Shown piece after piece: positions 1 to 64,000 of a stretch of 64,000 nt of DNA. Origin of the DNA: Herbidospora yilanensis (GTDB lineage Bacteria > Actinomycetota > Actinomycetes > Streptosporangiales > Streptosporangiaceae). The translations under genes and the position numbers were made by a program. Every line of letters begins with the position of its first letter. The first letter of the stretch is position 1. The DNA is taken from the NCBI RefSeq assembly GCF_001570565.1, contig NZ_BBXE01000047.1, forward strand, positions 1-64,000, written 5' to 3'. A model generated the notes under the pieces. That model saw only the letters and a list, made by a program, of their open reading frames with translations. It searched no databases and had not been told where the DNA came from.

Positions 1-308
1 TCAAGCTTCATGCCGTGTCCGGGCGCGCTGGCGTCCGGAAAAACGGGCCTTCTTAAGGTGATGTCGATGTCCGAACTGTGATGCGGTGCGGGTGGTGGTC
101 AACGTCTGCGCGGCGCTGGTCGGCTGCCTCTCGTCGGCCACCTGGCTGCCGCAACCACGGTCACTCCTGCCCCGTCCCCGCGCCGGTGGCCTTCCGCCTG
201 CACTGGTTGCCCTACGTGCACAGCCGTTCTTGACGGGTTCCGGCTGCCCCGGAGAATCAAGCGGCGGGTACGGGTTACGGCGAGAACACGGCGCGGAGTC
301 ATGGCTCC
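1..308. other. No convincing gene; start of decayed accessory region
   Basis: I see no protein-like reading frame here. Bases 21-55 resemble parts of the palindromic repeats near 2.6 kb and 8.2 kb: the string GGCGCGCTGGCGTCCGGA is close to 8181-8198, and GGCCTTCTTA at 46-55 is the reverse complement of 2589-2598. This suggests a worn copy of the same repeat family. Confidence 0.4.
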
Positions 309-494
309 TTAGGCGCTGGGTGGCGGAACGTCGATCTCGTACTCGATGGTGTAGCCATCGGCCGGTAGGAGCGATTCGAGTAGTTCCACGATGCGGCCAT
401 CTTCGGCGTGCGCCAGTCGTACAGTCTGGGCCAGCGGCACACCCTGAGGAATCTGGAGCCGTTCCCGTTCAGCCGGCGGCGGCCTGAGTCGGGA
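309..494 (-). pseudogene. C-terminal remnant of GntR/UTRA-family regulator
   Basis: On the minus strand about 61 codons stay open and end in TAA (309-311). The translation reads like the last third of a UTRA effector domain: a QGVPLAQTVRLAHAEDGR stretch, then LLPADGYTIEYEIDVP, the usual closing strand of this family. A TGA at 495-497 closes the frame upstream, and no winged helix-turn-helix domain is found nearby, so this is a 3' fragment of a regulator that is normally about 240 residues long. Family assignment is by eye from the closing motif. It lies beside a dead transposase, consistent with deletion during insertion events. Confidence 0.6.
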
Positions 495-566
495 TCAGTG
501 ATGGGCGGCTCGCCGCGCCCGGCCGGAGGCCGCACGCGCGCCGAGGGAGATCAAGTAGGCCGGAAT

Positions 567-691
567 GGGGCAGTCCGAAGGTCGGCGCCTTGATCGGAAG
601 AACGGTCTCCGACCCCGGGGAAGGTGTTCCCGCACGTTACCTGTCGGTACGGCAGGGCAGTCGCCCCTCTCGGCCGTACTTGGACTGCCCC
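567..691. repeat. Possible small inverted-repeat element
   Basis: GGGGCAGTCC at 567-576 and its exact reverse complement GGACTGCCCC at 682-691 bracket about 105 bases without a convincing gene. It could be a miniature transposable element or just a long-range hairpin. I see no clear target-site duplication. Confidence 0.25.
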
Positions 692-728
692 TTATGACAA
701 TTGATGTGAGATCAGGCCGCCGCAATGA

Positions 729-1136
729 TCACTTGCAGTCGGTCCAAGTGATCTCGGAGTCCCGGAAGATCGACCAATCTCCCTTGTACTGTCCTGAGGG
801 AATCGGGTCTTGGGTCTCGTAGAAGGCGTCATAGAAGGCACCTACCCCGCCAAGCACCTTGCGGAAATTCTTGCGGATAATCGCCTCGATCCATTGTCCT
901 TCCCAGTTCTTGTGGGACGGGGGGAGGGTCTGCCCGGTCTCCCATGTGGTCCCGCTGTCGCGCATCCAGAATTTCAGTTTGTCGTCGTAGGCATAGCGGG
1001 TGGCCCCCTCCTTGGCCACCGCGTGACAGGTCAAGGCGGGCGGGGCGGAGGCCGAGGCTGCGGCGCAGGGAGCCGCCGCAAGCAGCACTGTGGCGAGCCC
1101 GCTAGAGGCAATAAGGCCGATGCGTTTCTTGTTCAT
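729..1136 (-). CDS. Small secreted protein of unknown function
   Basis: The 135-residue product begins with a Sec signal peptide: MNKKR, a hydrophobic core, and a probable cleavage after an Ala-rich AAPCAAASASA stretch. The mature part is about 105 residues, rich in Trp, Tyr and charged residues, with a Cys near each end (LTCHAV and WTDC at the C-terminus) that could form one disulfide. A ribosome site (GAGGTCTC in the minus sense) precedes the ATG. I do not recognise the family. It stands alone between the UTRA remnant and the broken transposase, so it is probably accessory DNA. Confidence 0.65.
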   Translation of the reverse strand: MNKKRIGLIASSGLATVLLAAAPCAAASASAPPALTCHAVAKEGATRYAYDDKLKFWMRDSGTTWETGQTLPPSHKNWEGQWIEAIIRKNFRKVLGGVGAFYDAFYETQDPIPSGQYKGDWSIFRDSEITWTDCK

Positions 1137-1201
1137 GAGAGACCTCCCGGTCGTGATGACTACTGCGGCGATGTCGCCCGCTGCGTACAGTAACGATCAA
1201 T

Positions 1202-2539
1202 GTGCGGAATGTCATCAACCTCACGGCCTGCCGCCATGATGTCCGGGGGTGGCTTGCCGCTCCTCGCCGGGACCGGCCCAGAGGCCGCACGCCCGGCGAG
1301 GGGAGGGCGGCGTTCTGCGGGCCGCTGGTCTTCATCAGGAGACCGTGGGCCGATGTGGTGGTGCGGATCCGCCGCCTGGTCTGCCCGACGCGCGGCTGCC
1401 GCCGGACCTTCCGCGAACAACTGCCCGGTGTGCTGGAGCGTTACCAGCGGCGCACACCACGTCTGACCGCGCAGATCGGCGCGGTGGTCCGTGAACTGGC
1501 CGGACGAGCCGGCGTGCGCGCCTCATCCGCGCTGGCCGTCGCCCTGTCCCGGCACACCGCGCTGCGCCTACTGCTGCGCTTGCCCACACCCCCGCCTCGG
1601 GTACCCCGTGTGCTCGGCGTCGATGACTTCGCTCTGCGTCGGCGTCACCGATACGCCACCGTGCTCATCGACGCGCAGACACGCCAGCGCGCCGACGTTT
1701 CGCCTGGCCGCACCGCCGATGTCCTGGAGGCCTGGCTTCGTGCCCATCCCGGGGTGCAGGTCGTGTGCCGGGACGGCTCAGGCGCCTACGCCCAAACCGT
1801 GCGCCGCGTGCTGCCGGACGCCGTCCAGATCAGCGACCGCCGGCACCTGTGGCACAACCTCGGCCCAGGCCGCCGGAAAGGAAGTGGCCGCACACAGTTC
1901 CTGCTGGGCCAAGGCCGGACCGCCCCCGCGGGACGGCCGGCGCGCCACCACCACCCGCGAGCGCTGGCATCAGGTCCACGACCTGCTCGGCAAAGGCGTC
2001 GGCCTGCTGGAATGCGCCCGCCGCCTGAACGTCTCCCTCAACACCGTCAAACGCTACGCCCGCGTGAGCGAATCCGAACGCCTGCAATGCGCCCCGCAAT
2101 ACCGACCCACCCTCGTCGACCCCTACCGCGACCACCTGCGGCGCCGCCGATCCGCTGATCCCGCCGTCTCCGTCTCGCATCTGTTCACCGAGATCAAGGC
2201 CCTGGGCTACCAGGGCAGCTTCAACCTCCTCTACCGCTACATCACCCAGGGCCGGGTCGAAGCCGGCCGCCTGCCCATCTCACCCCGCCGCCTGACCAGG
2301 CTCCTGCTCACCCGGCCCGGCAACCTCAACGACGAGCACCGACGCCTGCTGGACGGCATCACCACCGCACCAAAACCAAGCGCATCATGCGTCAGATGCA
2401 CGGCCGGGCCGGCTTCGCGCTGCTCCGCCACCCCATTCTCCTGGCTCAACGCTCCGCCACCACTGAAAGAGAGACAGAGCCGTTCGTCTTACAGTCCCCT
2501 TCCCGGCAGGTCATCACCGGGGAGCAGGGAGGCGGATAA
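1202..2539 (+). pseudogene. ISL3-family transposase, frameshifted and internally deleted
   Basis: The first part (frame 2, 1202 to about 1865) carries ISL3 landmarks: a CPTRGCRRTFREQLPG zinc-finger end, LGVDDFALRRRHRYATVLID with the first catalytic Asp, and RDGSGAY..DAVQISDRRHLWHNL with the second. Reading then moves to frame 3 (about 1870-2365: a helix-turn-helix stretch LLECARRLNVSLNTVKRYAR). It returns to frame 2 at about 2372 for the C-terminal KRIMRQMHGRAGFALLRH motif. The segment that normally precedes this motif, with the third acidic residue, is missing, so there was an internal deletion as well as a frameshift. The extreme N-terminus is also weak. The enzyme must be inactive. I could not find terminal inverted repeats. 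Confidence 0.85.
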
Positions 2540-2587
2540 CCCCTTCGACCTGGGATGCAATGACGTGGTCGAACATCGAAGGTAACT

Positions 2588-2690
2588 CTAAGAAGGCCAT
2601 AGCACCGACGAGGGAAGACGCCGGAGACAAGCGCCCGGACCCGCCGCGCCGGAGGCGCGGCCATCAGACAGGAGCGCCCGGACGGCCCAC
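2588..2690. repeat. Intergenic palindromic repeat, copy A
   Basis: Bases 2607-2680 match 8233-8307 at roughly 80% by eye. Both read GACGAGG(G/A)AAGACGCCGG, then AAGCGC, then a CCGCCGCGCCG-(G/A)-AGGCGCGGCC hairpin, then an AGACAG-type run. It follows the dead transposase and precedes the cytochrome maturation operon. It is non-coding and looks like a repeated extragenic palindrome. Confidence 0.55.
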
Positions 2691-2751
2691 CCAAGGGGTG
2701 GGCCGATAATATGAGTTGCTCTACCGGTTGTAGTTCAAGGAGATCTCCTCC

Positions 2752-3330
2752 ATGTCCCCCTTTTCGCGTGCTCTCGTCGCCGTGTGTTCGGTGCTGGTTC
2801 TGACCGGGTGCGCCGGAAACGTCGGGGGTTCGGGGCAGCCGGAGTCCGACGACACCCGGTTCGTCGCCGGCGACGGCAAGGTCCAGGTCTTCGACGTGGG
2901 GGAGCGGAAGCCGGCTCCCGTCGTCGAGGGGCAGACCCTCGAAGGCGCGGCCACGAAGATGGCCGCCGGCAAGGTCACGGTGATCAACTTCTGGGCCTCG
3001 TGGTGTGCGCCGTGCCGGGCCGAAGGGCCCACGCTCAAGGACGTCGCCGCCCGCACCAAGGCCGACGGCGTCGAGTTCCTCGGCATCAACTTCAAGGACC
3101 AGAAGGCCGCCGCCACCGCCTACGACGCCCAGCTCACGCCGGGCTACCCGAGCATCCACGACCAGAGCGGCAAGGTCCTGCTCGGTTTCTCCGGCACGGT
3201 CCCGCCCGCCGCCATCCCGTCCACGCTCATCATCGACAGGGAGGGCCGGATCGCGGCCCGCGCCCTGGGCGCGGTGAAATACCAGGCTCTCCTCGACGCC
3301 GTGACCAAGGTCTCCAGTGAATCTCGCTGA
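2752..3330 (+). CDS. Thioredoxin-like thiol-disulfide lipoprotein (ResA/TlpA type)
   Basis: This 192-residue lipoprotein should reduce apocytochrome c haem-binding cysteines outside the membrane. It has a signal peptide ending in a lipobox, LTGC, with Cys20 as the likely lipidated residue. It has a thioredoxin fold with the active-site WCAPC (Cys85 and Cys88) after the strand VTVINFWAS, and a later TLIIDREGRI strand. An AAGGAGATC ribosome site precedes ATG 2752. It overlaps ccdA by 14 bases and opens a four-gene operon with CcdA, ResB and CcsB, which fixes the role. TlpA/ResA naming is by family; the exact partner is inferred from context. Confidence 0.9.
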   Translation: MSPFSRALVAVCSVLVLTGCAGNVGGSGQPESDDTRFVAGDGKVQVFDVGERKPAPVVEGQTLEGAATKMAAGKVTVINFWASWCAPCRAEGPTLKDVAARTKADGVEFLGINFKDQKAAATAYDAQLTPGYPSIHDQSGKVLLGFSGTVPPAAIPSTLIIDREGRIAARALGAVKYQALLDAVTKVSSESR

Positions 3331-4045
3331 CACGGTCGCCTCCGGGTCGTTGCTGGTCGCCCTGCCGATCGCGCTGCTCGCGGGCCTGGTGTCGTTCCTG
3401 TCACCCTGTGTGCTGCCGCTGGTGCCGGGCTATCTGTCGTACGTGACCGGCATGAGCGCCGACCCCAAGCGGGGGCGGCTGGTGCTGGGCTCGGGGCTGT
3501 TCGTGCTCGGGTTCGCCCTCGTGTTCGTGCTGGGCGGGGCGTTGTTCGGCGGGCTCGGGGCGGCGATGCTCGGGAACGCCGAGGTGATCACGCGCATCCT
3601 CGGCGTGGTCACGATCGTGCTGGGGCTGGCCTTCATCGGGATCATCCCCGGGTTGCAGCGTGACTTCCGCATCCACCGGGTGCCGGCGGCCGGGCTCGCC
3701 GGGGCTCCGCTGCTGGGTATCGTGTTCGGACTCGGCTGGACGCCGTGCATCGGCCCGACGCTGGCCGTCGTGCTGACCCTCTCGGTCGACCAGGGCAGCG
3801 CCGCCAGGGGCGCGCTGCTCGCGTTCGGCTACGCCCTCGGGCTCGGGCTGCCGTTCGTGGCGGCCGGGCTCGCCTACCGCAAGGCGCTCCACACGTTCCG
3901 CGCGGTGCGCCGACACACCCAGCTCATCACGCGGATCGGAGGAGCCATGCTGGTCGCCGTCGGGCTGCTGCTGGTCACCGGTCTGTGGGGCGAGCTCATC
4001 GCCGGTCTCCAGGTGTGGATCGGCGGATTCGAGCCGGTGATATGA
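3317..4045 (+). CDS. ccdA: CcdA-type cytochrome c biogenesis membrane protein
   Basis: The 242-residue polytopic membrane protein passes electrons from cytoplasmic thioredoxin to the extracellular thioredoxin-like lipoprotein encoded just upstream. It has the two CcdA/DsbD-beta cysteines: Cys31 in FLSPCVLPLVPGYLSY, the family signature, and Cys144 in GWTPCIGPTLA. Six hydrophobic segments are visible. The start overlaps the thioredoxin gene and the stop overlaps resB (ATGA), pointing to translational coupling. Length and motifs are those of an intact family member. Confidence 0.93.
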   Translation: MNLADTVASGSLLVALPIALLAGLVSFLSPCVLPLVPGYLSYVTGMSADPKRGRLVLGSGLFVLGFALVFVLGGALFGGLGAAMLGNAEVITRILGVVTIVLGLAFIGIIPGLQRDFRIHRVPAAGLAGAPLLGIVFGLGWTPCIGPTLAVVLTLSVDQGSAARGALLAFGYALGLGLPFVAAGLAYRKALHTFRAVRRHTQLITRIGGAMLVAVGLLLVTGLWGELIAGLQVWIGGFEPVI

Positions 4046-5589
4046 CACTGACCGACGAAGAGAAGACGACCGGCAGCGGCCCCGCGGGGCTGGGCGTGGT
4101 CGGCTGGCTGCGCTGGGGCTGGCGGGTGCTCACCTCGATGCGCACCGCCCTCATCCTGCTGTTCCTGCTGGCCCTGGCCTCCGTGCCGGGGTCGCTCTAC
4201 CCCCAGCGCGGGGTCGATCCGGGCGCGGTCGCCCGCTACTTCCAGAACGACCCGACCAAGGCCGAGTGGCTCGACCGGTTCTCGCTGTTCGACGTCTTCA
4301 CCTCGCCCTGGTTCGCGGCGATCTACCTGCTGCTATTCCTGTCGCTGATCGGCTGCGTGTTGCCGCGCACGACGGTGCACCTGAAGGAGATGCGGCGCAC
4401 GCCGCCGCCCGCTCCCCGCAACCTCTCCCGGCTGCCGCACCACGCCGACATCGAGGGCGACCTCGCCTCGGCCGAGGCCTACCTGCGGTCGAAGCGCTGG
4501 CGGGTGACGACCGGCGACGGCTGGGTGTCGGCCGAGAAGGGCCACCTGCGCGAGACCGGCAACCTGCTCTTCCACGTCGCGCTGCTCGTGCTGCTGGTCG
4601 CCGTCGGGGTGGGCGGGCTGTTCGGCTACCGGGGCAACGTGCTCGTGGTGGAGGGCGACGGGTTCGCGAACACGGTGGCGGCGTACGACCGCTACCTGCC
4701 CGGGTCGCAGGTGTCGCCCGAGGACCTCCAGCCGTTCTCGTTCACGCTCAAGGACTTCCAGGCGACCTACATCGGGCCCGGCCACGAGAAGCAGGGCCAG
4801 CCGCTCGACTACTACGCCAAGCTGGCCGTGCAGGATTCGCCGACCGCGCCCGAGCGCGAGTTCACCCTCCGGGTCAACGAACCCCTTGAGGCCGACGGCG
4901 CGCTGACGTACCTGATCGGGCACGGCTACGCCCCCACGTTCCGCATCACCGGCGGCGACGGGAAGGTCGCCTTCGAGGGCGCGGTGCCGTGCCTGGTGAA
5001 CGACACCTCGACCTACGAATCGGAATGTGTCATCAAGGTGCCCGACGCGGCCCCCGAGCAGCTCGCGTTCCTCGGCCGGTTCCTGCCCTCCACGGTGCCC
5101 AGCGGCACGGAGTGGTTGTCGATCTTCCCGGGCGCGGCCAACCCGACCGTGCAGATCTGGCCGTTCAAGGGCGACCTGGGGCTCGACGCGGGGGTCCCCC
5201 AGTCGGTGTACGACCTGGGCGGCCACCAGAACCTCAAGCCGCTCGGCCAGATGTCCGCCTCGCCGAAGCCGATGGCCGTCGGCGACGTGGTCGACCTGCC
5301 CGAAGGGGCGGGGAAGATCGAGTTCACCGGTGTGAAGGAGTGGATCACCCTTCAGACCACCTACGACCCGGGCCGCTTCCCGGCCCTGCTCGCCTCCGGC
5401 GCCGCCATTCTCGGCCTGCTGCTGTCCCTGCTCATCCACCGCCGCCGCGTCTGGGTGCGGGTAAGGGACGGAGGGGTCACGGTGGGAGGATTGACCCGCA
5501 CCGAGGGCGGAGACTTCGGCGAGGAGTTCGCCGAGCTGACGAAAGCCCTGGAACACCACGCTCGCGCAGAGGTGAAGGATGTCTCCTGA
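4042..5589 (+). CDS. resB: Cytochrome c biogenesis protein ResB
   Basis: The 515-residue protein is the large subunit of the system II haem-export and ligation complex and works with CcsB (the next gene). The N-terminus has three hydrophobic helices (around GWRVLTSMRTALILLFLLALASVPGS, FAAIYLLLFLSLIGCVLPR and GNLLFHVALLVLLVAVGVGG), then a large extracellular domain. A final helix near residues 445-470 (FPALLASGAAILGLLLSLLIH) is followed by a charged cytoplasmic tail. The YPQRG motif after helix one is typical. The ATG at 4042 overlaps the ccdA stop, so I prefer it to in-frame codons further upstream. Confidence 0.93.
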   Translation: MTLTDEEKTTGSGPAGLGVVGWLRWGWRVLTSMRTALILLFLLALASVPGSLYPQRGVDPGAVARYFQNDPTKAEWLDRFSLFDVFTSPWFAAIYLLLFLSLIGCVLPRTTVHLKEMRRTPPPAPRNLSRLPHHADIEGDLASAEAYLRSKRWRVTTGDGWVSAEKGHLRETGNLLFHVALLVLLVAVGVGGLFGYRGNVLVVEGDGFANTVAAYDRYLPGSQVSPEDLQPFSFTLKDFQATYIGPGHEKQGQPLDYYAKLAVQDSPTAPEREFTLRVNEPLEADGALTYLIGHGYAPTFRITGGDGKVAFEGAVPCLVNDTSTYESECVIKVPDAAPEQLAFLGRFLPSTVPSGTEWLSIFPGAANPTVQIWPFKGDLGLDAGVPQSVYDLGGHQNLKPLGQMSASPKPMAVGDVVDLPEGAGKIEFTGVKEWITLQTTYDPGRFPALLASGAAILGLLLSLLIHRRRVWVRVRDGGVTVGGLTRTEGGDFGEEFAELTKALEHHARAEVKDVS

Positions 5590-6502
5590 TCGTTTGGCCA
5601 CGCTGAGCGACCAGCTCGTGCTGGCCGCCATTCTCCTCTACCTGGCCGCGATGATCGGCTACGCCCTGGAGCTGGCCTTCGGCCGGGTCACCGAGACGGT
5701 CAGGGAGCGCCGTCTGGTCACGGTCGGCGGTCCGTCCGACGACCTCCCCGAACCCGCTCCCGCGCCCGAGCCCGCCTCGTGGGCCCCCAAGGCGGGCCTC
5801 GTCGGCACCGCCGCCATGTGGCTCGGCTGGGCCGCCAACGCGGCCGGAACGCTCACGCGCGGTCTCGCGGTCGACCGGTGGCCGTGGGGCAACATGTACG
5901 AGTTCGTCGTCGCCATGCTGCTCGCGGCCGTGACGGTGTTCCTGCTCCTGCAGATCCGCTACCCGGTGAGGTTCCTCGGCGCGTTCGTCGGCGTGGTCGC
6001 CGCGATCGGCCTGGGCTTCGCGGTCCGCGTGCTCTACACGCAGGCGGGGCCGGTCGTGCCCGCGCTCGACTCGTACTGGGTGGCCATCCACGTCACCGCC
6101 GCAGTCGCGGCCAGCGGCCTGTTCATCGTCGGCGGCGTCGCCGCGGCGCTGTTCCTGGTGCGCAAGGAGGGCCCGTCGCGGCTGCCGTCGCGTGCCGACC
6201 TCGAACGGGTCGCCCACCGGGTCATCGTCATCGCGTTCCCGATCTGGACGTTCGCCGTCATCTCGGGCGCACTGTGGGCCGACAAGGCGTGGGGTCGCTA
6301 CTGGGGCTGGGACCCGAAGGAGGTCTGGGCGTTCATCACCTGGGTGGCCTACGCCGCCTACCTGCACGCCCGCGCGACCGCCGGCTGGAAGGGCAAGGCC
6401 GCGATGATCGTCTCGCTGATCGCGTTCGCGTGCCTGATGTTCAACCTGGTCGGGGTGAACATCTTCATCGGCGGCCTGCACTCCTATGCGGATGTGAAGT
6501 AG
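5579..6502 (+). CDS. ccsB: Cytochrome c biogenesis protein CcsB/CcsA (haem-handling WWD protein)
   Basis: The 307-residue polytopic membrane protein moves haem to the outer face for attachment to apocytochrome c. The defining WWD motif is present: WGRYWGWDPKEVWAF, with WGWDPKEVW at about residues 242-250. Conserved His residues lie in the flanking helices (IHVTAAVAA, YLHARATAG and GGLHSY). About eight membrane segments are seen. It starts 11 bases before the resB stop and ends the four-gene operon. The next gene points the other way. Confidence 0.93.
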   Translation: MSPDRLATLSDQLVLAAILLYLAAMIGYALELAFGRVTETVRERRLVTVGGPSDDLPEPAPAPEPASWAPKAGLVGTAAMWLGWAANAAGTLTRGLAVDRWPWGNMYEFVVAMLLAAVTVFLLLQIRYPVRFLGAFVGVVAAIGLGFAVRVLYTQAGPVVPALDSYWVAIHVTAAVAASGLFIVGGVAAALFLVRKEGPSRLPSRADLERVAHRVIVIAFPIWTFAVISGALWADKAWGRYWGWDPKEVWAFITWVAYAAYLHARATAGWKGKAAMIVSLIAFACLMFNLVGVNIFIGGLHSYADVK

Positions 6503-6509
6503 CCGCCGG

Positions 6510-6806
6510 CTAGTCCTCGTCGCGCAGCTTGCGCTCCAGGCTGCGCAGGAAGTCGGGGTCGTCGTCGGGACCCCTCGGCGCCTCGGGCGGCGGCGAGGGG
6601 AGCAGGTTCTGTCCGGGGGTGATCGGTTCGGGCACCGGCCGCCCGGCGAGCAGCCACAACACTCCGCCCATCGCCGGAATCATCACGACCAGAACCCACG
6701 CGGCCTTGGGGAGGGTCCGCACGATCTCCGGGGGAGTGGTGATGACGTCGAAGAGGCAGTAGAGCCAGAAGGCCAGCAACGCCAGGCCGACAACCACGTT
6801 CGCCAT
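6510..6806 (-). CDS. Small PLDc_N-type membrane protein
   Basis: This is a 98-residue protein with two helices (VVVGLALLAFWLYCLFDVIT and WVLVVMIPAMGGVLWLLAG) and a charged tail ending in FLRSLERKLRDED. The pattern of FDVI, a P-rich gap, KAAWVLVVM and GG.LWL.AGRP matches the phospholipase-D N-terminal-like family common in actinobacteria, whose role is unknown. It converges on ccsB with a 7-base gap. An in-frame ATG at 6824 would add six residues; I chose the one giving the usual N-terminus. It is divergent from the metalloprotease gene. Confidence 0.75.
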   Translation of the reverse strand: MANVVVGLALLAFWLYCLFDVITTPPEIVRTLPKAAWVLVVMIPAMGGVLWLLAGRPVPEPITPGQNLLPSPPPEAPRGPDDDPDFLRSLERKLRDED

Positions 6807-6940
6807 TCCAACACGGTATGCCATCCCGTGGGCTGATCGTGTTGCGTCTTGTATAGCGACCGACGAAGCGGGATGACTCGGACCAGACGGGCATCGTACG
6901 CTGCACCGGTACAGCACCTTCCCGACCAAAGAGAGGTGCG

Positions 6941-7828
6941 ATGGCGCAGCAGGGCGACAGAGGCCGCCACCGGCGAGGGAATCGGTGGTGGCAGCGGAGC
7001 CACGCAGGGGCCAGTTACGTCTCCCGTCGTGGGGCGGAGGCGACACAGGAACGCATCGAGACGAAGGTCACCGACAGGTGGGCCGACGCCCCCAGGGTCG
7101 CCGAGACCCCGTTCGACACACCGGTGACCGCCCCGGTCGTCGACCGCCCGCAGTACACCTGGCGCGACTTCGAGCTGGACGACCAGCCCGCCCGCGCCGA
7201 GCCGCACCGTCCCGACAGCCCCGACTACCGCGACGGCCGCCGCAACTGCGGCGCGCTGGAGACGATCCTCTACCGGCAGTGGGACGCCATGGACGGCCCG
7301 CCGCCCCCCGACGTCATCCGCGCGGTCGACAGCCTGGCCCGGTTACCCGACCGCCTGAAGGAGATGCTGGCGGTCGGCCTCGACGGCATCTACGTCGGCC
7401 CGGGCGGCGTGCCCGACCTCGACGACATGGGCTACCTGAGGGGCGCCCCGCTGCCCAGCGGCCGCGCGACGTGGGACATCTGCGCGGGGGCGTACGGCGA
7501 CCGGAAGATCGTCGTCGGCGACCGCCCGAGCCCCACGCCCGATGTGATGATGCACGAAGTCGGTCATGCGCTGGACGACGTGGACTCCCGTCCGGGAGAG
7601 TGGGTCTCGGACTCACCCGAGTTCGCCGCGCTCTACGACGAGTGCATCCCCCATCTGGCCTCCGCCTTCCACAAGCAGTCCGGAGAACTCGGCCGCAAGG
7701 AGTTCTTCGCCGACGCCTTCGCCGCCATCGCGTCGAGGCAGCGTCCCGCCCTGATAGACATGCTGGGCGGCGACACCCGCACGGCACTCAACGTCATGCT
7801 CTTCTTCAACAGGCGCTACGGAATCTAG
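6941..7828 (+). CDS. Anthrax-lethal-factor-like (ATLF) zinc metalloprotease domain protein
   Basis: The 295-residue protein has an Arg-rich, disordered-looking first 90 residues and no signal peptide. A C-terminal domain carries a zinc-protease HEVGH motif (His205, Glu206, His209) and a downstream acidic helix, KEFFADAFAAIA, whose Glu254 is the likely third ligand. The order LDDMGYLRG, WDICAGAYGDRKIVVGD, MMHEVGHALDD and FFADAF is that of the ATLF-like domain found in bacterial toxins and related actinobacterial proteins. It contains a rare TTA codon at 7343-7345. A small acidic gene follows 10 bases downstream. The substrate and any export route are unknown. Family call is good; role as an effector or regulatory protease is open. 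Confidence 0.75.
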   Translation: MAQQGDRGRHRRGNRWWQRSHAGASYVSRRGAEATQERIETKVTDRWADAPRVAETPFDTPVTAPVVDRPQYTWRDFELDDQPARAEPHRPDSPDYRDGRRNCGALETILYRQWDAMDGPPPPDVIRAVDSLARLPDRLKEMLAVGLDGIYVGPGGVPDLDDMGYLRGAPLPSGRATWDICAGAYGDRKIVVGDRPSPTPDVMMHEVGHALDDVDSRPGEWVSDSPEFAALYDECIPHLASAFHKQSGELGRKEFFADAFAAIASRQRPALIDMLGGDTRTALNVMLFFNRRYGI

Positions 7829-7838
7829 AGGTCCCCTG

Positions 7839-8078
7839 ATGTTCGTGATCCGGCTCGCTGACGGCACGCTGCGGGTCCCGCAGTCGTTGACCAGCGACGA
7901 CGGCCGCCTGATCGGCAACGCGTATGTCGAGATAGCGCCCGGCGAGCCGGACTACGACCAGTGGCTGGAAGAGTCCATCACGGAGGAAGAAGAGGCCGAA
8001 CGCCGCAGAAGATGGCAAGAAGAGAACGACGCTCTAGAACAAGAATTCCTAGCCTTCAAAGCCGAGCAGGAAAAGTAG
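7839..8078 (+). CDS. Small acidic coiled-coil protein, partner of the metalloprotease
   Basis: The 79-residue protein begins only 10 bases after the metalloprotease stop, so the two are probably co-transcribed. Residues 1-35 look like a short beta-rich unit (FVIRLADGTLRVPQ..GNAYVEIAPGE). Residues 45-79 form a strongly charged helix with runs of Glu and Arg (TEEEEAERRRRWQEE) suited to a coiled coil. I do not recognise a family. The pairing suggests an inhibitor, immunity protein or adaptor for the protease, but this is only inferred from position and charge. Confidence 0.65.
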   Translation: MFVIRLADGTLRVPQSLTSDDGRLIGNAYVEIAPGEPDYDQWLEESITEEEEAERRRRWQEENDALEQEFLAFKAEQEK

Positions 8079-8179
8079 CCACCGGGCCGAAGGTGCAATT
8101 TCACATGCCACCATTGGTCAAACATTGAATCAACTGGGCCACGGGGCGGAAATATCCAGGCGAGATTCATGAAGTGCCG

Positions 8180-8308
8180 CAGCGCGCCGGCGTCTGGACT
8201 GAGGAGCGCAGGGGAGCGAAGCGACCCGAAGCGACGAGGAAAGACGCCGGGTATAAGCGCGAGGACCGCCGCGCCGAAGGCGCGGCCGTAGACAGAGAAA
8301 AGGCGCGG
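8180..8308. repeat. Intergenic palindromic repeat, copy B
   Basis: This is the second copy of the element at 2588-2690. GCGCCGGCGTCT (8183-8194) and AGACGCCGG (8242-8250) form an inverted pair. The inner CCGCCGCGCCGAAGGCGCGGCC forms a hairpin. Repeated GCGAAGCGA-like units lie between them. No coding frame is supported across it. Confidence 0.55.
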
Positions 8309-8328
8309 CTTCTGGGTACGCCGCGCCT
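8301..8328 (-). terminator. Hairpin terminator downstream of bldC
   Basis: AGGCGCGGC (8301-8309) and GCCGCGCCT (8320-8328) form a perfect 9-base stem with a 10-base loop. It is flanked by a purine run on the side reached by minus-strand transcription. It lies 23 bases beyond the bldC stop. Confidence 0.6.
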
Positions 8329-8350
8329 CTCTGCTTCTTCCCGCGAAGCT

Positions 8351-8557
8351 CTACCCGTTCGGCTTGTCGGCCGTCAGGACGTCTTCTCCACGGAGAAGGG
8401 CGTGCACTTCCGACTCGCGGAAACGCCGGTGCCCTCCGGGGGTACGGATGCTGCTGATTCGCCCCGCCGCGGCCCAGCGAGTCACGGTCTTCGGGTCGAC
8501 CCGGAAGAGGGCGGCAACCTCTCCAGGGGTCAGCAGTCGCTCGCTGCTACTCTCCAC
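8351..8557 (-). CDS. bldC: BldC-family MerR-like DNA-binding developmental regulator
   Basis: The 68-residue protein is a single MerR-type winged-helix domain: LLTPGEVAALFRVDPKTVTRWAAAGRISSIRTPGGHRRFRESEVHALL, nearly the whole BldC consensus. I chose the GTG at 8557 because a GGGGAGA ribosome site precedes it and it gives 68 residues, the length I recall for Streptomyces BldC; the upstream ATG at 8575 lacks such a site. BldC binds direct repeats cooperatively and holds back sporulation genes in streptomycetes. That role is transferred from the family. A long leader of over 100 bases separates it from a TATGAT-like promoter near 8683. Confidence 0.88.
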   Translation of the reverse strand: MESSSERLLTPGEVAALFRVDPKTVTRWAAAGRISSIRTPGGHRRFRESEVHALLRGEDVLTADKPNG

Positions 8558-8815
8558 AATCTCTCCCCCTCGCATCCCGCGTCATGCAGCGGGCGGACAG
8601 GTAACCAGTGTGCCGAGCGAAGCCTGATTTATCCGTGGTTTTCAGAGAAGATCACGGGATGTTACCGGCTCAGTGCCCGATTGTTATATGATAGAGCCTC
8701 TTTGGGGCGCTCATGGGTGTTTCTTTACGAAAGCGCCGTGATGGGCACACTAGCAGCGCTCGTGCCGGATGCGAAGAGAGTCCGCCATACGGGACAGTGA
8801 CGTAACCTCTACGGC

Positions 8816-9022
8816 GTGCATCCGGTAATCGTCTACACCCTGTCCCGCCTGGGCCTGTTCGCCGTCGCCCTGGGCGTCCTCTATCTGCTGGGTCTGCGGA
8901 CCTACGTGTTGCTCGCAGTGGCCGTGGTGCTGAGCGGGCTCGCCAGTTACGTTCTGCTGTCGAAGCAGCGGGACGCGGTCAGCGAGAAGATCAGCGACAA
9001 GAGGCGCCAGCCCGAGGGCTAG
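8816..9022 (+). CDS. DUF4229 small membrane protein
   Basis: The 68-residue product has two hydrophobic helices (VIVYTLSRLGLFAVALGVLYLLG and VLLAVAVVLSGLASYVLL) and a basic tail SKQRDAVSEKISDKRRQ. This layout and the final helix motif match DUF4229, an actinobacterial family of unknown function. Start is GTG at 8816. It ends directly against the convergent beta-propeller gene at 9023. Confidence 0.75.
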   Translation: MHPVIVYTLSRLGLFAVALGVLYLLGLRTYVLLAVAVVLSGLASYVLLSKQRDAVSEKISDKRRQPEG

Positions 9023-10237
9023 TCAGGGCATCGGGAACATTCCGACTCGGGCATGGTACTCGTGCCCGAGCTTCGTGGTGTCGCTTCCCACCAAAAGCCC
9101 CTTCTTTACCGCGAGAAAGGCCTTCACCCCGATTCCTCGCTCGCGGCCGGGATTGAACCCGAGCGCCTTTCCGGTGCGTGGATGGATCGCCGCGATGCCC
9201 TCTCGCGGGACCGCCCCCGGCCCGGCGGAGTCCTTTCCCAGCGGGTTGTCCATCCAGCGTTGGTGGCCTCCGACGTAAACGGCCGCGCCGGTGATGGCGA
9301 CGCTGTAGAGCGAATCGCCGCCCGTGTGATTCACCCAGGTCGGCTTCACGTTCACGCCTTTCGCGTACGTCTCGAAGCGGGCCGCGGTGTCGCAGAGTTT
9401 CCCCGTCTTGGGCGCCGCGCCCCCGGTGGTGACGACGACGAAATAGGAGCCGTCGGGGGAGACGTCGAGTCCGCGTACATAGGAGGGAAATCCGTCGCGG
9501 CAATGGGGGGCGTAGGCATTGGTGCGCCAGCGGGCGACCTTGCCGGTCTTCAGATCGATCTGGCCGAGTTGGTCGCGCGGTTGTCCGCCGAGGGTGGTGA
9601 ACGAGCCGTCGAGAATCAGCCGGTCTTTCGTCGCGGCCATCGCGTGGACCTTCGGATCGCCTTCGGACCGGCCGCCGCCGACGGCGACGCCGAATGCCGG
9701 GTCGACCGTTCCCGTGGCGGCGTCGAGCCGGGCCAGCGCGGTGCGCTGGACTCCGCCGATGTGGGAGAAATCACCGCCGACGTAGAGGTGCGCGCCCCGG
9801 CGTACAAGAGAGGTGATCTCACCGCCGTAGGCGGTGGCCCCGAACGACGGGACAGGGGCGCCCGACGGGACGGAGAACGCGGCCAGGCCCCGGGAGAACG
9901 AGCCGCCGGCGTAGACCGTGCCGTTCGTCCCGGCGGCCAGCGTGTTGACCGGGCCGTCGAGGAAGGGGGCGAAGGGGGAGACCTGGCCGGTCGTCAGGTC
10001 GAAGGCGAAGAGGTTGGCGCGGCGGAAGGTGGACGTGCCCGACTTCACCGAAGAGAACTCGCCGCCGACGACCACGGTGTTCCCCACCAGCGCGAACGCG
10101 TTGACGATCCCGTCTAAGACGTGGGGCGTGTGGTTCACCGGGTTCGGCGACACGACCGAGGGGTGACGGACGCCCGCCCAGGCCGGAGTGGCCATGAGCG
10201 CGAGAGCGCTTACTGTGATCATGAATCTGGCACGCAT
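9023..10237 (-). CDS. Secreted beta-propeller (delta-60-repeat-like) protein
   Basis: The 404-residue protein has a Sec signal peptide (MRARFMITVSALALMATPAWA). At least five repeats follow, of the type VNAFALVGNTVVVGGEFSSV.......NLFAFDLTTGQVSPFAP, VNTLAAGTNGTVYAGGSF and GGEITSLVRRGAHLYVGGDF. Each has a VYVGG-type strand and an L-D-x-x-T-G turn, as in delta-60 or PQQ-like propellers. No catalytic site is evident; such proteins are usually described as extracellular binding or scaffolding proteins. A TTG six bases upstream (10243) is an alternative start. Confidence 0.75.
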   Translation of the reverse strand: MRARFMITVSALALMATPAWAGVRHPSVVSPNPVNHTPHVLDGIVNAFALVGNTVVVGGEFSSVKSGTSTFRRANLFAFDLTTGQVSPFAPFLDGPVNTLAAGTNGTVYAGGSFSRGLAAFSVPSGAPVPSFGATAYGGEITSLVRRGAHLYVGGDFSHIGGVQRTALARLDAATGTVDPAFGVAVGGGRSEGDPKVHAMAATKDRLILDGSFTTLGGQPRDQLGQIDLKTGKVARWRTNAYAPHCRDGFPSYVRGLDVSPDGSYFVVVTTGGAAPKTGKLCDTAARFETYAKGVNVKPTWVNHTGGDSLYSVAITGAAVYVGGHQRWMDNPLGKDSAGPGAVPREGIAAIHPRTGKALGFNPGRERGIGVKAFLAVKKGLLVGSDTTKLGHEYHARVGMFPMP

Positions 10238-10337
10238 GGCCAAGTCCTAGCAGACGCAGAGTAATCAACGCACTACGTTGCGCACATTCGACCGGGCATG
10301 GCGTGACGGTGTGTGAGGTCGTCCTAGGCTGGGCACC

Positions 10338-11066
10338 ATGACGCGCGCTTCGCTGGACAAACAGCCCCATGAGGTCGCGGCCATGTTCGACCGCACGGCC
10401 GCGCGCTACGACCTGGTCAACGACGTGTTGTCGCTCGGCCAGGACCGGCTGTGGCGGCGGGCGACCGCGTCCGCGGTCGACGCCGGGCCCGGCGAGCTGG
10501 TGCTCGACCTGGCGGCCGGCACCGGCACCTCGACCGACGCGTTCACCCAGCTCGGAGCGCGTGCCATCGCCTGCGACTTCTCGATCGGCATGCTGCGGAC
10601 GGGGGTGCGGCGGCGCGGTTCGTCGGGGCTGACCGGCGGCGTCGCGGGTGTGACGTTCGTCGCAGGCGACGCGCTGCGGCTGCCGTTCGCCGACGGGGTG
10701 TTCGACGCGGTCACGATCTCGTTCGGGCTGCGCAACGTCGCCGACACCGGGCAGGCGCTCGCGGAGATGCTGCGGGTGACCCGGCCCGGCGGGCGGCTCG
10801 TGGTGTGCGAGTTCTCCCGGCCGAAGCCGAAGGCGTTCGATCTGGTCTACACCCACTACCTGATGCGCCTGCTGCCGGTGGTGGCCCGGACGGTCAGCTC
10901 CAACCCCGACTCCTACGAATACCTCGCCGAGTCCATCCGCGACTGGCACGACCAGAAGAGCCTCGCGGCGGTCATCCAGGGCGCCGGCTGGAAGCGGGTG
11001 GCGTGGCGTGACCTGAGCATGGGGATCGTGGCGCTGCACCGGGGGATCCGACCGGAAAAGTCATGA
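10338..11066 (+). CDS. menG: Demethylmenaquinone C-methyltransferase
   Basis: The 242-residue SAM-dependent enzyme adds the C-methyl group in the last step that forms menaquinone. Visible motifs are [26 protein letters not shown] at the N-terminus, the SAM-binding loop [11 protein letters not shown] (about residues 55-65), [17 protein letters not shown], and [14 protein letters not shown]. These are the UbiE/MenG signatures, and the length is normal. It sits 210 bases before menJ and the nuo operon. Since actinobacteria use menaquinone, menG is the right role rather than ubiE. Confidence 0.93.
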
Positions 11067-11169
11067 AATTTGCATCGCCACGCCAGGCCGGGCGATCTTT
11101 TCGTCACGACTGTGCATGTTTACCCGCCGGTAGGTGTCTACCCCCTGACGAAGGTGTCGGAAGAGGGAC

Positions 11170-11175
11170 TAGACT
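11170..11175 (+). promoter_or_regulatory. Putative -10 box of the menJ-nuo promoter
   Basis: TAGACT at 11170-11175 fits an actinobacterial -10 element. A CTGACG (11144-11149) is a weak -35 candidate with a long 20-base spacer. The Rex operator begins 13 bases after this box, where it would block the start of transcription. Confidence 0.4.
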
Positions 11176-11188
11176 GCGGCGCGACAAG

Positions 11189-11208
11189 TTTGTGAAGTAG
11201 TTCACAAA
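11189..11208. promoter_or_regulatory. Rex operator (NADH/NAD+ redox control) upstream of menJ-nuo
   Basis: TTTGTGAA-GTAG-TTCACAAA is a perfect inverted repeat with a 4-base centre. Its core, TTGTGAA-N4-TTCACAA, equals the consensus I recall for the actinobacterial redox repressor Rex. It lies 69 bases before the menJ start and just downstream of the putative -10 box. Rex releases DNA when NADH is high, which would raise complex I synthesis when its substrate accumulates. Confidence 0.85.
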
Positions 11209-11276
11209 GGCACGAAAGGCTCAGCCTACACGGTCTGCGGCCCCAAGAAACTCAAAAGGACAGGACAGGTCCCCTC

Positions 11277-12542
11277 GTGAGCGAGCCAGCCCTTGCGGCC
11301 CGGCGAAGCGAGACCGATGCCGACGTGATCGTCGTCGGCGCCGGCCCCGCCGGATCGACGACCGCGTTTTATCTGGCGCAGTCCGGGCTGTCGGTCCTGT
11401 TGCTGGAGAAGACGACCTTCCCCAGGGAGAAGGTCTGCGGCGACGGCCTGACCCCCCGCGCGGTCAAGGAACTGCTCGCGATGGGCGTCGACGTCGACGC
11501 GCCCGGCTGGATCAGGAACAAGGGCCTGCGCGTCGTCGGCGGCGGCCTGTCGTTCGAGCTCGACTGGCCGGAGCTGTCGAGCTTCCCCGACTTCGGGCTG
11601 GTCCGCACCCGCAAGGACTTCGACGTCATCCTGGCCGACAACGCCGTGTCGAAGGGCGTCACCCTGCTCCAGGGCGTGAACGTGACCGCCCCGGTGATCG
11701 ACGAGCGCAGCGGCCACGTCGTCGGCGTGAAGACCGCCTCGGGCGACGTCTACCGCTCCCGCCTGGTGATCGCGGCCGACGGCAACTCCACCCGCATCTC
11801 CCTGGCCATGGGCCTGCACAAACGCGAAGACCGCCCGATAGGGGTCGCGGTCCGCACCTATTACACGAGCCCGCGCCACGACGACGACTACCTTGAGACC
11901 TGGCTGGAGCTCTACGACGGCGAGCGCCTGCTGCCCGGCTACGGCTGGGTCTTCGGCGTCGGCGACGGCACCTCCAACGTGGGCCTCGGGCTGCTCAACA
12001 CCAGTGAGGCGTTCAAGAAGATCGACTACCGCGACCTGCTCCGGCGCTGGACCAAGAACATGCCGGCCGAGTGGGGTTTCGTCGAAGAGAACATGGTCGG
12101 CCCGATCCGGGGTGCCGCGCTGCCGATGGCCTTCAACCGGCAGCCCCACTACACCCGGGGCCTGGTTCTCGTCGGCGACGCCGGTGGGATGATCAACCCC
12201 TTCAACGGCGAGGGCATCGCGTACGCGATGGAGACCGGCCGCATCGCGGCCGACGCCGTGGTGACCGCGCTCGCCCAGCCGACCCCCGCCGCGCGCGAGC
12301 GGGTCCTGCGGGCCTACCCGCGGATACTCAAAGACGCGTACGGCGGCTATTTCACCCTGGGCCGGGCCTTCGTCGAGGCGATCGGCAAACCAGGCGTGAT
12401 GAACTTCCTGACGCGGCACGCGCTGCCCCACCCCCGGTTGATGAGGTTCGGCCTGAAACTCCTGGGCAACCTGACCGACCACGGTGGCGACGCGTCAGAC
12501 CGGATCATCAACGCCCTGTCGAAGGTCGCGCCGTCGGCATGA
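11277..12542 (+). CDS. menJ: Geranylgeranyl-reductase-family FAD enzyme, likely menaquinone reductase MenJ
   Basis: The 421-residue flavoprotein probably saturates isoprene units of the menaquinone side chain. The N-terminus has the FAD-binding [18 protein letters not shown], then the family signature [13 protein letters not shown]. The second FAD motif is [28 protein letters not shown]. The GTG start at 11277 gives a normal N-terminus. It lies between menG and nuoA, 53 bases before nuoA, and shares the Rex-controlled leader. Other members reduce geranylgeranyl lipids of archaea or chlorophyll; the menaquinone role is inferred from gene order. Confidence 0.82.
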
Positions 12543-12595
12543 CACCACTGGATCGAAGAATCATGACCACATTCACCGAGAGGACGCCTTAAGCG

Positions 12596-12955
12596 ATGGA
12601 GCTCTACGCCCCCATCCTGGTGCTCGCGGTCCTCGGGGCGGGATTCGCCGTCTTCTCCGTGAGCATCGCCCCGTTCACCGGGCCGAAGAGGTGGAACCGC
12701 GCCAAGCTCGACGCCTACGAGTGCGGTATCGACCCCACGCCGCAGCCGATCGGCGGCGGCCGGTTCCCGCTGAAGTACATGATCACGGCGATGCTCTTCA
12801 TCGTCTTCGACATCGAGATCATCTTCCTCTACCCGTGGGCCGTGGCCTTCGACAAGCTCGGGGTCTTCGGTCTGGTCGAGATGGTGCTGTTCATCGTCAC
12901 CGTGCTCGTGGCGTACGCCTACGTGTGGCGGCGTCGCGGATTGGACTGGGACTAA
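12596..12955 (+). CDS. nuoA: NADH-quinone oxidoreductase subunit A
   Basis: This is a 119-residue membrane subunit of complex I. Three helices are visible, and the conserved loop [11 protein letters not shown] carries the subunit A signature Cys, followed by [36 protein letters not shown] ribosome site precedes ATG 12596. The stop overlaps the nuoB start (TAATG). It opens the 14-gene nuo operon in standard order. Confidence 0.96.
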
Positions 12956-13506
12956 TGGGCCTTGAAGAGAAACTGCCCAGCGGCTTCGCGCTGACCACCG
13001 TCGAGCAGGTCGCCGGCTGGGCGCGGAAGAACTCCGTCTGGCCGGCCACCTTCGGTCTCGCGTGCTGCGCGATCGAGCTCATGTCCACCGGTGGCCCCAA
13101 GCACGACCTGGCCCGCTTCGGCATGGAGCGCGCGTCCGCGTCGCCCCGCCAGGCCGACCTGATGATCGTGGCCGGTCGCCTGTCGCAGAAGATGGCGCCG
13201 GTGCTGCGCCAGATCTACGACCAGATGGCCGAGCCCAAGTGGGTCATCTCCATGGGCGTGTGCGCCTCGTCCGGCGGCATGTTCAACAACTACGCGGTGG
13301 TCCAGGGCGTCGACCACGTCGTGCCCGTCGACATCTACCTGCCCGGCTGCCCGCCGCGGCCCGAGATGCTCATCGACGCGATCGTCAAGCTGCACGACAA
13401 GATCCAGAACATGAAGTTCGGCGCCCACAGGGAGAAGCAGGTCCAGGAGCTCGAACTCCAGGCGCTTCGCACCCTGCCGCTCATCGACCAGGGAGGGCAG
13501 AAATGA
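12955..13506 (+). CDS. nuoB: NADH-quinone oxidoreductase subunit B (cluster N2)
   Basis: The 183-residue peripheral subunit holds the terminal 4Fe-4S cluster N2, which reduces menaquinone. The ligands are visible: tandem Cys37-Cys38 in [10 protein letters not shown], Cys103 in [10 protein letters not shown] and Cys132 in LPGCPPRP. The sequence from residue 30 to 150 follows the PSST consensus. Start and stop overlap neighbouring genes by a few bases. Confidence 0.97.
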
Positions 13507-14152
13507 GCGACAACCTTCCTGAGGTCCCGGAGCAGCCGATCGCCCGGACCGGCATGTTCGGGACCTCCGGCACCGGCGACACCTCCGGCTACGGCGGCCT
13601 CGTGGTCCGCCGCCCGGCGCCGGTCTCCAGCCCGCGCCCCTACGGGAGCTACTTCGACGAGATCGTCGACGGCCTCGACCACGAGGGCGTCGAGCGGGTC
13701 GTCGTCGACCGGGGCGAACTCACCCTCCATGTGGCGCGCGAGCACCTCGTCGAGGTCATGAAGAAGCTGCGCGACGACCCCGCCCTGCGGTTCGAGTTGT
13801 CCCTGGGTGTCTCGGGGGTGCACTACCCCCACGAGACCGGGTCGGAGCTGCGCGCGGTCTACCACCTGTGCTCGATCACCCACAACCGCCGCGTGCGGGT
13901 GGAGTGCTCGACGCCCGACGACGACCGCCACGTGCCCTCGACGGTGTCGGTCTACCCGACGCACAACTGGCACGAGCGGGAGACCTACGACTTCTTCGGC
14001 ATCATCTTCGACGGGCACCCGGGGCTCACCCGCATCGAGATGCCCGACGACTGGGAGGGCCACCCGCAGCGGAAGGACTACCCGCTGGGCGGCATCCCCG
14101 TCGAATACCGAGGCGCCGAGATCCCCGCGCCGGACCAGAGGAGGTCGTACGC

Positions 14153-14156
<4 letters not shown>
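13503..14156 (+). CDS. nuoC: NADH-quinone oxidoreductase subunit C
   Basis: The 217-residue 30-kDa subunit of the peripheral arm has the signature [22 protein letters not shown] (about residues 160-180), then [14 protein letters not shown] at the C-terminus. The first 45 residues are Gly/Ser/Pro-rich and look flexible, a longer leader than in E. coli, where C and D are fused. Here C and D are separate genes overlapping by ATGA. Start ATG 13503 overlaps the nuoB stop. Confidence 0.95.
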
Positions 14157-15465
<1,309 letters not shown>

Positions 15466-15469
<4 letters not shown>

Positions 15470-16119
15470 CCTACTCCCCAGAGGTCCGCGAGCGTCTCGA
15501 ACTGGACGCCAAGGAGATCATCGGCAAGTACCCCAAGGCCCGGTCGGCGCTGCTCCCGCTGCTCCACCTGGTCCAGTCGGAGGACGGCTACGTCTCCGAC
15601 GCCGGTCAGGAGTTCTGCGCCGAGATGCTGGGCCTGTCGAAGGCCGAGGTCGTCGGCGTCTCGACGTTCTACACGATGTACAAGCGCAAGCCCGCCGGTG
15701 AATACCACGTCGGCGTCTGCATCAACACCCTCTGCGCGGTGATGGGCGGCGACCAGATCTGGGAGGAGCTCAGCGAGCACACCGGCATCGGCCACGAGGA
15801 GGCCACCTCCGACGGCAAGGTGTCGCTGGAGCGCATCGAGTGCAACGCGGCCTGCGACTTCGCGCCGGTGATGATGGTGAACTGGGAGTTCTTCGACAAC
15901 CAGACGCCCGAGTCGGCCAAGCAGCTCGTCGACGACCTGCGGGCAGGCAAGCCCGTCGTGCCGACCCGCGGCCCCGGCCGGCTCTGCACCTTCAAGGAGA
16001 CCTCGCGGGTGCTCTCGGGCCTGCCCGACGAGCTCGCCGGCGAGGGTCCCTCGGCCGCCGGTCCCTCGCTTGAGGGCCTGCGCGTCGCCAAGGCCAACGG
16101 CTGGGAGGCTCCCAAGTGA
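15466..16119 (+). CDS. nuoE: NADH-quinone oxidoreductase subunit E (cluster N1a)
   Basis: The 217-residue thioredoxin-fold subunit of the NADH module binds a 2Fe-2S cluster with Cys85, Cys90, Cys126 and Cys130 (CINTLC and CNAAC motifs). The extra 50 or so residues after the fold, with [14 protein letters not shown], are typical of actinobacterial NuoE. It overlaps nuoD and nuoF by four bases each. Confidence 0.96.
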
Positions 16120-17402
16120 CCACGCTGACTCCGGTCCTCACCAAGAACTGGGACCTGCCCAACTCCTTCACGCTGGAGGGCTACGGCGACTACTCCGCCG
16201 CCCGCAGCGCGCTGGCGATGGACCCCGACGCGATCATCCAGGCGGTCAAGGACTCCGGTCTGCGCGGCCGCGGCGGCGCGGGCTTCCCGACCGGCATGAA
16301 GTGGGGCTTCATCCCGCAGGGTGACGGCAAGCCCCACTACCTCGTCGTCAACGCCGACGAGTCGGAGCCGGGGACCTGCAAGGACATCCCGCTGATGATG
16401 GCCAACCCGCACTCGCTGATCGAGGGCGTCATCATCACGGCGTTCGCCATCCGGGCCAACTACGCCTTCATCTACATCCGCGGCGAGGTCGTCCACGTCA
16501 TCCGGCGGGTGCAGGCGGCGGTGCGCGAGGCCTACGAGAAGGGCTACATCGGGCGCGGCATCTTCGGCAGCGGCTACGACCTGGAGATCGTCGTGCACAG
16601 CGGCGCCGGGGCGTACATCTGCGGTGAGGAGACCGCGCTGCTCGACTCGCTGGAGGGCTTCCGGGGTCAGCCCCGGCTCAAGCCGCCGTTCCCGGCCGTC
16701 GCGGGCCTCTACGCCGCGCCGACGGTCGTGAACAACGTCGAGTCGATCGCCTCGGTCCCCTCGATCGTGGCCAACGGCGCCGAGTGGTTCGCCGGCATGG
16801 GCACCGAGAAGTCGAAGGGCTTCGGCATCTTCTCGCTCAGCGGCCACGTCACCCGGCCGGGCCAGTACGAAGCGCCGCTGGGCATCACCCTGCGGGAGCT
16901 GCTCGACATGGCGGGCGGCATCCGCGAGGGCCACCGGCTGAAGTTCTGGACGCCGGGCGGCTCCTCGACGCCGATCTTCACCGACGAGCACCTCGACGTG
17001 CCGCTCGACTTCGAGTCGGTCGGCGCCAAGGGCTCCATGCTCGGCACCCGCGCGCTGCAGATCTTCGACGAGACCACCTGTGTGGTCCGGGCGACGCTGC
17101 GCTGGACCGAGTTCTACGCCCACGAGTCGTGCGGCAAGTGCACCCCCTGCCGTGAGGGCACCTTCTGGCTCAAGCAGGTGCTCAAGCGGCTGGAGAAGGG
17201 TCAGGGCACCGAAGACGACCTGACCACGATCACCGACATCGCCGACAACATCCTGGGCCGGTCGTTCTGCGCCCTGGGCGACGGCGCGACGAGCCCGATC
17301 TACTCCTCGGTGCAGCACTTCCGCGACGAATACCTCAAGCACTTCGAGATCGGCGGCTGCCCGTTCGATCCCGCACTCGCCACTGTGTGGGGGGCCAAGT
17401 GA
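16116..17402 (+). CDS. nuoF: NADH-quinone oxidoreductase subunit F (NADH/FMN site)
   Basis: The 428-residue subunit oxidises NADH on FMN and passes electrons to cluster N3. Motifs are the nucleotide-binding [16 protein letters not shown] (about residues 45-60), [16 protein letters not shown], the FMN/NADH loop [19 protein letters not shown], and the 4Fe-4S ligands [12 protein letters not shown] with a distal [11 protein letters not shown] start at 16116 overlaps the nuoE stop. Confidence 0.97.
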
Positions 17403-19786
17403 CCATCCAAGCAACCCAGCCCGAGGAGCGGGCGGTCGTCGAGATGGTGACGCTCACCATCGACGGCTTCCAGGTCAGCGTGCCGAAGGGCACGATGATC
17501 ATCCGGGCGGCCGAGCTGCTGGGGATCCAGATCCCCCGCTTCTGCGACCACCCGCTGCTCGACCCGGCGGCCAACTGCCGTCAGTGTCTCGTCGACATCC
17601 CCGACGCGGGCAACGGCCGGGGCTTCCCCAAGCCGCAGCCCTCGTGCGCGATCGAGGTCGCGCAGGGCATGGTCGTGCAGAGCCAGCTCACCTCGCCGGT
17701 CGCCGAGAAGGCGCAGCGCGGCGTGATGGAGATGCTGCTGCTCAACCACCCGCTCGACTGCCCGGTCTGCGACAAGGGCGGCGAGTGCCCCCTGCAGAAC
17801 CAGGCGATGTCCAACGGCCAGGGCGAGTCGCGGTTCGTCGAGCAGAAGCGCACCTTCGAGAAGCCGATCGCGTTGTCGACCGAGGTGCTGCTCGACCGTG
17901 AGCGCTGCGTGCAGTGCGCACGCTGCCTGCGCTTCTCCGACCAGATCGCGGGCGACCCGTTCATCGAGTTCTTCGAGCGCGGGGCCAAGGAGCAGGTGGG
18001 CGTCGCCGACGGCGAGCCGTTCCAGTCCTACTTCTCCGGCAACACGATCCAGATCTGCCCGGTGGGCGCGCTGACCGGCTCGGCCTACCGCTTCCAGTCG
18101 CGCCCGTTCGACCTGGTCTCGCAGCCGAGCGCGTGCGAGCACTGCGCCTCCGGTTGCGCCCTGCGCACCGACCACCGGCGCGGCAAGGTCACCCGCCGCC
18201 TCGCCGGCGACGACCCGCAGGTCAACGAGGAGTGGAACTGCGACAAGGGCCGGTGGGCGTTCTCCTACGCCACCCAGCCCGACCGCCTGCGCACCCCGCT
18301 GGTCCGCAACGAAGAGGGCGTGCTGGTCCCGGCCTCCTGGCCGGAGGCCTTCGCGGCCGCCGCCGCCGGGCTCGCGGGCCGCAAGGCCGGTGTGCTCACC
18401 GGTGGCCGGCTGACCGTCGAGGACGCCTACGCCTACAGCAAGTTCGCGCGGGTCGCCCTCGGCACCAACGACATCGACATGCGGGCCCGCGCCCACTCCG
18501 CCGAGGAGGCCCAGTTCCTGGCCCACTCGGTGGCCGGCAAGGGCATCGAGATCTCCTACACCGACCTCGAGAACGCCCCGGCCGTGCTGCTGGCCGGGTT
18601 CGAGCCCGAGGAGGAGTCGCCCATCGTCTTCCTGCGGCTGCGCAAGGCGGCCCAGAAGAAGGGGCTCAAGGTCTACTCGCTGGCGCCGTTCGCCACGCCG
18701 GGCCTGGCCAAGATGGGCGGCACCCTGATCCGGACCGTCCCCGGCGCCGAGGCCGAGTCGATCGGCGAGCTCATCTCCGACGGCGTCAAGCTGCCCGCGG
18801 GCACGATCATCATGGCCGGTGAGCGCCTGGCCTCGGCCAAGGGCGCGTTGTCGGCCCTGGTCCGGCTGGCCGGCTCGACCGGCGCCCGGCTGGCCTGGGT
18901 GCCGCGCCGGGCAGGTGAGCGCGGCGCCGTCGAGGCGGGCGCGCTGCCCAACCTGCTGCCGATCGGCCGCCCGGTCGACGACGAGGCCGCCCGCGCCGAA
19001 GTGGCCCGGGTCTGGAACGTCGCCTCGCTGCCGGCCCAGGTCGGCCTCGACACGGGCGAGATCCTGCGGGCCGCCCTCGACGAGCGGCTCGACGCGCTGG
19101 TCATCGCGGGCGTCGACCCCTACGACCTGCCCGACCCCGAGCTCGCCCTGCGGGCGCTGGAGAACACGCCGTTCATCGTCAGCCTGGAGATCCGGGCCAG
19201 CGCCGTCACCGACCGCGCCGACGTGGTGCTGCCGGTCGCGGCGGTCGCCGAGAAGGCCGGCACGTTCGTCGACTGGGAGGGCCGCGGCCGTTCCTTCGAG
19301 GCGTCGATCCCGCAGCCCGGCCTGATGAGCGACCTGCGCGCCATCGCCTCCATCGCCGACGCGATGGACGTCCACCTGGGCCTGCCCGACGTCGCCGCGG
19401 TCCGCCGCGAGCTCGGCGCCCTGGGCTCCTACAAGGGCGGGCGCCCGGCCGCGCCGAGCGTCACCGGCGGCACCGTCGCCGAGCCCGGTGAGGGTCAGGC
19501 CGTCCTGGCGAGCTGGCACCTGCTGCTCGACGACGGCAAGCTGCAGGACGGTGAGCCGTTCCTCGCGGGCACCGCCCGCGACGCGGTCGCGCTGCTGTCC
19601 CCGGCCACCGCCGCCGAGATCGGCGCGGTCGACAAGGTCTCCGTCAACGGCGCCATCCTGCCGCTGCGGATCGCCGACCTGCCCGACCGGGTCGTCTGGG
19701 TGCCGGCCAACTCCGGCGGAGTCTCGGTCGCCCGCGACCTGCGGGCCGAGGCGGGCGACGTCGTCACGATCGGAAGTGCCTCATGA
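17399..19786 (+). CDS. nuoG: NADH-quinone oxidoreductase subunit G
   Basis: The 795-residue iron-sulfur subunit has a 2Fe-2S ferredoxin domain ([19 protein letters not shown]), then [18 protein letters not shown] and the 4Fe-4S segment [16 protein letters not shown] with [17 protein letters not shown]. Next is a molybdopterin-oxidoreductase-like domain with [10 protein letters not shown], which in complex I no longer binds a cofactor. The GTG at 17399 overlaps the nuoF stop; an in-frame ATG 12 bases upstream lies inside nuoF and is less likely. Confidence 0.96.
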
Positions 19787-21129
19787 GCCTCCTGACATTG
19801 GCAAGCCCGGCCAGCCCCGGCCCCGGGCTGGCCGACTTCGGCCACGATCCCGTGTGGATCAGCATCATCAAGGGCCTGGTCATCTTCGTCTTCCTGCTGC
19901 TGGGCGTGCTGTTCGGCGTGTGGCTTGAGCGCAAGCTCATCTCGCGCATGCAGCACCGCTACGGCCCCAACCGGGCGGGCAAGTTCGGCCTGCTCCAGAC
20001 CGTCGCCGACGGTCTGAAGATGGGCCTCAAGGAAGACCTGATGCCGCGCAAGGTCGACAAGGTCATCTTCTTCCTGGCACCGGTGATCATCTCGGTGCCG
20101 GCGATCCTGGCCTACTCGGTCATCCCGATGGGCCCGGTCGTCTCGATGTTCGGCCACAAGACCCCGCTCCAGCTCACCGACATGCCGGTGGCGGTCCTGT
20201 TCATCCTCGCGATGGCCTCGATCGGCGTCTACGGCATCGTGCTGGCCGGGTGGGCCTCCAAGTCGCCCTACGCGATCCTCGGCGGTCTGCGCTCGTCGGC
20301 CCAGGTGGTCTCCTACGAGATCGCGATGGGCCTGTCGTTCGTGGCGGTCTTCCTGTACGCCGGCACGCTCTCCACCTCGGAGATCGTCGCCAAGCAGGCC
20401 GACGGCGGCACCGCGACCATCTTCGGCCTCGACGTCCCGCTGCCGAGCTGGTACGCCATCCTGCTGATCCCGTCGTTCCTCATCTACGCGATGACGATGT
20501 TCGGCGAGGTCAACCGGGTGCCCTTCGACCTCCCCGAGGGCGAGGGCGAGCTGGTCGCGGGTTACCACACCGAATACAGCTCCTCGCTGAAGTTCGCGAT
20601 GTTCCAGCTCGCCGAATACGTCAACGTGTTCGTGGTCTCCGGTGTGATGGTCACGCTGTTCCTCGGCGGCTGGCGGGCCCCCTGGCCCATCTCGCTCTGG
20701 GACGGCGCGAACGTCGGCTGGCTGCCGCTGCTCTGGTTCTTCGCCAAGATCGTGCTGATCTTCTGCTTCTTCGTCTGGGTCCGCGCCTCGCTGCCGCGTG
20801 TCCGCTACGACCAGCTCATGGCCTTCGGCTGGAAGGTCCTGATCCCGCTGAACCTGGCGTGGATCCTGCTGGTCGCCACCTTCCGCGCGCTGCGTGTCGA
20901 ACAGAGCACCCCGGTCTTCATCCTGATGGCCATCGTGGTGATCGGCGCCCTCGCGGTCTTCTTCCGCTTCGACACCGTGCAGCAGCGCCGCCGCGAGGCC
21001 CGCGCCGAGCAGGTCGAAGAGGAGTTCGAGCAGCTCCGCGAGGAGCCCACCGCCGGTGGATTCCCGGTCCCGCCGCTGGATCTGCCGCACTATCACGGGG
21101 CGAATCGCAAGGAGGTCCCCAGTGCCTAA
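19783..21129 (+). CDS. nuoH: NADH-quinone oxidoreductase subunit H
   Basis: The 448-residue membrane subunit closes the quinone channel and links the peripheral arm to the proton pumps. It has eight or more helices and the conserved loops [18 protein letters not shown] and [16 protein letters not shown] with its acidic residues, plus [15 protein letters not shown] cytoplasmic tail of about 50 charged residues follows the last helix. Overlaps nuoG by four bases and nuoI by eight. Confidence 0.97.
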
Positions 21130-21637
21130 GTTCGAGTGGCTGAACCCCGTCAAGGGGTTCGGCGTCACCTTCCACCACATGTTCAAGAAGCCGGTGACGG
21201 TGAACTACCCGGAGGAGAAGCGGCCCACGGCGCCGCGTTTCCACGGGCGGCACCAGCTCAACCGGTGGCCCGACGGCCTGGAGAAGTGCGTCGGCTGCGA
21301 ACTGTGCGCGTGGGCCTGTCCCGCCGACGCCATCTACGTGGAGGGCGCCGACAACACCGACGAGGAGCGTTTCTCTCCCGGGGAGCGCTACGGCCGGACG
21401 TACCAGATCAACTACGCGCGCTGCATCCTCTGCGGGTTGTGCATCGAGGCGTGCCCCACGCGGGCGCTCACGATGACCAACGAGTACGAGCTGGCCGACT
21501 CCAGCCGCGAGGCGCTCATCTACACCAAGGAGATGCTGCTCGCCCCGCTGACCGCGGGCATGGAGCAGCCGCCCCACGCGATGCGCCTCGGGGAGACCGA
21601 AGAGGACTACTACCGACTGGGACGCGACAATGGGTGA
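21122..21637 (+). CDS. nuoI: NADH-quinone oxidoreductase subunit I (clusters N6a/N6b)
   Basis: The 171-residue ferredoxin-like subunit has two classic 4Fe-4S motifs, [12 protein letters not shown] and [12 protein letters not shown], each CxxCxxCxxxCP, which bind N6a and N6b. The N-terminal [24 protein letters not shown] is the usual membrane-facing segment. The GTG at 21122 gives MPKFEWLNP and overlaps the nuoH stop. Confidence 0.96.
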
Positions 21638-22382
21638 GACCATCACGTTCTGGGTGCTCGCCGTCGTCTCGGTCAGCGCGGCACTCGGCCTCGTCTTCAG
21701 CCGCAAGGCCGTCTACTGCGCCCTGATGCTCGGCGTGGTGATGCTCTCGCTGGCGATCCTCTACGCGGTCCAGGACGCCCCGTTCCTGGCGGCGGTGCAG
21801 ATCATCGTCTACACCGGCGCCGTGATGATGTTGTTCCTGTTCGTGCTGATGCTGGTCGGCGTCGACTCGTCCGACTCGCTCGTCGAGACGATCAGGGGAC
21901 AGCGCTTCTGGGCGGTCGTCGCCGGGCTCGCCTTCGCCGCCCTGGTGGCGCTGGGCGTCGGCAACGTGGTGTTCGCCCCGGCCGTCGGCCTCGGCGCGGT
22001 GAACGCGGCGGGCAACGTTCCGTCGCTGGCCGAGCTGATCTTCACGCGCTACGTGTTCGCCTTCGAGGTCACCTCGGCGCTGCTGATCACCGCGGCGCTG
22101 GGCGCGATGGTGCTGGCCCACCGCGAGCGCCTGGAGCAGAAGGCGACCCAGCGGGAACTGTCGCGCGAGCGCTTCGTCAAGTACGGCGAGGAGGGCATCG
22201 ACCCCTCGCCGCTGCCCGGCCCCGGCACCTACGCCCGCGCCAACGCGATCGACATGCCCGCGCTGCTGCCCGACGGCAAGATCTCCAAGCTGTCGGTCAA
22301 CCGCTACATCGCCAGGTACGAGGCCGAAGAAGGCACCATCGACCCGAAGGTGGCCGAGATCCTGGAAGGTGAGGACAAGTGA
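21630..22382 (+). CDS. nuoJ: NADH-quinone oxidoreductase subunit J
   Basis: The 250-residue membrane subunit has five hydrophobic helices. The third contains the conserved [21 protein letters not shown] segment typical of NuoJ. The C-terminal cytoplasmic extension of about 75 residues (from [13 protein letters not shown]) is common in actinobacteria. ATG 21630 overlaps the nuoI stop by eight bases; the stop overlaps the nuoK GTG. Confidence 0.95.
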
Positions 22383-22675
22383 CCACCCACTACCTCGTGC
22401 TCAGCGCACTGCTGTTCGCGATCGGCGGGATCGGCGTGCTCGTCCGGCGCAACGCCATCGTGGTGTTCATGTGCGTGGAGCTCATGCTCAACGCGTGCAA
22501 CCTGGCGTTCGTCACCTTCGCCCGCCAGAACGGCAACATCGACGGTCAGGTCATCGCCTTCTTCGTGATGATCGTGGCCGCCGCCGAGGTCGTCATCGGC
22601 CTGGCCATCATCGTGACGATCTTCCGAACCCGCAGGTCCGCGTCGGTCGACGACGCCAGCCTGCTGAAGTACTAA
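22379..22675 (+). CDS. nuoK: NADH-quinone oxidoreductase subunit K
   Basis: The 98-residue, three-helix subunit has the conserved buried Glu residues of NuoK in [15 protein letters not shown] and [15 protein letters not shown]. It starts with GTG. A small antiporter-like channel subunit; complete. Confidence 0.96.
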
Positions 22676-22684
22676 GAGGTGGCC

Positions 22685-24589
22685 GTGGAACCCGCAGAGA
22701 TCCTGTCGCACACCGGGGGCGGTGCGATCAGCCTGGCCTGGCTGATGATCGTGCTGCCACTCGCCGGTGCCGCGATTCTCCTCATCGGTGGCCGCGCCAC
22801 GAACAAGTGGGGCCACCTTCTTGGCGTGCTCATGTCGGTCGGCGCCTTCGTGGTGGCGGCCCTCGTGTTCCTTCAGCTCATCGGGCTCGACCCGGCGCAG
22901 CGCCGCCAGTCGGTGAACCTCTACGAGTTCATCCCGGGCGTCGCGAACATCGGGCTCCTGATCGACCCCTTGTCGATCTCGTTCTGCCTGCTGATCACGT
23001 TCGTCGGCTCGCTGATCCACATCTACTCGATCGGCTACATGTCGCACGACCCGGACAGGCGGCGGTTCTTCGCCTACCTGAACCTGTTCGTCGCGGCGAT
23101 GCTGCTGCTGGTGCTGGCCGACAACTACGTCGCCCTGTTCATCGGCTGGGAGGGCGTGGGTCTCGCGTCCTACCTGCTGATCGGGTTCTGGCAGTACAAG
23201 CCGTCGGCGGCAGTGGCCGCGAAGAAGGCGTTCGTGGTCAACCGGGTCGGTGACTTCGGCCTGCTGATCGCGATGTTCCTGATCTTCGCCCAGTTCGGCA
23301 CGCTGTCCTACGCGGAGGTCTTCCCGAACGCCGCCCAGGCCTCACAGGGGGTGCAGACCGCGATCGGCCTGCTGCTCCTGCTCGGCGCCTGCGGCAAGTC
23401 GGCGCAGTTGCCGCTCCAGTCGTGGCTCCTCGACGCGATGGAGGGCCCGACCCCGGTCTCGGCCCTCATCCACGCCGCGACGATGGTCACCGCCGGCGTC
23501 TACCTGGTGGTCCGCTCGGGCGCCGCGTTCTTCCCCGAGGGCAGCACGGCCGGTCTGGTCGTGACGATCGTCGGTGTGGCCACGCTGCTGGCCGGTGCGA
23601 TCATCGGTACGGCCAAGGACGACATCAAGAAGGGCCTGGCCGGTTCGACGATGTCGCAGATCGGCTACATGATGCTCGCCGCGGGCATCGGCCCGGCCGG
23701 TTACGCCTTCGCCATCGGCCACCTCATCACCCACGGCTTCTTCAAGGCCGACCTGTTCCTCGGCGCCGGTTCGGTCATGCACGCCATGAACGACGAGGTC
23801 GACATGCGGCGCTACGGCGGCCTGCGCAAGCTGCTGCCGATCACGTTCGTCACCTTCTTCATCGGCTACCTGGCGATCATCGGCTTCCCGCTGCTGTCCG
23901 GCTACTTCACCAAGGACGGCATCATCGAGACGGTCATTCACCACAACGCGATCCTCGGCTGGCTTGCGGTGGTGGGCGCCGGCATCACCGGCTTCTACAT
24001 GACCCGCATGGTCGTGATGACCTTCTTCGGCCCCAAGCGCTGGGACGAGAAGGCCCACCCGCACGAGTCGCCGGCCGTGATGACCTGGCCGCTGATCGTC
24101 CTGTCGATCTTCTCGGTCGGCCTGGGCGCCTACCTGATCCTCAGCAACCGCCTGATGGTCTTCCTCGGCCCGGCCGTCGGCCTGCCCGCGGAGCTGCCCG
24201 GGTTCCACCCGATCAGCGTCCCCGGCCTGGCGACCCTGGCCCTGGTCGCCGTCGGCGCCGGGATCGCGATCGCCAAGTACGGCCGCGCCGAGGTGCCGGT
24301 CGTGGCGCCGCGCGGCTCGTTCCTCACCGTCTTCGCCCGTCGTGACCTCTACGGCGACGCCCTCAACGAGGCGCTGTTCATGCGCCCCGGCCAGTGGCTC
24401 ACCCGCCTGGCGGTCTTCTTCGACAACCGGGGCATCGACGGTGTGGTCAACGGCCTGGCGGCCGGCGTCGGCGGATCCTCCGGCAGGCTGCGGAAGATCC
24501 AGACCGGCTACGTCCGGTCGTACGCCCTGTCGATATTCGTCGGTGCCGCCGTGCTGGCCGGCGCCTGGTTCGTGGTTGGGACCCTGTGA
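22685..24589 (+). CDS. nuoL: NADH-quinone oxidoreductase subunit L (proton pump)
   Basis: The antiporter-like subunit of about 634 residues has 16 predicted helices and carries the long lateral amphipathic helix near its C-terminus. Motifs include [18 protein letters not shown] with the key Glu, and [16 protein letters not shown] prefer the GTG at 22685, which has AGAGGTG a few bases upstream; the in-frame GTG at 22679 overlaps that ribosome site. Its stop overlaps the nuoM ATG. Confidence 0.95.
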
Positions 24590-26100
24590 TGACCGCCATC
24601 CCGTGGCTTTCGATCCTGATGGGCGTGTCCGTCCTGGGCGCGCTCGGCGTGTCGTTCCTCAAGAACGACAAGCTCGCCAAGCAGGCGACGCTCGGCGTCT
24701 CGCTGCTCGTGCTGGTGCTGGCCGTCGTGATGACGGTCGGCTTCAGCCCCAACGGCGACCGGTTCCAGTACGCCGAGACGTATGACTGGATCCCCTCCTT
24801 CGGCGTCCACTACGCGGTGGCCGTCGACGGTGTGGCGCTGGTGCTGATCCTGTTGTCGGCCGTCCTGGTGCCGATCGTCGTGCTGGCCTCCTGGCACGAC
24901 GCCGAGCAGGGCAAGCGCTCGGTCCGGACCTACTTCGCGCTGCTGCTCGTCCTCGAAGCGATGATGATCGGCGTCTTCGCGGCGACCGACGTCTTCCTGT
25001 TCTACGTGTTCTTCGAGGCCATGCTGATCCCGATGTACTTCATGATCGGGTCGTACGGCGGCGCGCAGCGGTCCTACGCGGCGGTCAAGTTCCTGCTCTA
25101 CTCGCTGTTCGGCGGCCTGCTGATGCTGGTGGCCGTGATCGCGCTCTACAACGTGGCCGACAAGAACAGCTTCCTGTTCCCCGAGCTCATCGGCGCGGTC
25201 ACCGACCCGACGACGCAGAAGTGGCTCTTCCTGGGCTTCTTCATCGCGTTCGCGATCAAGGCGCCGCTCTGGCCGGTGCACACCTGGTTGCCCGACGCCG
25301 CCGCGCAGGCCCCGGCCGGCGCCGCGGTGCTGCTCGTGGGCGTGCTCGACAAGGTCGGCACCTACGGCATGTTGCGGTTCTGTCTTGAGCTGTTCCCCGA
25401 CGCGGCCAAGTGGGCGACCCCGGTCGTCATCGCGTTGTCGGTGATCGGCATCGTCTACGGCGCCATCGTGGCGATCGGCCAGACCGACATCAAGCGGCTC
25501 ATCGCGTACACCTCGATCTCGCACTTCGGGTTCATCACGATGGGCGTGTTCGCGATGACCACCACGGCGGCCTCGGGCGCGACGCTCTACATGGTCAACC
25601 ACGGGTTCTCGACCGGTGTGTTGTTCCTGGTGGCGGGCTTCCTGATCTACCGTCGCGGCTCGCAGTTCATCGCCGACTACGGCGGCGTGCAGAAGGTCGC
25701 CCCGCTGCTGGCGGGCGCGTTCCTGATCGCGGGTCTGTCGGGTCTGTCGCTGCCCGGTCTGAGCACGTTCGTCAGCGAGTTCATGGTGCTCCTGGGCACC
25801 TTCGAGCGCTACGCCGTACCGGCCATCATCGGCACGACCGGCGTCATCCTCGCCGCCATCTACATCCTGTGGATGTACCAGCGCACCATGAACGGCCCCA
25901 CCGCCGAGTCGGTCGCCGAGATGAAGGACCTCAACGGGCGCGAACGCTGGGTCGTCGCGCCGCTGATCGCCCTGATCGTCGTCTTGGGCTTCTTCCCCAA
26001 GCCGCTTCTCGACGTGATCAACCCCGCGGTCAAGGAGTCGCTCGTCAACGTGAAGGTCACCGACCCGGCTCCGGTCGTCGCTGTTAAGGAGGGCCAGTGA
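24589..26100 (+). CDS. nuoM: NADH-quinone oxidoreductase subunit M (proton pump)
   Basis: The 503-residue antiporter-like subunit has about 14 helices. FYVFFEAMLIPMYFMIGSYGG carries the conserved Glu, and FFIAFAIKAPLWPVHTWLPDAAAQAPAGAAVLL carries the conserved Lys. Length and order are those of NuoM. It overlaps nuoL (TGATG) and nuoN (GTGA). Confidence 0.96.
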   Translation: MTAIPWLSILMGVSVLGALGVSFLKNDKLAKQATLGVSLLVLVLAVVMTVGFSPNGDRFQYAETYDWIPSFGVHYAVAVDGVALVLILLSAVLVPIVVLASWHDAEQGKRSVRTYFALLLVLEAMMIGVFAATDVFLFYVFFEAMLIPMYFMIGSYGGAQRSYAAVKFLLYSLFGGLLMLVAVIALYNVADKNSFLFPELIGAVTDPTTQKWLFLGFFIAFAIKAPLWPVHTWLPDAAAQAPAGAAVLLVGVLDKVGTYGMLRFCLELFPDAAKWATPVVIALSVIGIVYGAIVAIGQTDIKRLIAYTSISHFGFITMGVFAMTTTAASGATLYMVNHGFSTGVLFLVAGFLIYRRGSQFIADYGGVQKVAPLLAGAFLIAGLSGLSLPGLSTFVSEFMVLLGTFERYAVPAIIGTTGVILAAIYILWMYQRTMNGPTAESVAEMKDLNGRERWVVAPLIALIVVLGFFPKPLLDVINPAVKESLVNVKVTDPAPVVAVKEGQ

Positions 26101-27647
26101 TCACGGCTCCCACCATCGAGTACTTCGCACTGGCCCCGCTGCTGATCATCTTCGGCGCGGCCATCATCGGGGTGCTCGTCGAGGCGTTCGCGCCTCGCTA
26201 TCTGCGGCGGGCGGTCCACGTCCCGCTGACGCTGCTGTCGCTGGTCGGCGCGTTCGCGCTGGTCATCCTGCAGACGATCCGCGGCGTCCCGACGACCCCG
26301 GCGGCGATGGGCTCGGTCGCGGTCGACGGCCCGACCCTGTTCATCTGGGGCGCCATCCTGGTGCTCTCGTTCGTCAGCGTCCTGCTGATCAACGACGAGG
26401 AGCAGTTCGTGCCCTCCGCGGCGGCCGTCCCCGGCTCCGCCGAGGAGGAGAAGGCGATCACCGAGGGTGCGGCGCACACCGAGGTCTACCCGCTGGCCCT
26501 GTTCGCCATCGGCGGCATGCTGCTCTTCCCGGCCTCGAACGACCTGCTGATCATGTTCGTCGCGCTTGAGGTCATGTCGCTGCCGCTCTACCTGCTGTGC
26601 GGCCTGGCCCGTCGCCGCCGCCTGCTGTCGCAGGAGGCGTCGGTCAAGTACTTCCTGCTCGGCGCGTTCTCCTCGGCCTTCTTCCTGTACGGCACCGCGC
26701 TGCTGTACGGCTTCGCCGGCACCGTCGACCTGGCCGGCATCCGCGAGGCGCTCGCCACGGCGGGCGGGACCGAGACCCTGCTGCTCGTCGGCACGGCCAT
26801 GCTGGGCGTCGGCCTGCTCTTCAAGATCGGCGCCGCGCCCTTCCAGGCGTGGAAGCCCGACGTCTACCAGGGCGCCCCGACCCCGATCACCGCGCTGATG
26901 GCCTCCGGAACCCTGGTGGCCGCCTTCGGCGCCGTGCTGCGGGTCTTCTGGGTCGCGCTGGGCAACGACAGCTGGAACTGGCAGCCCATCATGTGGGGCG
27001 TCGCCGCCCTGACGATGGTGGTCGGCTCGATCCTGGCGATCACCCAGACCGACATCAAGCGCATGCTGGCCTACTCCTCGATCGCCCACGCGGGCTTCCT
27101 GCTCGTCGGCGTCATGGCCGTCGGCGAGGCCGCCCAGAACGCGCTGGCGCTGTCGGGCCTGCTGTTCTACCTGGTCACCTACGGCATCACGACGGTGGGC
27201 GCGTTCGCCGTCGTGACGATGGTTCGCGACCCGGGCGGCGAGGCGTGGCACCTGTCGCGCTGGGCGGGCCTGGGCAAGCGCTCGCCGAAGCTGGCGGGCG
27301 TGTTCGCCTTCTTCCTGCTGGCCTTCGCCGGAATCCCGCTCACCAGCGGCTTCTTCGGCAAGTACGCCGTCTTCAGGTCGGCCGTCGCGCTCGGCCAGGG
27401 CTGGCTGACCGGCCTGGTCGTGCTCGCGGTCGTGGCCTCGGCGGCGGCGGCGTTCTTCTACGTCCGCGTGATCGTGCTGATGTTCTTCAGCGACCCCTCG
27501 GCCGACGGCCCGACCGTCGTCACGCCGTCGTGGGCCACGTCGACTGTGGTCGGCTTCTCGGCATTCGCTACGGTAGCCCTGGGGGTTTTCCCGCAGCCTG
27601 TGCTCGATCTGGCGGAAAAGGCTGCGAAGTCGTTGTTCGTCCAATAA
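26097..27647 (+). CDS. nuoN: NADH-quinone oxidoreductase subunit N (proton pump)
   Basis: The 516-residue antiporter-like subunit ends the complex I genes. MFVALEVMSLPLYLLCGLAR holds the conserved Glu. KIGAAPFQAWKPDVYQGAPTPITALMASG is the NuoN signature. A charged loop near residues 100-125 (EEQFV..SAEEEKAITEG) is an actinobacterial feature. GTG start; the following prenyl synthase begins 12 bases after the stop, so it probably belongs to the same transcript. Confidence 0.96.
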   Translation: MITAPTIEYFALAPLLIIFGAAIIGVLVEAFAPRYLRRAVHVPLTLLSLVGAFALVILQTIRGVPTTPAAMGSVAVDGPTLFIWGAILVLSFVSVLLINDEEQFVPSAAAVPGSAEEEKAITEGAAHTEVYPLALFAIGGMLLFPASNDLLIMFVALEVMSLPLYLLCGLARRRRLLSQEASVKYFLLGAFSSAFFLYGTALLYGFAGTVDLAGIREALATAGGTETLLLVGTAMLGVGLLFKIGAAPFQAWKPDVYQGAPTPITALMASGTLVAAFGAVLRVFWVALGNDSWNWQPIMWGVAALTMVVGSILAITQTDIKRMLAYSSIAHAGFLLVGVMAVGEAAQNALALSGLLFYLVTYGITTVGAFAVVTMVRDPGGEAWHLSRWAGLGKRSPKLAGVFAFFLLAFAGIPLTSGFFGKYAVFRSAVALGQGWLTGLVVLAVVASAAAAFFYVRVIVLMFFSDPSADGPTVVTPSWATSTVVGFSAFATVALGVFPQPVLDLAEKAAKSLFVQ

Positions 27648-27659
27648 GGGAGCTTTGCT

Positions 27660-28643
27660 ATGGCCGCGCCGCCCGTTGTTGACCTGCCCGTCGCCGACGA
27701 GCGGCTGGCCGAGGACCTCTCCAACGGCCTCGCGGCTGTGGAGAAGCAGCTCCGTTCGGCGGTGGAAAGCGAGGACACGTTCGTCACGGACGTGTCCAGA
27801 CACCTGATAGAGGCGGGCGGCAAGCGCTTCCGCGCGATGCTCGTCCTCCTCGCCGCCCAGTTCGGCGACCACACGGCGCCCGGGGTCATCCCGGGCGCCG
27901 TCGTCATGGAACTGACCCATGTGGCCACGCTCTACCACGACGACGTCATGGACGAGGCGTCCGAGCGGCGCGGCAAGCCGTCGGCCAACGCCCGCTGGAA
28001 CAACACGCTGGCGATCCTGACGGGCGACTACGTGTTCGCGCGGGCCGCCGACATCATGGCCGACCTGGGACCCGAGCCGGTCCGCATCCAGGCCAAGACC
28101 TTCGCCCGGCTGGTCCGCGGCCAGATCCGCGAGACCGTCGGCCCCGCCGAGGGCGTCGACCCCGTCGAGCACTACATCGACGTACTGGCCGACAAGACCG
28201 GTTCCCTGATCGCCACCTCGGCCCGGCTGGGCGCGATGCTGGCCGGCGCGCCCCAGGACGTCGTGCTGCGGCTGACGGCGGCCTGCGAGGCCATCGGCGT
28301 GGCCTTCCAGCTCGGCGACGACATCATCGACGTCGCCTCGGACACCTCCGGCAAGACCCCCGGCACCGACCTGCGTGAGGGCATCCGCACCCTGCCCGTC
28401 CTCTACGCCCTCGGCTCCGACGAGAACCCCCGGCTGCGCTCGCTGGTCGCCGGCCCGGTGCCCGAGGCCGACATCGACGAGGCGCTGGAGCTGCTGCGCG
28501 CGTCGGAGTCGCTGAAGCTGGCGCGGGCCGAGCTGGAACGCTGGTCGGCGCGGGCGAAGGAGCAGCTCTCCGAACTGCCCGACATCCCGGCCCGCGCCGC
28601 GCTGCTGTCGTTGTGCGACTTCGTGGTGGAGCGCTCGGGCTAA
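27660..28643 (+). CDS. Long-chain trans-polyprenyl diphosphate synthase (menaquinone side chain)
   Basis: The 327-residue enzyme elongates farnesyl or geranylgeranyl diphosphate with isopentenyl diphosphate. Both Asp-rich motifs are intact: DDVMD (Asp94, Asp95 and Asp98 in LYHDDVMDEASERRG) and DDIID (Asp220, Asp221 and Asp224 in FQLGDDIIDVASD). Small residues ahead of the first motif (HVATLYH) fit a long product. The GGGAGC ribosome site and 12-base gap after nuoN suggest co-transcription, so the product is most likely the octa- or nonaprenyl tail of menaquinone. The exact chain length cannot be read from sequence. Confidence 0.9.
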   Translation: MAAPPVVDLPVADERLAEDLSNGLAAVEKQLRSAVESEDTFVTDVSRHLIEAGGKRFRAMLVLLAAQFGDHTAPGVIPGAVVMELTHVATLYHDDVMDEASERRGKPSANARWNNTLAILTGDYVFARAADIMADLGPEPVRIQAKTFARLVRGQIRETVGPAEGVDPVEHYIDVLADKTGSLIATSARLGAMLAGAPQDVVLRLTAACEAIGVAFQLGDDIIDVASDTSGKTPGTDLREGIRTLPVLYALGSDENPRLRSLVAGPVPEADIDEALELLRASESLKLARAELERWSARAKEQLSELPDIPARAALLSLCDFVVERSG

Positions 28644-29542
28644 CCGACCGTCGCCAGTTCCTTCTCCGGTACGGGCTTCTTGGCGAGGCCGTACCGGAGG
28701 CTGTCCCACGTGAACACCGCCAGGGCCAGCCAGACCACCCCGAACCCGAGCCAGCGCTCGGCCGGCATGGTCTCCTTCACGATCAGCACCCCGCAGAGGA
28801 ACTGCAGCACGGGCGCGATGTACTGGAGCAGCCCCACGATCGTCAGCGGCACGGTGATGACCGAGGCGGCGAAGAACAACAGCGGGACCGCCGTCACGAT
28901 GCCAGAGCTGATCAGCAGCAGGGCGTGCCCCGCGCCGTGGTCGCCGAAGGTGTTGCCCCCGCCCAGGGTGAACAGGTAGATCGCGGCCGGGACCAGCATG
29001 ACCAGCGTCTCGATCGTGAGACTCTCGGCCGCTCCGACCTGGGCCTTCTTCTTGGCCAGGCCGTACAGGCCGAAACTGAAGGCCAGCGTGAGGGCGATCC
29101 AGGGCAGTTGCCCGTAGCCCAGGGTGAGGATGACGACGGCGGTGGCCCCCAGGCCGACCGCGACCCACTGCCACCTGCGCAGCCGCTCACCGAGGATGAC
29201 CACGCCGAACAGGATGCTGACCAGCGGGTTGATGAAGTAGCCGAGGGCGCTCTCCACGACGTGCCCGGTGTTGACCGCGTATATGTAGACGCCCCAGTTG
29301 CCGGACACGAGCACCGCCGCGGCCGTCAGCAGCAGAAGCTGCCTTCGGGTCATCCGCCTGATCCACTTCCAGTGACGCCGGACCGCCAGGATGGCGACCA
29401 CGGCGGCCAGCGACCAGAGCATGCGGTGGGCGAGAATCTCGACGGCCCCGCTGGGCTTGAGGAGAGGCCAGTACAGAGGGAACAGGCCCCAGAGGACGTA
29501 TGCGGCGATGCCGTACCAGACTCCTCGGTGCAAATCAGGCAT
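28640..29542 (-). CDS. rarD: RarD-type EamA permease
   Basis: The 300-residue membrane protein has ten helices in two EamA halves. The N-terminus HRGVWYGIAAYVLWGLFPLYWPLLKPSGAVEILAHRMLWS is the RarD signature. Family members are called chloramphenicol-sensitivity proteins, but the transported molecule is not known for most. It converges on the prenyl synthase with a 4-base overlap of stops, so the two transcripts meet tail to tail. Confidence 0.9.
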   Translation of the reverse strand: MPDLHRGVWYGIAAYVLWGLFPLYWPLLKPSGAVEILAHRMLWSLAAVVAILAVRRHWKWIRRMTRRQLLLLTAAAVLVSGNWGVYIYAVNTGHVVESALGYFINPLVSILFGVVILGERLRRWQWVAVGLGATAVVILTLGYGQLPWIALTLAFSFGLYGLAKKKAQVGAAESLTIETLVMLVPAAIYLFTLGGGNTFGDHGAGHALLLISSGIVTAVPLLFFAASVITVPLTIVGLLQYIAPVLQFLCGVLIVKETMPAERWLGFGVVWLALAVFTWDSLRYGLAKKPVPEKELATVG

Positions 29543-29661
29543 GAACCCTAGTTTGGCTGCTTACCTTGTTTATTACAAATAAGTGGTGTTGGTTTGATAG
29601 TTAAGTGGTTCTAACGGAACAAAGCTTGGTGCACCTTGGTTGAGGTGGTCAGGAGGTAGAC

Positions 29662-30324
29662 ATGGGCTGGATCTTCGGTACGAACAAGGCGACCATGGTG
29701 AGCGCCGGCGACGCGCTCCCGGGACGGTCCGCCACCATGCCGGTGGCCGACCGGCACCTTGTCCTGGGAGCCTCACTGACCCCGCCGTGGCCCGAGGGAA
29801 CCGAGGTCGCCGACTTCGGTCTCGGATGTTTCTGGGGCGCGGAGCGCAAGTTCTGGCAGACCCCCGGAGTCGTGTCGACCGCGGTGGGATATCAGGGCGG
29901 GTTCACCCCCAATCCGACCTATGAGGAGGTGTGCTCCGGGCTGACCGGGCACACCGAGGTCGTCCGCGTCGTCTTCGACCCTGCCAAGGTCTCCTACGAG
30001 GAGCTGCTCCGCGTGTTCTGGGAGGCGCACGACCCCACGCAGGGCATGCGACAGGGGAACGACGTCGGGACGCAGTACCGGTCGGCGATCTACACGCACT
30101 CCGAGGCCCAGGAGAAGTCGGCGGCGGCGTCGCTGGCGGCTTACCAGGAGGTGCTTTCGGCGGCGGGGTACGGGGAGATCACCACTGAGGTGCGGGAGGC
30201 GCCGGAGTTCTACTACGCGGAGGACTATCACCAGCAGTACCTGCACCGCAACGTCAACGGGTACTGCGGGATCGGCGGGACGGGTGTCGCTTGTCCTGTC
30301 GGGCTCACTTCCGGTGAGGCGTAG
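29662..30324 (+). CDS. msrA: Peptide-methionine (S)-S-oxide reductase
   Basis: The 220-residue enzyme repairs oxidised methionine. The catalytic motif [13 protein letters not shown] has Cys56 as nucleophile; the resolving Cys residues lie in the C-terminal [15 protein letters not shown]. Other family blocks are [32 protein letters not shown] and the glutamate-rich [22 protein letters not shown] perfect AGGAGGT precedes ATG 29662. The extra 45 N-terminal residues are usual for actinobacterial MsrA. Cytosolic, stands alone. Confidence 0.95.
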
Positions 30325-30595
30325 AGCTGCGGCTTCGGCCTGAACCACTGGCCCTTGGTCGGGTCCCTGCGGGGAGCTGATCTCGGGCCAGATGTGTGTT
30401 CGGCGACGAGTTTCTTCACGAGCTCCAGTCGAGCTGTAGTGCTCACCATGGAGGACGGGACTGGGCGCACCCCTCGGCGTCGGCGGGTGGGGGTCGCGGT
30501 CTCCGTCGGGCGGCGGCCGTCTGGTTAGACTCGACGGATCACGCGCCGGTCATGCCGGTCGTACCATGCCATCTCACTGACTTGCGAGACATTCC

Positions 30596-30925
30596 ATGAT
30601 CTTCATCACGGCGAAATTCCACGTGCTGCCCGAGTATGCCGACCAGTGGCCGGAGATCGTACGCGAGTTCACCGAGGCCACTCGCGGTGAACCTGGCTGC
30701 TTGTGGTTCGACTGGTCGCGCAGTGTCGAGGACCCGACGGAGTACGTCCTCGTCGAGGCATTTCGGGATGGCGATGCGGGAGGTGCGCACGTCCAGTCCG
30801 ATCACTTCAGGAAGGCGCAGCAGACGTTGCCCCGCCATCTCGCCGAGACCCCCCGGATCGTCAACGCGACGCTTCCGCAGGACGACTGGTCACTTCTCGG
30901 AGAGATGGCCGTGCCTGAGTCGTGA
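30596..30925 (+). CDS. Antibiotic-biosynthesis-monooxygenase (ABM/YgiN) domain protein
   Basis: The 109-residue single-domain protein has the ferredoxin-like ABM fold: FITAKFHVLPEYADQWPEIVREFTEATRGEPGCLWFDWSRSVEDPTEYVLVEAFRDGDAGGAHVQSDHF. The GCLWFDW strand and the final H..SDHF helix are typical. Members act as cofactor-free quinone monooxygenases or haem-degrading enzymes; the substrate is not predictable here. The 3' end runs directly into a stray CBM2 fragment, marking the left edge of the decayed region. Confidence 0.8.
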   Translation: MIFITAKFHVLPEYADQWPEIVREFTEATRGEPGCLWFDWSRSVEDPTEYVLVEAFRDGDAGGAHVQSDHFRKAQQTLPRHLAETPRIVNATLPQDDWSLLGEMAVPES

Positions 30926-30934
30926 GGCAAGCGT

Positions 30935-31015
30935 GCGATCACCGGCTGGAGGCTCGCCCTCACCTTGCCCGCCGGAGCCACGATCACCTCGATGTGGAAC
31001 GGCCGCAATTCCAGC
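30935..31015 (+). pseudogene. Fragment of a CBM2 cellulose/xylan-binding module
   Basis: Twenty-seven open codons translate to AITGWRLALTLPAGATITSMWNGRNSS. The CBM2 at the end of the esterase gene (about 40176-40258) reads AINGWRLALTLPSGATITSLWNGVNSG. The match is obvious in DNA and protein, including the surface Trp residues. Neither start nor stop of a CBM2 gene is present, so this is a relic of a second CBM2-bearing secreted enzyme. Confidence 0.75.
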
Positions 31016-31018
31016 CTA

Positions 31019-31284
31019 GGGTGCCAGACAGTGCGGCGGTGGCGCGCTCTACCAGCTCAGGTGTCATTCCGCTGGTGTCGACGGCAACCTCCCAGTTACC
31101 GCGGGCGGCGAACGCCGCGAGGTCCGTTGGCCGACCGCGATCGCCACGGATCGGTTCCGCTCCGGGTACGTCGCTATTCGACCGGCCCCGATTGAAGGTG
31201 GTCACTGTGTGTCCACGTTGCAGGGGCCTGCTCCACGATTGCCCGGCCAAGGAACCAACTGCCGCCAAGAACGAGTAACCGCAT
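31019..31284 (-). pseudogene. N-terminal fragment of an NAD-dependent epimerase/dehydratase
   Basis: From an ATG at 31284 the minus strand reads MRLLVLGGSWFLGRAIVEQA, a Rossmann GGxxFLGRA start. It then shifts frame and continues RGHTVTTFNRGRSNSDVPGAEPIRGDRGRPTDLAAFAARGNWEVAVDTSGMTP, a typical early segment of extended short-chain dehydrogenases. Homology stops where the CBM2 relic begins. It is both frameshifted and truncated, so non-functional. Confidence 0.75.
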
Positions 31285-31523
31285 GCGATGATCCTGACGG
31301 ATTGCGGCCTTCCTGGCGACCGCCACGGACGAGGAATTTCAGCACGCCCAGATCGACGTGAAAGCCTGTCCGACCGGCCTCGCCACCATCTGATCACAAA
31401 CGCGACCCCGACGACCCAGAACCGATATCCGCGCACGCCGCCGCCTCTGACCCAGCCCGACCTCCGTGATCTCTTCGCCCGCGGGCTCGTCCTGCCGCAG
31501 ATCTGTGATCCACGGTCTGACGT

Positions 31524-32477
31524 TCAGTGCCAGTAGTCCCGTTCTGGGAGCCTGACCCACAGGTCGGGCGGGCCGACGATGGGGCGACGGTCGGTGAGCC
31601 GCAGGCCCGCGCGGGCGCAGGAGTAAGCCACGGCCTGCCGCTTGTAGAGATAGCAGTCCAGGAGTTCGTCGGTGGCATGCTCGGGGCTCGGGTCACCGCG
31701 GTCGTCCCAATAGATCTGGACGCCGTCGCGGTGGAACCTGCCCTGATTGCCGCTCGCCGCGTTGGCGTACATGGCGTAACAGACGGTGCCTTTCGACAGG
31801 AGTTCACCGACTTTGGGAGTGGACGGCATAAATCCCCACGGCTGGGTGACGACGCATCCGCCGGGCACGTCGCTCACACCGACGATGGCCATGGACTCCT
31901 TGCCATCGGCGTACCGCGCCACGACCTCGTGGGGGTCTTCGTCGTCGCCGAGCGGGGTGGCCTCCAGGCGCCGCACCGCCTCGGCCGCGCCGATGCCGGA
32001 CACGCATGCTACGCCCAGCCCTTCGTGGGGGGAGTAGCGGCCCACGGCCGCGTTCAGCCGCCGAGCCTCCGCGACGGCGGCGGTCTCGGCGGCGGACAGG
32101 CGCACGCCAGCGGGGCGGTCGGGGAACAGATCGGGAGTGGGGCTGGCCAGGCTGAGCCGGCCGGGGGACCATCCGGCCATCATCGGGCGCCAGGGATCGG
32201 CGCCCGCCTCGGCCAGGGCGCGGGCGTTGTCGGGGCGGCCTGCGTAGACGGCGTCCCAGAGCGGGGTGCATCCGGCGTACTCTGCGTCGACGTCACGGAC
32301 ACAGGCGGCCAATTCGGCGATCACTTCCGGGGAACCGGCCTGGGCCGCGACGGTCAGCGGCGGCTCGTGGAAGTCGGTGGGCAGGTCAGGATCGGCGCCG
32401 GCGTCGAGCCTGGCCCGGATCAGCTCGAGGTCTTTCCAGTCGTTCCACCTGAGACCGGACCATCCGGGTTTCTGCAT
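31524..32477 (-). CDS. Ankyrin-repeat-containing protein
   Basis: The 317-residue protein has an N-terminal ankyrin-like array: LIRARLDAGADPDLPTDFHEPPLTVAAQAGSPEVIAELAACVRDVDAEYAGCTPLWDAVYAGRPDNARALAEAGADP, about two and a half 33-residue repeats. A C-terminal domain of about 200 residues follows that I do not recognise (GVGDVPGGCVVTQPWGF-like and YAMYANAASGNQGRF segments). GAGGAG before ATG 32477 supports the start. Cytosolic, likely a protein-binding role. It looks intact although it lies in a region full of broken genes. Confidence 0.7.
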   Translation of the reverse strand: MQKPGWSGLRWNDWKDLELIRARLDAGADPDLPTDFHEPPLTVAAQAGSPEVIAELAACVRDVDAEYAGCTPLWDAVYAGRPDNARALAEAGADPWRPMMAGWSPGRLSLASPTPDLFPDRPAGVRLSAAETAAVAEARRLNAAVGRYSPHEGLGVACVSGIGAAEAVRRLEATPLGDDEDPHEVVARYADGKESMAIVGVSDVPGGCVVTQPWGFMPSTPKVGELLSKGTVCYAMYANAASGNQGRFHRDGVQIYWDDRGDPSPEHATDELLDCYLYKRQAVAYSCARAGLRLTDRRPIVGPPDLWVRLPERDYWH

Positions 32478-32630
32478 GGCAAGACTCCTCGAGACGTCGA
32501 ACACGTTCGCGACAGAGCATGGCGGCGCCGACCGACATTTCGCGCCGCACCCCAACCAGGTCGATGCGTCACCAATGAGGTTGTCCGCGCTTGATAAGCC
32601 ACTGCGAAACGGGCACGCCAAACATGGAAC

Positions 32631-32993
32631 TTGGTGGTGGCCCGGTCGTTGACGGATCTGTTGGCCCTGACGTACGGGCCGGTGGCGGTTCTGCCCGAAC
32701 TGCTCGGCGGCGTATCCGGGGTGGAGGAGGCGTACATCTACGGTTCCTGGGCGGCGCGCTACAGCGGCGAGCCCGGCAGGGTCCCCAGAGACCTCGACGT
32801 CCTCGTCGTCGGTGAGGCGGACGAGGACGACCTTTACGGCGTCGCCCGGGAGGCGGAGCGGCGCCTCGGCCGGGAGGTGAACATCCGCCGGACGAGCCGA
32901 ATCCACTGGGACTCCGCGAACGGCGATCCGTTCCTGGAGTCCGTGCGGTCCCGTCCGCTCGTACGACTGAAGATCGAAGAGGGAAGATCTTGA
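32631..32993 (+). CDS. Nucleotidyltransferase-domain protein, probably truncated
   Basis: The 120-residue protein carries a MNT-type nucleotidyltransferase core: YIYGSWAARYSGEPGRVPRDLDVLVVG, with the GSxAR loop and the DxD metal motif (Asp-Leu-Asp). It ends REVNIRRTSRIHWDSANGDPFLESVRSRPLVRL. In actinobacteria this module is usually the C-terminal half of a protein whose N-terminus is an ArsR-like winged helix leading into a LTDLLALTYGPVAVLPELL linker. The linker is here, but I cannot find the winged helix upstream. It may be a truncated gene or a stand-alone enzyme of the MNT toxin-antitoxin type; no HEPN partner is seen. Confidence 0.6.
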   Translation: MVVARSLTDLLALTYGPVAVLPELLGGVSGVEEAYIYGSWAARYSGEPGRVPRDLDVLVVGEADEDDLYGVAREAERRLGREVNIRRTSRIHWDSANGDPFLESVRSRPLVRLKIEEGRS

Positions 32994-33090
32994 TGAGGTG
33001 GGAGCAGGGGCGTCAGGCCGTCGACGGCATGCCATTTTGACATGGCTCCTTGGGCGACCAGTTCGGTGAACATCGGATCGACCCTCTTGA

Positions 33091-33502
33091 TTAGTCCTCT
33101 GGCAAGATGGTGAGCCGCTGTCCCTTACGCAGGTGACGTGGGGCCACGACCAGATAATCACGGCGATCCAACGTTGCGACTTCCTGGAGGTCGAAACGTT
33201 CAGCCAACGCGATGACACATGCGTCGACAGCCTGAAGGCGCAGGGACGCGTATGCCGTCATCAGCGTGGCGTTTCCTCAATCACCCGGAGCTCATCGTCG
33301 GCGATGGCGGCGCAAAATTGAGCGGCGCGCTGAGGGCTGCCACGTCGGATGGGATCAGAGAGCAGGTGGCAGATCTCGTCACGGCCAGAGACGGCGCTAC
33401 GAGCCTGATCCAGTTTTCCGTGAGGAAGCGCACGCAACGTGCATGATCCTTGTCGGCACGGTTGAAGGCTGCGACGAGAGGACCGGTATCGCAAAGGATC
33501 AC
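33091..33502 (-). pseudogene. VapC-like PIN toxin, frameshifted
   Basis: From GTG 33502 the minus strand reads MILCDTGPLVAAFNRADKDHARC, with the first PIN aspartate. One base is missing near 33400, after which the next frame gives EICHLLSDPIRRG.....DDELRVIEETP. Another jump near 33265 gives LMTAYASLRLQAVDACVIALAERF and EVATLDRRDYLVVAPRHLRKG, the conserved end with the last acidic residues, closing at TAA 33091-33093. All parts of a PIN ribonuclease are present, but in three frames with a small loss between the second and third. Its start overlaps the antitoxin stop (GTGA). Confidence 0.8.
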
Positions 33503-33678
33503 ACGGTAATCGCTCTGTCGGTTTCTTCCTCGTGAGGATAAGAAAGATAATGATCGTGATGGGCGCCGAGGTCGGCTGGGCCTTGTAGCGCTCCGACTAG
33601 GGCGGTGAGGTGGCGTGGAAGCGCTGTCTCGTCGGGCGTCTCGTATGGAGCGCCCGAGTTCGAGTCGTCGAACTCCAT
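33499..33678 (-). CDS. Small antitoxin-like protein paired with broken PIN toxin
   Basis: A 59-codon frame on the minus strand, from ATG 33678 to TGA 33499-33501, encodes an acidic product (MEFDDSNSGAPYETPDETAL...HHDHYLSYPHEEETDRAITV). Its stop overlaps the GTG start of the PIN gene by GTGA, the same junction seen in the pair at 34804-35411. Size, charge and coupling fit an antitoxin. No DNA-binding motif is evident. The frame is open although its toxin is destroyed. Confidence 0.6.
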   Translation of the reverse strand: MEFDDSNSGAPYETPDETALPRHLTALVGALQGPADLGAHHDHYLSYPHEEETDRAITV

Positions 33679-33844
33679 GCCGGCAGTCTAGGCACCGACT
33701 GCCGAGCCGGCCTGGTCATCGACCGTCTGGGCTCGTGCCAGACCTGTTGCCTGGGGTGAACGGTTACCACCAGCAGTGTCTCTTCCGGTCTGTCGGTGGG
33801 GGAACTTCGGAACTACTTGCCACTTCGAGTAGTAAACTGGTCGC

Positions 33845-34156
33845 ATGAGTGGGTCTGAGCGGGAGTTCGCCCCGGGGGACGGTCCGGCGGCCAAGGTCAG
33901 TGTCTCCCTGCGCGCGGGGAACATCCGGGCGGTCAGGGAACGCGTTGGAGCGCGCGGGTTCTCCGCCTATGTCGATGCCGCGGTTGAACGTCAGATCGAA
34001 CGGGATCTCCTGGAGGAGGCGCTTCAGGCGAATGAGGCCGCCTGTGGGCCGATTCCGCAGGGATTGCGCGATGAGGCGGCGGAGCTGTTTCGGAGCGTGA
34101 AGTCGGCACCCGAGCTGCAAGAAGAGGGCGGATGGCGCGCGCACGAAGCAAGCTGA
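33845..34156 (+). CDS. VapB-like antitoxin
   Basis: This is a 103-residue protein with a short ribbon-helix-helix-like segment (KVSVSLRAGNIRAVRERVGARGFSAYVDAAVERQIERDLLEEAL, residues 18-61), suited to DNA binding as a dimer. An acidic C-terminal tail that could wrap the toxin follows. The gene overlaps the PIN toxin gene by 25 bases, a common antitoxin-first order. Functional assignment rests on this pairing. Confidence 0.75.
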   Translation: MSGSEREFAPGDGPAAKVSVSLRAGNIRAVRERVGARGFSAYVDAAVERQIERDLLEEALQANEAACGPIPQGLRDEAAELFRSVKSAPELQEEGGWRAHEAS

Positions 34157-34548
34157 GCGCGGGCACCGTCGTCCTCGACTGCGAAGGTCTCGTCAGGTGG
34201 TGCCAGGCCGATCAGAGGGTGACCGCGATCGTGCGGGAGGCTCAGGACAACGACTTCCGGGTCGTTGTCAGCGCGATGACGCCGATCGAGGCTCAGGACG
34301 TCCGGGTGAAGAGTGATCGCCTCCGATGGCATCTGTCCCGGCTGAAGGTCGAGCCGGTGACGGAGGATATCTGCGCACGGGCGATCGAGCTACTGCGTGA
34401 TGCCCGGCTGCATGGCCACAAATACGCCATCGATGCCGTGGTGGCCGCTACCGCACTGCGTGCGGTCAGGCCGGTGATAGTCGTCACCTCCGACGAGGAC
34501 GACATGTACCGGCTCTGTGGGAAAACTGTCAAGGTCGTCGGAATCTGA
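34132..34548 (+). CDS. VapC-family PIN-domain toxin
   Basis: The 138-residue PIN ribonuclease has the four acidic positions in VVLDCEGLVRWC, SAMTPIEAQD, HKYAIDAVVAATALR and VTSDEDDMYRLC. Such toxins cut tRNA or rRNA when the antitoxin is lost. The frame is intact, unlike the two neighbouring PIN genes. It overlaps the antitoxin gene by 25 bases; the pair is probably one operon. Confidence 0.8.
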   Translation: MARARSKLSAGTVVLDCEGLVRWCQADQRVTAIVREAQDNDFRVVVSAMTPIEAQDVRVKSDRLRWHLSRLKVEPVTEDICARAIELLRDARLHGHKYAIDAVVAATALRAVRPVIVVTSDEDDMYRLCGKTVKVVGI

Positions 34549-34566
34549 GGCCCACCGGCCACTTGG

Positions 34567-34656
34567 CAGTGCACAGTGGCCGGGATCAACGTCAAGCTGG
34601 GTGACCCCTCCGAGCGGGCCGCCTGCCAGACGGGTCTGGCTCCCACCGAAAAGTAA
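34567..34656 (+). other. Short protein-like remnant in 255-base gap
   Basis: Between two toxin-antitoxin pairs an open stretch reads QCTVAGINVKLGDPSERAAC then QTGLAPTEK and a TAA. It looks like the tail of a lost gene, but I cannot name the family. Nothing else is supported in 34549-34803. Confidence 0.25.
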
Positions 34657-34803
34657 CCCTCCGGGTTCTGCTTGTACGGCTCGCGCCGTCCTTTCGTCGA
34701 TCCGAAGCCGATTGCTTTAGGCGACAGGACCTGACCGTATCGCTTCGGGGCAAGTGCGCTGGTAGATCGGTGCTTTCTGGCCGGGCTGGCGTAGATTCCG
34801 GCT

Positions 34804-35034
34804 ATGACCGCTGCTCCTGAAGAGTACGAGGACATGCATCGACTGGTCGATCAACTGACGCCGGACCAGCTCCATGAGGTACGCGCGCATACCTTGCGTC
34901 TCGTCCACTCCGGTGAGGGTGAGTCGGGCCAGGAGTGGCCCCCTTCCTGGTTCGGATCGGTGACCACCGAGCGGGACGACATCGCCGAACACACTGAGGA
35001 TCTCCTGCGCCAGGGGTATGGTCACGAAGTGTGA
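34804..35034 (+). CDS. Antitoxin-like protein paired with broken PIN toxin
   Basis: The 76-residue acidic protein ([34 protein letters not shown]...) has the [19 protein letters not shown] helix often seen in actinobacterial VapB-like antitoxins. Its stop lies inside the GTG start of the PIN gene (GTGA overlap at 35031-35034). Intact, while the downstream toxin carries frameshifts. Confidence 0.7.
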
Positions 35035-35411
35035 TCATCGTTGACACCGGCCCCATCGTTGCCGCTGCCATCCGAAAATGACCGCGGGCACGATGTCTGT
35101 GCAGGGGTGTTCAACCAGTTCCGCAGAGAACGACGCGAACTCATTGTCCGGCTTTCGTGGCAGGTGAGGTCTCCTACATGCTCGGCAAGATCGGCGGAGC
35201 CAAAGTGGAGGCCGGATTCCTGCGCTCGCTGAGATCCGGAATCTTCGACTTGGTGGAGCGCTATTCAGACCGTCCTCTCGGATCGGCGGACGCCTCGGTG
35301 GTCGCCGTCGCTGAGCGTCTTCGCATCGCCGAGGTGTTCACCCTGGACACCAGGGACTTCTCCGTGGTGCGGCCCGCGCATGTCACCGCCTTCACCCTGG
35401 TGCCCGGCTGA
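35031..35411 (+). pseudogene. VapC-like PIN toxin, frameshifted twice
   Basis: GTG 35031 starts [14 protein letters not shown], with the first PIN aspartate, then meets an in-frame TGA. The next frame supplies NDRGHDVCAGVFNQFRRERRELIV, and a second shift near 35150 gives PAFVAGEVSYMLGKIGGAKVEAGFLRSL....GSADASVVAVAERLRIAEVFTLDTRDFSVVRPAH to the stop at 35411. All conserved PIN segments remain, so inactivation looks recent. Confidence 0.8.
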
Positions 35412-35442
35412 CCGCTTCATGCCACCGGCTGCATCGCGTTAG

Positions 35443-35574
35443 CAGGGACGGGCGTGGCCTGCCCTGTTGGGCTGCGCAGGCTCGAATGCGGTCGGCTCGC
35501 CGCGGCAGATCGCCGACACCCTGCCGCGATGCCGCGACGACTACGGCATCGGCCTCATTCCGCTGCTCCGATGA
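35443..35574 (+). pseudogene. Tail fragments of MsrA-like and luciferase-like oxidoreductase genes
   Basis: Bases 35443-35475 read [10 protein letters not shown] and match the msrA end at 30280-30312 in about 28 of 33 bases. Directly after, 35482-35574 reads SNAVGSPRQIADTLPRCRDDYGI with a TGA stop. The GSPxQIADTL..R.DYGI pattern is the usual C-terminus of F420-dependent luciferase-like oxidoreductases. Both are too short to function. The second overlaps the 3' end of the membrane protein gene on the other strand. Confidence 0.5.
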
Positions 35575-36580
35575 CCGCCGCGGGCGCGTCCCGGGTGGGC
35601 GACATCCTGGCGCCGAGCACCGCGAGGATCGTGCCGCACAACACCAGCGCGAGGGCCTGCGCGACGGTGACGGCGTTCAATGTGTCGGTGACCTGGTCGG
35701 AGCCCGGGTTCAGGTACGAGAGGCGGGCCAGGGCCACGGGCACGGTGAGGATCGCCAGCGCCAGCGGCACGGAGGCGGAGCGCCACCGGGGGACCGCCCG
35801 GTGTGCCACGACATATCCGGCGCCGGCCACCAGGAGGGCCAGGCAGAACAGGCCCGAGGGCGGCAACCACGACCAGGCCCAGACCCACGGGCCGGGCCAC
35901 TGCGGCGAGTGGTTCGACGTCGTCATGGCCCAGGTCGCCGTCGAGACGATCAGGAAGAGCGCGGCTCCCGCGACCAGGGGGAGCGCGGCCGGCCACCTCG
36001 GCTGGCGGTGCGCCGGGACGTCCCGGTGATATCCGGCCAGCAGGGCGAGCGTGGCGACGACGAGCACGAGGGACTCCGGCGTGTCCGCCGGGGACAGGGC
36101 GTACCCGATGAGGCCGAGCGTGGCCGCCGTCTTCGCGACGCGCGGGCGGGCGCGGACCAGTGCGACGTAGCCGACGATCCAGAGAAGGGACGAGAGGTCC
36201 CCGGCCAGGTGCCACAGCCGCTCGGCCGACGCGGGTTCGCCGATCGGCGGTTCGCCGGTCGGGAAGGGCAGCGGGAGGAGGCCGTGGACGTTCAGGGTCT
36301 GCGCCAGGTAGACGCAGCTCATCGTGGCCTGGAAGGCGAGGCCGATCAGGGCGGTCAGCCGTACGGTCCGGCCCCAGGCGCCCGAGCCGTCGAGGCGGAT
36401 GCGCAGCGCGAGCGCCGCCACGCTGACGATCTCCGGCCAGCGTGGCCGGGCGGTGGCGTCGTCGGCGGCCGGTCCCGCGCCGTCGAGGAAGGCCGAGACC
36501 ATCTCCTCTTCGCGTTCGGCGCGGTAGCCCGCCGGCAGTAGCCGGAGTATGCGCCGGTAGCGATGTTCCAGGGCGTTCAC
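35555..36580 (-). CDS. Multi-pass membrane protein co-encoded with a PadR regulator
   Basis: The 341-residue protein starts with a cytoplasmic helix (MNALEHRYRRILRLLPAGYRAEREEEMVSAFLDGA). This start is shared with membrane proteins that follow PadR genes in actinobacteria. Some eight or nine hydrophobic helices follow. No enzyme motif is seen. Its start overlaps the padR stop by four bases, so the two are co-translated. Function unknown; such pairs are often envelope-stress or export related, which is only a suggestion. Confidence 0.75.
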   Translation of the reverse strand: MNALEHRYRRILRLLPAGYRAEREEEMVSAFLDGAGPAADDATARPRWPEIVSVAALALRIRLDGSGAWGRTVRLTALIGLAFQATMSCVYLAQTLNVHGLLPLPFPTGEPPIGEPASAERLWHLAGDLSSLLWIVGYVALVRARPRVAKTAATLGLIGYALSPADTPESLVLVVATLALLAGYHRDVPAHRQPRWPAALPLVAGAALFLIVSTATWAMTTSNHSPQWPGPWVWAWSWLPPSGLFCLALLVAGAGYVVAHRAVPRWRSASVPLALAILTVPVALARLSYLNPGSDQVTDTLNAVTVAQALALVLCGTILAVLGARMSPTRDAPAAVIGAAE

Positions 36581-36915
36581 GCCGGGCCTGCCGCGTGCCG
36601 GGCGCGCAGCCGTTCGGTCGCGTAGCGGGCGGTTTCGGTGCGGCGTGCGGCCTCCGCCTCCAGGGCGTGGGCGCCCCGGTCGGTCAGTCGGTAGTACCGC
36701 CGCAGTCGTCCCTGATGGGCCTCTTCGCGGTCGAGTGAGAGGAGTTCGTCGGCGGCCAGCCGGTCGAGCACGCCGTACAGGGTGCCGATCTTGAGCTGGA
36801 CGCGCCCCTCGGAGAGCCGCTCGACCTCCTGGACGATCCCATAGCCGTGGCGGGACTCGTCTGCCAGTGCGGTGAGGACGAGGAACGCCTGCTCCGTCAT
36901 GCCTCTTGAGTTCAT
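36577..36915 (-). CDS. PadR-family transcriptional regulator
   Basis: A winged-helix protein of about 112 residues: TEQAFLVLTALADESRHGYGIVQEVERLSEGRVQLKIGTLYGVLDRLAADELLSLDREEAHQGRLRRYYRLTDRGAHALEAE, the full PadR core with its GTLY recognition helix. In-frame ATG codons lie at 36927, 36915 and 36900; the first falls inside the operator palindrome, so I chose 36915. It probably represses its own two-gene operon through that palindrome. Confidence 0.88.
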   Translation of the reverse strand: MNSRGMTEQAFLVLTALADESRHGYGIVQEVERLSEGRVQLKIGTLYGVLDRLAADELLSLDREEAHQGRLRRYYRLTDRGAHALEAEAARRTETARYATERLRARHAAGPA

Positions 36916-36925
36916 GGGGCTCAGC

Positions 36926-36946
36926 ATATCTTGTTAGGCAAGATAT
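36926..36946. promoter_or_regulatory. Palindromic operator of the padR operon
   Basis: ATATCTTG-TTAGG-CAAGATAT is a perfect 8-base inverted repeat with a 5-base centre, just upstream of padR. It is one of the few AT-rich spots in the area, and repeats of this type are common PadR sites. Confidence 0.7.
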
Positions 36947-36989
36947 CGTGGCTCGCGTTCCATCTCGTGGGACGCGAGCCGTGGGTCGC

Positions 36990-37796
36990 TCAGTGGTGTG
37001 ACGTGTGGGTGAGGCTTCGGCGGGTGGCTTCCCGGTGTGCGCTCATCCGGGCGTGGATCCGCTGGTCAGGTGGCGGGAGTTCGCGCAGGTAGTCGTGGTC
37101 CAGCAGCCAGCTCACCGGAACCTCTTCGCTCGTCTGCGGGGCGGCGGGAATGTACTTGCTGAGCACGTGGTATTGCGTGCCGCCGCCCGGCTGCTGGAAC
37201 GCGGGGGCGGCCGGGCCAACGTCGACCTGGAACGACTTGGTCACCTTGAACACGTGATAGTTGCACGGGTTCCTGGGATACTGCGGGTTGGTGTTCAGAT
37301 TCCGGGGCGGCAGCGCGCGCTTGATGAAAAGGTCTCCCATCGGCGAGAGGAACGCGCCCCCGTTGCCGCCGAAACGGTCGAGCAACATGCCGACCTGGAG
37401 AAACGTCGTTTTGACGAGCAGTCTGCCGTTGGGGTAATTGCCGGAATTGGCGAATCCGGAATTCGGCGGATAGCGATAGTCGGTCCCGGCCCAGTAGCGC
37501 GAGAGGAAGTGCTGGGGCGCGAGGCCGCCCAATGGCACGTAGCCGCGCATGAGTGAGCCGAGATAGCCCTTCCGCGGCAGTCGCACCGGTCCGAGGTCGG
37601 GGTCGCCGGTCACATACGGCGCGCCGCAGACCGTTCCGATCTTCTGCGGCGGCGCCGGGTGCCGCAAAGCCGCCGAGGTGTTCAGCGGCTTCATCGGCTG
37701 GGCGGAGCTTTCCGCATGCGCGGCCGTGCCGCCCATGGCGCAGACCATAACGCTCATCGCGATGGCCGGCGCGACGCTCCGTCGGTGATGTGGCAT
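36990..37796 (-). CDS. Secreted TNT-domain (NAD+ glycohydrolase-like) toxin
   Basis: The 268-residue protein has a Sec signal peptide (VAPAIAMSVMVCAMGGTAAHA, cleavage near residue 28). Most of the mature chain resembles the tuberculosis necrotizing toxin fold: CGAPYVTGDPDLGP, a WAGTDYRYPPNSGF loop, LDRFGGNGGAFLSPMGDLFIKRALPPRNLN, YHVFKVTKSFQVDVGPAAPAFQQPGGGTQYHV and VSWLLDHDYLREL. TNT hydrolyses NAD+ inside target cells. The invariant Gln of GGTQY and the Arg of LDRFG are present. No immunity gene of the IFT type is seen next to it. The toxin role is by family; here it stands alone between padR and paaX genes. Confidence 0.75.
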   Translation of the reverse strand: MPHHRRSVAPAIAMSVMVCAMGGTAAHAESSAQPMKPLNTSAALRHPAPPQKIGTVCGAPYVTGDPDLGPVRLPRKGYLGSLMRGYVPLGGLAPQHFLSRYWAGTDYRYPPNSGFANSGNYPNGRLLVKTTFLQVGMLLDRFGGNGGAFLSPMGDLFIKRALPPRNLNTNPQYPRNPCNYHVFKVTKSFQVDVGPAAPAFQQPGGGTQYHVLSKYIPAAPQTSEEVPVSWLLDHDYLRELPPPDQRIHARMSAHREATRRSLTHTSHH

Positions 37797-38064
37797 GACT
37801 TTCCCTGTCGACGTTGACGGCAGATGGGCGAGAAATGACCGACCGGCCGACCCGTCGGCTCAATGGGTCGTGGTCGTCCATTTCCGGACCAGTGATCGAC
37901 TTCTACATTCCCGGCATCGCGGAGATTGCATTGGCGGCGTCATAAGGGAAGGGCAAAAGATGAGGCGGGAAATCGTTTGTCCGCGATATGCGATTAATGG
38001 CGGAAAGTGCGAATTCGTGTGTTTCGGGGTGGCCGGGGGTGGTGTCGTGCGGCAAGCTTGGGGC

Positions 38065-39012
38065 GTGCACGCCCCCCTCCCCGCGGACGACGTCAGCGCC
38101 CCGCGGACGCAGGCCGGCCCCAATCCGCAACACCTGCTGGCGACGCTGCTCGGCGAATACCTCGACTCCTCGGAGGCCGACCTGCCGTCGGCGGCGGTGG
38201 TCGCGATGCTCGCGGAGTTCGGCATCAGCGAGTCGAGCGCGCGGGCCGCGTTGTCGCGGTTGACCAGGCGTGGGCTGATCGCCGTGCGGGGAACGGGACG
38301 GCCGCCGGTCTATCACCTCACGCCGCAGGCGATCGCCCGGCATCGCTCCCGGATGGACCACTTCCTGAGCTTCGGCGCGCGACCGCCCCGGTGGACCGGC
38401 GACTGGGTGACCGTCTCCTTCTCGCTTCCCCAGTCGGGCCAGGCTCCGCGGCACTCGATCCGCAAGGCGCTGGGGGCACTCGGGTTCGCCCGGCTGTACG
38501 ACAGCGTGTGGATCCGGCCCGGCTCCGAGTCCGGCCCGGTGAAACAGGTGATGCACGACATCCTGGACGGCGTCGACGGGGGCCGATGGTCGGTGATGCA
38601 CACCCGGTTCGACGAGGAGGCCGGGCCGCACGGTCCGGCCGCCGCCTATGACCTGGCCGGTCTCGCGTCGGCGTACGAGGCGTTCGTCGCGCGGTACTCC
38701 GGCCTGCGGGTGGCCGTCCGCGAGGGCGAGGTCGACGCCACCCGGGCGCTGGTGGCCCGGACCTCCGTCATGGATTCCTGGCGGAAGTTCCCGGACGTCG
38801 ACCCGGACCTTCCCGAGCATCTGCTGCCCGTGCCGTGGCCACGCCAGGCGGCCAGAGACCTGCTGCTGGAGGTGCATTCCGCTCTCGGCTCGCTCGCCGA
38901 GGCGCGACTCATCGAGATCGCGACCCCTCATTGGCCGGACGCCGCGTCCTGGATCACGCACTTCCAGGCGTCGGAGGACTCCCTTTCGGTTCGGGCCCGC
39001 AGGGATCGCTGA
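38065..39012 (+). CDS. PaaX-family transcriptional regulator
   Basis: The protein of about 315 residues has an N-terminal winged helix (PSAAVVAMLAEFGISESSARAALSRLTRRGLIAVRGTGRPPVYHLTPQA), the PaaX central domain (WTGDWVTVSFSLPQSGQAPRHSIRKALGALGFARLYDSVWIRPG) and the C-terminal domain ending PVPWPRQAARDLLLEVHSAL. PaaX proteins sense aryl-CoA esters. GTG 38065 is chosen; GTG 38047 with a GGGGGTGG upstream is possible. It precedes the esterase-CBM2 gene by 170 bases. Its effector is not known. Confidence 0.85.
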   Translation: MHAPLPADDVSAPRTQAGPNPQHLLATLLGEYLDSSEADLPSAAVVAMLAEFGISESSARAALSRLTRRGLIAVRGTGRPPVYHLTPQAIARHRSRMDHFLSFGARPPRWTGDWVTVSFSLPQSGQAPRHSIRKALGALGFARLYDSVWIRPGSESGPVKQVMHDILDGVDGGRWSVMHTRFDEEAGPHGPAAAYDLAGLASAYEAFVARYSGLRVAVREGEVDATRALVARTSVMDSWRKFPDVDPDLPEHLLPVPWPRQAARDLLLEVHSALGSLAEARLIEIATPHWPDAASWITHFQASEDSLSVRARRDR

Positions 39013-39110
39013 AGGAAACTTTCACTCTCTGATCTGCACCGGGGCCGGGCCCGGATCCCACTGTTCCAGGGGCGTTCCCGGTCTGCGCGCCGCACCTGTC
39101 AATCGGCCCA

Positions 39111-39157
39111 GTGCAGTTGTTTGACACTTTTTATCACCGCAGTGACAGTAACTGCAC
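39111..39157 (+). promoter_or_regulatory. Promoter with nested inverted repeat before the esterase-CBM2 gene
   Basis: TTGACA at 39121-39126 is a consensus -35; GACAGT at 39144-39149 is a weak -10 with a 17-base spacer. The pair is bracketed by GTGCAGTT (39111-39118) and its exact complement AACTGCAC (39150-39157), a likely repressor site spanning the promoter. Confidence 0.5.
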
Positions 39158-39182
39158 GTCGCGAACGCCTTCGGAGGGTGAA

Positions 39183-40391
39183 GTGAGGAAACGCACGATC
39201 ATCAGCGCGGGATTGGCCGCGGTCGTCCCGTTATTGGCAGGAATAGTGGCGCTCACCGTGTCGCCGGTCGCCGCGGCGGTCGGCGGTTCGGGCCCGTACC
39301 CCGCCGATTGGGACGGCAGCCTGCAGAACCACACCGTCTACCGGCCCGTCACCATCCCGTCCCAGCGACTCCCTATATACGTGTGGGGCAACGGCGGTTG
39401 CTCCGCCAACGGGTTGTCGCAGGCGAACTTCCTGCGTGAGATCGCCTCGCACGGATTCCTGGTCATCGCCAACGGCAGCCCGAACGGCTCCGGCTCGACG
39501 ACCTCCCAGATGCTCACCCAGTCGATCGACTGGGCGGTCTCGGAGAACGGCCGCCAGGGGAGCGTCCTCTACAACAGGCTCGACACCGGCAAGATCGCGG
39601 TCGGCGGGTTCTCCTGCGGAGGGCTGGAGGCCTACGCCGTCTCCAACGACCCGCGCATCTCCACGACCACCATCTTCAGCAGCGGGTTGCTGAACGACGG
39701 CGACGACTACCAGCTCCGGCGGCTGACGAAGCCGATCGCCTACTTCATCGGCGGGACCAGCGACATCGCCTACCCGAACGCCATCGACGACTGGGGCAAG
39801 CTGCCTTCGGGACTGCCCGCGTTCATGGGCAACCTGAACGTCGGCCACGGCGGCACCTACGGCCAGACCAACGGCGGCGAGTTCGGCCGGGTGGCGGTGT
39901 TGTGGCTGAAGTGGCGGCTGAAGGGCGACACGACGGCCGGCGGCGCCTTCGTCGGCGACAACTGCGGTCTGTGCAACACGCAGTGGCAGATCCAGCGGAA
40001 GAACCTCACGCTCGACGGCACCCCTTCCCCGTCGCCCAGCCCGTCGCCCAGTCCCTCGCCCAGCCCGAGCCCCAGTCCCAGCCCGTCACCCGGGACTCAG
40101 GGTTGTTCGGCGACCTACACCGTGCAGGACCAGTGGGGCGGCGGGTTCGTCTCGTCCATCAACGTCACCGCGGGCAGCGCCGCGATCAACGGCTGGAGGT
40201 TGGCCCTGACCCTGCCCTCCGGTGCGACGATCACCTCGTTGTGGAACGGCGTCAACTCCGGCACCAGCGGATCCGTGACCGTCACCAACCAGAGCTACAA
40301 CGGGCGACTGGCAGCCGGGCAGAGTGCCACCCTCGGTTTCCAGGGCACCGGAACCGGCGCGGGGGCCACTGTCACCTGCACCGCCACCTGA
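39183..40391 (+). CDS. Secreted alpha/beta hydrolase with C-terminal CBM2
   Basis: The 402-residue exported enzyme has a signal peptide to about Ala35. Its hydrolase domain (to about residue 275) has an oxyanion-type IYVWGNGGC strand and a nucleophile elbow GGFSCGG (Ser144); the later FIGGTSD and VGHGG carry the probable Asp and His. A Ser-Pro linker of about ten repeats follows. Then comes CBM2 (CSATYTVQDQWGGGFVSSINVTAGSAAINGWRLAL...). The substrate is probably a plant-wall ester; the catalytic family is not certain. GTG 39183 follows GGAGGG. Codon 17 is a rare TTA. A hairpin terminator follows. Confidence 0.85.
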   Translation: MRKRTIISAGLAAVVPLLAGIVALTVSPVAAAVGGSGPYPADWDGSLQNHTVYRPVTIPSQRLPIYVWGNGGCSANGLSQANFLREIASHGFLVIANGSPNGSGSTTSQMLTQSIDWAVSENGRQGSVLYNRLDTGKIAVGGFSCGGLEAYAVSNDPRISTTTIFSSGLLNDGDDYQLRRLTKPIAYFIGGTSDIAYPNAIDDWGKLPSGLPAFMGNLNVGHGGTYGQTNGGEFGRVAVLWLKWRLKGDTTAGGAFVGDNCGLCNTQWQIQRKNLTLDGTPSPSPSPSPSPSPSPSPSPSPSPGTQGCSATYTVQDQWGGGFVSSINVTAGSAAINGWRLALTLPSGATITSLWNGVNSGTSGSVTVTNQSYNGRLAAGQSATLGFQGTGTGAGATVTCTAT

Positions 40392-40406
40392 CATAGGCGT
40401 CACCAG

Positions 40407-40434
40407 CCCGTGGCCGGATCGGCCACGGGTCTTT
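40407..40434 (+). terminator. Rho-independent-type terminator after the esterase-CBM2 gene
   Basis: CCCGTGGCC (40407-40415) pairs perfectly with GGCCACGGG (40421-40429) around a 5-base loop and is followed by TCTTT. It lies 16 bases after the stop. Confidence 0.8.
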
Positions 40435-40480
40435 GGTGTACGCCGATACGTGACTCTCCGGAATCAAGTGAATACGATTC

Positions 40481-40861
40481 GTGCTCATGCGTGCCTTCTT
40501 CGCCGCGGCCGTCGTGGCCGTCCCGCTGTTCGCCGCCCACCCGGCCGTGGCCGAAACGCCCGTCGGAGCCCTGATCCTCACCATGACCGTCGACGGCGGA
40601 GCGCCGACGGCCGCCAAGCTCTTCTGCGATCCGGACGGAGGCACGCACACCACTCCCACGCAGGCCTGCGACCTGCTCCGGCCGGTGCGGGGCGACCTCG
40701 GCAGGCTGACGCACGGACCCGGCCAGATCTGCACCAAGGAATACCTCCCGCACCGGGTCACGGCCGTCGGCGTCTGGGAGGGCAAGCCGATCCGCTACGC
40801 CAGGACCTTCGGGAACCGATGCGAGATGATCGCGGCGACGGGGGCCGTCTTCACCTTCTGA
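40481..40861 (+). CDS. Subtilisin-inhibitor-like (SSI) secreted protease inhibitor
   Basis: The 126-residue protein has a signal peptide ending in AHPAVA. The mature SSI fold shows the family blocks: LILTMTVDGG, LFCDPDGGTHTTPTQACDLLRPVRGDL, CTKEYLPHRVTAVGVWEGKPIRYARTFGNRCEM and a final VFTF. Four Cys make two disulfides; the reactive bond should lie in the ICTKEYLP loop. Its role is to block extracellular serine proteases, which could protect the secreted hydrolases encoded around it. Start is GTG 40481 or ATG 40487. Confidence 0.88.
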   Translation: MLMRAFFAAAVVAVPLFAAHPAVAETPVGALILTMTVDGGAPTAAKLFCDPDGGTHTTPTQACDLLRPVRGDLGRLTHGPGQICTKEYLPHRVTAVGVWEGKPIRYARTFGNRCEMIAATGAVFTF

Positions 40862-40868
40862 GGCGCGT

Positions 40869-41882
40869 TCAGCGGCGGCGGAGGCGGGCGTGCCGCAGGG
40901 CGGGCGGGGTGGTCTCGTAGTTGTCCCTGGGGTCGAGGTCGGTTCCCGGCGGGACGATGGCGTCGACGCGGTCGAGGATGTCGCCGGTCAGGTCGACCTC
41001 GGCGCCGGGCAGCAGCCCGTCGAGCTGGTCGGCGGTGCGCGGGCCGATCAGCACGGACGTGACGGCCGGGTGTGCCCGCGCGAAGGCGACCGCGAGTTGC
41101 GGCAGGGTCAGCCCGGCCTCGGCGGCGAGGTCGGTCAGTTCGGCGAGCGCGGCGGCCTTGAGCGCGCCGGCCGGGGTCGCCGGGTCATACCGGCCCGGCA
41201 GCAGTGAGGCGCGGTGGCCGGTCGCCAGGTCGGCGCGGCCGGAGAGCCAGCCGCCGTTGAGCGGGCTGAACGTCAGGACGCCCATGCCGTGGCGGTGGGC
41301 GGTCGGGAACACGGCCGCCTCGGGCTTGCGGGTGAAGACGGAGTACATCGACTGCTCGGTCAGGAACCGGTGGCCGCCCGTGCGCTGGGCGGCCCACTGC
41401 GCCTCGGTGATCAGCTCGGCGGGGAACATGGAGGAGCCGAAGGCGCGGATCTTGCCGGCGCGGACGAGGTCGGTCAGGGCCGAGAGCGTCTCGCCGACGT
41501 CGGTCTCGTGGTCGGGGCGGTGCATCTGGTAGAGGTCGATGTGGTCGACGTCGAGGCGGCGCAGGCTGTCGTCGACCGCCCTGACGATCCACCTGCGGGA
41601 ACCACCCCGCCGGTTGGGGTCTTCGCCCATCGGCAGCCCGAACTTGGTGGCGATCACCACGTCGTCGCGGCGGCCCTTCACGGCCTTGGCGACGATCTCC
41701 TCACACTCGCCGTGGGAGTAGACGTCGGCGGTGTCGATCACGTTGACGCCCGCGTCGAGCGCGCGGTGGATGACGTGGATCGCGTCGTCGTGGTCGCGGT
41801 TGCCCATGCTGCCGAACATCATCGCGCCGAGGGACAACTCGCTGACGGACATCCCGGTCGCGCCGAGAGTTCTGCGTTTCAT
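40869..41882 (-). CDS. Aldo/keto reductase
   Basis: The 337-residue TIM-barrel NADPH oxidoreductase has the catalytic tetrad visible in VIDTADVYSHGECEEIV (Asp, Tyr), VVIATKFGLPMG (Lys) and LYQMHRPD (His). A cofactor-binding SVLIGPRTADQLDG lies near the C-terminus. It is divergent from an AraC gene across a 94-base gap with an inverted repeat, so it is the likely target of that regulator. The substrate (sugar or aldehyde) is not predictable. Confidence 0.9.
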   Translation of the reverse strand: MKRRTLGATGMSVSELSLGAMMFGSMGNRDHDDAIHVIHRALDAGVNVIDTADVYSHGECEEIVAKAVKGRRDDVVIATKFGLPMGEDPNRRGGSRRWIVRAVDDSLRRLDVDHIDLYQMHRPDHETDVGETLSALTDLVRAGKIRAFGSSMFPAELITEAQWAAQRTGGHRFLTEQSMYSVFTRKPEAAVFPTAHRHGMGVLTFSPLNGGWLSGRADLATGHRASLLPGRYDPATPAGALKAAALAELTDLAAEAGLTLPQLAVAFARAHPAVTSVLIGPRTADQLDGLLPGAEVDLTGDILDRVDAIVPPGTDLDPRDNYETTPPALRHARLRRR

Positions 41883-41949
41883 GTGGTCAGTCCACCAAGC
41901 CGGGCGGTCGGGCCGTGAGCCCGATCCTGCCGCCGCCTTGCCCGATCCT

Positions 41950-41968
41950 GTCAACGAGGGTGGTTGAC
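41950..41968. promoter_or_regulatory. Inverted repeat in AKR-AraC divergent promoter region
   Basis: GTCAAC-GAGGGTG-GTTGAC is a perfect 6-base inverted repeat with a 7-base spacer, placed 8 bases before the araC start. It could be the regulator's own site. Confidence 0.45.
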
Positions 41969-41976
41969 TGGCGCGC

Positions 41977-42861
41977 ATGGAGCTCCTGGACGAGATGCGG
42001 CGGCTGATCATCCGCCACACCGCCGGCGACCGTCAGAGGACGATCACGGGCGGGGTCACCATCGCGTCCGTGGCGTGTCCGACCCCGCCGGTCGCCACGG
42101 TCTCCGAGCCGTCGCTCGCGATCGTCGCGCAGGGCGTCAAGCGCACGGTGCTCAACGGCGTCCCGTACGACTATCGCGCCGGGCAGTACGTCGTCGTGTC
42201 GGTCGACCTCCCGGTGATCGGCCAGGCGCTGGAGGCGAGCCCGGACGAGCCGTTCGTGGTCTTCAGCATGGCGCTGAGCCCGGCCGTCGTCGCGCCGCTG
42301 CTGCTGGAGGTCGCCGTGACCGGGCCGCCCCCGGCCTTCACCGGGCTGGCGGTGAGCGACGCGACACCGGAGTTGCTGGATCCGGTCGTACGCCTGCTGC
42401 GCGTCGCCGACCGGCCCGACGACCTGCGGGTGCTCGCGCCCGGATACCAGCGGGAGATCCTCTGGTGGCTCCTCAGCGGCGACCAGGGCGCGCTCGTGCG
42501 GCAGATCGGTCTCGTCGACGGCAACCTCGCGCTCATCTCGCGGGGCATCCGCTGGATCCGCGAGCACTACCGGGAGCATCTCGTCGTCGCCGACCTGGCC
42601 GGGTTGTGCGGGATGAGCGCGTCGTCCTTCCACCGGCACTTCCGCGCGGCGACGTCGATGACGCCGGTCCAGTTCCAGAAGCAGATCCGGCTCCAGGCGG
42701 CCCGCACCCTGCTCATGACCAGATCGGGGAACGTCGCGGAGGTCGGTTACTTCGTCGGTTACGAGAGCCCGTCGCAGTTCGGCCGCGAATACCGCAAGGC
42801 GTTCGGCGCCTCCCCCGGCCGGGACGCCGCGCGACTGGCGGCCGTGGCGCGGAACCGGTGA
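41977..42861 (+). CDS. AraC-family regulator with AraC_N domain
   Basis: The 294-residue protein has an N-terminal cupin-like domain (PSLAIVAQGVKRTVLNGVPYDYRAGQYVVVSVDLPV) of the AraC_N type. A double helix-turn-helix follows: HLVVADLAGLCGMSASSFHRHFRAATSMTPVQFQKQIRLQAAR, then GNVAEVGYFVGYESPSQFGREYRKAFGASPGRD. It is intact and probably controls the adjacent aldo/keto reductase. Confidence 0.9.
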   Translation: MELLDEMRRLIIRHTAGDRQRTITGGVTIASVACPTPPVATVSEPSLAIVAQGVKRTVLNGVPYDYRAGQYVVVSVDLPVIGQALEASPDEPFVVFSMALSPAVVAPLLLEVAVTGPPPAFTGLAVSDATPELLDPVVRLLRVADRPDDLRVLAPGYQREILWWLLSGDQGALVRQIGLVDGNLALISRGIRWIREHYREHLVVADLAGLCGMSASSFHRHFRAATSMTPVQFQKQIRLQAARTLLMTRSGNVAEVGYFVGYESPSQFGREYRKAFGASPGRDAARLAAVARNR

Positions 42862-42874
42862 CGGGCTGCCGTCC

Positions 42875-42893
42875 GGCGTGAAAGTTTCACGCC
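42875..42893. promoter_or_regulatory. Perfect palindrome GGCGTGAAA-G-TTTCACGCC
   Basis: The inverted repeat with a one-base centre lies 13 bases after the araC stop, between convergent genes. The tight centre makes a poor terminator loop. Its minus-strand core GAAACTTTCAC recurs at 39015-39025, just after the paaX stop. It resembles operator boxes described for streptomycete xylanase genes. Confidence 0.4.
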
Positions 42894-42999
42894 GGGCGCT
42901 GGACGCGGCGCGTGGACCAGACCACTCGGGCCTGCTCCGGCGAGCGGTGGAACTGGAGCCGTACGATTCGGTGTCCGCAGCGCTGCTCGGACCGATCGG

Positions 43000-43407
43000 T
43001 CAGGGGGCGGGCGCGGAGAACAGCTTGATCACGGGCGGGGTGAACCCGGTGTCGTGATCGTCGTACCAGGTGGGGTTCCAGTAGAGCGCCGTCACGGCGA
43101 CGTAACCGACGAGCACCGCCTGCGCGACCGCCGGCCACTTCCCCTGCCGTCTGGCCAGGAACAGCAGATTGACCAAGAGGACCGCCGCCAGGGCGAAGGC
43201 GGGGTAGGCCCCGAGCAGCCGCCTGCGCATCTCGTCCAGGTACTGCTCGCGGGTGGGGTCGCCGAGCCCTCGGATGACGCTGTCGCCGTCGCCGAACAGC
43301 GTGTTGCGCTTCACCTCGTCGAGGTGCCAGAACATGCCGCCGATCACGGCCACGTCGAGCACGGCGATCAGGGCGATGATCAGGATCGTGCGGAGAGTCG
43401 GGCGCAT
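43000..43407 (-). CDS. Small membrane protein of unknown function
   Basis: The 135-residue protein has an N-terminal helix (TILIIALIAVLDVAVIGGMFWHL), a charged extracellular loop (GDSVIRGLGDPTREQYLDEMRRRLL) and two or three more helices (YPAFALAAVLLVNLLFLA and AVAQAVLVGYVAVTALYW). No family is recognised. It stands alone. Confidence 0.6.
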   Translation of the reverse strand: MRPTLRTILIIALIAVLDVAVIGGMFWHLDEVKRNTLFGDGDSVIRGLGDPTREQYLDEMRRRLLGAYPAFALAAVLLVNLLFLARRQGKWPAVAQAVLVGYVAVTALYWNPTWYDDHDTGFTPPVIKLFSAPAP

Positions 43408-43539
43408 CCGACGGTTCCTTTCGTGGACGTCGTCCGGGCGTCGCCCTGCCTCCGGGAAGGGGGCAGAGCGACGGACACGGGGACCCAGGAGTGTGGTGCC
43501 ACCCAGGCCCTACGACGTCGCGCCGGACAGGCTCGGCCC

Positions 43540-43553
43540 TGTTAGCGCTATCA
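43540..43553. promoter_or_regulatory. LacI-type operator candidate upstream of the xylanase operon
   Basis: TGTTAGCGCTATCA is a near-perfect palindrome with one mismatched pair, centred on the CG step typical of LacI-family sites. Similar sequences occur at 53630 (TGTTAACGCTCACA) and 58663 (TGTTAGCGTTAACG). Confidence 0.5.
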
Positions 43554-43826
43554 CATCGTAGTGCGACCTCCCTTCGGCGTCCCGGCGTCGGTGGTGCTGG
43601 CGGTGAGTAAATACAGCGGGTGGGACGGCGTCAAGGGGCGTCGGGGGCGGTTCCGGCGCGGCGTCACCCGCTGACAAGCCGTTTCGGTGTCCGTAATTTA
43701 CGGCGTGAGCATGAAACTTGCAGCTTTCCGGTGCCGGTAAATTTTCGTCGCCCGCCTGCGTCGCGCTGCCTCGTCGATCCCTGTCCGCGGGCACGGGGGC
43801 GATATCAGGCCAGGATGCATGGCTGC

Positions 43827-43875
43827 CGAAAATTTCGCTCCGGTGTTGACATGTTTCGGTTGGGTTTCCACACTA
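43827..43875 (+). promoter_or_regulatory. Candidate xylanase promoter with CGAAAATTTCG box
   Basis: The perfect palindrome CGAAAATTTCG (43827-43837) lies 8 bases ahead of TTGACA (43846-43851). A weak -10 CACACT (43869-43874) is 17 bases further. The box resembles the CGAAACTTTCG elements I recall from streptomycete xylanase promoters. Confidence 0.45.
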
Positions 43876-43932
43876 AGTCTCCGAGGCGGTCGGCCCAGCC
43901 TGATGTGGTGATCAGAGGGCCGCCGGTCATGA

Positions 43933-46838
<2,906 letters not shown>

Positions 46839-46846
46839 GTCCACCA

Positions 46847-46884
46847 CCGGGTCTGGGTGATTTCGGGCGATCACCCAGGCCCGG
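46847..46884. terminator. Bidirectional hairpin between xylanase operon and marR
   Basis: A 15-base stem, 46847-46861 with 46870-46884 (one G-T pair), encloses an 8-base loop. It ends the plus-strand operon nine bases after its stop and overlaps the 3' end of the convergent marR gene. Confidence 0.7.
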
Positions 46885-47302
46885 GCGGGTGCAGCGCACG
46901 GGTGCACCACGTCAGGGCCTCCAGCAACGTGACGCGTGTGCTGTCGTCGAGGCCGGCCAGCATGTCGTCTTCGATGCCGTCGAGCGCCCGGTCGCACCTC
47001 CGCAGCGCCGCCCGGCCCTGGCGCGACAGACGGACACGCAGGATCCGCCCGCCGTCAGGATGGGCGTCGCGGTGGATGAGACCGCGTTTCTCCAGGTCGC
47101 GGACGACCAGGTGCATCGCCTGCGGGGTGACGAAGGCGATCCGGGCCAGTTCGGCCGACGACAGGTCGTCGCGTACACGAAGTTCGCTGAGCGCCATGTA
47201 TTCGGTCGTCGTGACGCCGTGGAGCGCGAGGGCCTCGTCGAGCCGGGCGCGGATGCGGCGCTCCAGCCGGTAGACCAGATAGCTCAGCCTGGGCGGGTTC
47301 AC
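46871..47302 (-). CDS. MarR-family regulator
   Basis: The 143-residue winged-helix protein: YMALSELRVRDDLSSAELARIAFVTPQAMHLVVRDLEKRGLIHRDAHPDGGRILRVRLSRQGRAALR contains the recognition helix and the DxGGR wing. It is divergent from the esterase-CBM2 gene at 47497, with a perfect ATCAAG palindrome between. MarR proteins commonly sense phenolics, and several control hydroxycinnamate catabolism, which fits the nearby esterases and CoA ligase. The effector is inferred. Confidence 0.88.
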   Translation of the reverse strand: MNPPRLSYLVYRLERRIRARLDEALALHGVTTTEYMALSELRVRDDLSSAELARIAFVTPQAMHLVVRDLEKRGLIHRDAHPDGGRILRVRLSRQGRAALRRCDRALDGIEDDMLAGLDDSTRVTLLEALTWCTRALHPPGPG

Positions 47303-47342
47303 CGCATGACCATAACGGGCGATGTAAGTTTCCGGGCGTGAA

Positions 47343-47359
47343 TATCAAGCTACTTGATA
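47343..47359. promoter_or_regulatory. MarR-type operator
   Basis: TATCAAG-CTA-CTTGATA is a perfect 7-base inverted repeat with a 3-base centre in the divergent marR/esterase region, 41 bases before marR and 138 before the esterase. It has the usual form of MarR sites. Confidence 0.7.
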
Positions 47360-47496
47360 AGCAATGGCCCGATGACCAGCGTGAGCAGCGCATTTCCATG
47401 ATCGCTCGATTGTGATCCTGAACGGGCGACGCTTGACCGGGGTTCCGCGGCGCTCGTATACCGGCTGTCGTCAGGACGTCGACCAGAGGAGGGCCG

Positions 47497-48846
47497 ATGA
47501 AGCGATTGACCGCCGTCGTCGCCGCCGGAGTGGTGTACGCCGCCACGATCCTGGCGGCCGGACAACCCGCGGCCGCCGCGACGCTGACCGAGGTGACCAG
47601 CTTCGGCAGCAACCCCGGCAACCTGCGCATGCACCTGTACGTGCCGGACAACGTACGGCCCAGCCCGGCGATCGTGCTCGCCATGCACGGATGCGGAGGT
47701 TCCGGACCGGGGTTCTACTCCGGCTCGGAGTTCCGGTCGCTCGCCGACCAGTACGGCTTCATCGTCATCTACCCGTCGGCGTCGAAGAAGGGCAACTGCT
47801 TCGACTCGTGGTCGGCGGCCTCGCAGGTGCGCAACGGCGGCAGCGACCCCGTGTCGCTGATGTCGATGGTCACCTACACGCGGCAGCGCCACAACGGCGA
47901 CGCCAACCGTCTCTTCGTCACCGGCAGCTCCGCCGGCGGCATGGAGACCAACATCATGCTCGGCAACTACCCCGACGTGTTCAAGGCCGGAGCGGCGTTC
48001 ATGGGGGTGCCGTTCGCGTGCTTCCCGAACGAGGCCGACTACGTCCCGTCGCCGGGGGTCAGCGACTGCGCCTCCGGGCGCATCAACAAGACGCCGCAGC
48101 AGTGGGGTGACCTGGTCCGGGCCGCCTACCCCGGCTACAGCGGCCCTCGGCCGAGGGTCCAGCTCTGGCACGGCACCAACGACAACCTCGTCTACTACGC
48201 CACCCACCAGCAGGCCATCGACCAGTGGACGAACGTGTTCGGGCTGAGCCAGACGCCCACCGGCAGCGACACCCCGCAGGCCAACTGGAACCGCCGCCGC
48301 TACGCCGACTCGTCCGGCACGGTGCGGGTCGAGGCCTACAGCATCCAGGGCGCCGGGCACAGCCTCCCGAGCAGCGGCATGGCCGCGGCCGCGATCCAGT
48401 TCTTCGGCCTGACCAGTGAGCCGAGCCCGTCCCCATCTCCGTCCCCGTCCCCGTCTCCGTCCCCTTCTCCCTCTCCTTCGCCTTCGCCCAGTCCGTCTCC
48501 GTCGCCCAGCCCGTCGCCGAACCCCGGTTCCGGGTGCCGGGTCACCTACGTGCCGAACACGTGGAACAACGGGTTCACCGCCGAGGTCAGCGTCACGAAC
48601 ACCGGCACGACGCCCGTCAACGGCTGGACCGTCACCTGGTCGTGGCCGGGCGACCAGCGGGTCACCAACGCGTGGAACGCCACCGTGACCCAGTCGGGCA
48701 CGCAGGTCACCGCGCGCAACGTCGCCTACAACGGCGCCATCGCGCCGCAGGGCCGGGCCGGCTTCGGCGTCCAGGGCACCCACAGCGGCACCAACGGGAA
48801 CCCGGCCGGGTTCGCGCTCAACGGCACGGCCTGCGTCATGGGATGA
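47497..48846 (+). CDS. Secreted CE1-type esterase with CBM2
   Basis: The 449-residue enzyme is closely related in its catalytic part to the 45507 esterase (NPGNLRMHLYVPDNVRPSPAIVLAMHGC, then SEFRSLADQYGFIVIYP). Its nucleophile is Ser145 in GSSAGGME; WHGTNDNLVYY and IQGAGHSLP supply Asp and His. It carries a CBM2 after a Ser-Pro linker of about 20 repeats. Thus two paralogous esterases have swapped binding modules, one CBM13 and one CBM2. The divergent MarR and its operator suggest phenolic induction. The 3' end overlaps the convergent paaX gene by 11 bases. Confidence 0.9.
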   Translation: MKRLTAVVAAGVVYAATILAAGQPAAAATLTEVTSFGSNPGNLRMHLYVPDNVRPSPAIVLAMHGCGGSGPGFYSGSEFRSLADQYGFIVIYPSASKKGNCFDSWSAASQVRNGGSDPVSLMSMVTYTRQRHNGDANRLFVTGSSAGGMETNIMLGNYPDVFKAGAAFMGVPFACFPNEADYVPSPGVSDCASGRINKTPQQWGDLVRAAYPGYSGPRPRVQLWHGTNDNLVYYATHQQAIDQWTNVFGLSQTPTGSDTPQANWNRRRYADSSGTVRVEAYSIQGAGHSLPSSGMAAAAIQFFGLTSEPSPSPSPSPSPSPSPSPSPSPSPSPSPSPSPSPNPGSGCRVTYVPNTWNNGFTAEVSVTNTGTTPVNGWTVTWSWPGDQRVTNAWNATVTQSGTQVTARNVAYNGAIAPQGRAGFGVQGTHSGTNGNPAGFALNGTACVMG

Positions 48847-49666
48847 GTTCGTCCAGGACGCCGTCGGCGACCGTCCGGGCGGGGCGCACGTATTCTTCCG
48901 CGCGCGCGTGGAAGACCTGCTCCGCCCGGATGGCCGGCCAGTCGTCGGGGAGATGCTCGGCCGGCAGGTGCGGGTCCTGCCGGACGAGCTGCAGCCAGTC
49001 GGTGTGCAGCAGGAGTTGCCTGACCAGGTCGTCGGGGGCCTCGGGGAGCGGGTTGGGCACGTCCCAGCGGGCCAGGAAGGCGCGGTAGCGGCGGGCGATC
49101 TGCTCGATGTCGAAGGCCTTGGCGACCAGGTCGGCTGCCTCGGTCGGGGTGTAGGCCCGCGCGGTCAGCACCGTCACGTGGTCGTCGACGTCGAGCCCGT
49201 CGAAGACGCCGGTGACGTCCTTGGTGCCCGGGGTGATCCACAACCCGCTCTGCAGCGGCCCGAACCCGGCCCAGACGAGGCGTGAGCGCAGGTCGTGGCG
49301 GGTGCTCCGGCGGCTGTCGGGCAACGAGAAGCCGACGACGGTCCAGGTGCCGTCCCAGTCGCGGTTCACCGCGCCGGTCTCCCAGACGCGGCGGCGGCCG
49401 TCGCGCAGCACCGTCTCGGCGTGGGGGGTGAGCCCGAGATAGACCCGCCGGCCGAGCCGGTGGCGGACCAGCAGGTTGCGTTTGACCATGCGCGCGAGCG
49501 TCGACCGGACGGCCTCCTCGGAGACGCCGAGTCGGGCGAAGACCTCGATGACGCTGCCGGAGGAGATGGCGGTGCCGCGGTCGAGGGCGTAGACGCCGAG
49601 GAAGCTGAAGATCAGGGATTGGGGGCGCGCGGAGGGCGCGGCCGGTCCGTCGCCGCCGATGGTCAC
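48836..49666 (-). CDS. PaaX-family regulator of the aromatic block
   Basis: The 276-residue protein has PaaX organisation: winged helix GTAISSGSVIEVFARLGVSEEAVRSTLARMVKRNLLVRHRLGRRVYLGLTP, then WDGTWTVVGFSLPDSRRSTRHDLRSRLVWAGFGPLQSGLWITPG, and the C-terminal LPDDWPAIRAEQVFHA. It is divergent from the amidohydrolase gene. A large palindrome lies between them, so it likely represses the amidohydrolase-MFS-CoA ligase genes until an aryl-CoA appears. Start GTG 49666. Confidence 0.88.
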   Translation of the reverse strand: MTIGGDGPAAPSARPQSLIFSFLGVYALDRGTAISSGSVIEVFARLGVSEEAVRSTLARMVKRNLLVRHRLGRRVYLGLTPHAETVLRDGRRRVWETGAVNRDWDGTWTVVGFSLPDSRRSTRHDLRSRLVWAGFGPLQSGLWITPGTKDVTGVFDGLDVDDHVTVLTARAYTPTEAADLVAKAFDIEQIARRYRAFLARWDVPNPLPEAPDDLVRQLLLHTDWLQLVRQDPHLPAEHLPDDWPAIRAEQVFHARAEEYVRPARTVADGVLDELIP

Positions 49667-49694
49667 AACGAAAGCGTAGACGGGCCAGATGTCA

Positions 49695-49726
49695 GGCACA
49701 TAATTGACGAAAGTCAGATTTGTGCC
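49695..49726. promoter_or_regulatory. Nested palindrome, probable PaaX operator
   Basis: GGCACA (49695-49700) and TGTGCC (49721-49726) enclose TGAC-GAAA-GTCA (49705-49716) symmetrically. It lies midway between the divergent paaX and amidohydrolase genes. TGAC-N4-GTCA recurs at 50615-50626 over the MFS gene promoter. Confidence 0.65.
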
Positions 49727-49738
49727 CAAGGAGGTCCC

Positions 49739-50599
49739 ATGAACGTCGGCGAACTCGTCGCCATCGACGTCCACACGCACGCCGAGGTCTCCGCCGACGG
49801 GCACGCCTCGCTGAGCGACGACCTGGCCGCCGCCTCGGCGAAGTACTTCAAGGAGGGGGCCCGGCCGACGATCCCCGAGATGGCCGCCCACTACCGCGAG
49901 CGCGGCATGGCGGCCGTGGTGTTCACCGTCGACGCCGAGCACGCCACCGGGCATCCGCGCATCTCCAACGAGGAGGTCGCGGAGAGTTGCGCCGCCCATG
50001 CCGACGTGCTGATCCCGTTCGCCAGCGTCGATCCGTGGAAGGGCAGGGCGGGGGTCAGGGAGGCCCGCAGGCTGGTGGGCGAGTACGGCGTGCGCGGCTT
50101 CAAGTTCCACCCGAGCGTCCAGGGCATGGCCCCCGACGACCGGGCGGCCTACCCCCTCTACGAGGCGATCGAGGAGCTGGGCGTGCCGGCGCTGTTCCAC
50201 ACGGGCCAGACCGGCATCGGCGCGGGCCTGCCGGGCGGCGGCGGGATCCGGCTGAAGTACTCCAACCCGATGCTGGTCGACGACGTCGCCGTGGACTTCC
50301 CCGAGTTGCGGATCATCCTGGCCCATCCGTCGTTCCCCTGGCAGGACGAGGCGCTGGCGGTCGCCACCCACAAGCCCAACGTCTACATCGACCTGTCGGG
50401 CTGGTCGCCGAAGTACTTCCCGCCGATCCTCGTCCGGTACGCCAACACGCTGCTCAAGGACAAGGTGCTGTTCGGCTCCGACTATCCGATGATCACGCCC
50501 GACCGGTGGCTCGCCGACTTCGACAAGCTCGACATCAAGCCCGAGGTCCGGCCGAAGATCCTCAAGGAGAACGCGGCCCGGCTGCTCGGTCTGAGTTGA
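49739..50599 (+). CDS. Amidohydrolase-family (amidohydrolase 2) metal hydrolase
   Basis: The 286-residue TIM-barrel enzyme has metal ligands in IDVHTHAEVS, a middle ALFHTGQTGIGAG, AHPSFPWQDEA and LFGSDYPMITPDRW (final Asp), a complete set for this family. Relatives act as decarboxylases or as 4-hydroxyphenyl-beta-ketoacyl-CoA hydrolases in hydroxycinnamate breakdown. Clustered with an acyl-CoA ligase and a symporter, the latter role is attractive but unproven. ATG 49739 follows AAGGAGG. Confidence 0.82.
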   Translation: MNVGELVAIDVHTHAEVSADGHASLSDDLAAASAKYFKEGARPTIPEMAAHYRERGMAAVVFTVDAEHATGHPRISNEEVAESCAAHADVLIPFASVDPWKGRAGVREARRLVGEYGVRGFKFHPSVQGMAPDDRAAYPLYEAIEELGVPALFHTGQTGIGAGLPGGGGIRLKYSNPMLVDDVAVDFPELRIILAHPSFPWQDEALAVATHKPNVYIDLSGWSPKYFPPILVRYANTLLKDKVLFGSDYPMITPDRWLADFDKLDIKPEVRPKILKENAARLLGLS

Positions 50600-50613
50600 T
50601 AGTGGGCAAAGGA

Positions 50614-50642
50614 TTGACGTCCGTCATGAATGTGCCTAACCT
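50614..50642 (+). promoter_or_regulatory. Promoter of the MFS gene with embedded TGAC-N4-GTCA
   Basis: TTGACG (50614-50619) and TAACCT (50637-50642) are separated by exactly 17 bases. The -35 box lies within TGAC-GTCC-GTCA (50615-50626), matching the core of the divergent paaX/amidohydrolase palindrome. Confidence 0.65.
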
Positions 50643-50688
50643 CCGGGCAGCAGGCGCAGCGGCTCACTCCCTGATCGAGGAGCTTGTC

Positions 50689-51987
50689 ATGTCGGACCCG
50701 TCGGTCTTACCCCACAGCCAGGTTCAGCTCCGCCGCGCGGTGGCCTCAAGCTTCCTGGGCAGCGTCATCGAGTACTACGACTTCCTGCTGTACGCCACCG
50801 CTTCGGCGGTGGTGTTCGGGAAGGTCTTCTTCTCCACCCTCGACCCGCTCACGGCCACGGTCGCCAGCTTCGGCACCTTCGCCACCGGCTATCTCGCCCG
50901 GCCCCTGGGCGGGGTGATCTTCGGCCACTTCGGCGACCGGCTCGGCCGCAAGCGCATGCTGGTCCTCACCATGACCCTGATGGGTCTGGCGAGCTTCCTC
51001 ATCGGCGTGCTGCCCACCTACGACCAGATCGGCGTGCTCGCCCCCGTCGCGCTGGTCGCGCTGCGGATCGTGCAGGGCCTCGCCATCGGCGGCGAGTGGG
51101 GCGGGGCCGTGCTGATGTCGGCCGAGCACGCCACCAGCAGGCGCGGTCTGTGGGCGAGCTTCACCAACGCCGGCGCCCCCTTCGGCATGGTGCTCTCGAC
51201 CGGCGCGCTGAGCGGCACCGCCGCGCTCCTCGACGAACAGGCGTTCCTGAGCTGGGGCTGGCGGGTGCCGTTCCTGCTGAGCATCCTCCTGCTGGCCGTC
51301 GGGCTGTTCGTCCGGCTGCGGGTCGAGGAGACCCCGGTGTTCGCGGCGGCCGGGCGCACCACCCGGATGCCGCTGCTGGAGGTGCTCCGCGACCACCCCA
51401 GGACCCTGCTGCTCGGCGTGGGCGTCGGCCTGTCGGCCTTCGTGGCGCAGGGCACGCTCACCACCTACCTGATCGCCTACGGGGTGCGGACCGGCTTCGC
51501 CCGCCAGGACGTGCTGAACGGCCTGACCCTCTCGTCGGCGCTGGCCGTGGTGAGCATCATCGGCTGGTCGGCGCTCTCCGACCGGACCGGCCGGCGGCCC
51601 GTCGTGCTGACCGGCGCGCTGCTGATGGCCGCCTTCGCGTTCGTGTTGTTCCCGATGGTGAACACCGGGAGCGTCGTGGTGCTCACCCTGGCGCTGGTGC
51701 TCGGCCAGGCGATCATCCACCCGCTGATGTACGGCCCGCTCGCCGCCCTCTACGCCGAACTCTTCCCCACCAGGAACCGGTACACGGGCGCCTCGCTCGG
51801 CTACCAGTTCGCCGGGCTCGGCGCCGGCCTCGGACCGCTGCTGTTCGCCCAGCTCGACGCCTCGTCGGGCGGCGGCGGCACGACGGCGATCTCCATCGTC
51901 ATCGCCGTGTGCTGCCTGGTGACGGTCGGCTGCGTGCTGGCGCTGCGGGAGACCAGCACCCGAGACCTCGCCGCCACCGATGCGTAA
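50689..51987 (+). CDS. MFS transporter of the metabolite/aromatic acid:H+ symporter type
   Basis: The 432-residue protein has 12 helices. The first loop pair EYYDFLLYATASAVVFGKVFF and the GGVIFGHFGDRLGRKRMLVLTM motif, with GGEWGGAVLMSAEHA, place it in the MHS branch, which imports organic and aromatic acids with protons. GGAG lies 7 bases before ATG 50689. Codon 7 is TTA. It overlaps the CoA ligase by eight bases, implying co-translation: import followed by CoA activation. Confidence 0.9.
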   Translation: MSDPSVLPHSQVQLRRAVASSFLGSVIEYYDFLLYATASAVVFGKVFFSTLDPLTATVASFGTFATGYLARPLGGVIFGHFGDRLGRKRMLVLTMTLMGLASFLIGVLPTYDQIGVLAPVALVALRIVQGLAIGGEWGGAVLMSAEHATSRRGLWASFTNAGAPFGMVLSTGALSGTAALLDEQAFLSWGWRVPFLLSILLLAVGLFVRLRVEETPVFAAAGRTTRMPLLEVLRDHPRTLLLGVGVGLSAFVAQGTLTTYLIAYGVRTGFARQDVLNGLTLSSALAVVSIIGWSALSDRTGRRPVVLTGALLMAAFAFVLFPMVNTGSVVVLTLALVLGQAIIHPLMYGPLAALYAELFPTRNRYTGASLGYQFAGLGAGLGPLLFAQLDASSGGGGTTAISIVIAVCCLVTVGCVLALRETSTRDLAATDA

Positions 51988-53434
51988 CGCCGGGCTCGGC
52001 GGCTGGCCCGCCCGCCGCGCCCGGATGAGCCCCGGCCGGACCGCGTTCGTGTACGCCGGCCGTCCGGTGACCTACGCCGAGTTCCACGAAAGGACCACCC
52101 GCCTGGCCTCCCGGCTGGACATCCGGCCGGGAGACCGGGTCGCCTATCTCGGCCCCAACCACGTGGCGCTGGCCGAGACCATGTTCGCCACCCACCTGCT
52201 CGGCGGGGTGTTCGTCCCGCTGAACTTCCGCCTGGCCGCGCCCGAGATCGCTTACATGCTGCGCGACTCGGGCGCGTCCCTCCTCGTGCACGACCCCGCG
52301 TACGCCCCGACGGAGCTGGAGATCCCGGCGGTGGACCTCGACGGGATCGAGGCGTGGATCGCGGCCGGCGACCCCGCCCCGATCGACGTGGCGGTCGCAC
52401 CGGGCGACGTGGCGCTGATCCTCTACACCTCGGGCACCACCGGCAGCCCGAAGGGCGCCATGCTGACCCACGCCAACCTGGTGTGGAACTGCGTCAACAT
52501 GATGATCGGCGTGGACCTGACGAGCACCGAGGTGACGCTGATCAGCGCGCCGCTCTTCCACGTCGCGGCCCTGAACCAGACCCTCCTGCCGACCTTCCTC
52601 AAGGGCGGCACCTCGGTGATCATGCCGTCGTGGCACGCCGACCGCTGCTACGACCTCATCGAGGAGCACGGCGTCACGTGGATGTTCGGGGTCACCACCA
52701 TGTTCGCCGACTTCGCCCGGTCGCCCCGCTGGCACGACGCCGACCTGTCGTCACTGCGCACCCTCATGTCCGGCGGGGCGCCGATCCCGGTGGCGCTGAT
52801 CCGGGCGTACCAGGAGCGCGGCCTGGTCTTCTGCCAGGGCTACGGGCTGACCGAGACGGCCCCCGGCGCCACCTTCCTGGAGGCGGCCGACAGCGAACGC
52901 CGGGCGGGCTCGGCCGGGGTGCCGGTCTTCTTCGCCGACGTGCGGGTGGACGCCCCCGCCGGAACCCCCGGCGAGGTGCTCATCCAGGGGCCGAACGTCA
53001 CCCCCGGCTACTGGCGCAACCCCGAGGCGACCGCCGCCGCCCTCACCGAGGACGGCTGGTTCCACTCCGGCGACGTCGGGGTCATGGACGACGAGGGGCA
53101 CCTCACCATCGTCGACCGCGTCAAGGACATGTACATCTCCGGCGGCGAGAACGTCTATCCGGCCGAGGTCGAGGCCGTGTTGTTCACCCATCCGGCGGTG
53201 GCGGAGGCGGCCGTGGTCGGCGTGCCCGACCCCCGATGGGGTGAGGTGGGCCGTGCCTTCCTCGTGCTCGTGGCGGGCGCCGAGGTGAGCGCCGGGGAAC
53301 TGACCGGCTTCCTGCGCGACCGGCTCGCGAAGTACAAGATCCCGGTGTATTTCGACGTCGTCGACGCCCTCCCGAAGACGGGCTCCGGCAAGATCCGCAA
53401 ACTGGAACTGCGTGCGCTCGGCGTGCCGAGATGA
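51980..53434 (+). CDS. Acyl/aryl-CoA synthetase (AMP-forming)
   Basis: The 484-residue ANL-superfamily enzyme: AMP-binding LYTSGTTGSPKGAMLTHANL (about residues 150-170), QGYGLTETAPGATF, the hinge region WFHSGDVGVMDDEGHLTIVDRVKDMYISGGENVYPAEVE, and the catalytic Lys in PKTGSGKIRKLELR. It activates a carboxylic acid, and the neighbours suggest an aromatic or phenylpropenoid acid. No hydratase or dehydrogenase is seen nearby, so later steps would be encoded elsewhere. Confidence 0.9.
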   Translation: MRNAGLGGWPARRARMSPGRTAFVYAGRPVTYAEFHERTTRLASRLDIRPGDRVAYLGPNHVALAETMFATHLLGGVFVPLNFRLAAPEIAYMLRDSGASLLVHDPAYAPTELEIPAVDLDGIEAWIAAGDPAPIDVAVAPGDVALILYTSGTTGSPKGAMLTHANLVWNCVNMMIGVDLTSTEVTLISAPLFHVAALNQTLLPTFLKGGTSVIMPSWHADRCYDLIEEHGVTWMFGVTTMFADFARSPRWHDADLSSLRTLMSGGAPIPVALIRAYQERGLVFCQGYGLTETAPGATFLEAADSERRAGSAGVPVFFADVRVDAPAGTPGEVLIQGPNVTPGYWRNPEATAAALTEDGWFHSGDVGVMDDEGHLTIVDRVKDMYISGGENVYPAEVEAVLFTHPAVAEAAVVGVPDPRWGEVGRAFLVLVAGAEVSAGELTGFLRDRLAKYKIPVYFDVVDALPKTGSGKIRKLELRALGVPR

Positions 53435-53938
53435 AGGTTTCAGCGGCTCGTGATCTACGCGAACGGCGCAGGGAGGTCCGAAACCCCAGGACCTCTGGCG
53501 CCGCGACACGCCCCGCTGTTTCTCGGAATGTTTCATACTCTTGACGCTGCCCAGTCGGCTGTTGTTTGCTACGCAAGACCTGTCAGGGTGGATTCACAGG
53601 AAGAAAGGAGCTGTGGCGACATGTGTGCGTGTTAACGCTCACATGTCGGTGAACTGCGCATCGTCTGAGGATGGACGCCGCATCCCTCCGCAGAGGTCGT
53701 CGATGAGGAGCCGCTGGTGAGAAGGCTCTTCCTGCTCCCGAGCTCCTGATCAGACCGATATGCGCCACACAGATGTCACGGCGGCCCCGGCTGGTATCCG
53801 GTTGTGCCACTCCGGTCACCGGCCGGGCCGCCTCGTCTCCCCTTGGACAGCACGCCGGACGCGCCGGCCCTGTTCTTCGCCTGCCCTGAAGCCGGTCGAG
53901 AGCGACCTCATCGTCCTACCGAGCGCAGAGGAAGTCGC
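53435..53938. other. Long regulatory region before the CE1/beta-helix genes
   Basis: These 504 bases lack a convincing gene. They hold TTGACG (53541-53546), a GGAATGTTTCATAC stretch and the large palindrome at 53617-53648. Confidence 0.5.
53617..53648. promoter_or_regulatory. Composite palindrome with LacI-type core
   Basis: CGACATGTG (53617-53625) and its complement CACATGTCG (53640-53648) flank TGTTAACGCTCACA (53630-53643), a LacI-like site similar to those at 43540 and 58663. It lies about 290 bases before the CE1-CBM13 start. Confidence 0.55.
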
Positions 53939-55267
53939 ATGACGTCAAGGTTAAGATCGATTCTCACGGCCGTCGTGGCGGCGGCCGGGCTGGTGCTGGC
54001 CGCAGGGCTGACGGCGACACCGGCCGGCGCCGCGGCGACCGCCGGGTGCGGGAAGGCGCCGACGCTCCGCAGCGGCACCCACACCATCCAGAGCAGCGGC
54101 AAGAGCCGGCAGTTCATCCTGCGGGTGCCCGACGGCTACGACAACAACCGGCAGTACCGGCTGATCTTCGCCTTCCACTGGCGGGGCGGCACCATGAACG
54201 ACGTCTCCTCCGGCGGCACCAGCGGGACCGCCTGGTCCTACTACGGGCAGCAGGAGCAGTCGAACAACAGCGCGATCCTGGTCGCGCCGCAGGGCTTCGG
54301 CAACGGCTGGGCCAACTCCGGCGGCGAGGACGTGCGCTTCGTCGACGACATGATCGCGCGCATCGAGAGCGACCTGTGCGTCGACACCACCCAGCGCTTC
54401 GCCACCGGGTTCAGCTACGGCGGCGGCATGAGCTACTCCCTGGCGTGCTCGCGGGCCACGGTCTTCCGCGCGGTCGCCGTCTTCGCCGGCGCCCAGCTCA
54501 GCGGGTGTGAGGGCGGCACGCAGCCCATCGCGTACATGGGCCTGCACGGGATCAGCGACAACGTGCTGAACATCTCCCAGGGACGGTCGCTGCGCGACCG
54601 GTTCGTCCGCAACAACGGATGCACCGCGCAGAACCCGCCGGAGCCCGCCGCCGGCAGCCGCAGCCACACCCTCACCACCTACTCGGGCTGCCGCTCCGGT
54701 TACCCGGTCGTCTGGGCCGCCTTCGACAACGGGCACATGCCCGGCCCGGTCGACGGCACCTACGCGGAGAGCGGTGTCACGACCTGGACCAAGGGCGAGG
54801 TGTGGAAGTTCTTCTCCCAGTTCGGCAGCGGCACCAACCCCAACCCCTCGCCGTCGCCCACGCCCACCACGTCTCCGGGCGCGACCGCTCCGCTGCGCGG
54901 GGTCGGCTCCGGCCGCTGCCTGGACGTCAGCGGCGCCTCCCAGGCCAACGGCGCGGTGATCCAGCTCTGGGACTGCAACGGGCAGGCCAACCAGCAGTGG
55001 ACCACCACCGCCGCCGGTGAGCTGCGGGTCTACGGCGGCAAGTGCCTCGACGTGAGCGGCGCGGGCACCGCCGACGGCACCGCGGTGACCATCTGGGACT
55101 GCAACGGCCAGAACAACCAGAAGTGGCGCCTCAACTCCGACGGCAGCATCACCGCCGTCGGCGCGAACAAGTGCCTCGACGTGTCCAACTACGGCACCGC
55201 CAACGGCTCCCGGATCCACATCTGGGCCTGCCACGGCGGCACCAACCAGCGCTGGACGCGCGCCTGA
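53939..55267 (+). CDS. Secreted CE1/feruloyl-esterase-like enzyme with CBM13
   Basis: The 442-residue protein has a signal peptide ending AGAAA. Its catalytic domain (RQFILRVPDGYDNNRQYRLIFAFHWRGG) differs from the two other CE1 enzymes and resembles FaeB/polyhydroxybutyrate-depolymerase-type feruloyl esterases. Ser159 is in TGFSYGGGMSYSLAC; His is likely in AFDNGHMPGP. Seven or more Cys suggest disulfides. A Ser-Pro linker and three CBM13 repeats (CLDVSG, CLDVSG and CLDVSN) follow. GAGGAAG precedes ATG 53939; codon 5 is TTA. It is 42 bases before the beta-helix gene, probably one operon. Confidence 0.85.
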   Translation: MTSRLRSILTAVVAAAGLVLAAGLTATPAGAAATAGCGKAPTLRSGTHTIQSSGKSRQFILRVPDGYDNNRQYRLIFAFHWRGGTMNDVSSGGTSGTAWSYYGQQEQSNNSAILVAPQGFGNGWANSGGEDVRFVDDMIARIESDLCVDTTQRFATGFSYGGGMSYSLACSRATVFRAVAVFAGAQLSGCEGGTQPIAYMGLHGISDNVLNISQGRSLRDRFVRNNGCTAQNPPEPAAGSRSHTLTTYSGCRSGYPVVWAAFDNGHMPGPVDGTYAESGVTTWTKGEVWKFFSQFGSGTNPNPSPSPTPTTSPGATAPLRGVGSGRCLDVSGASQANGAVIQLWDCNGQANQQWTTTAAGELRVYGGKCLDVSGAGTADGTAVTIWDCNGQNNQKWRLNSDGSITAVGANKCLDVSNYGTANGSRIHIWACHGGTNQRWTRA

Positions 55268-55309
55268 GAAAGCGGCCCCCGGCCGAACGCTCCCCCCAAG
55301 GAAGGCTCC

Positions 55310-57697
55310 ATGCTCCCGTTCTCCTTATCCGCCCTGAGAAGGGTGTTGTCCGCCGGGACCACCGCGCTCGGGCTCACCGTGGCGGTCACCGTCGCGGCCC
55401 CGGTCTCCCCGGCCGCCGCGGCGACCACGACCCTGTACGTCTCGGCCACCGGTTCTGGCACCGCGTGCACCTCGGCGCAGCCGTGCTCGATCTCGGCGGC
55501 CCAGACGGCGGTCCGGTCGCTGAACGCCGCCATGTCCGGTGACATCGTCGTCGAACTGGCCGCGGGCACCTACCGGCTGACCACGCCGCTCAGGCTGACG
55601 GCCGCCGACTCGGGCAACAACGGCTACACCGTGCGCTGGCAGGCCGCCGCCGGCGCCCGGCCGGTGATCACCGGCGCCCGGGCCGTCACCGGCTGGACGC
55701 TGGCCGACTCCGCCAAGAACATCTGGCGGGCCAACGTGGGCACCGGCGTCGACACCCGCCAGCTCTACGTCAACGGCGCGGCCGCGATCCGGGCGCGCAC
55801 CCAGGTCAACCGGGCCGACTTCACCGCGAGCAGCACCGGCATGCGCTTCACCAACAGCGCCCTGAACTACCTCAACAACCTGGCGAACCAGAGCCGGGTC
55901 GAGATGGAGAGCGTCGGGTCGTTCACCGACCGGTACTCCCCGGTGCAGAGCATCAGCGGCGGCCAGATCACGATGCAGCAGCCGGCCTGGAACAACAACA
56001 ACTTCGGCTACGACACCTTCACCCAGCCGCACCGGGCCGGGCCGCTCTACCTGGCCAACGCCTACGAGTTCCTCGACGCCGCGGGCGAGTGGTACCTCAA
56101 CACCGGCACCGGGGTCCTCTACTACATCCCGGCCTCCGGCCAGAACATGAGCAGCCTCAGCGTCGAGATGCCGGTGCTGCAGTCACTGGTGTCGGTGGGC
56201 GGCACCCTGTCCGCGCCCGCCCACCACATCACGTTCTCCGGCATCACCTTCACCGGCACGACGTGGCTCGGCCCGAGCAGCAACCAGGGCTTCGTCGACC
56301 AGCAGACCGGTTCCTACATCTACGGCAACTGGAGCTGGCCCGGCTTCTCGACCTGCCACAACGGATGCACGCAGTTCGAGGCCGCCCGGCCGAACTGGAA
56401 CCAGATGCCCGCGGCCGTGCAGATCTCGGCGGCCGACAGCATCACCTTCGGCGACTCCCAGTTCGTCAACCTCGGGCAGACCGCCATCGGGATCGGCAAC
56501 GACGCCAACGCCAACACCAGCGGCGTCGGCCTGGCGGCGAGCAACATCACGATCACCCGGTCGGAGATCGCCCGCAGCTCGGCCGGCGGCGTCGTGGTCG
56601 GCGGGGTCAGGGCCGACGCCCACCACCCCAGCGACCAGCGCATGGTCAACCGCAACATCACGATCAGCAACAACCGCATCCACGACCTGGGGCTGGACTA
56701 CCGGGGCATCGTGTCGGTGCTGACCACCTACGTCAGCGACGCGACGGTGTCGTACAACGAGGTCTACAACATGCCCTACACCGGCATGTCGATCGGCTAC
56801 GGCTGGGGCGCCAACGACACCGGCGGCAACACCCAGTACGCCAACCGGGGCCTGTACAACTACCAGCCCCGCTACACGACCCCGACGACCGCCTCGAACA
56901 ACCGGCTCATCGGCAACTACGTCCACGACGTGATGCAGCAGATGAACGACGGCGGCTGCATCTACACCCTGTCGTGGAACCCGGGCGCGGTCATCAGCGA
57001 CAACTACTGCCTGCGCACCAACGGGCACTTCGGCGTCTACTTCGACGAGGGGTCCAAGTACTACACCGTCAGGAACAACGTCTTCTCCTCCATCGGAGTG
57101 TGGGCCACCGCCAACTACTGGGGCGGGGAGAACATGGGCAACTGGACGGTCACCGGGAACTGGACCAGCAGCAGTTCCACCAACGTGACCAACGGTGACC
57201 GGGGCAACGTCGTCAACAACAACGTCGTCGTCTCCAACGGAAGCTGGCCCTCGGGCGCCCAGGCCGTCATGAACGCCGCCGGGCCGCAGGGCGGCACCAC
57301 CAACCCGCAGACCGTGGAGCTGGTGGGCGTGCAGTCGAACCGGTGCGTCGACGTGCAGAACAACAGCAACGCCAACGGATCGCCGACGCACATCTGGGAC
57401 TGCTCCGGGGTGTCCACCCAGCGGTGGACGCGGACGTCGTCCGGGCAGTTCACGGTGTTCGGGAACAAGTGCCTGGACGCCTCGGGCCAGGGCACCGCCA
57501 ACGGGACCCCGGTGGTGATCTGGGACTGCAACGGCGGCGCCAACCAGCGGTGGACCGTCAACGCCGACGGCACCATCTCCGGCGTCCAGTCGGGGTTGTG
57601 CCTGGACGTGTCCGGCAACGCCACGGCCAACGGCAGCCGCGTGCAGCTCTGGTCCTGCCACGCCGGCGCGAACCAGCGCTGGACCCTGCGGGGCTGA
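55310..57697 (+). CDS. Secreted right-handed beta-helix enzyme with CBM13
   Basis: The 795-residue exported protein has a signal peptide ending near SPAAAA. Next comes TTLYVSATGSGTACTSAQPCSISAAQTAVRSLN, the usual entry strand of beta-helix polysaccharide enzymes. A beta-helix of about 580 residues follows, with many Asn-ladder turns (ITISNNRIHDLGLDY, ATVSYNEVYNMPYTGMSIGYGWG and VISDNYCL). It ends in a CBM13. The layout recalls GH141-like enzymes or lyases acting on plant polysaccharides; I cannot fix the family. It is strongly similar to the truncated gene at 62883. Codon 6 is TTA (55325-55327). Confidence 0.82.
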   Translation: MLPFSLSALRRVLSAGTTALGLTVAVTVAAPVSPAAAATTTLYVSATGSGTACTSAQPCSISAAQTAVRSLNAAMSGDIVVELAAGTYRLTTPLRLTAADSGNNGYTVRWQAAAGARPVITGARAVTGWTLADSAKNIWRANVGTGVDTRQLYVNGAAAIRARTQVNRADFTASSTGMRFTNSALNYLNNLANQSRVEMESVGSFTDRYSPVQSISGGQITMQQPAWNNNNFGYDTFTQPHRAGPLYLANAYEFLDAAGEWYLNTGTGVLYYIPASGQNMSSLSVEMPVLQSLVSVGGTLSAPAHHITFSGITFTGTTWLGPSSNQGFVDQQTGSYIYGNWSWPGFSTCHNGCTQFEAARPNWNQMPAAVQISAADSITFGDSQFVNLGQTAIGIGNDANANTSGVGLAASNITITRSEIARSSAGGVVVGGVRADAHHPSDQRMVNRNITISNNRIHDLGLDYRGIVSVLTTYVSDATVSYNEVYNMPYTGMSIGYGWGANDTGGNTQYANRGLYNYQPRYTTPTTASNNRLIGNYVHDVMQQMNDGGCIYTLSWNPGAVISDNYCLRTNGHFGVYFDEGSKYYTVRNNVFSSIGVWATANYWGGENMGNWTVTGNWTSSSSTNVTNGDRGNVVNNNVVVSNGSWPSGAQAVMNAAGPQGGTTNPQTVELVGVQSNRCVDVQNNSNANGSPTHIWDCSGVSTQRWTRTSSGQFTVFGNKCLDASGQGTANGTPVVIWDCNGGANQRWTVNADGTISGVQSGLCLDVSGNATANGSRVQLWSCHAGANQRWTLRG

Positions 57698-57704
57698 TGA
57701 AACG

Positions 57705-57735
57705 AGGGGGGCCGGTCTCGGCGTCCGGCCCCCCT
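57705..57735 (+). terminator. Hairpin terminator after the beta-helix gene
   Basis: AGGGGGGCCGG (57705-57715) pairs perfectly over 11 bases with CCGGCCCCCCT (57725-57735) around a 9-base loop, eight bases after the stop. Confidence 0.8.
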
Positions 57736-57789
57736 TCGGCGTGGATGTGCGGCCTCATGGTGAGGTCCATCAGTCGTACTCTTGGAGGT

Positions 57790-58545
57790 GTGGCAGAGCA
57801 GACGAGCGGCGTGGAGCGGGCGGCGGCCCCTTATCGGCCCGGATACGAGGTGGCGGCGGAGCAGGTGCTGGAGCTGATCAGCCGGCTGCGGCTGCGGCCG
57901 GGTGACCGCATGCCCACGGAGATAGACCTGGCGCAGCGGCTGGGCACCAGCCGCACGGTGGTCCGCGAGGCGGTGAAGATCCTGTCCGCCCTGGGCCGGG
58001 TGCGGGCGCACAAGGGGCGCGGCCTCTATGTGGCCGACGACGAGGGCATGCTCGGGACCGGCCGGTGGGCGCCGTTCTTCCTCCCGACCGACCTCGACCA
58101 CGTCTACATGCTGTTCGAGTTCCGGCGTACCCAGGAGATGGAGACCAGCCGCCTGGCCGCGCGCCGGGCCACGCCCGCGGAGCTGCACGAGATCGAGAAG
58201 GCCGCGGGCGTCTGCCGGCATGGGTTCGACACCGACCGCGGAGACCTGTTCAACGAGGGCGACGACGCCTTCCACACGGCCATCGCGACGGCGTCCCACA
58301 ACATGTTCCTTCAGGTGGCCGTCAGGGAGGCACGGCGGCTCCAGGCGCAGTCGAGCCTGATCGGCATGAGCGGCTCGATCGGCGGCCACGCGGCCAAGGC
58401 GGTCGAGGAGCACGAGGCCATCTTCCAGGCGATCCGCGTCGGCGACGCCGAGGCCGCGGCGGAGGCCGCCGCCGCCCACATCGACAACACCCTGGCGGAC
58501 TATCGGAGAGAGATTCAGCAACGGATCTTCTCGGCGACCGAATAA
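57790..58545 (+). CDS. GntR-family regulator (FadR/FCD subfamily)
   Basis: The protein of about 251 residues: winged helix YEVAAEQVLELISRLRLRPGDRMPTEIDLAQRLGTSRTVVREAVKILSALGRVRAHKGRGLYV, then an all-helical FCD effector domain with metal-binding His residues (AFHTAIATASHN, VEEHEAIFQAI). FCD regulators sense sugar acids and similar carboxylates. GTG 57790 may be leaderless, since TACTCT at 57777-57782 would place the transcript start on it; ATG 57757 is an alternative. It precedes the ABC import operon and probably controls it. Confidence 0.85.
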   Translation: MAEQTSGVERAAAPYRPGYEVAAEQVLELISRLRLRPGDRMPTEIDLAQRLGTSRTVVREAVKILSALGRVRAHKGRGLYVADDEGMLGTGRWAPFFLPTDLDHVYMLFEFRRTQEMETSRLAARRATPAELHEIEKAAGVCRHGFDTDRGDLFNEGDDAFHTAIATASHNMFLQVAVREARRLQAQSSLIGMSGSIGGHAAKAVEEHEAIFQAIRVGDAEAAAEAAAAHIDNTLADYRREIQQRIFSATE

Positions 58546-58549
58546 GTAT

Positions 58550-58564
58550 TGACGTAAGACGTCA
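58550..58564. promoter_or_regulatory. GntR-type operator before the ABC import operon
   Basis: TGACGT-AAG-ACGTCA is a perfect 6-base inverted repeat with a 3-base centre, directly after the gntR stop and 68 bases before the binding-protein start. ACGTAA (58553-58558) and TTACGT nearby form a second, overlapping pair. Confidence 0.6.
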
Positions 58565-58631
58565 TACGAATTACGTTCCGGTTCACATGAGCGGCCGGGC
58601 CGACCGGCCGCCGCCGGGAGAGTGAACAGCG

Positions 58632-59903
58632 ATGAAGCGAACCCTGTGCGCGGGCGTTGTGGTGTTAGCGTTAACGGTTGCCGGGTGCGGCAGTGCGACG
58701 AGTCCCGCGTCCACGCCGACCGGATCGGCCGCGGCCGGCACGACCAAGCTCGTGGTCTGGGACTGGAAGTCCGGTGAGCCCTACGCCGCCTCGTACATCG
58801 AAAAGGCGAAGGCCGACTTCGCCAAGAAGCACCCGAACGTCACCGTCGAGTTCGTGCCCCAGCCGTTCGAGCAGTACTACACCCTGCTCGGCGCCGCCAT
58901 GCAGACCAAAACCGGGCCCGACGTCATGCTCTTCAACGGTGGCGGCCAGATCCGCGACCGGGCCGACTCGCTGCTGCCCATCGACGAGTACGTGGCCGAA
59001 GACCGCTCGCGCCTGGCCGGCTGGGAGGCCTTCGCCAAGGACGGCAAGACCTACGCCGCCCCGGTGACGCTCCAGGGCCACCCGATCTACTACAACAAGG
59101 CCCTCTACGAGAAGGCCGGTCTCGCCGCCCCCGCCACGACGTGGGACGAGTTCCTCGCCAACTGCGACAAGATCAAGAAGGCGACCGGCGCCGCCTGCTT
59201 CGCCCTCGGCAACAAGGAGGGCATCGGGCCGCAGTTCTGGCTTTCCGGCCTCGGCTCGGGCGTCCTGACACCGGCCGAGTACGACGCCTGGATCGCCGGC
59301 CAGCGCGACTGGAAGTCCCCCCACGTCAAGAAGATCTTCGAGATGTGGAAGGAAGCGGGGGACAAGGGCCTCAACAACGAGGGCGCCAACTCCACGGCGA
59401 TGTTCACCGACATCTTCTCCGTCTTCAACACCGGCAAGGCGGCCCACATCATCGGCCTGATGTCCGACATCGGCCACTGGAAGGACTTCGGCGAGTTCAT
59501 CGGCCCCGACAAGGTCGGCGTCATGCTCGCCCCGACCGTCACCCAGGGGGCCACGCCGAGCCTGGCCTACGACGGCGGCATCGGCTACGCGGTGGCCAAG
59601 TGGACGAAGGACCCGAAGGCCGCGGCCGATCTGGTCCGGTCGCTGACCACCACCGACGCCCTGTCGTCCTTCTCCGCCGAGGCGGGCGCGATCGCGTCCG
59701 ACACCACCATCACCGCGCCCCAGGACGCTCCCGCCGTCGGCGTGATCGTGTTCCACCTCAAGACGGGCAAGCCGGCGCTGCACGTCGCGATGGACTCCAA
59801 GACCATCGACCTGATGGGGCGGTTGTCCCAGAAGCTGCTGAGCGGCTCGGCGACCGTCGACGAGGCGGTGGAGGAACTGGCCGCCTCCGACCAGGAGAAC
59901 TGA
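58632..59903 (+). CDS. Sugar ABC transporter solute-binding lipoprotein
   Basis: The 423-residue family 1 extracellular binding protein has a signal peptide with lipobox VAGC (Cys19). It then has KLVVWDWKSGEPYAASYIEKAKADFAKKHPNVTVEFVPQPFEQYYTLLGAAM, typical of carbohydrate-binding proteins. The signal region contains two TTA codons (58665 and 58671) inside a LacI-like palindrome TGTTAGCGTTAACG (58663-58676). It delivers its ligand, probably an oligosaccharide, to the next two permeases. No ATPase gene is seen, so a shared MsiK-type ATPase elsewhere is likely. Confidence 0.92.
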   Translation: MKRTLCAGVVVLALTVAGCGSATSPASTPTGSAAAGTTKLVVWDWKSGEPYAASYIEKAKADFAKKHPNVTVEFVPQPFEQYYTLLGAAMQTKTGPDVMLFNGGGQIRDRADSLLPIDEYVAEDRSRLAGWEAFAKDGKTYAAPVTLQGHPIYYNKALYEKAGLAAPATTWDEFLANCDKIKKATGAACFALGNKEGIGPQFWLSGLGSGVLTPAEYDAWIAGQRDWKSPHVKKIFEMWKEAGDKGLNNEGANSTAMFTDIFSVFNTGKAAHIIGLMSDIGHWKDFGEFIGPDKVGVMLAPTVTQGATPSLAYDGGIGYAVAKWTKDPKAAADLVRSLTTTDALSSFSAEAGAIASDTTITAPQDAPAVGVIVFHLKTGKPALHVAMDSKTIDLMGRLSQKLLSGSATVDEAVEELAASDQEN

Positions 59904-59907
59904 GCCG

Positions 59908-60873
59908 GTGCCGACGAGGAACACCTCACCGGTGGTCCGCCCGGGTAACCCCGGGCGGGCCGCCGAGGGAGGCACGAAGGAACGGGCCCGCCACGGCGCG
60001 GCCCGCCGCAGAGGGCGTTCCGAACGCCTCGCGCCGTATGTGCTGATCGCCCCGGCGGTGCTGATCATCGTGGCGCTGCGGCTCTACCCGCTCGCGCTGG
60101 GCGTCAACTTCTCCTTCACCGGAGACGGCGACGCCAACGGCACGGCGGTCGGCTTCGCCAACTACCTGGAGCTGCTCGACGACCCGCTGTTCCAGACCGC
60201 GCTGGCCAACGTGGGGCTGCTGGTGCTGCTCCTGCCGGTCGCCGTCGCGATCCCGGGGCTGCTGGCGACGTTCATCTACCTGAAGGTGCCGGGCCACCGG
60301 TTCTTCCGCAGCGTCTACTTCTTCCCCGCCGTGTTGTCGCCGGTGATCGTCGGGGCCATCTTCAACCTCATGCTCGCCTTCGACGGCCCGCTGAACGAGT
60401 TCCTCGGAGCGGTCGGCCTGGGCCCGGTCGACTGGCTGGGCGACCCGGGGGTGGCGAAGTTCGCCGTCGTCGGGGTGCAGATCTGGGCGACGTTCGGCAT
60501 GGCCCTGGTGGTGTTCCTGGCCGGCTTCGCCACGCTGGACTCCTCGCTGCTCGACGCCGCCCGCGTCGACGGCGCGTCGCTGCGCCAGAGCATCTGGCAC
60601 GTCATCATCCCGAGCCTGAGCCAGACGATCCAGTTCGTCTTCGTCACGACGATGATCGGCATGCTGACCTCGATGTTCGGCCTGCTCTACGTGATGACCA
60701 GCGGCGGGCCCGAGGGGTCGACCTACCTGCCGGAGTACTACATCTGGATTCAGCAGGGGCAGATGAACCGGCCCGCGCTCGCCTCGGCGGCCTCCACGGT
60801 CCTGTTCCTCATCATGCTCGTGGTGGGGCTGCTGCAGATCAGCGTGCTGCGCCGCGCGGGACGGGAGGACTGA
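59908..60873 (+). CDS. Sugar ABC transporter permease 1
   Basis: The 321-residue inner-membrane permease has six helices. The EAA-type coupling motif DAARVDGASLRQSIWHVIIPSLSQTI is near residues 215-240. It has a basic N-terminal extension of about 45 residues before YVLIAPAVLIIVAL. GTG 59908 lies 5 bases after the binding-protein stop. It forms a heterodimer with the next gene product. Confidence 0.92.
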   Translation: MPTRNTSPVVRPGNPGRAAEGGTKERARHGAARRRGRSERLAPYVLIAPAVLIIVALRLYPLALGVNFSFTGDGDANGTAVGFANYLELLDDPLFQTALANVGLLVLLLPVAVAIPGLLATFIYLKVPGHRFFRSVYFFPAVLSPVIVGAIFNLMLAFDGPLNEFLGAVGLGPVDWLGDPGVAKFAVVGVQIWATFGMALVVFLAGFATLDSSLLDAARVDGASLRQSIWHVIIPSLSQTIQFVFVTTMIGMLTSMFGLLYVMTSGGPEGSTYLPEYYIWIQQGQMNRPALASAASTVLFLIMLVVGLLQISVLRRAGRED

Positions 60874-61694
60874 TGCGGCGCCTCGCCAAGTGGGTGGTCG
60901 CCGTTCCGATGGCGATCCTGGCCCTGGCCACGATCTATCCGCTCGTCTTCACCGCCAACGTGGCCATGAAGACCCGGCGCGAGTACGTGCTGGACCGGTT
61001 CTCGCTGACCGACACGCTCCACTGGGACAACATCGTCACGGCGTGGGGCAGCGTCGGCATGGCGCGCTATTTCGCCAACTCGCTGCTGGTGGTGGCGGCG
61101 TCGGTGTTCCTGCTGCTGCTCCTGGGCTCGATGGCCGGATTCGCGCTGAGCAGGTTGCCGTTCCGCGGGTCGAAGGCCCTGTTCATCGGCTGCCTGGCCG
61201 CCCTGTTCATCCCGTTCCAGGTGATCATGGTGCCGCTGTCGCGGGTCATGGCCGACACCGGCCTCATCGACACCTATCCGGGACTGATCCTCGCCTACGT
61301 GGCCCAGTTCCTGCCGTTCACCGTGTTCCTGATGACCAGCTACTACCGGTCGGTCCCCAAGGAGATCGTGGACGCGGCCCGCATCGACGGCAACACCGTC
61401 TACGGCGTCTACCGCCGGATCATGGTGCCCATCGGCCGGCCCGCGTTGTTGTCGGTCGGCATCCTGGACGCCCTGTTCTGCTGGAACGACGTGATCATCG
61501 CGCTGCTGATGATGCCGTCGGCCGACCACCGCACCCTCATGGTCGGGGTCACCTCCCTGCGCGGCCAGTACACCGACAACGTGCCCACCTTCGCGTCCGG
61601 AGTGCTGATCGCCGCCGTGCCCGTTCTCCTCGTCTACCTGTTCCTCCAGCGTCAGATCGCCGACGGTGTGACCGCCGGTTCCACGAAGGGCTGA
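60873..61694 (+). CDS. Sugar ABC transporter permease 2
   Basis: The 273-residue second permease has six helices and the EAA motif DAARIDGNTVYGVYRRIMVPIGRPAL. The signature PLVFTANVAMKTRREY at the N-terminus is typical of the CUT1 MalG-like half. Its ATG overlaps the previous stop (TGATG). The dehydratase gene begins one base after its stop. Confidence 0.92.
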   Translation: MRRLAKWVVAVPMAILALATIYPLVFTANVAMKTRREYVLDRFSLTDTLHWDNIVTAWGSVGMARYFANSLLVVAASVFLLLLLGSMAGFALSRLPFRGSKALFIGCLAALFIPFQVIMVPLSRVMADTGLIDTYPGLILAYVAQFLPFTVFLMTSYYRSVPKEIVDAARIDGNTVYGVYRRIMVPIGRPALLSVGILDALFCWNDVIIALLMMPSADHRTLMVGVTSLRGQYTDNVPTFASGVLIAAVPVLLVYLFLQRQIADGVTAGSTKG

Positions 61695-61695
61695 C

Positions 61696-62847
61696 ATGCG
61701 CATCTCGGGGTATCGCGCGTTGACCACCGTCCATGATTGGGGCCGTCCCGTCGGGGACGCCAACGGTCTCTACGCCGACGGGGTCGTCCAGGTCCCGATC
61801 GTCGTCGTCGAGACCGACGTGGGCATCACGGGCGTCGGCATGGGCCCGCACGTGGAGATCGACTCGATCTTCTCCGCGCTGGAGGGAGAGGATCCACGCG
61901 GCGTGACGGCGCTCTACGACCGCATGCTGCGGCGGACCTTCAAGGCCGGCCACGCGGGAACCGTGTTCGGCACCATCGGGGCGCTCGACACCGCCCTGTG
62001 GGACATCAAGGCCAAGGCGGCCGGCGAACCGTTGTGGCGCCTGCTCGGCGGGCGCGACCGGCGGGTGCCCGCCTACGCCTCCGGCCTGGACATCGGCCTG
62101 GACGACGCCGGGCTCGTCAGCCTGTACAAGGAGTACGCCGAACGCGGCCTGCGCGCCGCCAAGCTCAAGGGCGGCCTGGACGTCGACCGCGACCGCGACC
62201 GCCTGACCCTCGTGCGCGACGTGCTCACCGAGGCGGGGAACGGCGCCCGGCCGGGGTTGATGCTCGACGCCAACGAGGCCTGGTCACGCAAGCAGGCGGT
62301 CCGCCACGTGGCCGAACTGGAGCGCACCCTGGACCTGACCTGGGTCGAGGAGCCCGTCCGGCGCTGGGACGCCGACGGCCTCGCGGCGGTGGGCCGGGGG
62401 GTGCGCGCCGCGGTCGCCACGGGGGAGAACCTCACGGGGCTGGAGCAGTTCCGGCCCCTGATCACGGCCGGCGCCGTCGACGTCGTCCAGACGGCGGCGG
62501 TCTGGGGGGTCACCCACTTCCTGCGCGTGTCGGCGCTGGCGCACGCCTACGACCTGCCCGTCAGCCCGATCGGCACCACCCCGTTCGGGCTGCTGCACGC
62601 CGCCACGTCGGTGCCGAACCACCTGGTCACCGAATTGCAGGATCTCCGGCCGCCGACCGGGCTGGTCCTCGACGTGTCCGTCGAGGACGGCGCGTTCGTC
62701 CTGGGCGACACGCCGGGGGTGGGCGTCACGCTCGACGAGGACGCGATCGGGGCCATCACCGACGGCCCGGTCACCCGCGCCTACGACAGCCCGGCCGTCC
62801 GCCCCGGGCTGGCCGGCCTGCGGTTGCTGGCTCCCCGCGTGCACTGA
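61696..62847 (+). CDS. Enolase-superfamily (mandelate racemase-like) sugar-acid dehydratase candidate
   Basis: The 383-residue protein has a lid domain and a barrel. Metal ligands are Asp191 in MLDANEAWS, Glu218 in WVEEPV and Glu244 in ATGENLTG. A KxK pair (Lys156, Lys158 in AAKLKGG) supplies the base. At the place where most racemase-type members have the His of the His-Asp dyad, I read SPIGTT with Ile292, so the second base is absent or replaced. It lies directly after the sugar importer, so it should act on an imported acid sugar. The exact substrate is unknown. Confidence 0.82.
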   Translation: MRISGYRALTTVHDWGRPVGDANGLYADGVVQVPIVVVETDVGITGVGMGPHVEIDSIFSALEGEDPRGVTALYDRMLRRTFKAGHAGTVFGTIGALDTALWDIKAKAAGEPLWRLLGGRDRRVPAYASGLDIGLDDAGLVSLYKEYAERGLRAAKLKGGLDVDRDRDRLTLVRDVLTEAGNGARPGLMLDANEAWSRKQAVRHVAELERTLDLTWVEEPVRRWDADGLAAVGRGVRAAVATGENLTGLEQFRPLITAGAVDVVQTAAVWGVTHFLRVSALAHAYDLPVSPIGTTPFGLLHAATSVPNHLVTELQDLRPPTGLVLDVSVEDGAFVLGDTPGVGVTLDEDAIGAITDGPVTRAYDSPAVRPGLAGLRLLAPRVH

Positions 62848-62882
62848 CGTCCGCGCGTCCGCGCCGGAAGAAAGGATCTGCC

Positions 62883-64000
62883 GTGTCTCTCTCACCCGTG
62901 GTCGTCACCGTCGCCCCCACCGGCGCCGGGAACGCCGACGACGCCGGGCCCGGCAGGCGGAACCGCCCGCTCGCGACCCTGGGGGAGGCGCGGCGCCGGG
63001 TGCGCGCCGCCCTCGCCCAGGGCCATCTCGACGTGACCGTGGAACTCCTCGACGGCGTGCACCGGCTGACCGAGCCGCTGCGGCTGGACGCGGCCGACTC
63101 CGGCCGCGACGGCCACCCCGTGACCTGGACGGCGGCCCGCGGCGCCGAGCCGGTGATCAGCGGCGCCGTCCCGGTCACCGGCTGGGAGCCCGACGACCCC
63201 GCGACCGGCGTCCACCGGGCCCGGGTGGACGCCGGACCCGACACCCGCCAGCTCTACGTCGACGGCGTGCTCGCGCGGCGGGCCCGGATCGGCCTGCCGC
63301 GCGAGCACGTCACGCTCACCGCCACCGGCCTCACCCTGGACGACCCCGCGCTGGCGTGGCTGGCCGGCCTGCCCGACCAGGGCCGCGTCGAGTTCCAGGC
63401 GACGTCGGCTTTCACCAACCGGTTCGCCCCGGTCGAGCGCATCACCGGGGCGACCGTCGTCATGCGGCAGCCGGCGTGGGACAACAACACCTACGGCTAC
63501 GACACCCTCCAGGCGCCGATGCGCGTCCCGGAGTACTTCCTGGTCAACTCCCGGAGCTTCCTGAACGAACCCGGCGAGTGGTACCTGGACCCCACGTCGG
63601 GCACGCTCTACTACCGGCCGCTCCCGGGGCAGGACCTGGCCACGGCGCGGGTCGAACTGCCGCGCCTGGAGTCGCTGCTGGAGGTCGGCGGCACCTACGA
63701 CGAACCGGCCCGCAACCTGCGGTTCGAGAACCTGGCCTTCACCGGCACCACGTGGTTGCGCCCGTCGTCCTCCGACGGCTACGCCAACCAGCAGACCGGC
63801 GCCTTCATCGCCGGCCCGCAGCCGCACCGACCGGCCGACGCGTTCGCCTCGTGCGCGGTCGGCTGCGCGGGGTTCGAGGCCTCCCGCGACGGCTGGTTCC
63901 AGGTCCCCGGGGCGGTCCAGGTGTCGGCGGCGGAGGACGTCACGTTCGCCGGCTGCGCCTTCGTCAACCTCGGCTCGGTCGCCCTCGGCATCGGCAACGA
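62883..64000 (+). CDS. Beta-helix enzyme without signal peptide, cut by window end
   Basis: From GTG 62883, after a GAAAGGA ribosome site, 372 codons stay open to the window edge. The chain starts directly with VVVTVAPTGAGNADDAGPGRRNRPLATLGEARRRVRAAL and has no signal peptide. It then follows the secreted beta-helix protein closely: TRQLYVDGVLARRAR, VERITGATVVMRQPAWDNNTYGYDT, GEWYLDPTSGTLYY and LAFTGTTWLRPSS. So it appears to be a cytosolic version of the same enzyme type, downstream of an importer. The rest, including any binding module, is outside the window. Confidence 0.82.
   Translation, partial: MSLSPVVVTVAPTGAGNADDAGPGRRNRPLATLGEARRRVRAALAQGHLDVTVELLDGVHRLTEPLRLDAADSGRDGHPVTWTAARGAEPVISGAVPVTGWEPDDPATGVHRARVDAGPDTRQLYVDGVLARRARIGLPREHVTLTATGLTLDDPALAWLAGLPDQGRVEFQATSAFTNRFAPVERITGATVVMRQPAWDNNTYGYDTLQAPMRVPEYFLVNSRSFLNEPGEWYLDPTSGTLYYRPLPGQDLATARVELPRLESLLEVGGTYDEPARNLRFENLAFTGTTWLRPSSSDGYANQQTGAFIAGPQPHRPADAFASCAVGCAGFEASRDGWFQVPGAVQVSAAEDVTFAGCAFVNLGSVALGIGN

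Follow-up and report, generated by a model that had tools for sequence, protein, structure and literature searches.

Codon counts, in a sample of the Herbidospora yilanensis genome and in loci of related genera, show statistically that a UUA leucine codon among the first ~20 is a selected trait in part of the exported proteome of Herbidospora and several genera related to it. The codon's identity, its frame, its 5' position, its concentration in signal-peptide genes and its recurrence across genera are established below, together with one gene for the tRNA that reads it. The analysis set out from a stretch of 64,000 nucleotides of the H. yilanensis genome (hereafter the window), in which a first-pass annotation had reported TTA codons near the starts of six genes of a polysaccharide island and had proposed that polymer degradation might be tied to developmental stage through a bldA-like tRNA. 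All seven TTA codons of these six genes are in frame at the codon numbers first reported; the six genes, followed by two further TTA-bearing genes of the window, are:

39183..40391, + strand: exported CBM2 protein with weak PETase-like similarity (annotated earlier as an esterase); TTA codon 17, 39231-39233
44029..45510, + strand: exported GH10 xylanase with a ricin-type lectin (CBM13-like) domain; TTA codon 6, 44044-44046
50689..51987, + strand: MFS transporter, membrane, not exported; TTA codon 7, 50707-50709
53939..55267, + strand: exported protein with a ricin-type lectin domain (annotated earlier as CE1-CBM13); TTA codon 5, 53951-53953
55310..57697, + strand: exported protein with a GH141 segment and a ricin-type lectin domain (annotated earlier as beta-helix); TTA codon 6, 55325-55327
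58632..59903, + strand: ABC solute-binding lipoprotein; TTA codons 12 and 14, 58665-58667 and 58671-58673
6941..7828, + strand: gene with an internal TTA codon 135, 7343-7345 (annotated earlier as a metalloprotease)
9023..10237, - strand: beta-propeller-like protein with a signal peptide (loose rule); TTA codon 41, 10115-10117

Five of the six island genes encode exported proteins by two home-made signal rules, as had been thought, the exception being the MFS transporter; Pfam gave no confirmation of the CE1 part of the 53939 gene product. The menJ-nuo stretch (called genes 10383 to 28643) is indeed free of TTA codons, and the gene whose end is at 16119 has its probable ATG downstream of a TTA at 15403. 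The TTA at 7343 had been taken for the only other one in an intact gene, which is incorrect, since a second lies on the minus strand at 10115-10117; the product of 6941..7828 has no Pfam match and is not among the proteins exported by the loose rule. The clustering in the island exceeds chance: under the strict rule five of its eight exported genes have a 5' TTA, compared with 23/132 exported genes (binomial p=0.006) and 9/937 cytosolic genes (p=4.5e-9) in a sample drawn from elsewhere in the genome.

This sample comprised 1.55 Mb outside the window with 1,314 called genes and 417,311 codons, of which a mere 110, distributed over 103 genes (7.8%), are TTA. Over all genes TTA is biased to the 5' end (37 of 2,989 Leu codons at codons 2-21 vs 63 of 36,917 beyond codon 41), and this bias is mainly due to exported genes. 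At codons 2-21, TTA makes up 23/447 Leu codons of signal-peptide genes vs 9/1,927 of cytosolic genes under the strict rule (odds ratio 11.6, p=7e-11), with 3/253 in membrane and 2/362 in ambiguous genes, while past codon 41 it is seldom seen, whether in exported (3/2,893) or in cytosolic genes (48/26,137). The looser rule gives 26/643 vs 9/1,943 (odds ratio 9.1, p=8.6e-10). The excess is bound to the reading frame, with 26 occurrences in frame 0 of exported genes vs 3 and 4 in the two shifted frames, and the position-stratified odds ratio of TTA (8.7, z=6.9) is the highest among the codons tested. Carriers of a 5' TTA amount to about one in six exported genes.

Both signal rules are our own and are not SignalP: the loose one admits false positives (FAD enzymes and an aldo/keto-reductase-like protein, the latter named by eye), and the strict one excludes 165 ambiguous genes (2 with a 5' TTA) and 80 membrane genes (3 with a 5' TTA). 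The gene caller placed some starts too far downstream; it put the xylanase start two codons late and missed the start of the 39183 gene, whose TTA was thereby lost. A link to polymer degradation, as proposed, is no more than suggestive: carbohydrate-active domains (labels that we assigned from Pfam lists) occur in 10 of all 28 genes that are exported by the loose rule and have a TTA at codon 30 or earlier, and in 4 of 30 TTA-free exported genes drawn at random from the 173 longer than 110 aa (of 190), with p=0.067.

The concentration of TTA at the 5' ends of exported-protein genes recurs in several related genera. It was followed through xylanase neighbourhoods, with the xylanase, the search bait, omitted from the counts; the genus comparison covers 67 of 78 loci, ten Herbidospora loci and one Actinoplanes locus being counted separately. 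A 5' TTA is present in 27/105 exported vs 1/188 cytosolic genes of Nonomuraea, 8/21 vs 0/60 of Planomonospora/Planobispora, 4/32 vs 0/97 of Microbispora and 4/15 vs 1/51 of Acrocarpospora, and the enrichment is also seen in six other Herbidospora, whose loci are syntenic and not independent. Streptosporangium and four others, pooled, have it in 6/25 exported genes, which is not significant (p=0.12), and no exported gene with a 5' TTA was found among six of Actinomadura/Actinoallomurus or six of the Actinoplanes locus.

Conservation of the sites, which the first-pass annotation had offered as a support for its idea, is mixed. The codon does not vary freely in three of the genes: within Herbidospora it is kept in 7/7 xylanase orthologues and in 5/5 copies read of the CBM2/esterase gene (window included in both counts), and the MFS gene has it in five of the six read, the sixth having ATA. 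In the other three it largely varies, since the beta-helix gene has TTA at the identical site in 3/7 Herbidospora, the CE1-CBM13 gene at codon 5 in 2/5 (at codon 23-24 in two and absent in one), and the binding-protein gene, among six relatives, at the same site in one, nearby in one and nowhere in four. Xylanase copies of other genera partly carry TTA at the same codon 6, which is legible in 47 of 78 loci, those in which the match starts with the first residue or close to it (a single one of the 47 was read from the gene interior and is uninformative). At aligned Leu sites of exported 5' ends TTA is retained in 130/150 pairs from 11 families (bootstrap 0.68-0.99) and CTT plus CTA in 28/51 from 6 families (bootstrap 0.20-0.77), with overlapping intervals; CTC (254/299) and CTG (500/579) are retained as often as TTA. 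The interior TTA codon 164 of recR, present in 7/7 Herbidospora, equals the best 5' site, and conservation alone is therefore no proof of regulation.

Two observations of a separate kind concern the region upstream of the xylanase gene:

43846..43851, + strand: TTGACA, resembling a promoter -35 element and invariant in 29 aligned xylanase loci
43878..43976, + strand: candidate covarying two-hairpin leader RNA of the xylanase gene, with no Rfam match

The best explanation overall, to which we would give an even chance, is that UUA acts as a selected brake on translation for a portion of the secretome. Ribosomes on mRNAs with a 5' UUA would stall while waiting for tRNA-Leu(UAA), either ahead of the signal peptide or while it is being made, and the supply of this tRNA would determine the output of the exported enzymes concerned. 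Such a brake would be cheap for the cell because the ribosome has barely started, and it would be graded and not on/off because UUA occurs in growth genes too. Development, nutrition or just a low copy number may make the tRNA scarce. That the tRNA is limiting, that protein yield is influenced and that regulation is involved are steps that we infer. Points against the brake are the UUA codons of growth genes, the short form of the decoder, the poorly conserved sites in three of the six island genes, the overlap of the bootstrap intervals and the equal retention of CTC and CTG, the small share of exported genes with the codon, the moderate enrichment of AAA and GCA, and the groups in which no significant excess is seen.

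Alternatively, UUA may slow the first steps of translation and thereby let the signal peptide reach the export machinery, with no regulation by tRNA supply. This is a possible reading, on the doubtful side, and in its favor stands the concentration of TTA in signal-peptide genes and at codons 2-21. Such an effect has been described for non-optimal codons in signal sequences of E. coli, those of Sec signal peptides are reported to help export (PMC5875014), and the moderate enrichment of AAA (z 3.4) and GCA (z 3.2) in exported 5' ends, with AGA weakly enriched, fits such a broader codon effect in signal peptides. Against it, neither CTA (4/447 exported vs 14/1,927 cytosolic Leu codons at codons 2-21) nor CTT (19/447 vs 84/1,927), rare leucine codons as well, is in excess; moreover, TTA is found in only a minority of exported genes, it is scarce in membrane proteins, and the pattern is absent from a small Streptomyces sample, where 1/25 exported genes has a 5' TTA.

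The developmental reading, in which tRNA-Leu(UAA) appears only late and polymer-degrading enzymes are thus made at a set stage, is unlikely. In its favor are the mycelial, sporulating habit of the family of Herbidospora, the bias of TTA to gene starts and the one tRNA-Leu(UAA) gene found. The bldA tRNA of Streptomyces has a long variable arm. The expectation of a bldA-like tRNA was borne out as far as the gene itself is concerned and not in its form: the single tRNA-Leu(UAA) among 57 own-genome tRNA matches (E<=0.001), at 255563-255636 of contig C15, has 75 nt and, by our reading, a variable loop of 5 nt. The covariance searches give places without anticodons, and the UAA tRNA was reached via a small Leu model; a pattern based on the Leu D-arm had no match in this genome. 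For one of the 57 matches (contig C49, 29579) ARAGORN gave no clear anticodon, in the stretches of six weaker matches it saw no further UAA tRNA, and the genome is a draft of 67 contigs, in a gap of which a second copy could fall. Within the order, the UAA-tRNA pattern had a match in 32 of 81 genomes; it was the sole search applied to the other 49. Among the matches listed from families of the same class, the UAA tRNA is long in two (f3, f7) and short in six (f2, f4, f5, f6, f8, f9). The idea that short Leu tRNAs are a peculiarity of the family was dropped because other actinobacterial families share the short UAA form.

Growth genes also argue against a late switch, as TTA is not excluded from them in the way that is characteristic of the bldA system. 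UUA occurs somewhere in 56/937 cytosolic genes of the sample, and besides recR it is found in genes for an RpoD-family sigma factor and for a GyrB-type topoisomerase that scored under the gyrB cut-off. These came from an NCBIfam scan of 10 of the 52 cytosolic TTA genes longer than 140 aa, picked by eye for likeness to known families, which therefore proves the existence and not the rate of TTA in growth genes. It follows that tRNA-Leu(UAA) is presumably available during growth. In addition, the share of sampled genes with TTA compares with a count of 147 such genes on the S. coelicolor chromosome. With a short-loop decoder and UUA in growth genes, the late developmental switch is unsupported.

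It is very unlikely that an A+T-rich codon near the start merely loosens RNA structure, with the tRNA being irrelevant. Codons ending in A or T do become more frequent near the start, whether the genes are exported, cytosolic or membrane ones, but beyond codon 7 the rise is nearly equal in exported and cytosolic genes, the TTA excess is in frame only, and TTA loosens the predicted 5' fold by 1.70 kcal/mol vs 1.52 and 1.81 kcal/mol for other Leu sites (p=0.46); mRNA structure was rejected as the cause of the 5' TTA, real sites loosening the predicted fold no more than others. Relaxed selection on fast-evolving signal peptides that gain A/T-rich codons, or recent import from donors of lower GC, is hardly credible, for although signal peptides are reported to evolve faster than mature parts in other Actinobacteria (PMC3729583), the predicted rise of CTT and CTA is absent and that of TTG insignificant (z 1.4), the exported genes are, beyond codon 41, poorer in TTA than cytosolic genes, and several TTA sites are kept between species.

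Returning to the translational brake, we tentatively extend it to a proposal that is possible and, on the whole, on the doubtful side: the short-arm tRNA-Leu(UAA) may serve as a secretome dial across the Streptosporangiaceae, its charged level setting the translation of exported enzymes with a 5' UUA, with an origin separate from bldA and the same codon applied to a different class of genes. Why odd codons occur in signal-peptide genes becomes directly testable, by swapping one codon or by dosing one tRNA, and the finding is of relevance for recoding such enzymes for expression.

Streptomyces is the known case of TTA control, and Fuglsang reportedly studied the intragenic position of UUA there; in the present data a 5' bias centered on exported proteins is seen in several genera of a different family. 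With UUA control through bldA this system shares the rarity of TTA, its 5' positional bias and the one tRNA-Leu(UAA) found. It differs in that the 5' TTA marks exported proteins, the decoder is without a long variable arm, and TTA is commoner and present in growth genes. Streptomycete TTA genes, according to PMC10327506, are often enriched in transcription, signalling, replication/repair and secondary metabolism. A review describes the 5' TTA bias as absent from non-Streptomycineae, with which our result contrasts. A polysaccharide-degrading gene pair of Streptomyces has reportedly been linked to a TTA codon, whereas here the pattern is statistical and extends over several genera. The non-optimal signal-sequence codons described by Zalucki and co-workers, as cited in PMC5875014, likewise lie in regions coding for signal peptides; as presented there, the bias concerns non-optimal codons generally, whereas in H. 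yilanensis TTA is the sole significant leucine codon.

When TTA codons of the Herbidospora yilanensis genome are split by gene class, their bias toward gene starts is an effect of exported genes. Our sample of this genome (1,314 genes called on 80 stretches that lie outside the window and total 1,546,710 bases, roughly a fifth of the genome) contains 110 TTA codons in 103 genes. The 5' bias of TTA is the steepest among all codons: it makes up 37 of 2,989 Leu codons at codons 2-21 (5' TTA) vs 63 of 36,917 beyond codon 41. Among 5' Leu codons, its share is 26/643 in exported vs 9/1,943 in cytosolic genes when signal peptides are called by the looser of our two home-made rules (odds ratio 9.1, p=8.6e-10), and 23/447 vs 9/1,927 by the strict one (odds ratio 11.6, p=6.7e-11). 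The count per gene proposed in the first-pass annotation, run on the sample with the strict rule, finds 5' TTA enriched in exported genes (23/132) relative to cytosolic ones (9/937), with 3/80 membrane and 2/165 ambiguous genes. A weak 5' bias is also present within the cytosolic class (9/1,943 vs 48/26,355, p=0.015).

In the sampled genome there is no class difference for CTA (exported 4/447, cytosolic 14/1,927) or CTT (19/447, 84/1,927), and that for TTG is insignificant (z 1.4). Enrichment of TTA as a triplet is confined to frame 0 (frames 0, 1 and 2: 26, 3 and 4 in exported, 9, 15 and 34 in cytosolic genes), and the effect persists in a position-stratified comparison (odds ratio 8.7, z=6.9), the runners-up being AAA (z=3.4) and GCA (z=3.2). 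Gene bodies hold fewer TTA codons in exported (3/2,893) than in cytosolic genes (48/26,137), which argues against recent import of the exported genes. Relative to CTG, TTA weakens the predicted 5' fold by 1.70 kcal/mol where it really occurs; the corresponding values are 1.52 for the remaining Leu positions of these genes and 1.81 for exported genes lacking TTA, so the effect is no larger at real sites (p=0.46). Thus, the codon, frame, gene-body and fold controls place the signal in the translated codon and not in the composition of DNA or RNA.

The polysaccharide island of the window exceeds this level: of its 8 exported genes, 5 have a 5' TTA (p=0.006 vs the sampled exported rate). The seven TTA codons that the first-pass annotation placed in six genes of this island are correct in position and frame. 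By Pfam, these genes are:

start 39183: CBM2 protein (annotated as esterase), PETase similarity weak (below cut-off)
start 44029: GH10 xylanase with a lectin domain
start 50689: MFS transporter
53939-55267: exported lectin-domain protein (annotated as CE1)
start 55310: exported protein with a lectin domain and a GH141 segment (annotated as beta-helix)
start 58632: solute-binding protein

Pfam does not confirm the CE1 label at 53939. Called genes of the nuo region, said to be free of TTA, contain none, and a TTA at 15403 lies upstream of the likely start of its gene; the tally of TTA elsewhere had overlooked codon 41 of a propeller-like signal-peptide protein. Separately, a cytosolic gene on another analysed stretch (L172:7791-9662, minus strand), in which NuoE-like and NuoF-like parts are fused (below equivalog cut-offs), carries TTA at codon 244.

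By the xylanase search, the window belongs to Herbidospora: relatives with 88-93% protein identity are Herbidospora species, and the next belong to other genera at <=83% identity, some fragment matches excepted. For six further Herbidospora, 180 kb per genome surrounding the island or the xylanase was used, with 40 kb more for one; the genes are largely the same and thus not independent. There, 5' TTA is found in 9/20, 8/18, 8/18, 6/17, 6/21 and 11/35 exported genes vs, in the same order, 2/104, 1/101, 1/109, 1/113, 1/103 and 0/119 cytosolic genes. Other genera were counted in 67 of the 78 xylanase loci, with the xylanase excluded. Exported vs cytosolic 5' TTA genes number 27/105 vs 1/188 in Nonomuraea, 4/32 vs 0/97 in Microbispora, 8/21 vs 0/60 in Planomonospora and Planobispora, and 4/15 vs 1/51 in Acrocarpospora. 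The difference is not significant in a pool of other Streptosporangiales (6/25 vs 1/47, p=0.12), nor in Actinomadura with Actinoallomurus (0/6 vs 1/35); the pattern is lacking from a small Streptomyces sample (1/25 vs 1/83) and, beyond the 67 loci, from the one Actinoplanes locus under the loose rule (0/6 vs 0/10). Nonomuraea differs from the small Streptomyces sample at p=0.015.

Conservation of TTA positions, suggested earlier as support, holds within Herbidospora for the xylanase (codon 6, 7/7 orthologues), the esterase gene (5/5 read) and the MFS gene (5/6), and is poor for the beta-helix gene (3/7), the binding protein (same codon in 1/6 relatives) and the CE1 gene (codon 5, 2/5). For the latter, whose orthologues include those on L051 and L105, two other species have TTA at codon 23-24, as if a 5' TTA had been retained while its position shifted. 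Among the copies listed from other genera, xylanase codon 6 is TTA in 4/6 Planomonospora/Planobispora, 3/6 Microbispora, 1/2 Acrocarpospora, 1/1 Thermoactinospora and 3/16 Nonomuraea (one of the 16 misread); it is ATG or ATA in many non-TTA copies and CTC or CTT in 5/6 Streptomyces. At aligned Leu sites of exported 5' ends, TTA is retained in 130/150 pairs (11 families) and CTT plus CTA in 28/51 (6 families). The two bootstrap intervals overlap, and retention of CTC (254/299) and CTG (500/579), which are favoured codons, is as high as that of TTA. The cytosolic repair gene recR (L031:3918-4517, minus strand) keeps an interior TTA at codon 164 in 7/7 Herbidospora genomes searched, which cautions against over-reading the conservation of 5' TTA.

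Our preferred reading, to which we give an even chance, is that 5' TTA acts on part of the exported proteome as a graded UUA brake whose strength would depend on how much of a single tRNA is supplied. That TTA is enriched and CTA and CTT are not favours a role of the tRNA, and this specificity also speaks against export kinetics as the sole explanation, which we consider possible though doubtful and which is supported by TTA being concentrated in signal peptides and by the accompanying enrichment of AAA and GCA.

Among 57 tRNA matches (E<=0.001), of which one lacks a clear anticodon, a single tRNA-Leu(UAA) was found (contig C15 of the same genome, 255563-255636). It is 75 nt long with, by our reading, a five-base variable loop. 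Short loops are also present in the UAG, CAA and one CAG tRNA-Leu of this genome; long arms, as is usual, are found in the GAG tRNA and a second CAG tRNA. The short-loop tRNAs lie on four analysed stretches:

L151:1501-1575, L039:7037-7111, L135:7917-7990, L042:14310-14384: Leu tRNAs (UAA, UAG, CAA, one CAG), type-I-like short loops

A pattern covering both forms matched 224/396 genomes of the phylum; among the matches listed, UAA tRNAs are short in at least six families of the same class and long in at least two, and the sequence of one long-form family we take to be bldA. Within the order, the pattern matched 32/81 genomes, and short forms make up 31 of 33 matches listed. The short loop means that the decoder is not, by type, a bldA tRNA. 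TTA occurs in 56/937 sampled cytosolic genes. RecR, SelB, an RpoD-family sigma factor and a subunit of GyrB type (below the gyrB cut-off) are among ten of them chosen by eye; strict absence of this tRNA during growth is therefore unlikely, judging from gene content. A bldA-like developmental switch is accordingly improbable.

The stretch 43846-44028 upstream of the xylanase holds TTGACA (43846-43851) and a leader. The palindrome CGAAAATTTCG (43827-43837) adjoins TTGACA just 5' of the leader, and the two look like operator and promoter. Leader bases 43878-43976 (plus strand) form two predicted hairpins, and in the window sequence both contain a GTGGTG motif. An Rfam scan of the window gave nothing at gathering score, and a permissive scan of the stretch neighbouring the leader gave one chance-level match (E=0.84). 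A covariance model of 29 sequences has 58 matches at E up to 0.1 in the window and the 78 loci; of 12 inspected, 10 precede GH10 xylanase-like genes and two have no called gene close downstream. The genome has one copy, and 19/81 genomes of the order have 1-4, filters losing weak matches. In the model-fitted alignment 23/30 pairs vary on both sides (shuffles 13.0, 0/500 reaching 23; 4 to 13 in slid versions). The unfitted MAFFT alignment gives weaker support, 8/30 (shuffles 6.2, 100/500 as high), which comes from hairpin II, where 4/7 inner-stem pairs covary. RNAalifold retains 22 pairs, 3 changed on both sides, from a longer MAFFT alignment, and 6 pairs only from the fitted one; folded singly, four leaders show nothing out of the ordinary (z -1.3 to +0.6). 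Among ten papers listed of 54 retrieved, no title concerns a xylanase leader RNA, and one of these papers has the word 'xylanase' in a reference alone. We consider the leader a good though unproven candidate; it would be a new cis-regulatory RNA belonging to GH10 xylanases.

The literature searched, which was available in part and outside which most subscription journals lie, yielded no account of exported genes being enriched in TTA. Signal-peptide non-optimal codons are reviewed in PMC5875014. According to PMC10327506, the categories frequently over-represented among TTA genes of 213 Streptomyces species are transcription, signalling, replication/repair and secondary metabolism; the words 'secreted' and 'signal peptide' are absent from that paper. 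According to PMC4255298, TTA codons of non-Streptomycineae genomes have no gene-start bias; the gene-start TTA bias in exported genes of Herbidospora's family disagrees with that statement.
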